Shown here: positions 1 to 64,000 of the stretch, piece after piece | Layout of the letters: each line of letters opens with the position of its first letter | Position numbering within the stretch: the stretch's first letter is position 1 | Source: Utricularia gibba | Taxonomy: Eukaryota > Streptophyta > Magnoliopsida > Lamiales > Lentibulariaceae | Direction: 5' to 3' | Assembly: GCA_002189035.1 (NCBI GenBank) | Contig: NEEC01000010.1 | Coordinates: 1,426,001-1,490,000, forward strand | Length of the DNA stretch: 64,000 nucleotides | Translations under genes and position numbers: made by a program | Notes under the pieces: model-generated | The model's database searches: none | Seen by the model: the letters and a program-made list of their open reading frames with translations, nothing else | Told to the model about the DNA's origin: nothing

Positions 1-1
1 T

Positions 2-456
2 GTTTCAACGGGGATTGGTAACAACATGACAATGGCTGATCCTACCCTGGCCCCTCATCATTGTGCGCCTGCTAGCACGATGATGGGGCAACAACACAAG
101 GGCCAGCCATCCGCAGCTGAAGGCATTCATATGCCTGACCCTCCCAAACTGCAAGATGCCAAATCCGAGATGAAAAAGGGACCGTTTAATGTGGTGAACG
201 CAGCAAACTCGGTTGTTCTTACAGTACAGGAAAATCCAAAAAGAAATGAACCCTTGGAGTCACAAGCACAAGCTTCTTCATCCACTCCTGCAATGAATCA
301 TGTGGCCGGACGAATGTCAGAGCTTTTAGAGGTGCGAAGTATACATATAAGGTGTTGAAAGTTTTCTTGCTTTCTCTTATCTGAATATAATGGTTTTAGG
401 CCATGGAAGAGAGCACGATGGAGAGTAGCTCGGTGAAACCGCCAGGGTCATGTTGA
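2..456 (+). CDS. 3' end of an unrecognised protein-coding gene (partial)
   Basis: The reading frame is open from the left edge of the window and continues to a GT donor after the Glu codon ending at 331. A short intron (332-399) ends in TTTTAG, and a last exon (400-456) in the same phase ends with TGA. The C-terminal ~150 residues are polar and low in hydrophobics, with Pro/Gln/Ser-rich stretches, and end in ...GSC. I recognise no domain. The ATG at 26 is probably internal, because the frame continues upstream without a stop. The intron is only 68 nt, near the lower limit for plants, so this splice is inferred and not proven. Confidence 0.4.
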
Positions 457-681
457 TCACCAGCCACCATTTATCCCAGGTGTGGAACAAAAGATCGAGG
501 CCACTGAAACTCCAAATGCTAAGAACAACATATCATGTTTTATTTTATTTTTTTCAATACTAGAGGCATTTGAGTTCGAGTCGCAACTGAGTATTTTTTG
601 CTAATGCAAGGTTCAATCAAGGTACTGAATATTGCTTTCTTGTGTTCTTTTTCAGACAGAATTAGCAAAAAATACTACTTA

Positions 682-1089
682 CTAACCACCAAGTGGAGAT
701 GGCTTAGCAGCAGGCCTAACGAAGTGGCAAAGAGTAGGAGAAACAAACAAAAAAGAAAAGCATATTAGCCTTGGGATAATTTGATTCACGCACAAGACCC
801 TTGATCTTTTCTGATATATTTTATCATATTTTCCATTCAACAAAGGGAGAGGGGCACATTTGATGAGGTTTTGAAAGACGGAAGCTTCCTCGAATTCCTT
901 GTCTTCCGGTTTCTCTATGTACACTGTTTCATTTTCAATCCGAGGATTCGGAGATTCTCTGTAGAAGTCTGTGTTCTCGCGTACAGCATCTTCTGTTGCT
1001 GTTTCATCGCGGAATTTGACTGCGATTTTGTGGTGGTTGTGAGAACATTCGTCCCACGTGCCGGGCGGCGGTCCTCCTCCGTGCGCCAT
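682..1089 (-). CDS. Small hypothetical protein
   Basis: An uninterrupted 135-codon frame starts at an ATG (1089) with a MAHGGGPPPGTWDE beginning. The first ~90 residues are charged and soluble-looking (many E, D, K, R and N), which argues for real coding sequence. The last ~35 residues become hydrophobic and Cys/Phe-rich and could be read-through past an unrecognised splice donor. I do not recognise the family. It lies convergent to the gene ending at 456 and downstream of the DTW gene on the same strand. Confidence 0.35.
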   Translation of the reverse strand: MAHGGGPPPGTWDECSHNHHKIAVKFRDETATEDAVRENTDFYRESPNPRIENETVYIEKPEDKEFEEASVFQNLIKCAPLPLLNGKYDKIYQKRSRVLCVNQIIPRLICFSFLFVSPTLCHFVRPAAKPSPLGG

Positions 1090-1333
1090 TAAGGATATGA
1101 ACGCCCTTCTCCACTCTGATTAAAAATACCAGGCAGAGACATCTCGGAAACACAACGATGGCGGCTGCTAGAACATTCCGTCCGGTACGTCTATAGAATT
1201 CCCTCAACTGTATCATTTATAGGGGAACAGTAGGAGTTAGATATGAAATGCTTCATGAAAGTAGGAAGTATGCAGTGTATAGAGTCTATGCTAAGAAAAG
1301 AACTCTTCACTTACGAGTGGGTTTTCTCAATTC

Positions 1334-2680
1334 TCATGATGTCTTCTTCACACGGTCATTTTTTCCCTGCCTTTGGTCTCCAACCATAGACTCAAAGACA
1401 CCCAGCAGCCCATCAAGGCCACCGTGGATGTCACAACCGAGCGCCTTCATTGCGTAAACAACGCTCTCGATAGTCGACAAGTAGCCTGGCTGCGGTTGAT
1501 GACGCACCTCACGGTATAAGCTCCCTTCCTGCACATCCAACTTTACATGGGGCACGAGCCTCAACCATGGGTTCTCATTGTACATTCTTCTAGCTTTTGC
1601 CCATGTTCCATCAAGCACGATCAAGTTGTTCACCTGTATTCATCATAATACATACAGCAAACAGGGGAGATGCCTTAGCGTTAACTAAACCTAAATGTAG
1701 AGTCTGCTGGTATTCTGATATGTGAGTCTGTTTTCGTTTCTTGCCGCACCTGGAAATCAATTTCCTCCAGACCAACAGATGATTCCGATGGAAACAAGAG
1801 CACTGAGCCACAAGGAACTCGGATGTCGAACTCTTCAACTTCTTCAGCACCATCTAAACCGACAAAAGGGATATAATGTGAGCACATGATATTCAAGGTG
1901 AGTAGCACTGAATTTGAATTGAAATCATATCCAAAAGTTTTCGGGTTTGCTTTGAGATATCTCCACATACATGTGGAAGTGAATCATGGTGCGAAATGGC
2001 ACATGAAACTCAGATAGAACTTTCATTTTACTACATGAATTACCTTCCAATCCTGTTTTCCGAAGCTTCTTGCCAATAAACCCTTTAGCTGCACGGCATT
2101 GCAACTCCAGCAGCTGATCCAAAGCCTTTAGTTGATTATATTCAGGTGGCACAGTCGGATCATTGATGGAACTAATGGCTCCATGCTTCTCAACAAAAAA
2201 CTGGACACCTCGCAAATTGCAAGTCACAGATGTTACGTCTCTAATCGCTTTATCACCACACTCTTCCATTAGCATTGCATCGAACAGATTCCGATCATCA
2301 CCAGATCCCTTGCCGCCCATTCCGTCGAGAAACCGAAGAACGAACCGAGCTCCTAAAGAAACATCAGAAACCAACAACACATCAACATTCTTGAGTCCGA
2401 TTTTAGCGATTCGCGCAGTGTTCAGAGGATGCTTTCGTTCTGCAGTGTGCTGTAGAATAGTGACGGCGACAGAGTTGTTGAGACTCCGTGCTGGGAACCG
2501 GGCGCATAGACAAGTTTTTATCGGTCTGGAACATGAAGCGCAGGTGGGTCTCCTGGTAGACCCGGCGCCCACAGCCATTGGAGCGAAGGAAGAAGCTCTG
2601 GTTTGCAGAAATATTGGGAATTTGATGATGATGGAGGAATCGAATTTTGAAATCGTGCCCATATTCGCATTTGGATTCAA
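1334..2680 (-). CDS. DTWD2: DTW-domain tRNA-uridine aminocarboxypropyltransferase (DTWD2 type)
   Basis: Three exons join cleanly: 2680-2044, 1853-1750 and 1633-1334, giving 346 residues with no frame break. The N-terminal part carries a zinc-type cluster, CASCSRPIKTCLC (about residues 40-52). The family signature is LDGTWAKAR, with the DxTW motif, in exon 3. DTW proteins transfer the aminocarboxypropyl group of S-adenosylmethionine to uridine in the tRNA D-loop (acp3U); plant and animal DTWD2 are the closest known members. The start at 2680 is the first ATG of the frame; another Met at residue 7 is possible. The splice between exons 1 and 2 restores an Asp codon (G|AT). Confidence 0.9.
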
Positions 2681-3505
2681 CCCAATTAGGGCAAGAGCAG
2701 TAGGGCTAGGGCAAACCTATTTCTATTCTACATCTTTTTGGTAATTCATTAACTCCCCCTATTTCATCATATTTCAATTTTCGCCTCTAAAACTCGTCAC
2801 ATTTTAATATTTATAAATTCATCACTTTTTTAAATGAATATTTAAATTAAAAAAAAGTAAATATAATACTAATCTTCTCACTCATTCTTTAGTGATGATC
2901 TTTGTTCAAATTAAAGATTTTATGAATTAAACAAATACAAGTAAAGTTAAATTATATAAGAAAAGATTAATATCAATTGATTACTAATCATTTGTAATTT
3001 TTTTTATATATTTTAATATTTCACTTTTAAATATCAATGTGGTATGATTTGTTCTAATAGTTTTGACTATGTGAAGATAAATCCTAGCTTGTTTGGAGTT
3101 CAAATGTTTGTGTGGCATGGGAAGTTAAATCCTAGCTTGCTTCTTCTGATTAGTGTTTTACTTCTCAAATGGTTGCTTTCACCACTCAAGAGCCGTTGAT
3201 CCTCAAAGCTCCTTGTTGGTTGCCTTTTCACATGCACTGGTTCCTCTTCATGGTGGTATTCCATGAAGACAATGTGTGTGGTGGACGAGGTCGCGGGTTC
3301 CATGGCCATGGGCTAAATATAGGAGTTGATGATGGGGAGTTGGCATTGCGAAAAAGGTTATTGATTTTGGGAGGAGCTGCAACACAGAACAGAAATGCTT
3401 TCACCTCATTTGGGAGATGGGACGAACCTGGCTTCCCAACATAGATAAGTTTTGTCGTTTCTTCCATGCGCAGATGAGTTGAGGAGATCTACAAGTGGAG
3501 GAAGA
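2681..3505. other. Intergenic region, AT-rich, 5' of the kinase gene
   Basis: The stretch from about 2750 to 3060 is very AT-rich with poly-A/T tracts. The part from 3100 to 3500 is of mixed composition and presumably holds the kinase promoter and 5' leader. A 91-codon frame starts at 3169 but resembles nothing I know and has random-looking composition, so I do not call it a gene. Confidence 0.5.
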
Positions 3506-4954
3506 ATGATGAGTTGTTTCTCTTGTTGCTTGTCGGATGAGCCGGCAAAGCAGCAGGAGTCACCCACGGCCAACAACGCTCAAGCCTTCGTTGATCCCAA
3601 CTTGCCCTTGTCTGCAATCGCAATGTTGTCCATGAAAAATGGTGTGTTTTTGTATCTTCTTCTATCCCATGATTCATGAATCATTCCAACAATCTCCTTT
3701 GGTTTGCAGAAAGCAGCAGGAGGAGATATTTGACTGAAGAGATCGAGAAACTTCGGACCAACAACATTTCTGCAGAAGCCTTCACTTTCCAGGAGCTATG
3801 TGATGCAACCCAAGATTTCAAGCCCGAAAACCTGTTGGGTGAAGGAGGGTTCGGGAAGGTATACAAGGGGCATCTTCAAAAGAAGAACATGGTATCATGA
3901 TAATCATACATTTCATTTTCCAAATAAGAACATGGTATCTGCAGAAACGTTCAATTTCCTTGTTTGTTTTTGCGGTAGAATGTGGCCGTAAAGCAACTAG
4001 ACAAAGATGGGCTGCAGGGGAACAGAGAGTTTTTAGTTGAAGTCTTGATGCTGAGTCTTCTTCATCATACGCATCTGGTTAATCTGGTGGGTTACTGCGC
4101 AGAGGAAGACCACAGGCTTCTGGTTTATGAGTATATGCCCAACGGATCCTTGGAAGATCATCTCCTAAGTATGTAAGCATAGTGTGCTTCTTTCTTAAAC
4201 AAATGTTCAATGCTTATGTTTCAGTTTTCGATCAATAATGAATACCCAGCCAGATTCAGGTACTGCGAAGAAGCTGCTGGATTGGGATACAAGGATAAAG
4301 ATTGCATCAGGAGCAGCAAGAGGGTTGGAGTACCTTCATGAAACGGCCAACCCCCCGTAATTTACAGAGATTTCAAGGCATCAAACATTCTTCTTGACGA
4401 GGATTTCAACCCGAAACTCTCTGATTTCGGGCTGGCGAGGGTCGGCCCCATGGGGAGAAAGCGCACGTCTCCACCAGAGTTATGGGAACATACGGTTACT
4501 GTGCGCCGGAGTACGCCTCCACTGGTCAGCTCTCCACAAAGTCCGACGTATACAGCTTCGGAGTGGTGTTTCTGGAGATGATCACCGGTAGAAGAGTCAT
4601 CGACAGCACGAAACCGAGCCAAGAACAAAACCTGATCGAATGGGTAAGACTTAGCTAGGAAAAAAAACACTGCGTATGATTGATTCCATGTATTAAGAAC
4701 AAGGACTGGGACTGTTCCAGGCGCAGCCATTGTTCAAAGACAAAAAGAAGTTCCACGTGATGGCGGATCCGGTGATGGATCGAAAGTACCCAGAGAAAGG
4801 ATTGTACCAAGCGTTGGCGATCGCCGCCATGTGCCTGCAGGAGGAGGCCAGCTGCCGGCCGCTGATGACGGACGTCGTGACGGCATTAGATTTCCTCTCC
4901 GGAGCCCAAAGCCAAACTGCAGACCCCGGTACAGAGGAAGACCAGAACTTGTAA
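3506..4954 (+). CDS. Receptor-like cytoplasmic kinase, subfamily VII (PBS1-like), frameshifted in this sequence
   Basis: Five exons: 3506-3641, 3710-3891, 3979-4168, 4254-4643, 4721-4954. The N-terminus MMSCFSCC suggests membrane anchoring by S-acylation. The kinase domain follows with the Gly loop [11 protein letters not shown] (about 89-99), VAVK lysine (about 111), the RLCK-VII style YRDFKASN catalytic loop, SDFGLA and CAPEYA. These kinases relay signals from membrane receptors in immunity and development. Exon 4 is out of frame twice: one base is missing in the C run at 4351-4356 and one in the G run at 4452-4455. Adding one base at each gives exactly 377 residues with all motifs in order. 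The ATG at 3506 is preferred over the upstream one at 3452 because of the Cys cluster. Confidence 0.85.
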
Positions 4955-5444
4955 AGGCACCGACATTCCTTCATTACTGAATTACACTGTACATTGCATC
5001 TGCCTTTGTGAATACCCGTTTCATAGGTAAATTTAATAATATTTCCAAGCTAAAATTTTTTTATGCTTCCAAGCTAGAAAATAAGTAAATTTAATAATAT
5101 TATATTATTATATAACGATAAACACTTGAATTTCATGATACTATATATTTTGGATATTTAATTTTTATGGATTTACGTTTTTCTTATTTTTCATTTATTT
5201 TCTCAAGAGGTTACCCAACTTTACATTACTCTAAATAAAGCATGCTTAATTTTGAAGTTTTTATCAGTAATACTTCATCCTAAAAAGTTTGGTGTAAGAT
5301 TTATATAGTTATTCTACCCTCATTTCAAAAATCAAAATTGAATTATTATTAAAGAAATATGAATAAATTGGAAAAACAAAATGGCCTGATCTAGCGCTTG
5401 AAGATAAGGGCCGTTCATTTCCAGCTTGTGAAAGAAGCACTACA
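4955..5444. other. Intergenic region between kinase and LTD genes
   Basis: It contains the 3' end of the kinase transcript and an AT-rich spacer (about 5030-5370). I see no coding potential, RNA gene or clear repeat. Confidence 0.5.
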
Positions 5445-6064
5445 ATGGCGTCGGCAGTTGTTTCATTCGCCATATGCAACGCTGACATCTCCGCCAGACA
5501 CGCCGGGAATTCCTCTGAACCTCCTCGGGTGAGGCTGAATTCTGCATTCCTAAGGCCCTGCCGCGGTGGGAGGAGGCTGGGAGCGTGGCGTTCCACGAGG
5601 AATCTGGGTCCCAGCTCCGGTTCGAGAAGCACTTGCTGGTTCAAGTTCGGTAAAAATGGCGTCGATGCTGAGGGCGCCGGCATCTACGGCAGCCAGGGCC
5701 GCGAAGATTTCGATCGGGATGACGTCGAGCAGGTGATTCCTTCTCCGGTGCCTTTTTTTCTTCCGATTTGTATCCGCGTGTCTTATGGCGTTTTCCTGGG
5801 GGGCAGTATTTCAATTACATGGGAATTCTGGCGGTGGAGGGTTCGTATGATAAGTTGGAAGAATTGATGAACCAAAACATTCATCCGGTGGACGTTTTGC
5901 TGTTGATGGCGGCGGGTGAGGGCGACAAACCAAAGATCGAGGAATTGCTGAGAGCCGGAGCCAGTTACACCGTTGCCGACAGAGACGGGCGCACCGCCCT
6001 AGACAGGGCGGCGAGCGATGAAATCAGGGATTTCATTCTAAGCTTTTCACCTCAGAGGGCATGA
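5445..6064 (+). CDS. LTD: LTD/GDC1-type chloroplast ankyrin protein (LHCP translocation defect)
   Basis: Two exons, 5445-5732 and 5807-6064, join in phase 0 (CAG|TAT) to give 181 residues, close to Arabidopsis LTD (about 175). The first ~70 residues are rich in Ser, Arg and Ala, like a plastid transit peptide. The mature part begins near EDFDRDDVEQYFNYMG and ends with an ankyrin-like stretch (GDKPKIEELLRAGA, DGRTALDRA). LTD is a stromal protein that hands imported light-harvesting chlorophyll proteins to the cpSRP pathway. The frame is intact and the splice sites are canonical. Confidence 0.92.
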
Positions 6065-8293
6065 ACCAAGCCACTGATTTCGTGTTTTTGAGTTCTAGTC
6101 GTTTGTTTCACGGCTTTCTCGGTTCCGCCGTTGCTTTTCGCTACTCACAATGGAGTTTTTTCTTTCTTTTTTATTTAATAATAGAATTGATTCATAAGTG
6201 AAATGTTTAGGATGAATATCCAATGCTCTCATTCGTACATTCTTCCTCATACATTAAGTTAATGAATTTATATTACAAATACCTAATTTTTTCACATATT
6301 GTATAACACATGCCCAAATTTTTAATTTAATTTCAATTCCCATCATCATTTAATAGTATTGGGCTGGTGTCAGACTTTGGGTTTAGTCAATTGGCCCGGC
6401 CCGTTCCAGCCCAGCCCATATACAAGCTTCTGTTGATGAGTTATGTTGGATATTTTATAAATACATCCAAAAATGTTTTAATATAAATATTTATATAAGA
6501 TAACATTTACACTCCAGGAAATAAATTAAATTCATGATTTTTTTAAATTCTATTTAATAATTTTTATCCAAAATTTATAAAAAACTAACATTTAAATAAT
6601 TATTTTTATTTTTTGTAATATTTTTATAATGAAGACTAATTTAAGCCCAGTAACGTTGGTAAGGGGGCAGCCACCATGTTCAACATCGTAGCTTGTAAAT
6701 TATTCATAGACTCCACCTCCTCCTCTTGAGTTGACTACGGAAAAAAATTTCGCTGTTACAATTTAAAACTACAAAATGCAAAGACTCCCATGTGTCCTGT
6801 TCACTTGTCCATTTCTTTTTTTTTTTAAAGATAGTTATATATTTGACTTGCAGATGAAATAACAGCTACCACCCCTTCCTTTTTTTTAATTTTAATACAA
6901 TAATTCCCCAAGGTTTTTCTAGCGAACAAACTGCGCAATCTTCTCTGGCCTTGGATACGCTAATCATGACTCGGTATAAATTCAGATAATCATTAGGAAA
7001 AAAGAGACATAAATATGTAATAAATCTTATAATAAAGTAATGATGTTGCAAAATTGGTATATTTTGATTGTGATGACTAACTAGACATAAATCAGATTTC
7101 TTGTGGTGGGTCCAGTTCTACAATAAAATCAATATGAGATATAATTATCAATATTGTAACGATCTATTTTCATCTTATATAATATTACTCATTTTTTATG
7201 TTTAACTCTTATAATTTTACGTTGTTTACTTTCAAAAAAAATCCTATGTAAATTTAGTAAGATTTTTCTATTTAAACACATTCTCACGTTCATTCATAAC
7301 CAATATAGAATACCGTTATCAATCCTCGGCCCTTATAACTATAATTTTTTAGACAAGGAAAGGAGCATAATGAAAAATGAAAAGAACTGTAAAAATCATG
7401 TTATATGTTGCATTTTGGCTTGAAGATATAACATATGCCACTGAAAAGGGGTTTTATCCCGCATGAAAATGTAAAAAAAAGAATTAATAACTAATATTTT
7501 TTAAAAAAATCATTAAAAAATTAACACAAATGGCCTCCCCTCTCCTCTAAATTATGTTATAGTCATTGTTTAAATTATGGATTATTTGAAATCGAAGAAA
7601 TGTCAAATATTTTAAACAAATTGAATGTTCATCAGGAAAATAATTGAATAAGTTACAATTTATGAGGTATCTACAGTTATGAATGGTAGACATCAATATA
7701 TTTGATGATTTAAAATGATACAAGTTAACATTTTGTCTAATGACTCTATAAATATATTTCGTTGCAAATATTCTTTTGTTTTTTCTTTGTAATTCTAGAT
7801 ATTTAGAAAATATATCAATGATTACATCAACATGTGGATTTACTTTGAGACAAGGAGTACAATGATTTTACTTCTATTACACAAAACAGGATACATTATG
7901 GTCTCTCTAATGACTCTCTATCTGCTAGCGGGAGAGGGGGATGGTGTTCGTGTGTTAGAAAAGTGAAGGGTTGTCGCCGTTAGTACTTCTGCACCTTGGA
8001 CTTCTTCTTCGTGTCCCAGTAGTGAGATCCAATGGCATGACTACTAGAAGAAAAATCTCCCTGCGGGTGAGCAAAACTTGCAAGTGAGGAAGACGACGAC
8101 ACTACGCTGCAATAGGATACGAGGGACGATGATCTAAATGGCAATACCGTGGATAGTTGGAACTTGAAGGGGCTGTCTTTGTGATCTATGTACTTTGCCT
8201 TGTAAGGGATTTCCTGGGAAGATTTCACAAGACGTAAGGACAGGGTGAATGGCACGTTTGCATTCTCAGAACAAGACAAGGATGAGAAAAGAT
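6065..8293. other. Intergenic region, 2.2 kb, AT-rich
   Basis: Between LTD and the VUP-like gene (convergent). Most of it is AT-rich sequence without coding potential. A GC-rich island of GGCCC/GCCCA motifs lies at 6393-6419 (separate entry). The block 7980-8213 is open on the minus strand and could be a second exon of the VUP-like gene; see that entry. Confidence 0.5.
6393..6419. promoter_or_regulatory. Cluster of GGCCC/AGCCCA motifs (TCP/site-II-like)
   Basis: GGCCCGGCCC is followed by AGCCCAGCCCA within 27 bases in otherwise AT-rich DNA. In plants GGCCCA/TGGGCY elements occur in promoters of growth and ribosomal genes. Here no gene start lies close by: LTD ends upstream and the VUP-like gene ends downstream. 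The function is therefore unclear, and it may be part of an unannotated transcript or a transposon relic. Confidence 0.2.
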
Positions 8294-8626
8294 TCAAACC
8301 TTGGGGCTTGAAATAGGAGAGCTTGCGGTATCTTCCAAGTCGAAATCGAACCCCCTCTGCTTCTTGAAGCTGGTCTGTTTGTTGATGACCTGCGGCCGGG
8401 AATCGGAGCCGGAGGCGAAGTCATTCCTCGCCGATGCATACCCTTTGGTGTTCTTGGCCAGCAGCTTCTTGACTGCAGATGAAGCAGCATCTGAGACAAG
8501 AGAAGGGGTCTCATACTCAGATGATAAGTTGCTGTATTCGTAATGCTCGTAGTTGCTATCGAAATCCTGGAAGTAGTACGTCCAACTGCTTTCTTCCATT
8601 TGGGACTCGGATTTGTAGCTCTCCAT
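8294..8626 (-). CDS. Vascular-related unknown protein (VUP)-like
   Basis: The frame from ATG 8626 encodes about 110 residues. It contains ESSWTYYFQDFDSN near the N-terminus, SLVSDAASSAVKK in the middle and DLEDTASSPISSPK at the end; these three blocks mark the plant VUP family, small proteins linked to vascular tissue and hormone/light growth responses. An upstream ATG at 8770 is in frame, but a TATA box at 8672-8679 lies between the two, which favours 8626. The frame ends at a stop right after SPKV (8294). Alternatively the AAG|GT at 8300 is a donor that splices to 8213, adding 77 residues down to 7980. I cannot decide between these two ends. Confidence 0.75.
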   Translation of the reverse strand: MESYKSESQMEESSWTYYFQDFDSNYEHYEYSNLSSEYETPSLVSDAASSAVKKLLAKNTKGYASARNDFASGSDSRPQVINKQTSFKKQRGFDFDLEDTASSPISSPKV

Positions 8627-8670
8627 CAAGAGATGAAGTCGAGGATGAAGAGAGGAGAAGATGGAGTCCC

Positions 8671-8682
8671 TTTTTATAGCAG
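8671..8682 (-). promoter_or_regulatory. TATA box of the VUP-like gene
   Basis: On the minus strand the sequence reads GCTATAAAAAG, a strong plant TATA box, about 46-56 bases upstream of the ATG at 8626. With the usual 30-base spacing this puts transcription start near 8645 and leaves a leader of about 20 bases. It also makes the upstream in-frame ATG at 8770 untranscribed. Confidence 0.6.
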
Positions 8683-11600
8683 GGAGGGACACGCACATAG
8701 CTTGGGTAGCGGTTATGGTTTGAAATTGACCAACTGTTACTACTTCCACATGTTTTGGCTTTGGATTCATTTGTCTTACCCTTTTCTTCTGGCATTGACT
8801 CTTTCACCTTCACAAACTTTCTGGTTGTTTGGTGCTAAATCCAACAGCATATCCCTGCTAAAGATTAACAGACATGCAAATAGAGGATTGATCTGCTTTG
8901 CAATGTCTGGGAGTCCTTGGAAGCCATCTCCCACTCCCCACAGAATTTATTCTAGAGTATCAGAATCGGAGCAAGTAAAACTCAAAGTTGCAACTGTAGT
9001 AAAATTTAAAGCAAAGTTACACCCCAGATTATTGGTTACCTGTTCTGGGGTCTCGTCCCATGCACATCAGGAGGCAGCCAGCAAACTTGGCACCAATGAA
9101 TTATGAAGCAGTGAATGAGGAGGAGCCAATATCAAGGGCCTAGGCCATCATAAGTTTCCACGCTAACCACTTCATTAGAAAGGGACTAATGTTTACTTTA
9201 CTCTTCCAGTTACTAGTAATTTTTTCCATATGGATTTAATTAACAGTTTGACCATGCTCCCACCTTCTGCTCCAACACTCCACACCTTCTGTTTGCTGAA
9301 ATTTGCCGGGCAAATGCACCCCGATGGATTCAATCAACCCTCCTGTGCAATTTACTCATATTAACTGCACAGAAACTCAGAAGAAGCTCCTGGGGCTGTT
9401 CTAACTGGTTTTTAACGGGCTTCCAAGACACTGCCTGGTCTCAATAGTTTATGTTGCAAAACTGCGGAGCACGCATAAATACCATTCATTTGCAGATGTC
9501 AAAGGTTTGAATGATGAATAGTAAGATTGTAGTTTTTCTACCCTACCATTCTCTAGATCTCATTAACTCCTTGCTTCAGGAGTCGGAATCGGAACCCTGC
9601 CTCCCTGTATTTCTACTCTAAAGTAGTTCTTCCAGGAATCAACTCCCAATAATACCTGCTGCAACACGCAGGCAGGCTGAATGAAACTCTTCGCACCCCC
9701 AACACAATAATCTAGCAACTGCAGAGTGGCACCAGAACCTGAACAGAAAATCTTTTAATCTTGCGACCCACCCAAGCTCCCGATTGTGGCGTTTCTGAGT
9801 AGAGGTGGCTCTAACAAGTCCCTTAGGTCAACCTTTGCATAGTACGAATGCCACACTAAGATTCTGGAGATCTTGTAGCAAAAGTATTTTAATTCCTAAT
9901 TTATTATACGTGTCTGGTAATGATATAATATTATATAATCCCATTCCCACACTACGGATTCTCCATATCTTGTCCAAAATGCATCAACATCAAAAGAATA
10001 TTACTAAACTATAGACCAGTTCCGTGTTTTTAAGACATGTAGCATAAAATCAGTTTTAATATTTTATGAATATAACCAATTTCTAAATTATAAAACTGTT
10101 TTAAACAATACGTTAAAATTATATTCTAGGTTTTGTTAGATTAAATTACTGTAGACTTTAATGTGAGAATATAAATATATTTTTAGAGTGTATGAAAAAT
10201 AAATTATTTAGTTTTTATTTAATTGGAATTTAAGAGATTTAGTAATTTTTAAAATTAATCCCCAAAGTTAAATTTTTAATTTCAGATGAATATTGAAAAT
10301 TAAAAAAAATAAACAAAATCCAATGAGAGAACAAACACTAAATTTCAACCTTATGAGAAAAAAAGTATACATTAAAAAAAATTAACCCAATACCCATTAA
10401 ATAATATTTAGTTATTTAATTATGTATCCGCGTGGAGACTGTGAATCACGTGAATTATTGGACGTATTTCTAAAATGGTAGTCAAGGAGAGGGAAAAAAA
10501 TGTGTTAAATGTGGAATAGTAACATGCATTATTTAGTTTTACCCACTTTCCCATCCTATGGCTCCTTATTTTTATTTTTTTACCTTTTTTACCCGATGAC
10601 ACCTAAACAAGAATCGTCGTCACTATTTTAATAACAAGTGTTTTGACCGTCCAGTAGTTTTGACTAACAGTTAAAAAGGAATGAACTCTTGAAGTTCTTT
10701 CTTTAAAAAAAGGGTCTTTAGGTGGATAACGTATATTATATAAGGTACAGTGTGGGTGCCGTACGAGCACAGTGTTTGAAACAGAGAGCAAAATGGAGGT
10801 AAATTTATTTTAACTCCACTGACTGTACCTAAATTTATTTTTATAATTATGTTTTCTCACACTTGGTGAGCAAGCCAGGGGTTGTTGATCATTTAGTAAA
10901 AATAAAATAAAAAAAAATTATTAGCAAACTACATCCCCTTATTTTATTTCCATTTTTCAATATAAAATATGCATTTCAACAACAATTTGGGGATCACAAT
11001 AACATACTCTAATGTAGTTTTGGATGATTAAAATAAAATAAAATAAAATTAATTTTTTTAGATTTAAATAAGAAGTTGTTTGATAGTTAAGTATAAAAAG
11101 TTTATACTCAAATTTATATATATATCGTTGTTTGATTAAATATTATATATATTAGTTTTGTATCGTTATATTATTTGTATATTTATTTTTTTAACATATG
11201 AGTAATATATACAAATAGATGAAAGCGAAGTCTAATTATATCTATATTGCTTATATAATTAAATTTATATTTTGGAATATTAAACATTATATATATACTT
11301 AATTATATTATACTTACATATATTAATATGTTAATATCAAACTATCTTTAAAGGGTATGTAAAGAGATTAGTTAGTAATATTAGAACTAATATTTTTGAT
11401 AAAGTACGAAAGTAATGTAATTTTAAATAAACCTATATACATATTATTAATAATCATAAATTTGGGATTATTTAAATATACTAAATAAATATAATATAAT
11501 TCATAATTATTAATTTAAACCCTATTAATTCTGTGAACCAAACACTATCTATCTCATATAAAAAACAAAATCAAATATAATATATATTATTTAGTTAATT

Positions 11601-12942
11601 TTTTTTATATTTGATGGTGATGTCACATTTCACTGAAGTGATGAGGGGTTAATTTTTCATATTTAACAGTAAATGTTTTTTTAAAAAAAACTGTTTGTGA
11701 TATTATTTATGTGTTTTATCCTGAGGTGTTAATAATGCATTTAAGAGAATTAATTTTTTATTCTGTTGGTAATAATGAATCATGCGCGTGGGCTTGAAAT
11801 TCAGCATCTTCTATTCAATGTATTGTTAATTTTCTTGCATCTTTTTACCTGTTCGTTGAACTCATTGACTTGCCCTTTTTTTTAATGCTGATTTTCACCC
11901 CGATCATTAATAACCTAACCCTCTCTGAAATAACCAACGAGTTTCTTTTTATTATTTTAATCTATTTTTTTATATACCCAACAAGCAACTAGGCATTGCT
12001 CTTATTCAAAGGCTACGGTCGGCAGCCCACGCGACAATTGGTTCCTTTCTTGTAATTTTTTTAAATTTAAAGTACATTTTTTACAATAAGAAAATGGGTG
12101 AAATGGCACGAGCCTAAAAACTAAGGAAGCTAATTGTGGGCCCCGGACACGGAACCCCCTCCCAAATGTACTCGGTGATTTTTTTGTATATATTTATAGT
12201 AATGTGTGAATTATTAAAATAAACAATCTCAAATTTTAAATAATAAATTATAGATCATTAGTAATTGTTTGGATTTGATATTTTTTTTATCTAATTTATA
12301 TTTTTTATATAATTGAGTTTCATGCATAATAAATTTATACATAGAATTTTCAATTTCAACATAAATGATATCTAATAAAAAAAGTTTTTATTTTTGTTTA
12401 TTTTTTTTCTCTCCTCTAATCTAATATTGTCTATTTTTTTCTCATCGTTGCTTTAAAAATTGTTCATTAAACATGGAGTTAGATTAAATTCAATATAAAT
12501 AAATTGAATAATAAGTTCAATTCATTTAAATAATACTTTTAAAAATACTTTAAAACATAATTAAAAATAATTGCATACGATTTAAATTGTTATGAAAAAA
12601 AATTCTTATAAGTTTAAACTTTTTTTAAGTAATGTTTCTTATTAGCACTATACAATTTTTTTTATGTATCATAAAAATAAAAAATAAATTCTTCATCATA
12701 GGGGATGAAGAGTCAGTTAAAATTTTCAATATTATAAATGATGGTGAAAGTGGACAGTAAATTTATAGAAACATATGAGGTTTTGTAATAATGGTTGAGG
12801 TTAAAATGAGTTAAATGTGTGTCTTTTTTTTGTGAAAAACGGGTAATTAGTTTAGCATTTGGAGCCAAATTACGCACTGAGCACATCGAATTGCACTGTC
12901 GACCCTCAGCAGTGCAAATCAACTGATAAAAGCAAGAGAATC
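8683..12942. other. Gene-poor intergenic region, 4.3 kb
   Basis: The part from 8700 to 9800 has moderate GC and presumably includes the VUP-like promoter. From about 9850 to 12900 the DNA is extremely AT-rich with many homopolymer tracts. I find no protein-coding frame with family similarity, no tRNA and no clear terminal repeats. Confidence 0.5.
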
Positions 12943-14139
<1,197 letters not shown>

Positions 14140-16328
14140 CGAGGAATACAAAATGCTTTCGAGGGAGGAACCTGGGAGACAGAAAAATTGAATGTAGGTG
14201 AGGTGATAAAAGGAGTTTGATGAAGCAGTGAAAATGGCACAGAAGCAGGAGGCTTTCGTCGAAAAAGTGTACAAAACTCACATGCAAAGGTTGCTGTTGG
14301 AATCTTGCGCTTTTAGTTGACACACGTCACTCATGCATGAAAGATTCTTAAACAAGCAGCGTACACTTGTCACGATAATGATTTAAAATATATAATTTAT
14401 AGTAATTAATAATAAAAGTTACTCATATACTTCATTTTTTTACATTGAATTTACCAATGGTGACAAATGAATTTATAGAGTATTTCATTCTTATTTCACT
14501 GTGGTTGGGTGAAAGAAGTCATCAACCATTCAAATAACCAATACGTGTTGCTATCAAGTCCAAATAACAATTCTTGTGATATAATAGAATCTCTCTTGTT
14601 TTCATGATCACATAGTGGTTGGGTTAAACCCAAATATACCCTTCAAATGATTCCCTACTAATCAATTCCTATGAAATCAAGAACTTGATGCAACCATCCC
14701 TTGGCGCATTAAGCCTAAGCCTAACATAAACAAATTGGATTAATTCTATTTAAAATGGCTTCTTATTGTAAGTAGGAGCATTGCTGATTTCACCTTGAAT
14801 CACTTCATGGTTTTAGAGTAACTTTCTAGAATTCATATTAAAGCATTCATTGTTGTTGGTTGAAATTTCCTTTGGATTGCTTGTAACTAGAGTGTTATAT
14901 TGTTATATTGCTATTGTTACTATGATACGCTATGTGAATGAAGCTTCATCCTCATTATGATTTTATATGGACTGCAATTATAGTATTGCTACTTACTTGC
15001 CTATTATGATGAGCATTGACTTTTTAAATTATTTATCTCTATTGTAGAATTGTTTATATGATTTTCCCTTGTGACTGCATCATGAGTATTGCAAAATCAC
15101 TTCATCACCATGAGGAACTAAACGAAGGCTATTCCACCCAACTAGCAAACTAGTACATGTTTTAGGAATGCTATTTTCGACTAAAAGTAGAACATTGAAA
15201 TTAGAATAGACTATTTTTTATTTTTATTGGGATTTTAATTTCCTCTTACTTTCTATTTATCTTTGGCTTGCAGCATTGTGATCATAGAATTTTTTTTTTT
15301 TCGTTTTATGGTGTTTTAGTTATATCTTGTATGAGTAGTTGAGTTAGGAATAATATATTGGGAAGAAGTGGGAGGAATATTCATTTTTTATTCTAGTTTG
15401 GAAAATGATAATGTGTAATGTAAATCTTCTTAATTATCAAATATAGATTCATAAGCCTAAGAGAAAATAAACTCAAGTTAGAAAACCAAACCTAGACTTA
15501 GACCAATTGGTTGGAGATGTGGTTAAATAATTTTTTTTCTAATATAGAGATTGATGACACTTAATGGCCCATAGCAAAATATTTTATTTTAGGCATTTTT
15601 GACCTATACCAAAATGATTTATTCGATATACATGGTCTAAAATTTTTATGAAATAGTATATTTGATTCATTAAAAATTTATTACATCACATATTTGATTC
15701 ATAAAAGTTTAATTTACACTTTGACCTATAAAGTTTTATAACATGACATATTTGACTTAATGAAAATTCATAAAACTTTACAATCAGATTCGTTTGATCC
15801 ATTAAGTTTGTTGTTAATCCCCATCTACAGTGTCAAAGTGACATATTCAACCCAATAATTTGGCATACTTGCACCTTCTAGTTTAACAAATTGACATACT
15901 TAATCCCTGAATTTTGTGAAATGTGCATATTTAACCTACAAAATTTGAGAAATTGGCATAATTAATCCAACAAGTTTATCAAATTAGAATAATTAACCTA
16001 TAAAGTTTGACATAATTTTTAAAAAATCAAATCATCTTCAATAGAAAATGTTGGTCAATAAGTGCCTTATACTTCAGTTAATTTTCATCATTCTCATCAA
16101 TTGGGCTTTGATCAATCTGAAAGTCGTTTATATAACTTGGTACATTTTTCATATCTAGTACCCTTTGGAGGAACAAATGAAGTAGATTTCGTAGATAAAG
16201 AAATTTGTCATTGTCTTAGGTGCAATCCCATGAATAGGAGAAAATCGCTATTGAATTTTCATTCCAAACCCTACTATACACCTAGAATGAGGATTTGGAG
16301 GCTTGTGATTGCGCTGCAAACTAACAAT
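14140..16328. other. Intergenic region with degenerate repeats
   Basis: The first ~200 bases are the THI1 upstream region. The rest is AT-rich and without genes. From about 15590 to 16020 a degenerate tandem repeat is visible (separate entry). Confidence 0.5.
15590..16020. repeat. Degenerate tandem repeat, unit about 31 bases
   Basis: The clearest units lie at about 15893-16015. They follow the pattern GCATAnTTAAyCyaacAAG then TTTrTnAAATTn: for example a unit with GACATACTTAATCC, one with GCATATTTAACCTAC, one with GCATAATTAATCCAAC and one with GAATAATTAACCTAT. Upstream (15600-15840) looser copies with longer spacing carry CATATTTGAyyyAttAA. The units are diverged, so the array is old. It may be part of a transposon. 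Confidence 0.45.
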
Positions 16329-18886
16329 TTATTTCTTTTCGATAATTTGTATATCTTCATATATATAATCTATATGTATACCTAGTTTTTCTTTATGTGA
16401 AGATGATGGCCGACTGGGTTTCCTACAGTTCCATTCAGGTTGAAGTAGTGGTAACTCGTTCATAGAAAGCCGTTCTTCAGCGTCCGGAAGGCTGAACATG
16501 TCATCGTCATTCATTTTTTGATAGATCGTACGTGTATATCTAAAGTTTGTGCATTCAATTAAAGTATAGTCCTCTAAAATCATAGAAACGGCGATGTGTT
16601 TACAAGGTATTCTTAAACATACAGTATGCAAAAATATTAAATACATAATTTCAAATTTTAATCATAAAATAAACTATTAAATACATAAAATATGAAAATT
16701 AAGAAAATACTAAACACACAATATCAATGCTTACCATAAAAATAACAATTGAATACCAAAAATATTCATAATAAAAAATATTAAATACATAATATTAATT
16801 CATACCATAAAACTAATAATAGAATAACAAATATTAATATTACAAATAATAAACATTATAGTATAAATTATTATTATATGATTAACTATAAAATAAAAAA
16901 TATTGATATACAAAATAAATTATAATTTCAATTCTAACAATATAATTAACTATTGAATATTCAAAATATTGATACAAAAAAATCTATAATACTGAACATA
17001 AAAAATAATAGATATATGTAATTTCTCATACTCTATAATTATAATCATGCTTAATCAATCACATGGTATAATTTTTTTGTCCTCTTCGATTACAAGTAAT
17101 TATCTCAATCATAAAAGTTTATATGTTTTGCTTAGAATATCATCAATTCTCATACATAAATCTCCATGTAGTCTTAATATGTTTCTATGATGCTTCACAA
17201 ACTAATTGTAGACCTTGTAGTTAATCCGTTCCAAAAGATTGATTAGGTTCAGCCTCCTAACATCTTTAAGGGCCGAATTAAATAACCCTGAGCTATTATT
17301 CTTCAAAATGACACACTTGTTGCTTCAATCAAAAGAAGTCTCGATACCATTGGGATGGTAAAATACCATGCATATACTTGGATACTTTTAGATTGCATTT
17401 CTTAAGTACCTCCATAGCATACCTAAATTGACTAGGTGATATAGGTTGAGTAGTAACCAACAAATGGTCCTTCAAAATGGTCATTAATTTCGTTGACATA
17501 TTCTTATCGAGATGGACCTCCAAAGTAAAACAGCAAAATGTCAAATAAACATTCTTAATTTATAATTTATAATGTATATATCGCAAATAACATTGCAGGA
17601 ACACAGTTCAAAACTATGATTAATGACTCCTATGTCTTCTTTGAATACCATAGTTTTCATCAAGCAATTTCATGAACCAAGTCAAAGCAGCCAAAGTTTC
17701 ATCGCCAACAATACCTTATGCAAGGAGAAAACTTCATTATTCAACTACGAGACTATCGTCATTAACACTTTTCTGTTCAATTTACTCGATATATGCATGT
17801 CATCCACTCATATCACATTATCGTCATACATATGAAATCTATTTTTACAAGTCTATAATTAACGCATAAATTACAAAAACACAAAAAAATGAACCAAAAT
17901 AGTGATATTTAGATTGATTAAAAAATATGAATATAAGTCAATTATAAATAAAAATAATCAACCAAATATTGTCACATAATCCAATAAAATAACTATAATT
18001 AAAAACCTAAATTATCATTATATAATAAATAAAACATACTTTTAAATTAAAATTAAAATTTCAACAATAATTATACAATAAATCTTTCAATATCAATCAA
18101 TAAAGCAACAGAAAATATATATAAAAAATGCTATAAAATTATAAGTAAATCCACAAATATGTAACAAAATTGTTCTAAAATACATAGTTTAGATCAAAAG
18201 TAAAATCCTTATATCTTACTTCTTCTATCATCACCATCATCTATTTCCAAAATTGGAATGATATCATCTTTATTCGATGCCTCATATTATTCATAATAAC
18301 TTCGGAAGCCGCTTGAAATCATTTTTCATAATTTCAACAATAATTAGATTCATAACCTTGGTTGATTGATGATTAATGAGTCTATTCATGTACATGTTTT
18401 CAAGCCGATACGTATTTACCGATTTGTTATTCGCATGACACTTTTTATAGGCATTTCCAAGCCGATGCGCATTCTCTATCAATAGTCTCTATAGAGAGTG
18501 ACTTCATGAACACTCCAATTCATCTTTGTTGTTAACTTCTCGTACACCTTCTACGGTCATGCTATTCTTTCACTATCTCTACAAAAAGTAATCAATAATT
18601 TAAATGCTAAAAACAATAATAATACAATTTAATCAAAAACAAACTATACTTACACAAGTTTTTGTATTCGAACACCATCACTTTCCATCTTTACAATATT
18701 CAAAAGGACTTCACTTATTTCATTACGAGAAACTTCTGATTGTACTACTTCAAACACTGTAACTTCCAAAGCTTTTCCATAATGATTGTTCTCAACGAAG
18801 AATTGGTTGTCGAGAATTTCATAGTATGCCTTCTCGCTTCCATAGTTTAATTCAAATTCTCTTTCATACTCTACGTGATTATCCAT
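16329..18886 (-). mobile_element. Decayed MULE (MuDR-like) transposase remnant
   Basis: Several minus-strand pieces follow the order of a MULE transposase. At 17544-17329 a piece reads SPSQFRYAMEVLKKCN then LPSQWYRDFF, the helical stretch before the last catalytic region. After a frame change and a stop, 17310-17220 carries KNNSSGLFNSALKDVRRLN, matching the family's NNxSExFN motif. At 16646-16329 a SWIM-like RIPCKHIA is followed by a basic C-terminus. Frames at 18482 and 18886 may be N-terminal debris. Stops and frameshifts make it inactive. I did not find terminal inverted repeats or a target-site duplication, so the outer limits are approximate. Confidence 0.6.
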
Positions 18887-19858
18887 ACCTACAACATTTA
18901 TAAGTTAAATATACCCATCCATGAAACTACATGGATACATTATGCTTAGTTATGAAAATTTTTGGATCTATTATACTCCAAACTTATAACTTTTAAGTCG
19001 AATATGTAATTATTACAATAGATGATTATTTACGTTTTTTAGATTAATTGATTTATGTGTTTTATATCAAAAAATAGGACTTTGAGTTAATTATAATATT
19101 TTTAGTAATATTATATTAGTTTTATCTTTTATTTGAATCTAGTATTAAAATTTAATCCCAATTTATAATTAATCATATATGCATGAACACAACTGTAATG
19201 AGGAAATTGAAGTACGGCACAAAGAAGAAATATAAGATTTTTCATTGGGTTTATCAAGAAACAATCATAGGAATATTATTCTTAACTTTGAGTAGACATA
19301 AACAATTTATTCACTTTTATTGGAAATTTAATTTATTTAGCTTCTGCTGATCTTTTATGTTTGTTGTCTGATACTAATGTGCTTCTGATATGGCACTCCT
19401 ATGTTTCATGTCTTTATTCTAGGATGTTCTGAATAGAAACATCAAGATTCTAGAACTTCAGATGAAGACATAACTTCGTTCTTTTCCATCATGACAGCAT
19501 TACCTCACGACGCAGGTTCAATGCCTTGTTGCTTCATAATAATTGCTACACTCTTGGATACTGTTTGGGATTTTAATGGATCTGGTCTGGTTAGAACTTA
19601 TGCACAGATCGTAAATTAAGTGTGAAACTGGGAATTTGATGCAAAAGACGTCATTGATGCACATGTCTGAGTTAATTCATTCTTACAGTATCCTTAGTTT
19701 GTGGTTTCTGATTAGGGTGATTGTTCGATCCAATCGTTTTGTTAGTTCCATGGAATTTGATGTTAGAAGACCCTTTAGCAGACTTGCTTCCAATTCAAAA
19801 ATATACCCATTTTAATCGACTGGTGCTTGCTTCAATAGTACATGGATGTGATCCCACC
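18887..19858. other. Intergenic region downstream of PsbP
   Basis: AT-rich to about 19330, then mixed composition up to the PsbP stop. It includes the PsbP 3' untranslated part (minus strand). No gene is recognised. Confidence 0.45.
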
Positions 19859-20924
19859 TCAAGCAAGACTGAAGGACGAAGCTGCCGTCTCAACAAACTG
19901 GCGCGCCCCTTTGAACCAGCGCTTATCCCCGGCTTGCGCTTTGCAGATGTAGAGCTTCCCATCGCTGACAGCCGCCGTGAGAAGTTGGTGCCGCCCGCCT
20001 TCGGTTCCATCGGCGGTTCTCGTCAGCACCGACAAGAAGTAGTACTGCTTCCCGCCAACCTCAGGAGTCGATGATTCCAGAATGTTTGCCGAAGCCACAA
20101 GCCCCGAGCCAAATCCTCCCTGAAAGAAATGTTAAAACTTTTAGTTGATCACTAAAAATCGTCAAAAAAGAAAAAAAGATGCCAACTTTGTACCTCTGAA
20201 TCCGTTTTGCCGGAGTAGGCCTGCTTGCCCAGCAGATAGTCCACCTGAAAGTGGAAACCCATGCTATTACAACCCATCCATGATCATATCGAATAAAAAT
20301 GAAGACCGGTATGGAGCTGGGTGTGCGTGTGGATAGCTATTTCATAAACTAGAAATCTTGAACTTTGAGATGTACCTGAGAGAGGAATTGCTCCGGGGAG
20401 CCGTAGTCGGCGATCGATTTCTTGTCGGTCGGGTGACGGAGACGATGACGTTGGTGGTGGAATCGAAGTTGTCCTCGTACCTCAGGACCTGGCCGGGGTA
20501 TTCCACTTCGCCGCTGGGGTTCCATTTCGAAGGGATCGAGAGTTTGAATCCTTCTCCGGCGTAGGGACTGAACTCGGTGTTGGTCTTTGGCTTCGCAAAA
20601 ATGTTGGCTGCAACGCATTTCAATTCAGACACACACACCACTAGCAGGGCAAATGAAATGATTAACTTATGGGTTAATCGGCTTTGTGGCGGGGCAGTTA
20701 CCGGCTTCTCCATACGCTGCATCGGCAGGGGATACTTTGGAACCGACGGCAGCAGCGCCAATGAGGACGGTCAGAGCCAATCTACGGGACACCGTGCCGT
20801 CGGCCTCCGCCGCCTGGCAGACGACGCGTCCCGGAACTAGGCGGCGACCGGAGGAGGATCCGGCAGTTGGCTTGCAGAAGGCGGCGGCGTGGCTGTGGAG
20901 AAACAACGCTGTGGAGGAAGCCAT
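19859..20924 (-). CDS. PSBP: PsbP, 23-kDa oxygen-evolving enhancer protein 2 (frameshifted in this sequence)
   Basis: Exons 20924-20702, 20607-20376, 20244-20194 and 20119-19859. The N-terminus is a bipartite transit peptide: Ser/Ala-rich, then a twin-arginine [14 protein letters not shown] segment and ADA|AYGEA, the usual lumenal cleavage of a Tat substrate. The mature part has [42 protein letters not shown] and ends in [10 protein letters not shown]. PsbP stabilises the Mn4CaO5 cluster of photosystem II on the lumenal side. Exon 2 loses frame between VSVT and DKKSIADYG: one base is missing in the G run at 20431-20433 (C on the coding strand). With it the protein is 255 residues, as expected. 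Confidence 0.92.
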
Positions 20925-22106
20925 TTTCCGCTACGATTTGGGGATGATCTGCTCGCCAGTCGTTCTTATTCTGTATTCTATGGATTTATGCCTTGTGTGC
21001 CACGTGGCGACGACATATTGGCTGCTATGCGATTCTGGTGATGAGGTTCTTCCTCAAGAGGATAAGATGATCGATGTGGTTGCTTTTGTGGGACCGCAAT
21101 TTTCAGATTATTTTTAAGCGCGTATTCATTTATTGAATTACTGGAATTTATACGAATATCCACTTCAGATATATATTCAATTTTTTTAAAAATATTTTTT
21201 TAATTCTTTTTTATGAATTTGTTTTTGCGGCATAAAAGAACATCCTCAAACGTCTGTACTTTTTTTTCTAGTTTTTTGAAAAAATAATTTTATAAAATAT
21301 ATTCATAAATTATAAATAAAATGAAATTTAAATATGATGAGGTCTAAATCGGAGTGGGATAATCGGTTCCTGAAAAGTAATTAAAAGGTGTTCTAACACT
21401 CTGGTGCAGGTCAATAGACCGATCATTGTTAGAGTTTGTTAATAGCGTACGTTTTGGATAGACTTAAAAGTAGCCGAATTATGGCAGTGCCAAAGTAGTA
21501 TACGTTTATCTGAATACAAAATCACAGTATGTATACAGGCGTAGAAAACAACCGACACTTGCAGAATTTAGAATTCAGCCAATGTAGTGGTTTTTCTGTT
21601 TTCCAGCGATTTTCATGTAAAAAAACTCATCGGCTATCTTCATTCCTATTAATCGCACCAAGTCAAACGCTTAAAATACAATCGGATAGGACGCATCCGA
21701 TCGTATCCATAACTTGAAAATCAACCCCTATCCGAGTAGCGATTTTCATACCCAACAAAATACTTAGCTGTTTATTTCATTGAAATTCATATTAAAAATA
21801 CATTTGAAATATATTGTACTTGTAAAAAAAACAATGCAGAATCAATTTATTAACAATTATAAATAAAATTTTTATTTCAAAAAGAAATAATAATTTTATT
21901 CATGTTGACGATGAAATAATATGTTAGAATGATGTTATTACGATAACTTTTCAAGAATCAAAACTCATCAAAAAAGTATGCTATGCACAACGTAGATACG
22001 TATAATTAGAATAATTATTATTTTTAAAAAATTAAAAACACGGGGTGGCGTTCTGGGTGAGTTCCCTCCCATTCTGGGTATCCAGAATGAGATTCGCAAG
22101 TCCTGG

Positions 22107-22154
<48 letters not shown>

Positions 22155-22374
22155 AACGGTTAAAGGAGTAGCAGCTCACTAAGGAATTCACCAGCAAACT
22201 ACATAAGACTAGTAAATAAACGGGAGAACTTGGAAGAGATGGCAGATGACTGAGAGGAGGTGAACGAGAAACAAACCTTCACCAACAACTGACTGAAACT
22301 ACAGGTGGAACTCCAGGCCTTAAAATTCTACCCCAGTTTTTTCCTATGGCTTCAAACACAAACGCTATATAGTT
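20925..22374. other. Intergenic region between PsbP and PAT1,  with a microsatellite
   Basis: The first few hundred bases hold the PsbP promoter (minus strand). The rest is AT-rich, with a long (AT)n tract at 22112-22152. The last ~200 bases are likely the PAT1 3' untranslated region. No gene is seen. Confidence 0.5.
22112..22152. repeat. (AT)n microsatellite, about 20 repeats
   Basis: An uninterrupted AT dinucleotide run of about 41 bases. Such loci are usually length-polymorphic and could serve as a marker. Confidence 0.95.
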
Positions 22375-25300
22375 TCAGCCTCGGACCAATTCAGGGTCCA
22401 CCTGCCCACTGCTTCCACTGGGGATGTTAAACCCAGTGATGGGCATTGATCGCTGACCAAAGTTAAGTAAAAGTTTCTTCTGGCTATCATCTGTATGCGG
22501 AAGACTAGCATGCAGGAGTTCCACAGGCATCTCCTTGCTGATGGCTCTTGCAGCCTCGGACCCAAGGGCATCTGAGTTAACTACCCTTTGAGCAATTACT
22601 TGGAGGATGCTATCATATTTGCTGACACAGTACTTGGTCAGGAGACTGAAGAAAGCATCGAAGGAGGCCTGCCACAGTGTTCGATAAGGATTGTTGAAGT
22701 TGCGGGCTAACTGATGGTCTGTGAGCAGGTATGTTGCTCTTTCTAGAACAGATTTCAGGATGACAGAGGCGCCATCTCCAGCAACACTACCGATGGGGCG
22801 CAGCGGTGGTTGCTCAGAGGAGCAGACAACAGCAGCCAGACAGGCGCTGAGTGATCGAAGATCCATTCCACTTACAGAAAGAGAGACTTTTTTCACTAGT
22901 TCATTGATGGTTGATGCGGTTTCAGGGTCAGGTGGCATACCTCCGAACAGGAATCTTAGATGGCAGAGAACAGCCATGCAGGTAATTCTGGCAAGTTCGC
23001 TACCAGGCAAAAGAAGGTGAAGAAACTTCACTATGAGCTTGCAGCCCTTGCAGACAGAGACTACTCGTAGAAACACAGCATAATCTTTGGGAGACCGACC
23101 GTCATAACTCCCACTTTTCCCGAGGGGATCAACAAGCTTAAGAGATGCAGCTAAGCCTTCTAAAAGTGCCTGCCGCCTCCTCCTGAGCTGGCTCCCTCCA
23201 TCTTGTGGTTGAGTACATTTCAAGAGCCTGTCGATATCATCCACATCCAATAAAAGACACAATCCTTCTTCGATTATGACCCTAGCTGCAAACATCGGCT
23301 CCTTTTCTAAAGGCTTCTCATACAATTTCTGGTCTTTGTCACCATTACTAGAACCACAAGTAGGTGCGTCAGACTCAAGAAGAGATTGAAGCCTGCGAAG
23401 TGAAGAAAAGCAAACCCTGCCAAAAGCGTCAACCTGTAAGTGTCCCTGTGAGTCAGAGCCACTGCGGGATCGAGAAGATTGCTCCTTTTGGTGAGATGGA
23501 CAAAAATGATACTTTGTCATCATCTGAGAATATTTCTTAGCAAGTTGGGCTTGATGGTAATAATCATCCTTGTATGGATCATTCCCATGATTGGAAGAAT
23601 GCTGCATCTTGAGAATGCCATCTATTTCTTCAGCATTCATGTACTTCGATCTGAATTGCACCAGACTACCACAACTTTTGTCAGCGCCGGCATCAGATCC
23701 TCGATGGCCAGACTGTTTTGAGTGTCTACTTTTCTGCGCTGACTTGGATTTTGTGTCTCTCTTGCTTGTCAACCCATGCTTGTTCAAATATGAAGGCGAT
23801 GGAAAGGTATTGAATATCTGGGCCTGCACTCCCGAGGAATTGAGTAATGAAGCCTCAAATAATCTCTGCTGGTAATGAGGCAATAAAAGTGATGGTGGGT
23901 GTGGGTTTTGATACTGATATTGAGGGTAGCTGTTTAAGAGGATAGAAGGATCCCATGCAGAACTCCAGCATGAGTGCTAAACTCATTTTGGAATAGATTT
24001 CGGTGAGAAATATCAGGCAAGGCTACATAGGGTGTGCTTGTTTTATGACGAAACCCCCCATATGGCAGGCCATGCAAGTACGCTGCATGATTAGCTGACT
24101 GAGAGCTCTTTGGAAGTGAATATGCAGACTTAAGAACACCGGAAACCAATGGAGAATTAAGATGGACATCATGTTCTGAAACTTGCGGAGAACCAGGAGG
24201 AGGGAATGAGGTAAAAGATGATTTTGGCAGGAAGTGTGGCTCACTCGTATAAAACTGCATAGGTTGGTGATCATGAGGGCAAGAAGATGCTCGATATAAA
24301 GGCCTTGGTTCAGATGGAAAAGCTGAAGAAATATGAGACTGTGAAGACCAATGATGACAATCCTCATAGTTTTCAGGATCGGATGCTTGATAATCATGCC
24401 AATCTGCTTCTCTGGCAAATTCTGTGGCCGATGAACCTGCAATGAAAACGATTGACCACACTGAAGCTTTCACATATGATGAGACAAAAAATGAAAATAC
24501 TTGGAAGACGAAGTATTTTGATTTTTCCTTTCTGGAAAATGATAAGGATAAAAATTTCGGTAAACAAAAACTCACTTTCCCTAGAGAAAGATCCAGAAGT
24601 TCTATCACCAATAACACCAGGATGTCTTGGACCAGAAACAGTTTTGTTCAACTGCAATAAGGTACGCTAAGTCAGCATGATTGCTTTGAAAGTTTCCATA
24701 CATCACAAAAACTAAAAAGAAAAAAGGAAATGGAAAAATTCCAACACAAAAAACAATACAACAAAATCCATTCAGTCTTTCGAAAACAGATTGCTCATGC
24801 AATTGTGAAAGTAATAAGAATACCAGAAAATTCACATGTCAGCTAGAATATAGAAACCATGAAAAAAATAAAATGCCATAGTACATAAAAAAACTGCACT
24901 ATGAGGCAAGAATTTGTGGAGTTTGAAAGTGCTTTTTTTGAAATCATTCCCAAAATGCATCCCACAAAAAAAAGTTACAATCCCTTTTTCTAGTGCCCTG
25001 GGCACAATAAGCGACATCACTTTCAACACCATTATACCACTAACTACATCCATCTGTGAAATTGGGAAGGTTTCACCTTTGCGAATGTTGTAGCTAGATC
25101 ATCTATCTCCGATAAAGAATCCATTCCTAAGCCCTGGAAGAAAGTGAGCAAACTAGAGTTAGCTGAAACTCACGAAAAAAAAAACTTCCATAAAAGGATT
25201 AGAATTTCTAAATGAAGAAGAAACAAACAACAAATGAAAGCCATCGATATGCATCCGACATCACGAAGAACTGCAAACCAGATATAATTCTAATTCATTA

Positions 25301-25713
25301 TCCTCAAAGAAACTCAAGAGAATTTTCGAGTTTTACCCCATCTTTGTCGAACAATCGGTAGTCATTAAACTCATCCCACCCACCAAACCCATTTCCCCTC
25401 GCAGAAGAGCCCTCCCCTTCATCCTCCTCCAAACCTCCCAGTTCCAGTTCATCAATTATATCTTTCCCAAAGAAATCATATTGCGAAGCATCAAACTTCG
25501 CACAACCTGCATTGACATAAAGTCAAACCAGCAGAAACAGCAACAAGCCCACTATTCTCAGCAGGTCAATTTCACCAGAACGAAAAGAAAAAAGAAGAAC
25601 GACTAAAAATCAAAGAAAGCCCAGATTCAAGTACGAAGAAACCCACCTGAAACAAAGCTAGATGAGTCGGACAGAGCCAAGTCCTCGAAATTTCTCCCAT
25701 CAGATCCGTCCAT
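22375..25713 (-). CDS. PAT1: PAT1 homologue, mRNA decapping activator (frameshifted in this sequence)
   Basis: Exons 25713-25647, 25506-25337, 25133-25077, 24651-24576 and a long last exon 24436-22375. The N-terminus has an acidic block ([28 protein letters not shown]) typical of PAT1, then a Pro/Ser/His-rich middle. A basic linker follows, and the C-terminal helical PatL1 region has [40 protein letters not shown] and [21 protein letters not shown]1 acts in P-bodies, linking deadenylated mRNA to LSM1-7 and decapping. Within the last exon the frame breaks after HAGVLHG: one G is missing (C run 23952-23954). Restoring it gives 810 residues, near Arabidopsis PAT1 (793). Confidence 0.92.
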
Positions 25714-28700
25714 GATTAGAACCCCAACGACAATCAAAGATGATAACTACATCTTACAACCCGAATCCACCCCGTTGTCTGGGTTAACAAGCAAGCAATC
25801 AAACCAGCACACGTTAACCCACTAAGCCAGCTTCCCCCCCAAGTGCGCATCCGTACAAAATCGATGAGCTCCATCTAGAAGAATGGGATTCCTGTATATA
25901 TAATTGCTTTGCGTATCGATCACGCGGTGGCCGGTGAAGGGTGAAACGCAGGAATCCACTGGCGAGAGGATCCGCGGTGTGTTCGAGGGCTGCAAGATAT
26001 TTTATTACTATTATTTTTCTCCTCGGTTGAGGCTCAGCTTCTTTTAATTAGGTCTCTCAACAATAAAGCATATCATTATCGCAACTATAATTATTTCCAT
26101 ACATTTATTCTAAAAATGCCAAAAATTAGGAAATCAATTGCTCTCTCTCTCTCCTCTCATCAATTTATATATAGAGTAATATTTTAATTCAATATTAAAT
26201 AAAATCTGATTAATATAAATCATTTTATATATAACGATATTATTCATTTTACCTACTCAATTATCAAAATTTTATGTTTTCTCCATAGTTCACTAGCATA
26301 TTCTTAATAAGTTACTAATCTTTAAATTAATTCAAACCCAATATATTTAATTTTAAAATTCATATCAAGTAAGTTCGATCGAATTTAAAAACAAAATTTC
26401 ATTCAAATTTTACATAATTATTTTATTTAAATCTTTTCTTATCGATAAACAACTTGAGATTCGCATAAGTTAATGTTGTCACCGTTTTTTACATAGCATC
26501 CTTATAGGATACGTGTTATAGTTGGTTTAAAATTTAATTTATAAAACTGAATTTGAAATTTTTATAATTAAAATATATTTAGGTATCAGAGGCAACCTCG
26601 AACAAATACCAATTATGGGATAAAGAGATATTTAGTTAGAACGTTAAGTGTTTAAAATATAGAGAATATAAAATCATAGATCTGATGATATATTTAAATA
26701 AAAGAATACTTCTAATCATTTACAAATTTTTTTTCTAGACAATAAAAATGTAAAATCGTGAGAATTGAATATCTAAAACGAACAATATCATAATGAATTA
26801 TGACAATGAATTCAATACATAACAATTTTTGAATTATGATACAAACACACACACACAAATTAAATTGTAAAAAAAGTTAGCTTAAAATTGGTATAATATA
26901 TCAAATATTTACTTTAAATAAACCACCATTCAACTAACCCACCTATAGACAGTTGTTACATGAATAGTAATGTCCGCGATTGTGTTTTTCTTTGTTAAAA
27001 AAATACTATTATCGTAATAAATTGAAGTAATTATGGCCTAATTAATAATGTCTCTATAGTGCTCATGGCCCCAACTCTAGTCCATCTATTCATTTTAATT
27101 CCACAAGCCATATGCTATAGTTCCACGTATTTATAGAAATATTTTTCCTCCTCCATCTATATATAATTAGGTCTCCTTTCGTACTACACGAAATATTATT
27201 TGTTAATCACATGTTTATTAATAATGGTTTAGCACTAATCAATTTTTAACTTAAACCTAACACAAACCCATATGTTAGGTGTATTTAGTTAATTTCATGA
27301 TTTTAAAATATAATATTGTTTTCATTTAATTATCTATTATAGATATTTTAATAATATTGTATATAAATTTATTTATAAAATTTTCTACAAAACACGCTTG
27401 TGATAATATAATTTTTTTTATCATGTTTTTTCAAATCTTTCATTTTTATGTAAATTAATCTCAATCTTATTTAAAATATAACAAATTAACATATTATACC
27501 AAACAAATAATAATAATCTAATCTACTGCGGCAATTTCAAAAAAAAAGTTATAAACTATTGGTATATAACAAGATAAAAGCATTAATTACTACATCTTGA
27601 ATTCAAATGTTTAAATTTCGGAAAACGCAGTGGGATAATCCCGTGATTCTCACCCCCACCGACTCTCCTGTCGGCCACAACCTATAAAATTGGTATTTTT
27701 TCGGTGTATTTTAATAATAAGAAATACTTTTAAATTTCTGTTTTTATATAGCAAAGTCAATTTATATCTGATAACGAAACTGTTTATAAGATTCTTTTCT
27801 CAAAAATAAAAAGTATTAGAAAGAGGACTTATATACATCTTTATTATTGGTGTAATTATCACTTGCATTTTATATTAATCTCCATTAGTGCTATGAAAAT
27901 GACAACACTAGTGAGTCAATGATAGCCGCGGGTTTCTATCCCAATGATTTAATATACAATGTATATTATTTTATCCAGTGTCAATTTCATATAATTAACT
28001 AGTTTTTTTAAAAAAAAATAGAAAATAATGTATATAGTAATTACATGATATTTAAATGGTGGTGAGGGGTACATGGAATGCACACGCACACAGTCTGGGG
28101 CATGACCAATTTATTCGGTTCAACAATTAAAACTGCGTAGTTACGTATCAAATGATAACCAAATTGATAAGTAAACATGATTAGTGGCTATCAATTCTTA
28201 ACATCAACATCCCTAGAAGAGTCATCAAAGATTAAGGAGGTGAAATTGAAATATTTTATTTTTTTACAAAGAAAATTTTCAATATTTTGAAGTGCTCTAC
28301 TGAATCATTTATGAATTTTGTCGTTGGATTTTTTTCTGAATAAAAAATAATCAATTTTTTAACATATATAGACCAAGCCTATTAATAGCACATTGGGACA
28401 CGTGTTTTAGGGTCATTTATAACATTAAGTATTATCAAATTATCTCTCACACATTTAACCAAAAAATATACTTATTTTTTTAATACAATATTTGACGTAT
28501 GATCAAATTTTTAATTCATATAGTATTTTAAGTCAAATTTAATCTCTGTTGCAATCTAAGGAAAAAAAAAGTTCTGTTTATTTTAAATTCTATTTCAAAT
28601 TAAGTGTTTTTGAAATGATTTTTATTGAAAACAAAAACGAATTCTGTTTTTTTTTACATAGAAACATTGAAACGCTTAGAAGTGTTTCAATTTTTTTTTG

Positions 28701-28981
28701 AAGTAGATTCATACCCGCTTCTATCAATTTTTGAAACATTTTTTATGAAACGCTTTTAATGAAGTGAAAATAAACAAACCTTAAGTTTTTGCGAAGGTAC
28801 TTTCGGAAAATCATCAAGTATTTCACTTAGTCAGATACATTTGATTTGTTTGTGACTGATGACTGGAATTAAATGATGAGTGTATGTATCAATTTTGATG
28901 AATGTGCAGTAGCAACTGGGCATATAAAATATTATATACAAGCAGCAACTATAGCATCAGCGCTTCATAAGTCAAATCCAT
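25714..28981. other. Gene-poor AT-rich intergenic region, 3.3 kb
   Basis: Contains the PAT1 promoter and leader near 25714-25990, with a GC-richer patch at 25900-25990. The rest is AT-rich. I see no coding frame, RNA gene or clear transposon structure. Confidence 0.5.
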
Positions 28982-30932
28982 CTACATCCATGGGAAAAGC
29001 CAATGCTTCTTTTTCTGTATCCTGAGAGGAACCTCTGTGGAGCAACAAAACAGGCAGGAGGATGAGAAGGATAAGGAAGCTGGAATCTGCTAAAAGTGCA
29101 CTGTGGTAATACGATGACGTTTCGTACCTCCGGCTGGATACAAGGAGTTGTAATGAATTTCGCTCCAGAAGCTCAGCCACAAGTCTGAAGGAGGTAAAGT
29201 GAGGAGTGGAGACAGGGTATTTTTATGATAAAGGGATGAGGGTGTACCTCTGTATGGAGTTTTATCCTTGGGGAGAATTTCAATGTAGCAACTGTCTCTA
29301 AAGGAGGTAACCAGACAAATTTTCACTTCAAACTACACACAACAAACATAGTAGTGGAAGTTTAGGTTGAGACCCTTTACAACTCTAAGTGAAGAGCAAA
29401 ATGTGGGTGAGTGCCTAGAAGGGCAACACTGAATGTAAAAAGGGGAGAGATGATCAACACGATTCTCACTTCAAACTATGGATGCACAAAAATAAGTGAT
29501 GGAAGTTCAAGATGATTCCATTTGAATTCTAAGTTAGCAGCAAGTAACAGGGATATGTAAAAGGTGAGTTACACGATTTTTCTACTTCGAACTGCATCAT
29601 CATAAAAATTTGGGGGCTCCAAGTTAAGATCCCTTTGCAACACTAATGAAAATCAATGTTGAATGCCTAGTAGCTTCACTTACTCTGTCTGATGCTGCCT
29701 GTAGAGTGACGTGGTCTCCCATTCTCCTAATCTAAGATCACACAAAATATTGGCTCAGTTGTATAAGTACGCAATGTCAAATTGCATACAGGAGAGGGGT
29801 GAAGTCTCACCTCTCCATCTTCTTCACATATTGTTTGTATTTCATGGGTACATAACCTTCATACAGTTTACGATGATCTTTTAGCTGAAAATGAGAGAAA
29901 GTTGAATTCAAATATGTACTTCACAACAAAAATGTACATTTTTAACAAGTCTTCTCAAATTATCAGTGCAACTGATATGAAATCGATTCCAAACCTGCTT
30001 GACAACCTCCTTTCTTATATATTTATGGTAATCAGGTTTCTGAAATAGCTGATCTGCAAGGGCTCTGAACTGTAAAGTAGAAATGCTAAATTCATTATGA
30101 AGAAAAGACAAAACATTAAGAGCAGAAGGACTCAAAATTGGCATATATCATGCCTGTGAATGATGAAACATTGATAAAAATTAAAAATACATTTTACAAG
30201 TTGATTCAGGACCAACCTGGCAATTTCCATCCCCCGAATTTGTAATTCAGCCAAACTGTATCGGGCTAATCTAATAAATCCATGAACAAGAGAGAATTTA
30301 CATGAGAAAAATAGCTTCTTGATTATCACATAAAGGAGTAACAGCTGCTGCATGAGCATACAACCTCACCGCCAAGCTCTCATGGTCTAAGCTTGCATCA
30401 GTCGGATCAGGTATATTTTCAATGATGCGTGGTGTGTGCTGCCATTTGATAGAATGTAAGTTGAAATATCATAAATGAAAAAGACAGATAATTCTCAGAA
30501 ATCTGTTGTAGAACCCGCAAATTACATGCATAATGAGAACATACCAAAATTATGCTTGATACTACACTAGGTGGAATTCTATTACATGATCCTGAATTGC
30601 AAGAAAGACCATATAAATGTGTCATTTGGACAACTGATGAAATCGAAAACATCCTACAGAAGTACTTGAACTGACTAAAAATTTCTTGATCTCAAAATAT
30701 ACAAGCTATTACTTGAAAAAAAACATTAGGAGAAACACAAAAAACGATGATTTTCATCATATACCGGTATTGATTCCAAATGAGAAAGCTTCTTGCCAAG
30801 ACTGTTTTCATGCATTGATCTTTCATCTTCAGCTAGCATCGCAGCAATTGTATGATCATCCTCTGTATCATGTGAACTACTATTCCAACTCGAGCTCGAG
30901 CTCGCGCATTGGTTATTAGACATATGCGTCAT
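28982..30932 (-). CDS. OTU-family ubiquitin protease (frameshifted in this sequence)
   Basis: Nine exons: 30932-30765, 30438-30365, 30270-30217, 30069-29995, 29884-29811, 29731-29684, 29332-29248, 29184-29128, 29034-28982. They give 229 residues once two single bases are restored. The catalytic region should read GDGNCQFRALADQLF (Asp and Cys of OTU proteases) and the catalytic His lies in WSEIHYNSLYP. The C-terminus KKKHWLF is typical of the plant OTU9-12 clade, soluble deubiquitinases. One base is missing exactly in the Asp-Gly codons (run 30231-30235). A second is probably missing in 29718-29720, where GEWGDHVTLQAA is expected. A short frame at 30591-30545 was tested as an exon and rejected, because exon 1 joins directly to HTPRIIENIP. 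Confidence 0.85.
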
Positions 30933-32358
30933 CTTTACCTACCTCAAAATGAAACCATAATTGCAAGAATAAGGAACTCGGCCAAATTGCACCCAAGAAA
31001 CACAAGAACAATACTTTATACCCCAGAACCTAATATCCGACCGCGAAATCAGCCACAAACGTGATATTCCGTCCGAGACGACCCAGAACAGCAAAGAAAA
31101 AACTGAAGCAACCCACCTCCCGTGTGTGTACACACCAACAAAAGGTTGAAAAGCTCCAGTAAATACGACATACCCAAAGTCCAAACCAGAGACAATTGCG
31201 GAAACTTTTGCGTTGGGAGAGGCGTAAAGCCAAAAGTCGCGTAGTAGTAGAAATCCGGGAAGTCACCTGCCACCGGACAGCATCATCCTGATTAATGTGC
31301 AGCGAAAATCCATCACATCACTCGGACCGTCGGACGGCGTCAAAGATCAACCGCGTTACACCGCAGGCCGTGTTCTTCAAACTCCAACTCAACAAAATGT
31401 CGTCAAATTTTCATAATTCTTTTAATATTAAATTGACTTTTTCCCATCCCAATCTCTCATTCAATTTTAGTCTCTATTTTTATAATTCCTAGAAAAATAC
31501 TTTTCAAAAATTAATTCTTAAAATACTTTATATTTCATTTCGTTTTCGAAAAAAGCCACCACAATTTCAAATTTGGGATGATATTGTTTTTTTCCAAAAA
31601 AACCACCATTAAATTAATTTTTTTATTAAACGATGATTTTGGAAATTAATACTGAATTAATATCGATTGGATAATAAACGACAAATTGATTGTTACACAT
31701 AACCGACAACCCACAAATCGCATCAATCATTTGGAAAATATTTTAATGAAAATCGATTTACCAACACACCCCTGATTGAGAGATTTAATATTAACAGAAT
31801 GCTTAATTTAATTTTTAAGTATATTTATTATAAAATATCATTTTTTTTCTAGATCTAAACTGTTCAATTTCAAATGTTTTTTTCTAATTTTTTTTAAAAA
31901 AATTGAATTGAATCCAATTTAATCTCAATTTAAAATACTAAAAATAAATGATATTAATCTAATGTTAACTTTTTGAAAAAGTAAAACATAAAAGTAGAAA
32001 TTTTTTGAAAAAGTAAAAATAGAAATATATGTTACCAAAAAAGTTATAAAAACAAAAATATTTTCAAAAACATAATGATAAAAATAGAAATAAGATGTAA
32101 AATTAGTTGTTTTCTTATTTGTAATTCTGAATCATTTTTAATTACATCCAAAAATTATTTTTATCAAAAAGAAAAATAAAAATAAGAAATAGTTTGTGTA
32201 AAATTATTTTTAATAAAAAAAATTAAAAACAATACCCAAAATTTTTCAGAACAAAACTTAAATATTGATGAAATCAGAAGAGTAGAGGAAGAGGGATGCT
32301 TAAGATGAGGCAGGGAAAGATCCTCTTTATTCAACACAGACAGATTCCAAGTATTTAT
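30933..32358. other. Intergenic region between OTU and GABA-transaminase genes
   Basis: From 30933 to about 31300 is the OTU 5' leader and promoter; several overlapping frames there look random. From 31400 to 32270 the DNA is AT-rich. The last ~90 bases are the 3' end of the GABA-transaminase transcript. Nothing else is seen. Confidence 0.5.
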
Positions 32359-35300
32359 TTACTGCTTCTGGGACTTGAGCTCCAGCACCCTCTCTTCAGT
32401 GCTCTTCAGCGCGTTCCCGTAGATCTCGATCAACTGGAAATACGAGGAACAGAGCAGGGCACTCAGAACCACAAAGGGGTCATGATGAAAGGAACACGAA
32501 GCTTTCTGATGGGAAGGAAATCTGTCGTGCTTCTGGTTACCTGATCAACTTCATCCAGAGTCATGATGAAAGGAGGAGACATCATTATATTGTCACCGCT
32601 GACGCGCACCAGCATTCCGTTCTTGGCGCATTGCGCTCCGAAATAGGCTCCAACTCCTGAGAGAGTGTTTGTTAGTCATCCCAGGAAGAAGAAAAGACTC
32701 CAAAAGAAATGGGTATAGTACTGTGAGGAGTGCGTACCCCAGTCAGCAGGGAAAGGATCATTTGGCGACTTGTTGTCAGCAAACTCTGTGCCGAGGATCA
32801 AACCGGTTCCCCGTATCTTCCAGAGACAAACAAGATTACCCAACGTTTCTGGAAACAAGAAACAGATATGCTATGGGACGGACACCCACCTCACCAACAA
32901 TGGGGCTGGTGGCAAATGCCTTCACACCATGCTGAAATCTTGGTGCTATTGTGTTCACATGCTCCAGAATATTTCTTTCCCTGTACCCGAAACATCGGTT
33001 TGAAGAGATCAAATGTGTTGGAATATGCTTTCACTACTCCAGGTTTGTTGCTGCGTAGGACATAAGGTAGACTTACTTGTAGATCTTGAGAGTTTCTAGT
33101 GCAACAGCACATGATACGGGATGGCCGGAATATGTGAATCCATGTGAGAAAGAGCCTAGAAAGAAGATAATCAGAGGAAAAACGTAATCGGTGTTCACCG
33201 ATGGATTATATAATAAAACTCATCACACCAACCAAGCTTGTTGCTTTGGGAATGTATGACATCATGGATTTCTGGGCTGACCAAAACTGCTCCGATAGGC
33301 ATATAACCAGAAGAAAGAGCCTGAGAGGATTGGACAGGCAAGAGAATTAACAAGAATTAAAATGAAGGATTCCGGTTCTCTCGCATGATGTTTATGTTAC
33401 CTTTGCTAAAGAAACAAGATCAGGCTTGATTCCATACTTGTCACAGCCGAACATGGTCCCCAGCCGTCCAAAGGCGCATATAACCTCATCAGCTATAAAC
33501 AGGATATCGTACTTCTTGACAATGGCTTGAACCTGATTTGCATACAGCAACAAATAACATATTGCAGCACAGAGCTTATCACTGCCAGAACCAAAAGGGC
33601 ATAACAAAAAATGTGATTTATTGCAACTTCCATGACTTCACTTGGGCTAAATGATAGATACAAGACATCTAAGTTTATGCCGAGAAACTTGCAGTTCATT
33701 TAGGCAAACCTTCTCAAAATACGTTGCAGGTGGGGGAATAACTCCTCCTGCTCCCATAACCGGTTCGGCAATGAAAGCAGCGATCTAGAAGCATGAAACC
33801 GTTAAGAGAGTTCAGTAGCAAGGTTTGGGAACACAGAAGAAGTAAAAATTAACATATCTGATTGTTACCGTCTCAGGGCCTTCTTTTAGTATGAGTTCCT
33901 CTAAGTTGTTAGCCAACCTTGTAGAAAAATCCTCTTCAGTTTCACCTGAAATGCCAACAGTGTTAGTCGAAGAAGACATATCAACTTATCTAGAATACCA
34001 AGAAAGACCTGGCAGATGATAGCGCCAATAGTGAGGGCAGTCAGTGTGGAGAACAAATGGAGCTGGTAGATCAAATTTGTGATGTAGAGCTGGAAGACTG
34101 TTTTAAATAAATTGACTGGTCATGAATTTTCTGCAAATCCAACATGAGTATTATTCTTGAACCTAAAGGCCGAAAACATACCCGTAAGGCTGGCTGATAT
34201 AAGTGTTGAACCATGATATCTAACACAAAGAGAGATTAAGATGAACATCTATAAAAAAATGATAAAAAATGAAACAACATATATCTCAGATAGAAGGCAT
34301 ACGATTTTTCCCGTGCAATGAACTTTTTCTTTTCAGGTCTACCAAGGGCGTTATTGTAATACCAAACCAGCTTAACCTATAAAAGCTTAAGGTTAATCTT
34401 CAGAAAAAAAAAAATACTGTAAAGTGTACACATATGAAGAAAAGAAATGTTAACAGTCATGTATTCAAATGCATGCACAAGATAATCTATACAAATTTGC
34501 GGATCACTTGAGAACATCAAACCTGAGAATCGTTGGCTTCAGATCCACTATTTGTAAAGAAAACCTTTTCCATTTTATTAGCAGTAAACATATCCAAAAG
34601 TTCACTGGCAAGATCCTGCATTCATAAGTATATCACTGCAAATTGATCACAATATATCAACAACCTACGAAGAGGCTATAATCTAGGTACCAAAGATGGT
34701 TTAGTTGTTCGGTTCCAAAAGGAGTGATAAAAGGGCAACTTGCTCAGCTGTTTTGTTGCAGCCTCTACGAGTCTCGGCTCACTTCCACCTTAAGAAGGCA
34801 CAGAAATGTGGAAAAAGGTATTACTCTTACTTCTAAAGTACTACAAGCTACGATATGAAGACTTAATGACAACCATCTGTTAGATAGCTCATACTATATA
34901 ACACAGCAATCCTAAGAGATACATCAAAGTGTTTTGGACAGAGATGCATACAATCAGCTGTTTTAGCAGATGCAAACATCGATATTTAGACAAACAATGG
35001 CATTAAATTGTATCAGAGTTACAAAGAGCAGTATAATTTGATAAAGAAGTTGCTAGGTATGATAGTAGGAGTACCAAGTGAAGTGCACCATAATCCAGCC
35101 AAGGAATCAAGATACTTTTTGCCATTAACATCATACACGTAGGAACCCTGCAACAAATAACCGCAAAATGCGCAGAATCAGAAGCGTTTAATGGAATTTG
35201 AAAATCTGAAAATGGCTTTGTTCAAAAGCCACTTACAGCATAAATACAATCCTTCTCTTCTCATACAAAGAGGACATGGAATACAATAAAATCCATGAAA

Positions 35301-35773
35301 CCAAGTTCCCTACCTCTGATTTATCAATTACTAGAGGATCCAAATCAGTAGTATGCCATCCAGGCGTAAAAGGAGCCAACATATCGTGCCCCTTGTAGCT
35401 ACACAAAGAGAATAATACCATTTTCAAACCACATCAATAAATCATCAAACGTCGCTACAAATGCAATGCACCCAATAAGAAATCAGTAAAAGTTGTTATA
35501 TAGATGGATGAAAATTACTCCTTCTCCTCATTGGCATGCAAAGATGGTGGAGCGCAGTAAGATTTCCATTTTGCAGGTCCCTGAACGCCCGAAACCTCCT
35601 TTAAAAACCGATATGCCTGTAAACAAGAGAGCCCATAATTCCATCATCAACATATCATCAAAAGATATCATGATACACAAAGCAGGCAAATTTCTAATCA
35701 AAACGCAGCGAACATTGACATGGGAATTCACCTGAGGTCCATCTCTGATGGATAATTGACGAAGACGATGCAT
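32359..35773 (-). CDS. POP2: GABA transaminase, mitochondrial (POP2 type)
   Basis: Eighteen exons from 35773 down to the stop at 32359 give 500 residues (Arabidopsis POP2: 504). Landmarks in order: [89 protein letters not shown] and the PLP lysine in DLVSLAKALSSGY. It degrades 4-aminobutyrate to succinic semialdehyde, with PLP as cofactor. The N-terminus [14 protein letters not shown] plus the next exon looks like a mitochondrial presequence; the start is less certain than the rest. At the junction 34182/34097 the conserved GLPALH is recovered only if one more G stood in the donor run (34181-34183). Without it, splicing 8 bases further (34089) keeps the frame but drops GLP. Confidence 0.9.
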
Positions 35774-37129
35774 CTTTCCCTTTGATTTTCCTCCTGGTCA
35801 CCAACAACTCAGGAAACTCTTGAAAGAAATACGAGTGGGCTGGAGAAAAAGACGGCAGGCACAGAAACACCCTGTATCCGAATTGGGCAGCGATGGTCCA
35901 GATCAGAATATGAATCCCTTCAAAAACAGAAACAAAGAAATATACTTCCACTCCGATACTCCTTACCATCCCCAAAAGATTTTACAAAGGAAAAAAAAAG
36001 TCATGTCATTATCCAAGACGACAAGAGGATAATGGCATTGTTTGCTTGTACTTAAATAACTCGACAGTTAGCATTTTCCATTTCAATAATATTTTTACCA
36101 TTAAATATTTTTTATTACAATACATTTCTTCCATGAATTATTTTCTGCATTAAAATGGATATTGTATAAATTATATAATAACGATTAGATATGATGCATA
36201 ATTAAATATGGAGAATGGTAATGAGCATTCCTTGTACAAAAAAAAGAATTATATTTGTTTTAAAATGGATACTTAAATAAATATAATTTACGATGAAATA
36301 TAAACTCACTTATCAAGTACGCCTAATTAATATTATGATATTGAAATATAATATTAATTTTCTTATTTAAAAAAATTTGTCCTTCTGTCTATATATTGTG
36401 AAAATTTTAGTAATACTGCATGTAAAACTAAGTATAAGATACATATATCATACACATTATAAAGAAATATTTTTTAAATAACGCTTTCTACAAAATAAAT
36501 TTATGTTTTTTTTCTAATTATTGACTTTTGTGTATATTAATTTATATTCATTTAGAAAAATGATCATTCTCACTTTATTTCTTACACAAAATTTTACACA
36601 TATAATGTCAATTTTTTTCACATACTATCTTTGACACATGACCAATTTTTTAATTCACCCTATTAATCCTACCCCTATTTAATATCAAATAAGTTAAAAT
36701 ATGGGATTCGACAAATAACAAAGTGCTCTAATTGTGACACTCCAATCGATATCTTTGAAAACTAATCATCTTAATATTCTCTCTGATACATTAAGATTAA
36801 AATTTTATACATAGTATAGTTATTTTTCAAATTATTTTCACACAGAATGTTTACTTTTCAAAATCATCCTGTTTTTCAAAATCCACTTTACTGCTGTAAA
36901 AAATAATGATTTTCCCACCCCGAAACTGTTGAAATCTCTCGTCTCCTTGTCTGAGTGGCCAACCAACAATGGAGCTCCCTTCCTACTTACGCTCCATGCC
37001 GCTCGTCTCCTGATTTCCGCACCTATATAATCAGACGCACAACTTGTTGACACCCTGCAGGTACAAGGCAAAAACAATAAACAAGGCATCTGGTTCGCCC
37101 CTCCACACGCGCAACAAGATCCTCCCCAG
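35774..37129. other. Intergenic region, divergent promoter zone
   Basis: Lies between the GABA-transaminase start (minus) and the Cys-rich peptide start (plus). An AT-rich core spans 36050-36850, flanked by moderate-GC leaders. No further gene is recognised. Confidence 0.5.
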
Positions 37130-37556
37130 ATGGCGAGAATAGCAGCCGCCTGGTTCTTCCTTTTCTTGGCCGTCGCGGCGATCGGCTCCGGACGGTGCAG
37201 CACCCCCGCATGGGATCTGGGATTCAAATACGACAAGGTCTGCATGCAAAGATGCATCAATACCTGCGAGGAACTCAACAGGTTCTTTTGCCCGGTTACC
37301 TGCTACGGCAAGTGCAAAGGTAAAAGCCCCCGCCCCTGATCCCCATCCCATCCATCTCCCCATTTTTAACTGCAAAGATGACCAAGAGGAGATTCTTTTC
37401 ATGTTGGGTGCAGACAAAGAGACGGGAACGATCAAGCCCATCCGCCCCACAGGAAAGGAGGAACTGAATTCCGAACCCCATGCAGGGCTCCGGAAGCTGG
37501 TGACCAGGAAGCTTAACTCTGGGAAATACATCCTTCAGCAAATAAACCATGCCTGA
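37130..37556 (+). CDS. Small secreted cysteine-rich protein, family not recognised
   Basis: Two exons, 37130-37319 and 37414-37556, join as G|AC and give 110 residues. Residues 1-23 form a clear signal peptide (MARIAAAWFFLFLAVAAIGS). The mature part carries six cysteines spaced C-x3-C-x3-C-x7-C-x3-C-x3-C within CMQRCINTCEELNRFFC and PVTCYGKC. A basic tail with no Cys follows (about 48 residues). The paired CxxxC segments recall alpha-hairpinin-like peptides, but the triplet spacing differs and I do not assign it. A secreted role is inferred from the signal peptide. Splice sites are canonical and the frame is intact. Confidence 0.75.
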
Positions 37557-38358
37557 TTAACATTATTTCAGTGAATAAATGTATCTACTTTAATCACAAA
37601 CTTTCACCATTCCTAGGGTTTCTCTTTGTAAACCAAAATTAAATTAAAATTTTATTTCAAATATGTCTAAGACCTACTACAGCTTCTTCAAGTGATTTTA
37701 TTTAAAATTTTTATAGATTTTAATCTTTATTTTTTTATCAAAAATTCAAATTTCGTGATTAATTTTAAAACTTATCAAATTTCTTGAATTCCTATTTTGA
37801 TAATTAACTAAAAAATTAATTAAAAATAAATGTTCATTTTATGCATATTCCAAAAATACATTTTTACTGTTACATTAAATTTTATAATCATGTAATTTAC
37901 CAAATTATATAATGTAATTTTATCCTATCTCACAAAATTATGATGTATTAATTAATGTATTAATTATTTGTATGAAATAGAATAAAAGTAAAATTTAAAC
38001 CTCAAGTTTCAGAATTGTATTATATGGTCTTCAATTTATTTTTTTTATAAACACCTCAAATTTATGAGATTATATATTTAACCCTTCATGTTTAGTCTTC
38101 ATTACACGATATTAATAATTATTTGTATATTTATTGTATATTTAATCACTCATGTTTAAATATTTATTGCATATTTAATTTTTCATTTTTGTTTTATTTT
38201 GTAAAAATTTTGAAAACTATTTAGATCTTCGATCTTGATAATTTGATGTGTTTTTTTTTTTTTTTGCAATTTTGAAATTTGATAGTTAAAATTTTTATAT
38301 TGACTAAAATTTGAGGTATTGTTATTGTAATTTTTTCAATATAATAACGATTACATCA
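37557..38358. other. Intergenic region between convergent Cys-rich and UGT genes
   Basis: AT-rich with T-runs. It contains both 3' ends. No other feature is seen. Confidence 0.5.
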
Positions 38359-39803
38359 TTACATTTGAAATAAAAACCTCTTTTTAAAATCGTTGATAAA
38401 TCGGGTAAGAAAGTAATCCGACGGCCCTGGATTGCGCAGAGTTTTCCTGCTCTTGCCTTTCATGTCTTGCACCTTGTCTCTGATGGGATTTTCCAAATCC
38501 ATCAACTCTCTTATTGCAGCACAAATTTTGTCGGCCGGGATGATCAATCCACCGTTACGCCTGTAATCCATCTTAATCTCCACCGCCATCTCAAATTCCT
38601 TCACCAACTGAAAAGCATTCGCCTGTTGCTCCGCCGTCAGTGGCCATGTCGCCATCGGAACGCCAAACCAGACGCTTTCCAGAGTCGAATTCCACCCACA
38701 ATGAGAAACGAAGCCTCCCACCGCGGGATGGGCTAAAACCGTCGTCTGCGGGGCCCATCCGATGAGTTTTCCCCTTCCCTTAGTTCGATCTAAAAACCCG
38801 TCTGGTAGGACCTCGCTGTAGCACTCGTACTCCGTCGGAAAACCCACCTGTTCGTCTTTGGGCGGCCTTCTTAAAGCCCATAAAAACCGGTTACCGCTGG
38901 TCTCGAGTCCGGTGGCGATTTCTTTTATTTGATCTTCCGAGAAGCCACCGCGCGTACCGAAACAGAGGAACACTACGGAGGAATCCGGTTGCTGATCGAG
39001 CCAGTTGATGATGTCGTTGTATTCTCTCTTTGATTTCTCTGCTTCGTCGATGCCGAGCTGCAGAATGGGTCCGATGGGGTAAAGAGGGGGGAGTTCGCTA
39101 TTATCCCAGAGTTCCTGAATCGCGAACCTCTCAAAATCAAGGAAAGTGTTGCACAGAATTCCTTTTGCTCGCCTGAACCATCGAATCATCTCGAAAAACA
39201 CGGAATTCATTCGCGTATTGAAGATGAATTCGGGGAGTACGGACGACGGAACCGGGTTTTTATACCCTGGAATGACGAGTGGCTGACTGCAACTTTGATA
39301 CTTGAGAAGCTCCTCTGTTTCTTCCTCCTGGATGCTCTGAAAATGGAACACCATCCCAAGACAAGCAGCCCCCGAGGTGAAAAAGACATAAGACGGAAGT
39401 CCTAGTTCATCAGCGACATCAATCATCGGAGTGAACACCATGTCAATCACAAAAGCTGCCGGATAATCAGATTCCGGTGACAGAGTATCTCAGCCACGGC
39501 GTCCCTGACGACCCCCTTCTGGTTCTCAACGAACTCCCAAATAAAACCTGGATTTTCCGGGTTTTCGTTTTCCAGGGAGAAGGGAGCGAGATGGAGAAAG
39601 TTCACGCTCGGCGATGTGCTGATACAGGAAGAGATGTTGGTTTCCATTGGGATGTTTATTAACAGAACCGTGACCTCCAAACCGGCGTCGTGGCTAGCAA
39701 GGAGCTCCGCCGCCTTCACGGTGGGCAGAAAGTGGGTCATCACCGGGAAGGGAATGAAGAACAAGCTCGCTCTCTTGGAGACGGAGGCGTCCATTGTGTG
39801 CAT
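38359..39803 (-). CDS. UDP-glycosyltransferase, UGT71-like (frameshifted in this sequence)
   Basis: A single-exon gene. The N-terminal half has FFIPFPVMTHFLPTVKAAELL with the catalytic-type His, typical of group E UGT71 enzymes. The C-terminal half has the full PSPG box, from GWAPQTTVLAHPAVGGF through SHCGWNSTLESVWFGVP to the final AEQQ; the terminal Gln favours UDP-glucose. Such enzymes glucosylate phenolics, flavonoids or hormones; the acceptor cannot be told. The frame breaks near 39481-39490: the upstream frame runs to a stop at 39447, while SPESDYPAAFVIDM is one base away. One missing base gives 481 residues, the normal length. Start could be Met 1 or Met 4. Confidence 0.9.
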
Positions 39804-41014
39804 CTTTTCCGGTGCTGAACTTAAATAGTTCAGAACAGAGACATATGTTTACGACAATTCTACGTGGCGAGCACCTGCCGCCAGTCTTTTCGTTTTATTT
39901 AGTTAATTTATTTAATATAATCAAACAGAAGCTTCTATTGGCAGCCACTAGAGTCCCCCACAGCCACAGCCACAGCCACAGGGGTCTTTTGTTGGATTTG
40001 GAATTAAAAATGGTAATTTAATATGTGATTTCAATAAATATGAATTTTATAAAAAATAATATTTTGTTTATATTGTCATTAAAATTTGAAAAATCATTTT
40101 ATTAGTTGTTCATAGTTAATAGTGATGTTTCGTATGATATTATATTTAGATAAAATTAGGTAATTTGGTAGATGATTTAAATATATTTTTATAGTATGTC
40201 GATACGAGATTTGATTTTGCATTTAATATGCTTTGGATATTCCAAATCTCAGTCATACACGGCGATGGCGCCCACATTGGTTGTCTGTTATTTATTTATT
40301 AATTTATGTTCTAGAAGGTTTTTTTGGTAGGATTTCGCATTAGTTTTTTAATGCATTAATATTTATAATAATATTTTGAAAAAAAATGATTTGTATTTTT
40401 AAATATAAATTATTTAATTTTTTTCCTACTAACAAAATCTATCCCCAACGCTAGTATATCAAGAATATAATCAATTTTTAAAATTTAATATATTGGATAT
40501 ATTTAATTACTAAAATGTTATATTTGAATCTTTTTGATCTGCTATCATTTGCATGTCGAATATAAGTAATTACATACTATTCAAAAGCTAAGTACGATTA
40601 ATTAGAAACTAATTGCATCAAACATTTAAATAATTAATAACTAATAATATAAATTATTTTAAATAATAAAGATTATTTATGTTAAATTTGGTGTGTACTA
40701 CAATGGTGAAAATCAATTCTTTCAATATTAGAAATAAATTTCATCATTATATTGAGACCTTAAGAATAAATATTATTATTATTTTAAAATATTAAAAATA
40801 ATAATTATTTTATATTTTTTTTTATAAATATTAGAGATCAATAACATCAATTTTCCATAAATAAAAGAGAAAATTGCTATATTCTACTCATGATGAATAA
40901 TGGAAAATGGAATTGGAATTGAGAAGGAAAGCTAATGTGCAGGAGGATTACATCAAAATTCAGGCTAAGTAGATGGAGTTGTTGCATTAGTTGAATGATC
41001 ATCTTCTCCCCCAC
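39804..41014. other. Intergenic region upstream of the UGT
   Basis: Contains the UGT promoter. A short tandem of CACAGC (four units, 39959-39981) lies 160 bases upstream of the UGT start. The rest (40010-40900) is AT-rich without genes. Confidence 0.5.
39959..39981. repeat. Hexanucleotide repeat (CACAGC)4-like
   Basis: Four near-perfect units of CACAGC/CCACAG in the upstream region of the UGT gene. It is probably a simple-sequence repeat; no function is implied. Confidence 0.8.
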
Positions 41015-44000
41015 TCACAATTCATCTTTGAGATCATCATCGCCTCCCATTAGTTCGTCAAGTGAGAATTCGTCTTCTTCTATGATCTCTCCATCTTTTC
41101 CATCCCATGGCTCACTCCTCAGAATCTCTGCAACTCCTTCCAGAGGCAAGGTCCCTTTCCGCCCAGTCCAGCTTCTTTCACAAACTCGCTGCCATGGGGA
41201 TGAAACCAAAATTCAGTTGTTATGGTACCCGCCGCACATCTAGGAATGACAATGCTTACATGATTTGATCGTGTTGAAATGCGCTCTTGAGAGGGGCATA
41301 AGCTTTTTTCTTGAGGTTGAGTGCTATGAAAGCCGGATATCCGTAGCCTCCTACTCCCACTTGCCTCTCAAGGTTTGGTTGCTTAGTTGCCGCAGCCCAG
41401 AGATAGCTGTAATTTCAAGAGCATATGCTGAATATACAATACAAGATGGTTCACCGGCTCTAGGCAGGATAAGTGCTCTAGGTTCCTATTCAGAGGCCAC
41501 AAGTGCATCGAAGATTGCTATCTAGTAAGGGAATGGGTTGTGAGGTTCAAGGTTGAAGATGCGTCTCAACTAATGATCCTAATGGAAGGGATGTGAAGTT
41601 CAGTGCGCTTAGGAGAAAGTGTGAGGGTGTGTGTTTTGTTGGAAGGGTAAAGTGAATTGGGTTCTTCCTCACCTGTAAGGGCTTCTTTTGAACTTCTCTG
41701 CAACGGATAAGAGAAGTTGAAGATACTTGTTCCTGCCCTCAGCTTTGGAGTCCAAAATGTCAGGGAGGAAAGCAATAAAGCAGATCGCTGCAGGACCACA
41801 TTTCTCTTCCAGAACATCCTGGGAATAAAAATTTCACTTGAACAAAACAACAGGAAAAAGGTGCAATTCCCATAAATCACACACATGGATACAAGGAGCA
41901 TGCGTGCAAGATTAGTGAAAAAAAGGTGAGGTCTAACCTGGCTTGTAAGTTCAGTGACTTCAGGCGGGCTAGCATTCGCTTCCAGCTGCTCCAGAGCAAA
42001 AGCTTCAATTGCTGATGCGGATCTTGCCCCTTCATATGGAAAGGGGCTGTTTTTATCAGCTCCGAAGACCAAGATTGTGGGAAATCCTTGCACACCAAAC
42101 CTGCTCATCAAAGACTGACATGCAAGATTTGTTAGAGGCATGCCACCAAGTTCTGATTTGGGAAAAAAAAAAAGTCAGTTCACTATCACATGTACGGCAT
42201 AATGATTCCATTCGAACTGGAAATTTAAGGGAGACTCAGCCATGAAGAAACGAAAACTCACCTTCCCAGCTATAAATTCGGTTTTAAAATGTATTCATAG
42301 GTTTGTCACAGAAAGAAAGCCAATTAATAGGTTGATGTATTCTCCTCCAACAATGATGAACAAAAATCATATAATTCACCAACAATGTTAGCCCATATTC
42401 AAATGCTCTAGCGGCCATCAGATTCATCATTCATATGAAGCATTCAATATTTACTCCTTCCAAAACCAGTTCTGAATATATTCATATGTCCATTATAGTC
42501 GGCACTAATTGTTAAGTTAAAAAGATGAAAATGAACTTACCTTTTCAGCATCACAATCTACATGTCCCAACTTCACCTGCCCCTTGAGACTATTGGCAGC
42601 TTTCTTCCACTCTGGAGCGAGTTTCTTACAGTGGCCACACCTACAAAGAAGAAAAGGAATCAAGAGAGCCTAACTTCTTACTGCAAACATTTAAATTGCA
42701 GCAACCCAAAAATCTTAAGTGGTACAATCTAAATAATCACATCTGAAAATGGAACTAACCAGGGAGCAAAGAACTCCACAATCCATAGCTCTTTGCTTTT
42801 TATTACTGTTTCATCGAAGTTTTGAGAGTTCAGTTCAACGGATGCACTTGGTTCTGACTTCCCACGTGACCCTTCAGATGATTTACCATTGAGACGCTCA
42901 CTTAAAAGCGCCTTGATCTGGATGAGAATAGAGAAAATTCATAAAATGTGTTGGTATACATTGTTTCAAGTTGTTGACATGGTAATGAATAAAGCATCAA
43001 TGCCTGCTTCACGGCAAACTCAGCAATCGGCTTAGCTTCCCTAGCTCCTTGGTAGTCAACAGGGGATTTGCCGGGTGCAAAGACCTTAATTGTTGGGAAA
43101 CCTCTAATTCCATATTCCTGTGCATTTAATATTCCATAAACATCATCAATAGGCAGCATAAATGATTTCTGACTCCATGTCCATGAGAAGAGATTGCTAA
43201 TGCTCATCAATATAAAACCTTTCTGAAGGTAAGAAGGCGATGCTCATGAAGCAAAATTAAATCTCACATGACATCACCTGAGCGAGTGACTTGTGTTCAT
43301 CAGCATCTAGCGCTGCCACAGTTGCTACACCCTTCAAAATGTTAGCTACCTTCTCCCATGTGGGTGTCAAAGCCTGACAATGCCCGCACCATGGGGCATA
43401 GAACTCAACTAAGACTACTCCATTCGAATTCAAGACCTGCATTTGTGCCCCACTGCAACCGTTCAGAAAATTCACGTACATAAACGCTGCACTATATTAT
43501 TACGATCACACACTAAATCTGCACTTCACATGAATATTCATTTTCAGATTATCACACATCAAGTCCGGATATGGTATCCGAGGATGCTGCTATTATTATC
43601 AAAAAATTCACAAAAGCAAGAGACTTGTCACCCTAATGAAGCGATAAGCATGAAACAGCCATAGAAATTTACTATTACTAACTCCCATTTCAAATGATCA
43701 AAAGATTATCAGCAACAGGTTAAATAAGCAATCCCCAAGTCCTAGACAGCTCAAAAAATTTATCACTCTTTCCCAAATTCACCTAATGCTACAATGTTGC
43801 CGCAATTTTGCTGGATTACGCCCACGATTCAATAATAAAGATAGTCGACTAAAGCCAATAACTTGAAGAGAGATAGTATTTATTTATGCGGCGTCACCTA
43901 AACATCGCCATTGCACGAAACCCAGTAAAAAGACGACCATCGTCACCGCAGTAGTGGGTACTCATCAAATTTCAAACTCAAATGCATCCTCCAAAAATTT

Positions 44001-44218
44001 TCAACGCAATTGCTATCCGCAGGACTCTTAGACGTAAATCTAAACACCCCATGAAGAAATCAACAGCGTAAACTCACCTTCGACTTGAAATTGTTGGGAT
44101 TCAACTGAAGGACGGGTGACGATGATCCGTACAATGCGCACACACCATGTAAGCTTCCCGTAAGCTCTAAAACCATTACACAGCATAACAAGAGTGGAAT
44201 CAACGAAGCTTTATCCAT
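41015..44218 (-). CDS. PDIL2-3: Protein disulfide isomerase, PDIL2-3/P5 type, ER lumen (frameshifted in last exon)
   Basis: Nine exons: 44218-44078, 43436-43278, 43117-43004, 42917-42760, 42640-42541, 42114-41938, 41818-41673, 41406-41260, 41188-41015. They give 438 residues (PDIL2-3: 440). A signal peptide is followed by two thioredoxin domains, each with APWCGHC (the second split between exons 4 and 5). A third domain ([32 protein letters not shown]) and an acidic tail ending in KDEL follow. It forms and rearranges disulfides in the ER. The last exon is out of frame because one base is missing in the run 41153-41155, just after [11 protein letters not shown]. Intron 3 appears to start with GC (CAG|GC at 43004/43003). 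Confidence 0.92.
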
Positions 44219-44323
44219 GGCCACGAACTGCAACGACGAAATTAGACGAATCAAGACACTTGAGTAGGGATTGTTCTGCGTGCGAGAAACATTAATTGTT
44301 ACTTCCATGTTGCTCCGCGGTGA

Positions 44324-44351
44324 TACGTGTCGGTACGTGTCGCAAGCCAAT
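44324..44351. promoter_or_regulatory. Two TACGTGTCG repeats plus CCAAT upstream of the PDI gene
   Basis: Copies of TACGTGTCG lie at 44324-44332 and 44334-44342, followed by CCAAT at 44347-44351, about 105-130 bases upstream of the PDI start codon (minus-strand gene). ACGTG cores near an inverted CCAAT resemble plant ER-stress elements bound by bZIP/NF-Y factors, but the spacing does not match ERSE-I exactly. A stress-responsive role is inference only. Confidence 0.35.
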
Positions 44352-44659
44352 AGAAATCTTACACCTCAGCAGAGTCGGACACCGTTCTTTTAGTGTGCTG
44401 GAATGGAGTGGACCTCGTGCAGCCCATTGTCCAAAAACGAGCCCAAATCAAACTTATAAGCACTCTAATTTCATAACGTCTACAACATGCACAAAATTTT
44501 ATGTTTTAAATGGATACGAGTGTATAATTTATTTATTCAATACTTTAAATAGATAGATGTGTCACTTAAATCTTATTCTAAAAGTTAGGTATTTAATATT
44601 ATAAACATTTTTATTAATATCATAAACATATTGATGAGCCAGCTGAATAGAATTATTTT

Positions 44660-45310
44660 ACTTATTACATTAATTCCAAAATAAACAGGCAAAAAATCCA
44701 CCACCACCACCGCGGCCACCGCTCCACCGGTCCTACGACAGAAATCGTCAAACTCCTGGCATATCGGAAGCCAGTTAGCGCCGGCGTTTCCACTGTTAAC
44801 CAGATATACAATCGCTGCCGATGCTGCTGCAGCGGAAGTAGCCAGAGCCACTGCCAACTGCAACAAACCAAAAGGACTTTGACTTCAAGCGTCGAAGATG
44901 ATAAGGAAGAACCTCAGCGCCAGGGCTGCAGGTCGAACCATCTGGGCTATGGATAGGGGAACAGAAAGAATCAGGGAGCCAGCGACGATTGCCGAAGAAC
45001 CTGAATCTCTGAAAAATAGTAACGCACACATGTTAAAAACAAAGCCGTGTATACGAGAAGGAAAAGAGAGAAACAGAGCATGTGCTGACGTGAAAGTTGG
45101 AAGATCATTGTTAGTTGGCCTGGAACTGGAAGAACTGAGTGAAAAAGGGAAGAGTTTGTTGAGTGGTTTCCATGGTGATGGCTGCAGCCAAAGCAGCGAT
45201 GCAGGCAATAACACGAAGGACCAAAACAAAAACTGGGACGCCCCTTTTGCCTAAGGCAGCCCTTGGTTGTTCGACCTCTAACGGCGCTCCAAGGAGGGGA
45301 ACCTTTCTTG
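44660..45310 (-). pseudogene. CASP-like membrane protein gene, probably broken
   Basis: Minus-strand pieces match CASP/CASP-like proteins: KRGVPVFVLVLRVIACIAAL (helix 1), TTQQTLPFFTQFFQFQAN (first loop), SLILSVPLSIAQMVRP (helix 2-3) and [13 protein letters not shown] (signature of loop 2). CASPs build the Casparian strip scaffold in the endodermis. Lesions: the frame shifts around 45293; a TAA follows QFQAN near 45114; where an intron is expected after IIFD only 33 bases (44890-44858) with an in-frame TGA remain, too short to splice; and the C-terminal helix is unrecognisable. These are not all C/G-run losses, so true decay is likely. A frame at 45721-45542 on the same strand might be its former N-terminus, but this is unproven. 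Confidence 0.6.
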
Positions 45311-45389
45311 TTACGTTGCTGAGCCTGAAATCTGGTTACTGGGCGAGCAGGATAACTGAAAGGAGGAAACTCAACCAGATCTTCCAAGA

Positions 45390-46148
45390 TCGGTTGAGAA
45401 GTTTCTGTCCTCTTCTTTCTACCTATGGTTGAAAGAAGGAAGAAGAACTACAAAAGTCTGGGATCAAAAAACTATCCCATGACAGATTCGGTAATATCTA
45501 CTTAAGGTCATGCATTTCCTCACACCCACCGGCACTCGTCTCTAATGTGATGTGACTGCTCGCTCCTTCCTATTGTAGACTCTATCCCCTTGGAGAGTCT
45601 GACCGCCTCCTTTCCATGTCTCTTCAGGTGCTGTCGGTTCAGCTAAACTGTTTGGCGGCGTTGCTGTCTCCTTATGTTCTTGTCGGGTGTCTCCAGCCTT
45701 GCACTGTTCTTTGGGGTTCATCACATTTCTCTTCTCTTTTTTTTGTTTCCCTGGTATCTTTGCTTGTTTCCTTAATTTCAACGGCGGTGGATTCTGTTTT
45801 CTCCATCCCTGTATACTATAAAGATGAGAATAGAAGTCAGGGACTAGATTTCTCCGGTTGCATTTATACAGAACGAAATGGATGATGCCATTAGAAGAAT
45901 ATGGAGCAGGTAAGATAAGAGGTGTTGTCAGTGGGACTAAAGTGGAATTCCTTATTGGGGCTGATAGCTTTGACACTAGAAAATAACAGTGGAGTTGATA
46001 CATGTGCAGCAAAACGAATAAATTCAACCAAAAACTTCAAAATCAGCAACGTTGCAGCTCAAATATAATCCCGACAAGGAAATTTCCTATAAATTACTCA
46101 CTGGTATGTCTCGGATTCTCTCCATGTCAGCTGGAGGTGATGAGGAGC
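45390..46148. other. Region between the CASP-like copy and ELM1
   Basis: Includes the ELM1 3' untranslated region and a minus-strand frame, 45721-45542 (59 residues from an ATG, polar, no family recognised). Otherwise nothing is supported. Confidence 0.4.
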
Positions 46149-48373
46149 TCATTGTTGAAACGCAAGTTGCCATTGGCGTTCAGCCAATGCTTTAACTACT
46201 TCAGCAGCAGCCATTTCGGTGTCACGCAGTGGAGAATAGTGCCAGGGAATGAAAATCTGTTCAAGGAGAACGAATTTAGAAATAAAGATAACTTCAAGAA
46301 CCAACAACACTTATGTGAAGGAGATCTTATTACATTTTCTTCAACAGTGAAGAGGCGAACTGCTTTTAAACTCTGTAGGGATTTCAGAAAATAAGACATC
46401 TTCCCCTTACAATGCTCCGCCCCAATTACATAAACAGGTTTTCTGCAGGATAAAAAATCCATAAATTGACTAACACTTGCGCATGGTAAGGTTTGGAAAA
46501 GAAATATTTCTATGAAAAGCTTGTCTTGTACCCCGTGCTACATGCTTCGCTCAACATACTCACTGAATCAGCGGTGATGAGAAACGCATCTGCCCAAGCT
46601 AAGTGTCCCATGTGTGGATTTGGATCTCAAAAAGGGCCACGCCACCAAATGTCAGATAGCTCGAAACCCAGATGCGTATGGTAGAACATGACTGTAATGC
46701 AATCATATTATGCACAACATATTTATATTTGAAATCATCCAGTACCTTCTCCATTCCAGATGTAAACTTTAGGATTTTTTGAGAGCCTTCTCACAAGGAA
46801 GTCAGATATCTGTTTCCATAGAAAGAGTATAGACTTTTAGTCAACAGAACAAAACCATAAAGTTCTAAGTGCACATACATATTTGGGAGTTCGTCGTGAG
46901 AACGAAATTCTGATGCTGCCACAATCTGGAAGGACCCTATTCAGCGAGGCCATCAGCTGCATGGCCAGATCAACACCATATTTGCAATGCCCTACACAAG
47001 CAGGGTCTCAGGACAGCCGACAGTTATTCAAGGGCAAGTTCTGGAATGGAAAACGTAGTGAAAATTCCTACTTGAAGGTCCGCCAATGCATATTACGAGA
47101 AGGGGCTTAGGGAGATGCACCATGACATTGTGCCACAAAGAAGCTGCATTTTTCAAAGCAACAGAATCTGCCTGGTGGAGAGCTCCAGTTGTAAGGACCT
47201 AATAGCATCGTTTGATTCAGAAGTAATCATAATTTAATCCCATCCACAAATGAAAAAATAAAAAATTCAATGAAGCAAATGCTCTAACACTTAGAGTACA
47301 TACCACATTTTTTTCAGGAGGCTCTCTAGGTGTTATCAACCTTCTTAGAAAGAAAGGAATTTCTTTCTGTCCCTCAGGTGTCAAATGGTAATAATCATGA
47401 CGAGGTACGATTACCAGATCAAATCTCTCTAGAAAATATCACGGATGTTGTATCTGTAGTACGATAAACTTATCATTCCCAAGAGTTAACGCAAAAATAC
47501 ACTGCGAGCAAGCTTTCCAAAATCAAAGAAAGAAGCATCACACATTTGACATCCTGTGTCGTTGTATTTTTTAAGGCAATAATAAAGCATATAGTTAATC
47601 TCAAAAGCAGATTCTGTTGACACCCTTGAATAAGGCACCGAAATGGAGAAATGGAGAAAAAACATACTTGAATAAGGAACACATTTTTTGGAGCCAATTT
47701 CTTAGTGGAACACGCAACACCGATTGTGTCACGGCCTGATGCAACCAGCAAAATGGGACCATCCCTTAAAAAAAGAAAAAAAAAACAGCATCCATTTTGT
47801 TAAGAAAACCTCAGGCCAGCAACACAAGATGTTCAAAAAACCAAAGGGGGTATCAAGAAAGCACCTTTCAAATGTATCAAAAGCCATTTTAGCAATTTCC
47901 CTTGCATCCGGTTGAAGAGTACCTGACTTGCATTGAAAACTGTTAGTAAAAAAAAAATCATTATTCGAATTGACGATCCACAAAAAATACGCCTAAAAAC
48001 CATCACCTTTGCCATCAGAGTGAGACGACAGGCACTTATTTCCCGAGAATCCATCCCAAAGAATACGCTTTACAGCCCGATCGAGCTGTCTGTGGACAGA
48101 AACTGGCAACCAACGGAGCTTCTCGTTGATACCTCCTGCTGGACGAGTAACACGCTGGAATCGGCGAACATACCAAACAAGGAGCACACATCATCCTCAA
48201 AGACCGTTCATTGAAAAAAAGGAATACTTTTACGCAGAGATATCCATGATTACATATAGTGTACATTGGTTGGCCAATCCCAGAGCTCGAACCAAGCCAA
48301 TACACTGATTTTCTGCTCCTGCAAAGCCGTTGCTGAAAACAATTGCTCTCCTTACGCTCTGGACGGACTTCAT
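46149..48373 (-). CDS. ELM1: Mitochondrial fission protein ELM1, with an in-frame stop
   Basis: Eleven exons: 48373-48254, 48154-48007, 47922-47865, 47764-47668, 47453-47304, 47198-47072, 46991-46879, 46809-46746, 46625-46532, 46442-46334, 46256-46149. They give 395 codons in one frame. Landmarks: SNGFAGAENQCIGLVRALG, RVTRPAGGINEKLRWLPV, LLVASGRDTIGVA, DLVIVPRHDYYHL, VLTTGALHQADS, NPKVYIWNGEDPNPHMGHLA and SVSMLSEACSTGKPVYVIG. ELM1 sits on the outside of plant mitochondria and brings the dynamin DRP3 there for fission. In exon 5 the expected Arg of IQHPR is TGA (47441-47439, residue 146); one C-to-T change explains it. All else is intact. Start at 48373 is the first Met before the conserved region. 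Confidence 0.9.
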
Positions 48374-48451
48374 CCCTGGGCTACAGTTGTTTGTTGTTGG
48401 TTTTTTGAATTTGAAAATGTGTTTGCCATATATCTTGTAGCAGAAATCTAT

Positions 48452-48454
48452 CAA
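48452..48454 (+). promoter_or_regulatory. CAA motif upstream of the tRNA-Leu gene
   Basis: CAA six bases before the tRNA matches the motif seen just upstream of many plant nuclear tRNA genes, where RNA polymerase III initiates. Confidence 0.5.
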
Positions 48455-48459
48455 TAATC

Positions 48460-48539
<80 letters not shown>
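48460..48539 (+). tRNA. tRNA-Leu (anticodon UAG)
   Basis: The 80 bases fold as a class II tRNA. The acceptor arm GACAGTT pairs with AGCTGTC, with discriminator A. The anticodon stem CCAGA/TCTGG encloses TTTAGGC, with TAG at 48494-48496, which reads CUA leucine codons. A long variable arm follows. The A box TGGCCGAGTGG is at 48467-48477 and the B box GGTTCAAATCC at 48518-48528. No intron is present, and CCA is not encoded, as normal for nuclear tRNAs. It lies 86 bases upstream of the ELM1 start codon, on the opposite strand. Confidence 0.98.
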
Positions 48540-48550
48540 GTCTCCGATTA

Positions 48551-48555
48551 TTTTT
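48551..48555 (+). terminator. Pol III terminator of tRNA-Leu
   Basis: TTTTT starts 12 bases after the tRNA end, the standard RNA polymerase III stop signal. Confidence 0.8.
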
Positions 48556-49108
48556 GCATTCATTCAATTATGTGAAAAATAGAACCCTTTTTAAAATACA
48601 AGGATGTTTTAGTCAGTTAGATTTATGATGAGATCTTGATTTGACTGATATCAATCTGTTGGCAGAAAACGCACACCTCTACATAATTTAATCAACTTAT
48701 AAGCTACTTAAAATAACTTATAAGTTATGCGCTGCTCTTACCCATTTCTTTAATAACAGTATAATATTAATTATAAATTAAGAAAAAAAAAGCATTGCTA
48801 GATGAAACGATCAACTACTGTTAGAAATTAATTAGCGCTGTCGGTAGTCAAAATGGGGAAAATTGGCCCCTATACCTGTTTCATATCCATTTTAGCGTTT
48901 TCGGTAGTCGGTAGATGAGAAATTTCTCTTTAACCACTAAATTTATCACTAACTACAAAAAGTACCTCGAACTTGTTGCCAAAAGGGACCTCTATTTATA
49001 ATGAAATATGAAACCGCTCCTTCCTCGTTTTATATGTATGCATCCGGCGAAGAAAGATGGAAGGAACACAGGGAACGAAAGCCAGCGGTTATTTCGCCGC
49101 CGTGAGGA
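48556..49108. other. Intergenic region
   Basis: AT-rich in part, with a near-duplicate GGTAGTC-containing motif (TTTTCGGTAGTCGG and CTGTCGGTAGTC) at about 48840-48915. No gene is recognised. Confidence 0.4.
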
Positions 49109-49465
49109 ATGGCCGTCTCCGATGAAAAATGTTGCGATTATTCTAGAGTTCTAGGAAACATTGAGAACAACTGGCGTCTCGCGGTGACTTGCGGGACCGG
49201 CGTTACGGCGCTTGCTCTCATGGTGGCGAGGGCGGAATCAGAAGCCTCCGAGTCTCGGTTCATGAAAACGCTTGGCTGCAAAAAACTTCAGTTTATCAAA
49301 TCCGCCGCCCCCTCACTATCGGAGATCACCGTTCACAAGCGGAAACCCTGCAAATCCTCGAAAGCCTCATATCCCTTGAAATCTCCCCCCTTCCATACAG
49401 TCCTGGAACATGAGATCAACAAAAATACAAATGGTGTCCTTGCGGACTTTCCTTCCATACAATAA
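49109..49465 (+). CDS. Hypothetical small protein
   Basis: An intact 118-codon frame from ATG to TAA in moderate-GC DNA. A short hydrophobic stretch (RLAVTCGTGVTALALMVA, about residues 23-40) could be a membrane segment; the rest is basic and Ser/Lys-rich. I do not recognise the family. An overlapping frame (49189-49413) is nearly as long, so the reading frame itself is uncertain. Confidence 0.3.
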   Translation: MAVSDEKCCDYSRVLGNIENNWRLAVTCGTGVTALALMVARAESEASESRFMKTLGCKKLQFIKSAAPSLSEITVHKRKPCKSSKASYPLKSPPFHTVLEHEINKNTNGVLADFPSIQ

Positions 49466-50147
49466 ATGTGGGGTTAAAGAAAGAATGTTTCAGCTTGCTG
49501 ACATTTGCACACAACTACCCCATGTCCAATGGGACCAATCGTAGCTGCTTTCCCCTGTGGGAGCTTCCTTTCATTGAATGTGTCTGTAAATAATCATAAA
49601 TGTTAAAAACTTTAAACAACTGGTGAATCAGACGTCAATAAGAAGTGAAGTGCCCCCACTGATGACCTGAAGTGGGAAGCAAGAACATTGCTAGTTTCCC
49701 AGAGGTTGGAATACAAAATGCCTACAGTTTCCAAAAATAAAGTTGATGCATGAATCAAACACCTCAAATCTTCAAGAGATATAACTTTGAAACTTCCAGG
49801 GGTGCAAAAGCAGGGGAATTAAAGTCTGTGGAGTGCTCTCTTCTGTTGCTTTACTCGCTATTCATTCAACAAAGGAAGGAAAAAAGAAGCATGGAGTTGT
49901 GACTATCATTGATAGCAAATGTTACCTCCAGCCTCCACTATCCCCTCGTCACTTTGGTAAGCAAAGTGGATAAGCATATTTTTGGTGATCATAACATGGA
50001 AATCAATGATTTTTTTCCCCAGGGTTCTACCACTCTGCAATCCTCAGTCTATGCACAGTTAAAGGAACTGAAACGCTATGGGTACCGGCAGCAGGCTGCT
50101 ATTCAGAGTTTTCCCGTTTCAGGACTTATAACAAACACATAACAGAC
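49466..50147. other. Region between two hypothetical genes
   Basis: Mixed composition. A 77-codon frame at 49909-50142 resembles nothing known and may be 5' leader of the next gene. Confidence 0.4.
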
Positions 50148-50509
50148 ATGGCGGATCTCAACTTTCTCATGGCCAGAGCCATCGAGAACCCCGGGCTGAC
50201 GCCGTCCTCCGAAGCTCTCTGTTATCGGTATTCTAGGACCCCGTGATCGATAATTCCGGAGAAATCAGGGAACGAGTCGACGTCGAGGATTACATGGACT
50301 GCGCATCCACCCACAGAATTGGGCCCTCAATCGCAGTTTTCGACACCGTCCGCGACAGCAAACTCGACTGCATGTTAGAGTATCCTTCTCCGCTGCATTC
50401 GAGGGAGCAGATGCGGGAAATCGCGGCCAAGATGACGGCTATGCTTCGTCACCGGTGCGGCGACAATTCCGATTCCGCATGTAATGAGATTAGTTTGCAA
50501 TGGACTTAA
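50148..50509 (+). CDS. Hypothetical soluble protein (frameshifted in this sequence)
   Basis: A GC-rich single-exon frame begins with MADLNFLMARAIENPGLTPS at 50148. It runs into TGA after YSRTP, while the continuation VIDNSGEIRERVDVEDYMD is open one base away and runs to 50509. One extra C in the run 50239-50242 joins the two into 120 residues. Coding-like composition on both sides (acidic and basic residues, few rare amino acids) supports a real gene. I do not recognise the family, and a 3' part could be missing. Confidence 0.45.
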
Positions 50510-52293
50510 TATTTGCTTTTGGTGAATAAAAAAACAACCTGCCTTTTGTTGTTTTAATATTAAATAATTTAGAATTTTTTAACTAATTAATAATATATTT
50601 AAATTATTTATTTATAAATAAATAAATCTCACATAGATAAAATTAATAATATGTTTAATATATGAATTTTATAAATATATACTTGAGATAATATTGTAGT
50701 TAATAAATATATTTAGAATAATAAAAAAAACGAATATTAATTGATTAATAAAACTCATACAAGATACGAATTTTCAAAAATACATTTGGAAGTATTATAT
50801 AAGTATATTATAAATCACACATACAATTACGTATATCATAATTTTCAATATACATATATTTAAAATTATGGATATTTGGAACTCCAGTAAAAAAGGATGT
50901 GGTGAGGTTAATTGAAACAACAATTATATTAATGCATATTTAAATGAACGTGATTATAAAACTATTCGGTAAAACATCAATCAAATGAACATACTTTATG
51001 TAAATTAATCTTTAACATTTATTATAAATTACTAATATTATACTAGTTTAAATCCAATTTAAATATCACGAATTTATTCAATCGCTCTGGAGAAAGTCCA
51101 TTTGAAGTTGGATGAGGTGAAATTAGATCAAATTTTTTAATTTTAAAAATGCAGCTTAAAAAATTTAAAATCTGGTACATAACTTACAATAATGTCACTA
51201 TCTCGTAGCGTGTGATGAATTATGAAATTTCAATAATAATTTTCTCGAAATTTATATGAATAATACAAAAAAAAATAGTGGTACGGCCCTTGTTCAACAA
51301 CATTTCTATGCTTCAAATGCGCATCCACCATTTTGAAAATGGGCTACTGATCTACCCCAATAATTGTATTTGATTTATCGTGTCCCCCATTGGACCGGGT
51401 TTACTTCGTGTTGTAGCTGAAAGAACAAGCACTAGCCCTCTTTTGACATTCAAAACTCTCCCCCGTTTCTGGATCATTTCTGGTCAACTTCTTTATGAGC
51501 CTCTACTCACAGACCGTAATGTTACTAGTGTTTTCTAGTGTGGTTTTCTATGGAACCCTGGAACTTATTCTTTGTAAAGGAAAGTTATGTTTTGTGTAGT
51601 TCCAAAAAAGTGCACTTCAATTTTTACTGAAGTTATCCCAACTTCTAAAAAAATGGAAATAGTTCACTGTTTTAACTTTATGAAAAATGGAAGCAGTGCA
51701 TGTTTTATCCAATAATCAATTCTAGAAGTGTATTTATTGAAACTTGAGATACACTAAAAACCCAAAATGAGACTGGAGTTAGATGAGGTTGAGGTTCCTT
51801 TTGTAGCAGCTACAGTGTTTAGAAGAATGAGGAGTTTGAGTCTCCAAGTGAGCTGAGGACTCACAGTCTGTTAAGTTGTCATAGAATTATTTTGGCGCAT
51901 TTGAGCTACAACCCGATGGATGCTGATGCTGGCTTCACTGTGATTGGAGAATCCTGCTCTGCAGTCTGAGTCCTAAATGGCTTGGACTGGACCTTGACAG
52001 CTTCTCCCTCTACCATTACTACTGAGTTTTCCAGTGATAATTGGAGATTATGGAAGAAAAGAAGGTTGAAAGTTGCAGAACATCTCCCATAATTGCGTGT
52101 CCATTTGTCAAAGTTTTCAAGGAGGATTAAATGACATTGAAGTCAAATAAAGTGGAGTACAGCCTTCTGGGAAAGGAGATGCATGCAATAGAATTGAGTC
52201 TTTGGGGCGCATTTACAAATGCGCGTCGCGAACACGGATAAAAGATTCAATCTTGTTGCACAAGCACACGCTACTCCTGGAACCCAAATGAGA
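50510..52293. other. Intergenic region, 1.8 kb
   Basis: From 50520 to 51280 it is AT-rich. From 51300 to 52290 it is of moderate GC and likely holds the RopGAP promoter and leader. No other gene is recognised. Confidence 0.5.
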
Positions 52294-53719
52294 ATGACGG
52301 AGATTCTCCATTTCGCACCTTCTTGCTCTCCGACTTCAGTCACCAAGAACGATGGGAATCAGCACCAGCAGCAAACGTTTCTCGGAACTGAGGCTATTTT
52401 CAGGACTCCCTTGTACAGGCGACGTCGTTCTAGCAGAAAAACAGCTGTACAAACAGAGGATGAGTGGACGAAGGAAGGGGACCTTTTTAGAGTTTTGCTC
52501 GCTATTTTAAGGAAATCTTTGGTTGGTTGCAGTGGCCCTGGAATAGAACAGCAAATAATGGAAATCGGGTGGCCTACAGATGTTAAACATGTTGCCCATG
52601 TTACGTTTGATCGGTTTAATGGCTTTCTTGGGCTTCCTGTTGAGCTTTTACCTGAAATTCCCAGTAAACCTCCCAGTGCAAGGTACATTTTCTTCAAGTT
52701 TTCGTGAGTTTTCTTTGATGGGATTTTAAGAATCTCGTATTGTTTCAGTACCAGTGTTTTTGGAGTTTCCACAGAGTCTATGCAGCTGACATTTGATTCG
52801 AGAGGAAACTGCGTTCCTACCATACTGCTGATGATGCAAAGGAGCCTCTATTCACAAGATGGGTTAAAGGTAAACACCATGTCAAGTTCTGGTTTTTATC
52901 CATAAATTTGAGACATTTTCGACTCCCATTTCAGTCTGAAGGAATTTTCAGAATCAACCCCGAAAATAGTCGAGAAGAGCAAGCCAGGGAGCAGCTGAAT
53001 CAAGGGTTGATTCCAGAGAACGTTGATGTTCACTGTTTAGCATCCCTTATCAAGGTTCCCTTTTAGCTGTACTGTTGATCTTTTGAAGGTTTCTTATCAT
53101 GATTTCTGTTCTTATTCAAAGGCTTGGTTCAGAGAGCTACCTCATGGGATACTGGATTCACTGCCACTGGAGAAGATGATGAGGGCGCATTCAGCAGACG
53201 AATGTGAGCATCTTGTGAATCTTCTACCTCAGCCAGAAGCCGCATTGCTGAAGTGGGCAGTTGATCTAATGGCTGATGTTGTCGTGTTTGAGCCTTCGAA
53301 CAAGATGAATGCGCATAACATTGCCATGGTTTTCGCACCCAACATGACCAAGGTAAGTGATCCTTTTACACGGCGTCTTCATCATGAAAAAGCAACAATG
53401 TCCATTGAGAGCTGCTGTGATGCCGCAGATTTCTGATCCTCTGACCGCCTTGATGCACTCTGTCCAAGTGATGAATCTTCTCAAGACACTCATAGTGAAA
53501 AACTCCGGCGAGCGGAAAGGCTGCTTGCTCAAAGATCATCACCCCATCGATCCGACAACCCAGGGAGTGAGTGCCGCAACACTTGAAGCTGGAGCCATTC
53601 CCTGTCATCCTGTAAACTCTCCTGCCACGGCGGAGGAAAGAGGCACGCAGGAGGCGGGGCATGAAACTGGATCCGGGCAAATTCGGGTTGCAGACGTACG
53701 ATCTGCTATGATCGTGTGA
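52294..53719 (+). CDS. Rho/ROP GTPase-activating protein with CRIB motif
   Basis: Five exons: 52294-52682, 52749-52869, 52935-53054, 53122-53352, 53429-53719; 383 residues, frame intact. A CRIB motif (IGWPTDVKHVAHVTFDRFNG) precedes the RhoGAP domain, the arrangement unique to plant RopGAPs. The arginine finger is in SEGIFRINPENS; VHCLASLIKAWFRELP and MNAHNIAMVFAPNM follow. These proteins switch off ROP GTPases at the plasma membrane, affecting polarity and defence. The start MTEILHF at 52294 matches the usual RopGAP N-terminus; the frame extends upstream to an ATG at 52219, which I reject. The tail after about residue 320 is Ala/Thr/Glu-rich and divergent. Confidence 0.93.
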
Positions 53720-54543
53720 GAATACCAGGCTCCAAGAGATGGTGATCCCAGGAACTAGTTTCCATTCCAAGGAAGCAAGGATGTTATGTTCAGGTGCAGA
53801 ATGACCCGTTTCATGGAGTCGGGTATCCGACCCATTTGACCTTCGTAGCACTCACTATTACACAGGACATGCTTTGCAGGGGGGTCCCACAGCGGTCCAA
53901 ATGCCCATTCAAAGAGCTAACAAGTTGCATTAAATAAACCTAATTTAATTCATTAAAATCAAATTCATACCATTGTCCTTCAAAATAATTGTTAACCATT
54001 AAAGCTTATTATATTGAATATTCTTTATTCCAATAAATTGAAATGTTATTATTTTAGCTTTATTACAGAGATAATTCGAAATAAGAGTTTTTAAGAAATA
54101 AAAAATTGAGATTGCAACTTTTACATTTTTTATTATAAAATGTTCTTATTTAATAATAGATCATTTCAAAAACGCTTTTTAGTAGAAAAATGCTGATTAA
54201 CATGCATGATGATTTTATGAGATCGCTTGATAGTAAAGTATTAGTATATACAAGAATATTGTCATTAAATATACTCAATTACATATATCGTTTAATATCT
54301 AATATAGAAATTTGAGTATATAAATGATATAATAATGTGAACGACAATACTACTATATAATTTGGAGTCATGATTTATGGGTAGGTTGATCAAAGCTTAA
54401 TTGATTGAATTAAACGCATGCAAGATTATTTTTTGTTTGTTATGTATTATTTATTTGAATTTTAATACTATGCAAATGATAAGTATAATTTGTTTTCATC
54501 GATTTAATGGGCACTCCTCTCTTGATTTTTCCACCCCATCCAG
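53720..54543. other. Intergenic region
   Basis: AT-rich spacer (53930-54400) after the RopGAP 3' end. A possible acceptor (ATCCAG) sits right before the next ATG at 54544, so an upstream non-coding or short coding exon may hide here. Confidence 0.45.
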
Positions 54544-55271
54544 ATGTCTCGTCTTGGGATTCAGACCCTGGCATCCATCACTTCCGCCGCCGGCGCCAAC
54601 GGCTCATTGGAGCCTCCCAACTTCGACCTCGAGAATGACTTGCCGCCGGGATCTTTCTGGTTATCGGGAGACGAAGAGTACGACTGGTTTGATCGGAACG
54701 CCTTTCTTGGGAGAAACGAGTCCACGAAGGGCAGTTTTCGCGGAGTCCCCGGCGGTGATCCCAATCCCGGAGATTTTCAGTCGATTTAAGGTATAGAGGA
54801 TCTGTAATTGGATTGCCCAAAACCCAACAGGTGGCGTTCTTGGATTCCAAACGGAAAATCGTTAAACAGGGGAACCAATCTCTGTTCACGGCAGAGGCGA
54901 AGGCGCCTAGGAAACCGATGGTTTCCGAGCCGGGTTCTCCGTTTGTTACGTGCATCGGAAGGGTCCGGTCTACTAAGCGTGGCCGCAGAAAATCGAGTCA
55001 CGGGAAGAGGAAAGGGAAATCAGGGGGGGAATCGAGAAGCACCGAGATGGAGAAACAGGATGATAAACCTCATTTTTTCTCGACTGTTTTCAAAATCTTG
55101 AGGTTCAAACACAATACCCTCAGGAATCGTTCCGGAACCGCGAAGATGGAATCATTGCAGCGGAACGCAAGCGTCAAGGGGATCAAAATCGCTACGATGA
55201 CGGCGGCTCCAAGCTTAGGGGAGGCGAAGCGGATGGCGTCTCAGCGGTGGCACTGGACGGCGGAAGGGTGA
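54544..55271 (+). CDS. Uncharacterised plant-specific basic protein (frameshifted in this sequence)
   Basis: The first part carries LPPGSFWLSGDEEYDWFDRN and LGRNESTKG, then FSVDLRYRGSVIGLPKTQQ, EPGSPFVTCIGRVRSTKRGR and a C-terminal APSLGEAKRMASQRW. This order of motifs is shared by a family of unnamed eudicot proteins; no biochemical role is known to me. The basic RGRRKSSHGKRKGK stretch could be a nuclear signal. The frame breaks between GGDPNP and RRFSVDL: one C is missing in 54766-54768. Restored, the protein has 242 residues. The ATG follows an acceptor-like ATCCAG, so an upstream exon is possible. Confidence 0.65.
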
Positions 55272-57141
55272 TCGGCTTTCCAGCTGAACCAGATGAAGGT
55301 GCTGGTGGTTCCCGGAGGCGGAGATCGGAAGTTGACGACGTGGCTGATAGGGAATATCTGCGACAACTACAAGTTTCTGTTTGGCCTTTGAATCTTCTTC
55401 TTTTCCAATTTTCGCGTTCACAATGAACATGCAGCACTGCAATTTACGCTTCTGCCCATACAAAAGCAGTCATCGTTCAGGCTTCTCCGTCTTTTCATTG
55501 ATACAAAGCATTGATAAATTCCATTATTATTATTAGTTAATACTTTACACAATAAATAAATTTTTAGTTAGTATAAAGAGTCTAATCCTAAATTTCAAAA
55601 TTACAAAAAAATATTTCAAATTATCAAAATCGTACAATAAAAATCTAAATAATTTTCAAAATTTTTAAAAATTGAATTAATTTCGACATCATGAACCAAC
55701 TCTGGTTTAAAATTCCACCAAAATTTTCTATTAAAATTTTTTGTATTCACCTCTGAAGTTCGATAAATCGAATAATACCATTATTAGAATTATATCATAT
55801 TTATATCTTATATAATTTGAAATGACAATAATTATATCATATTCATGTTTCATATAATTCAAATGGATGATAGTTATATCACATTTCATATGATATACCA
55901 TTATAACGATATTAGAATAAAATTTAATCAATGTTGATAATATAAAAAATTAAATATATAATTTCATAAAATTGAAGATAAATTATTTATAAAAAAAATA
56001 ATATAAGTGGTCTCTCACAAAATTTTAAAATTTGAAAGTTAAATTTTTTTGTAGTGAATGGTTCGTAAACTCAACCATTAATTTTAGAGAAAAAAATAAT
56101 GTGTTTTGATGAATTTCGAATATAATAATATTATTATCTACAAAAAAATGATAAGAGATGAATCCTTTCACGAAGAGCTCCGGGAATCCTTCACGAACTT
56201 GGTGGGAGAACTACAGAAGCTTTGGATGATGACGGCGACAACCAGGAGTTTCTTTTCAGGTTACCGGAAGGATACAGGAACAGAACGAAATTCCCAGTGG
56301 GACCGGACCCAGTCTCCTGCTTTCTGAAGGCTGTGTAGGTTCCATTCCTGGATGCCTTGTGCTGCTCTTTTATTCTCCGCTTGCCTTCCCTCGAAGCGAA
56401 GAATATGCGCTCTCCCTTGTCACGTCTCCAGCTCGGTTTCCTACATTGTTTGTTGTTAGCGAGGCTGTCAAAGGAGGCGTGTGAGTCAGTGACATTCAGG
56501 TTAAACTGGGAAAATGTACTGCGGAAGATGCTGCTGATGCGTTGGTGTTTTATCGAAAGTAGCATAGCCTTTTGCTTTTGAGTAACTTGATGCTTCAGTC
56601 AACAGAATCTTCCTTTGGAGAGCAAACAAGAGCAAAAAGAGAAGGAAGAAAGGACAGCGAACCTTTTGTAGGACGGACATCAGAGGTAGTGGGGATCCTC
56701 ATCAACCCACCATTCGTTCTTGGAATATGGTTCCTGAAGAGAGAAAAAGAGAACGGATCCCATGGTTTATCCTCGTTAATGAAACTGAAATGTGCCATGC
56801 TGAGGGTTGAGAACCGGAAAAGGAAGTCGAAAGATGCCGGCCGGCCGGCCCACATGGAACCTTCTTGAGCTGTCATCAAGATTGGATTGAATCTGATGTC
56901 CTTTTAGGAGCTTGGGAGATTCCATTCCTCCAGTGTGTCCTACCCTCCACACCTGATGTGTATGTGCATATAAGGCCTCATACCACTAGATGGATCATAT
57001 ATCCGAGCACCCACATTGTAAAATCCCGAAAACCATCAGAATATAGCTATCACAGCTTCTCACAAGACAGATAGCTTCAGATTTGGCATATTGGTATCTT
57101 GTTTTTTCAAGCTCAACACGAGGGAAGAACAGAGAGTGAGC
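55272..57141. other. Intergenic region, 1.9 kb
   Basis: From 55480 to 56130 it is AT-rich. From 56150 to 57141 it is of moderate GC, with several overlapping frames on both strands that show no family resemblance; most of this is probably promoter and leader of the MYB-CC gene. A GGCCGGCCGGCC palindromic run sits at about 56838-56851. Confidence 0.45.
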
Positions 57142-58635
57142 ATGTTTCATCACCACCAACAAGGGAGGAACGGTTACCATTCATCTGAAAAGCACAGACC
57201 TCGAGATGCCAGATTAGTACTCTCAACTGATGCAAAGCCGAGGCTGAAGTGGACACCTGATCTCCATCAAAGGTTCACAGAGGCAGTGAACCAGTTGGGT
57301 GGGGCAGAAAGTAAGTTTCTTGATTTGGAACAACTGGATCGATCATAGGGAACCGTTTCTATTCGTCTTCTTTACTCTGTGTTCATGTATATGATCCAGA
57401 AGCTACTCCAAAATCGGTACTGAAACTCATGGGAATCCAAGGATTAACCTTGTACCATTTAAAGAGTCATCTTCAGGTAAGTAACTAGATTCCTTTCAAT
57501 CTTTGCATCAGTATCTCATGTTTTCGTGTATCTGTTCACAGAAGTACAGGCTAAGCAAAAGCCATCAAGGTAATAGCACGGCTGCAAAACCTGGTAAGGA
57601 GAGAAAAATTGAAGTACAGATAGGATAGTTATTTCAATGAACTGATGAGAAAAACATATGCCATCTACAGCATGGAGGCAAGCAGAGGTGCTCGGAACTC
57701 AAACTGGTATTCCAAGGATTGCAACTCAACAAACAAGGTATGAACATAACTTTACCTGCAATGCTTCATAAAACAACTAGGCTCATGTGCACTGTTTTTT
57801 TGGGAACAGAAACGTGCGTATAGAGGAAGCTAATCAAATGGAAATTGAAGTGCAGCAGCAGTTGCATGAAGAGCTTGAGGTACATAATACTAATATTGTG
57901 CTTGATTGTACCAAGTGGGTTGCACAAATTCATTCTGATGTAGTGATAATTGATTGTTCTCATCAGATTCAACGGCATTTGCAGCTGCGGATCGAGGCTC
58001 AGGGAAAATATCTGCATTCTGTGCTAGAAAAAGCACATGATACGCTCTGGAGACAGAACATGGGAGCCATTGATGTGGAGGCAGCCAAAGCTCAGCTGTC
58101 AGAGTTGGTTTCCAATGTGTCTAGCCAATCACTAAACTCCATAAAGGAAATTCAAGATTTTTTCCAGCGGCAGAATAAAATGGCTGCTGCCCGGAAAGAT
58201 TCTTCAACCGAAAGCTGCTTAACAATGCCATCAATCAGAGACCAAGAATTGTTGCTCCATGCTCCAAGTTATTTCGAGGAAAAAACAGCACAGATAACTG
58301 AAAATAAAACAAGTCAAAGATCAATAGAACTCAGACGGCATGAATGCGGGAAGGAAAGCAAGGATTATATTTCTTCAGGGAATCTTTACATGGGGGTCGA
58401 TTTCTCAAACGACAACAATCTACTGAATATGTTCATGTCAAATGGTCTTTCTGGAGGGAACCAGGGCAGCAGAAGAAACAGAATCGAAGTATTTAAAGGG
58501 TCGGAGGTAGAGGCAGAGAAGCAAGTCACCTACTCCGACATGAAGCTAGCTCTCTTCTCCAGAGCACTGGACCTGAATGCTGAGGGTGAAAATGAAGGTG
58601 ATTTAAGCTGCAGGGAACTGGATCTAAATAGCTAG
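57142..58635 (+). CDS. MYB-CC (GARP) transcription factor, PHL7/MYR-like
   Basis: Six exons: 57142-57310, 57400-57476, 57542-57593, 57671-57737, 57810-57879, 57967-58635; 367 residues, frame intact. The GARP-type MYB repeat has KPRLKWTPDLHQRFTEAV, KATPKSVLKLMGIQGLTL and YHLKSHLQKYRLSK. A coiled-coil MYB-CC domain follows, with MEIEVQQQLHEELE and IQRHLQLRIEAQGKYL. MYB-CC proteins include PHR1, the phosphate-starvation regulator, and PHL/MYR relatives. The MFHHH start is typical of the PHL7/UNE16 group. The C-terminus ends with two ALDLN/ELDLN repeats that resemble EAR-type repression motifs. The first ATG after a stop (57142) is chosen; 57091 upstream is in frame but atypical. Confidence 0.92.
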
Positions 58636-59276
58636 CTGTAGCTGAGTTGAAAATTTTGCCATCATTTGCATTTCCCCGCGGAAAAACCTGAGAGTTTGAC
58701 ATTTTTCTGTCGATGATATCATGTTATGCAGAATAGCATAAGAGCCGGATATTCGTCAAGTCGACCGATAGAACTTCGAACCTCATATATAATTAACACA
58801 CACAGAAACGAAGCTCAGAAATACAAATCTCTGAAACAATCATCTTTGGCTGAAAAATCACTAGGCATAATGATCTTTTCCAACTCATTTTTGGGTACAA
58901 ATCACCTGGGCAACTTCCCAGCAGGCGCTCTGTTTGTCACGGAATACAGGATCTCTACCATACACCAGATTATTGGCACCCAACTGGGAATTTCTTACCA
59001 CCCTGTGAGAGCTCACGTGTCAGGGGCCCATATTCTTTCTTTTCTTCTCTGGTTACCAGACGCCAACATGGATACCAGGGGATTGAGTAGTAGGATTTGG
59101 GCTGGAGTTCTGTAAGACTCATGGGTAAGAAATTTGGTTGTGGGATTTCACCAAAATGTATAAATATCGCGTCCACAAACAAGACAAAGAGAAGATAGTG
59201 TTTTCAATCGCCACTCTTCTCTCTCGATGGTTGTAGGAAGCAGAGAACTATCAACAAGCAGCTGACAAAGCGGTTA
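58636..59276. other. Intergenic region between two plus-strand genes
   Basis: Holds the MYB-CC 3' end and the promoter of the next gene. A 129-codon frame at 58726 shows no family similarity. Nothing else is seen. Confidence 0.5.
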
Positions 59277-62200
59277 ATGGCGTCTTCTATATCCGCTTGT
59301 TTCTTCACCGTCACTCCAAAGTCGCAATCTTCGAGCGTGTGCAGTACAGCAGTCCGATCTTCGCAGTCATTCCACGTTAAGCGTTCGTTAATTATTCCCC
59401 AAGTTCCGCGAATCAGAGGACCGGAAGCTCGCATTTTTTTGGTTAGGGCTGTCAGGAATAACGGCGATGCAACTCCAGTACCGGCAGTCAGAACCGGCGG
59501 CGTTGTCGAAAGCGATAAACTGCCGTCTGATGTGCGGAAGCGGACCATGGAAGCCATCGACGCTTGTGGGAGAAGGGTTACTACTGGGGATGTTGCGAGC
59601 AAAGCTGGGTTGAAGGTGAATGAATCTCAGAAGGCTCTTCAAGCCATTGCTGCTGACGTCAATGGCTACCTTGAGGTCTTCCGTTCACATATTTCCCAAT
59701 TGATTCTTGTCTGAACATCATCAGTTCATATTGAGGTTCTTGAAGATGGCTCAACTTTTCTTTTACAAATAGGTTTCAGATGAAGGGGACGTTTTATACG
59801 CTTTCCCAGACGATTATAAATCAAAATTAGCTTCAAAGTCATTTAGGATAAAGATTGAACCCTTGCTAGAAAAGGGAAAGGTATGCAAAACATTGGGTTG
59901 TATGTAATCTGCGCCTCATATATTTTTTTATACTAAGCTCAGTGTTTTTCTGCAGATGGCAGCTGAATATGTAGTGAGGGTTTCTTTCGGAACAGCCCTG
60001 ATTGCATCCATTCTTCTTGTGTTTACCACAATAATTGCTATTCTTTCGAGTAGTAGGTAGGAGCCAGATTGTTTTTGGAGAATCATTCATTTGATTTTGA
60101 AAGTATTGCTATATCATTCCCTTTCATGTGCAGAGATGAAGATAGTCGTGGAAGACGTCGAAATTCCTTTGACAGTGGTTTTGTGTTTCACTTCAGTCCC
60201 ACTGACTTGTTCTGGTACACATCCCTCATATTTATCTGTTGAAACTAGAGTGCCATTTCCAAGATGAAAAGAAAAGAGAGAGTCCTGTGTTATTTTCTGA
60301 ATGCTTGACCCTGTGTCTGTTTGTCCACGCTGATTTTGGATCACTGGAACTTGAAAGATGAAAGACAACTAATGTTGCCGTCTTGGTTTGAAATGCACTC
60401 TCATGTGGAATATGATGGTTTAGATTTTTAATCCCTTATGAGTGCTTGTAAGGGTAAGTTTCTCGAAATTTGTCTGACTCTTGATGCAACGCAAAAATAT
60501 TATTGTGACTAATGTTTTGCAATAAGCTCATCCGTATCAAAGTTTTTTTGCAGTTTTCTGAGTTTCATGTAAATATAGCCTTGCGAGGCCTCTGTTTCAT
60601 TGAGTCAAATTCTCTCTTTTTTTTTATCAAGGTATTGGGATCCATACTACAGAAGACGGCCAGTGAGAGAAGGTGGCTTTGGGATGCAGTTTATTGATTC
60701 TGTAAGATAACAATTAATCTGAATTCTAATTGTGTATTTCTGGTTCCTTCATATATTTTTATGTTAAAAAGTCTTGTTTTCCAGGTCTTTTCTTTTGTAT
60801 TTGGAGACGGTGATCCCAACCAAGGTATTGAAGAAGAGAGGTGGAAGTTGGTAATAACTAACAGAACTGATTTCAGTGGTTGGATGCTCTAGTGCTTTCT
60901 CTTGTACAGCAAACTATGTTTTCATATCAACTCCTTGCTCACATAACACAGTATATGGAGTCCCTGTTTCTTTTTAAATAATGCGCATGATAAATCTTTC
61001 CTTTGAGATTGGGACAAAGTATCTGGATTGCCATTTTACCTGAGTCAAAATTTTCAGCCATAACAAACTGAATATGATCTGGTTGGTCTGTCTGAGTGTG
61101 CAAGAGTTTACATTGCCTTGTCCTGAAAACCATGTGCTTTTCCTGTTTACTTCTCATGATAATGTCTTGCAACCCGCATCTGCAGATTGGGGAATACATT
61201 GCTTCAAATGGTGGTGTCGTAGCTGCCGAAGAACTTGCTCCATTTCTTGATCTTGATAATAGAGTAGCATTGGTACTCTTGGTGTTTATAATTTTCGGAT
61301 TCCATTTCTCCACAAAAATATCCTACACTTCTGATTGCATCCTACTCACACACAAGGACTACGTTTAGACCTCTTGTTTTTCCCTTTTTCTGTCCACAGG
61401 ATGATGATTCTTACATACTCCCTGTTCTGCTGCGGTTTGATGGCCAGCCAGAAGTCGATGAAGAGGTTTTTGCTTTCCTTTAAAGCTTACTTAGTAAAAA
61501 TCTTACCACTTTGTAACACATGCATCACCTGCTCACATTTTCTTGTTAGACTCTTCTTAAGCTTTAGAATGTCACATTCTCCAAACATGTTCGAAGTCGC
61601 CTTCTACTTATGCGTTTTCGAAGTCTTTGTGGAAGCCATTTACTAGTATCTTGTTCTGCAACGTGCCTTTTATTGGTGTATGAGTGCAAGATTAATCTGC
61701 AGGCTTTTTCTGTTTCTCTCATATCAAATGGATGAACTTGCAGGGGCACATTCTATATCGTTTCCCATCGCTTCAACGCACGGCTGTGCCGCGGAGGAAT
61801 TCTCGGAAGGAGTACGTCGGGAGACGATGGGCCACTCGGGTGGATGGCCTTGAGTTCTTCAAAGAAAAGAAATGGCAATTCAGGTACTCCCTTCTCCTTC
61901 AACTAGTCGCCATCTTTTCTCTTCTGCTCTTGTGTTGTAACCTGTTGGACATACCTCCATCGCCAGTAAGACGGATGCATCTCAAAGGGCGATGGTGATC
62001 GGCCTCGGCGCATTGAATCTGTTCGGTTGCCTCACTCTTGGTACCATGTTGAAGTACGATATGCTGCGGTTTGCTCTCTTGTTCATCAGAATGTTGCCTC
62101 TTTTCTGATATGCCATTTTTGCTTGGAAGGCAAATGACTGTCGCCCCCAGCGGATTCGTGTCGTTTGTCGCCAGTATCTTCCCCTTGCTTCAGGTATGCA

Positions 62201-62630
62201 TTTCATAGCATGATCCTTCATCGCTCCAGTTCGTTGAGTTTGTCAATTCTTCACCTCGCAGGTCTACGCTGGCTCCTTCTTCTTGATTCCACTGGTCCGG
62301 TGGTTGTTTGTGCTAAACACAAACAATCAAATCGCGAAACGGAACACAACCAGGGAACAGTGTGCCAATGCACTTGAATCACCGGAACTTCCTCTCCGGC
62401 GAAAGGTTACCATCCGATTACCTTGGACAATTGCTGCAATTTCATGCCCCTAGGTTACCGAAATCTCTATAAACTATCTTTTTCAGCTCCTGAGCGCGCG
62501 AGACATGGCGCAGCGGACGTTTATCGGACAAGATAGAATCGTCTACAGCAGCGAAAGGGATCTGGTCGATCAAGACTACGACAGCAGGGACTGGGATCTG
62601 AGATTCAAAGAGATCGAGAGATCGGACTGA
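59277..62630 (+). CDS. Chloroplast membrane protein, homologue of Arabidopsis At5g03900
   Basis: Thirteen exons (first 59277-59675, last 62487-62630) join without a frame break to 518 residues, near the Arabidopsis protein (about 520). A Ser/Val-rich transit peptide precedes GGVVESDKLPSDVRKRTM, SDEGDVLYAFPDDYKSKL, the hydrophobic VSFGTALIASILLVFTTII (about 178-200), FGDGDPNQGIEEERWKL, LPVLLRFDGQPEVDEE and a second hydrophobic VIGLGALNLFGCL (about 383). A third follows near GSFFLIPLVRWLF. The end DWDLRFKEIERSD is conserved. Arabidopsis At5g03900 is annotated as an iron-sulfur cluster biosynthesis family protein of the plastid; its exact role is not established. Confidence 0.93.
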
Positions 62631-63587
62631 GTCGATTCGTTGCAGAGCCACATGGAAACGGCTGCTGCTGCCGCTGCCGCCGCCGCCTTTCTCCTTGCTG
62701 TAAATTGCTTGGCAAACGCCGTGGCTGGTGTCCATGTAAACTGTTTAAAAACAATACGCAACTCGTAGCCCTGCTTTAAAAATGAGTTCTATAAATACCG
62801 GGAACGGGCAAAGCCAGCTTCTGGTTTCATGGGCCCACCGCCGACCTCAGAATACCGAACCGGCTCAGTTTTTATAATTAAAATAATTTACTTTTTATTT
62901 TTCGAAATGTAGAATATAAAATTTCCATTTTAAAAAATAATATATACATATATAATGAATTATTATTTTTATTCTATTATTATAAGATTTCGAATAATGG
63001 AAATCAAAATTTTTATCATTTTATGTATTATTATAAATTAATTTTTATTTCTAAATTTAAGAAATATCAACTTATTTTATTTTATCATTCTCGTTCTAAT
63101 TTTCGATTGGAACCTCGTGACCTCGATCCATCATATCGGATTTGATTCTGCTGCTGCTGTTGGTTGCTCTTCCTTCCTGGTGAGTTCGAGTTCCCGACTC
63201 GGGGTATTTGCGCCAAGCATTTCTTATTTTTTTTATTTAATTTTCGGCCTGTTATTCTGGTTGGCGATGAATCGATAGCTAGGATTTCGGAGGGGTAAGT
63301 TGGTTTTTTTTTTTTTTTTTTTTGGTTTCTTAGTTTGAGTGGGGTTGGGGAGTACATGGTTGCATGAACAAAATTTTCCGCTTGGAAACCCGTCTTCTTA
63401 GTGGTATTTTCCTGGTTATTTCAAAGTAAAGAACAATCTTTAACTCTGAGAGCTTCAAATATGCTGTTCGTCGAGAGTTTTGATGTGGTTGGTTTATAAA
63501 CGTGTAAGTTGAACTTTCTCATGGATGTCCAAAACGTTTATTGAGCAACACCGTTCACTTTTTTTTTGAATTTCCCTGAACAAGAGT
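62631..63587. other. Intergenic region
   Basis: A GCTGCTGCCGCTGCCGCCGCC run lies at about 62662-62685 just after the previous stop. AT-rich DNA spans 62870-63080. A run of about 20 T occurs at 63304-63323. The rest may be a leader retained from the parent of the BUD31-like copy. Confidence 0.45.
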
Positions 63588-64000
63588 ATGCCTGAGGTGA
63601 AGAAGACAAGCGGGGTGCGGGGTGATGTACTCAGATGGGTGGAATTGATTGAGCATGGAGACAAAAAGTCTTAATCTAGTTATATTTTCATTGCAGGTGA
63701 GCTTGATCACACGATGGAAAACGCAAATGTGAGCCCCTATGGCTTCTTTTCAGAATACCCATCAAAAGAATCGATCCATTTATGGCCTTTGTCATCGAAG
63801 AAAAGAAATATCCAAGGATTTGTACGAGTGCTGGTTGGGTCAGGGTCATGCCGATCGCAGTTTGAACACTAAATGGAAAAAGGTAAGCCAGCTATTACCT
63901 GTTGTCGTTGAAGCGACAGGAAAGATTCATTGTGAAGCACTAGTCCACACATCTCACTGTTACCTGTTGTACGGCAGTCAAGTTATGGAAGGCTCAGCTG
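63588..64000 (+). pseudogene. BUD31: Degenerate BUD31/G10-like sequence (partial, runs off the window)
   Basis: At 63588 MPEVKK...RWVELIE resembles the BUD31 start MPKVKTNRV...GWELIE but with extra bases. After an acceptor at 63696 the next piece fits GKRKCEPLW only if one base is added near 63706, and HQKNRSIYGLCHRRKEISKD (GT donor at 63882/63883) only if another is added near 63765. BUD31 is a splicing factor of the spliceosome core and is nearly invariant in eukaryotes, yet this copy has many replacements (Asp to Gly, Tyr to Cys or His, Asn to Ser). The following piece SSYGRLS replaces PGYERLC. This pattern suggests a decaying duplicate that kept its introns. Confidence 0.65.

Follow-up and report, generated by a model that had tools for sequence, protein, structure and literature searches.

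The systems closest to the one described here are two genomes assembled with HGAP and Quiver. In the bacterial assembly of Streptomyces albus SM254 (PacBio RS II, HGAP v3, polished with Quiver only), 205 indels were corrected, "nearly all" of them in G or C homopolymers (PMC4832174), and before Pilon correction this genome carried, as the plant sequence does, one-base indels in G/C homopolymers that produced false frameshifts. The Plasmodium falciparum assembly before iCORN2 was likewise an HGAP/Quiver product with many one-base homopolymer indels and false frameshifts, and most of its errors fell in homopolymers and TA tracts of great length (PMC5964635). The Utricularia gibba sequence that we analysed differs from S. 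albus SM254 in that the clean events are losses only, the genome is that of a plant and AT-rich, the runs are short (mostly 3 to 6 bases) and the density, about 0.4 per kb of coding sequence, is higher; it differs from P. falciparum in that the events fall in short C/G runs.

A published U. gibba genome was assembled with HGAP from 88x SMRT reads and reached a contig N50 of 3.4 Mb (PMC5793159). For the same species, an mtDNA of 270,037 bp that contains a cox1 intron has been published, and the nuclear genome is put at 101 Mbp (PMC5516982). The assembly analysed here comprises 100.09 Mb in 516 contigs and includes a mitochondrial contig (C515) of 267,500 bases in which cox1 is split in two; in its contig statistics and mtDNA it agrees with the published data (PMC5793159, PMC5516982), and it is very probably the PacBio-only genome of U. 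gibba.

The window, that is the whole 64,000-base stretch of DNA under study, corresponds to positions 1426001-1490000 of contig C304. All of the C and G runs that the sequence-only reading had listed are present in it, and our results confirm that reading's observation of one-base breaks, which exceed chance expectation when compared with a simulated null. The claim that eleven sites each lack one base is borne out by homologues at eight of them, and by a switch of reading frame at the other three (23952, 50239 and 54766).

Table 1. Sites in the window at which a coding frame is interrupted (window coordinates; runs on the minus strand are given as read on the sense strand)
Position	Strand	Feature	State in the assembly
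4351..4356	+	C run (6 in the assembly), catalytic-loop exon of an RLCK-VII/PBL-type kinase	1 base short of frame
4452..4455	+	G run (4), same RLCK-VII/PBL-type kinase exon, 100 bases further	1 base short
20431..20433	-	CCC, PsbP (photosystem II 23-kDa protein)	1 base short
23952..23954	-	GGG between two overlapping ORFs, candidate PAT1-like gene	1 base short
29718..29720	-	GGG, exon start of an OTU cysteine protease	1 base short if GEWGDHV is read
30231..30235	-	GGGGG just before the catalytic DGNC motif, same OTU protease as 29718	1 base short
34181..34183	-	GGG at the exon/donor junction, GABA transaminase (POP2), after SASLTG	1 base short
39485..39485	-	UGT71-like glycosyltransferase, single exon	1 base short; outside runs of at least 3
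41153..41155	-	GGG, last exon of a PDIL2-3-like protein disulfide isomerase	1 base short
50239..50242	+	CCCC in a short ORF (MADLNFLMARAIENPG...)	1 base short; without Pfam match
54766..54768	+	CCC in an ORF (...NPN/RRFSVDLRYRGSVIGLPKTQ...)	1 base short; without Pfam match

Homologues were aligned to the joined frame pieces, with an X marking each break. The alignment to PBL2 (6j5t) continues across both kinase breaks, that to tobacco PsbP (1v2b) runs gapless through the break at 20431, where the PsbP paralogue on contig C451 is also intact across the equivalent site, and the break in the glycosyltransferase (UGT) is spanned both by 8w53 and by a paralogue in the genome (L002). In the same manner, the PDIL2-3 break is spanned by 9wzl, the GABA transaminase break by 21ft, and the two OTU protease breaks by homologues of a protein that also has a Pfam OTU match. 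At 29718 a nearer acceptor would give an open frame without an extra base, at the cost of the G-E-W before GDHV, three residues that are conserved in plant OTU proteins. When the window DNA was aligned blind to these references, with frameshifts allowed, the breaks at 4351, 4452, 20431 and 41153 and that in the UGT came out again as one-base losses, and away from splice sites there was no clean gain. The event at 34181 was assigned to the edge of the neighbouring intron, since the missing base lies at the exon/donor junction.

A test independent of homology, based on codon usage, indicated a shift equivalent to one lost base at 4351, 4452, 20431, 23952, 39485, 41153, 50239 and 54766; at 29718, 30231 and 34181 the exons are short and this test is uninformative. 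Since a search of Pfam gave no match at 23952 (in the gene that we take to be PAT1-like), 50239 or 54766, these three sites are backed by the continuity of the open reading frames and by the codon-usage switch. With one base restored, the PsbP, protein disulfide isomerase, kinase and UGT genes, as well as the magnesium-chelatase gene discussed below, read to their normal ends, without the further disabling changes of a pseudogene.

The phenomenon is not confined to the window. UDP-glycosyltransferase and HSP70 genes elsewhere in the assembly, on many contigs, were scanned by an alignment that allows for frameshifts; this gave 25 clean one-base losses but not a single clean one-base gain. Twelve of the 33 UGT loci carry 17 one-base losses, whereas 16 are intact and had none called; the remaining eight clean losses are in HSP70 genes, for example in copies that are 94-96% identical to an intact paralogue. 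The UGT losses, in roughly 47 kb of coding sequence, yield the density given above. When changes were simulated in intact genes, 246 of 300 losses (82%) and 128 of 150 gains (85%) were detected. Gains are thus found as well as losses, and the one-sided result does not stem from a bias of detection. Events were localised with a wider tolerance and a simulated null, a narrow tolerance being too noisy with divergent references, and for a few UGT events the exact position is uncertain because the references are divergent (30-40% identity). The counts exclude calls beside introns in multi-exon genes, which are artefacts of the splice boundaries, and also two HSP70 loci (L051/L052) that have a deletion of about 40 bases in common.

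The sequence-only reading had placed the losses mostly in C/G runs, with no case in A/T runs, and the bias to C/G runs extends beyond the window. Runs of at least three C or G fit 20 of the 25 losses, compared with 90 of 255 simulated random deletions (35%; Fisher p = 1.9e-5), and 15 of 17 in the UGT subset, while A/T runs fit 8 of 25 losses against 110 of 255 simulated ones and thus show no enrichment. In the window itself, C/G runs of at least three cover 4.4% of the bases and A/T runs of that length 18.9%.

The strongest arguments that the DNA of the plant differs from the assembly come from two genes that must work. Magnesium-chelatase H (CHLH) is required by green plants for chlorophyll. 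A single CHLH locus was found in the genome, and it is broken at ATCCC|AATG (C304:1367473), 59 kb upstream of the window, beyond which the protein is again in frame. The second is the plastid gene accD. Over 10 kb of the plastid contig C516 (L077, C516:64001-74000), atpE, atpB and rbcL are intact, and the frame of accD shifts at seven consecutive G (about 7890-7896 in L077), after which its conserved domain reads to the end; accD thus appears to be without one G in the run of seven. The plastid event also counts against an assembly error, since coverage there is presumably far higher and yet one event is found.

We consider it almost certain, on the strength of these sequence comparisons, that the sites in the window are errors of the assembly and not of the plant, and we read the breaks in this way because the same losses occur across the assembly, even in CHLH. 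The losses are one-sided, concentrated in homopolymers and spread regardless of the importance of the gene. Systematic undercalling of C/G runs, as proposed from the window, is therefore supported by the one-sided and C/G-biased losses genome-wide, in CHLH and apparently in accD, and by a signature that agrees with the residual errors published for an HGAP/Quiver assembly (PMC4832174); the proposal itself stands, and is refined in that the effect is genome-wide and not peculiar to the window. Judging from the technology that its statistics suggest, the assembly was very probably built from noisy PacBio long reads alone, with HGAP and Quiver polishing. In consensus sequences of this kind, short C or G runs would sometimes be called one base too short, and coding frames in the window and in the assembly would thereby be broken about once per two to three kb of coding sequence; the longer runs would be expected in the reads. 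Such consensus error is a known and ordinary property of long-read-only assemblies, which is here traced genome-wide.

Were the frameshifts instead real mutations of the plant, either recent pseudogenes or segregating alleles, one and the same kind of one-base change would have disrupted about one third of the UGTs recently, and a green plant would have to live with its sole CHLH locus dead; real indels should also include gains, of which there are none among 25. Gene duplicates are common in the assembly, and true decay does exist nearby, as in a thiamine thiazole synthase copy of the window that has an in-frame stop while another copy is intact; the two HSP70 copies with a common deletion (L051/L052, above) are nearly identical. 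But true decay looks different, proceeding by substitutions, stops and larger deletions, whereas the broken genes otherwise keep their frames and their conserved residues. Nor are the breaks restricted to dispensable or duplicated genes, CHLH being a single locus, an argument that is weak for the window genes, most of which have paralogues; because these paralogues exist in the genome, most of the window genes could, taken singly, still be pseudogenes. As an account of the sites, real frameshift mutation is very unlikely.

If the plant itself had a mutational process that deleted bases from C/G runs throughout its genome, this would explain the strong bias to such runs and to losses, but it cannot account for the loss of function of CHLH, and selection would have purged most such alleles from conserved genes; we regard such a process as extremely improbable. 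A related view, that the shorter runs are real and arise from a strong genome-wide C/G-run deletion process, while other alleles, or some rescue at the RNA level, make up for the broken genes, strikes us as highly doubtful. Programmed ribosomal frameshifting or another form of recoding, under which the sequence would be right and the proteins still made, agrees with a frame that is off by one base at every site; the contexts, however, share no common motif by inspection (C runs, G runs, an exon/donor junction and a site without a run), and paralogues and homologues are in frame without recoding, which leaves this explanation barely credible. An error of the assembly thus remains the reading that we adopt, and it bears on how this genome is used. 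Utricularia gibba is a species for studying compact genomes and gene loss, and if about one third of single-exon genes are falsely frameshifted, then gene models, pseudogene counts and claimed losses need a check with short reads.

Some other interruptions were considered and set aside. Carbamoyl-phosphate synthase had been a candidate for a shifted gene, but its gaps, 58 and 71 bases long, are consistent with introns. The psaA on contig C515 was likewise rejected as a frameshifted plastid gene, since that contig is mitochondrial (cox1) and the copy has several stops, as befits a transferred pseudogene. In that part of the mitochondrial contig (L076, C515:70100-74600), the plastid-derived psaA is decayed and psaB is open, with 744 aa; a search for PsaA and PsaB gave no hit on C516, the plastid contig.

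Duplicated sequences were met in several places. The copy of THI1 (thiamine thiazole synthase) in the window, at 12713-14277 on the minus strand, has an in-frame TAA at 13427-13429 in a frame that is otherwise well kept, and a second THI1 (G000:C255:2776146-2776838) is intact; the window copy looks like true decay of a duplicate, with a pattern unlike the losses in runs. A contig of 31 kb, C241, duplicates part of C304 at 99.5% identity (L073, C241:10001-19000; L074, C304:2233000-2241999), and the duplicated part includes an HSP70 gene whose copies have a deletion of about 40 bases in common. The two copies differ by 16 substitutions and two one-base gaps, outside C/G runs of at least three, differences that are too few to be informative. 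Finally, two copies of EF2 with equal scores form an inverted repeat about 4 kb apart (G000:C304:2312925-2315348 on the minus strand and 2319307-2321730 on the plus strand), which is either a recent inverted duplication or an assembly artefact from a chimeric read.
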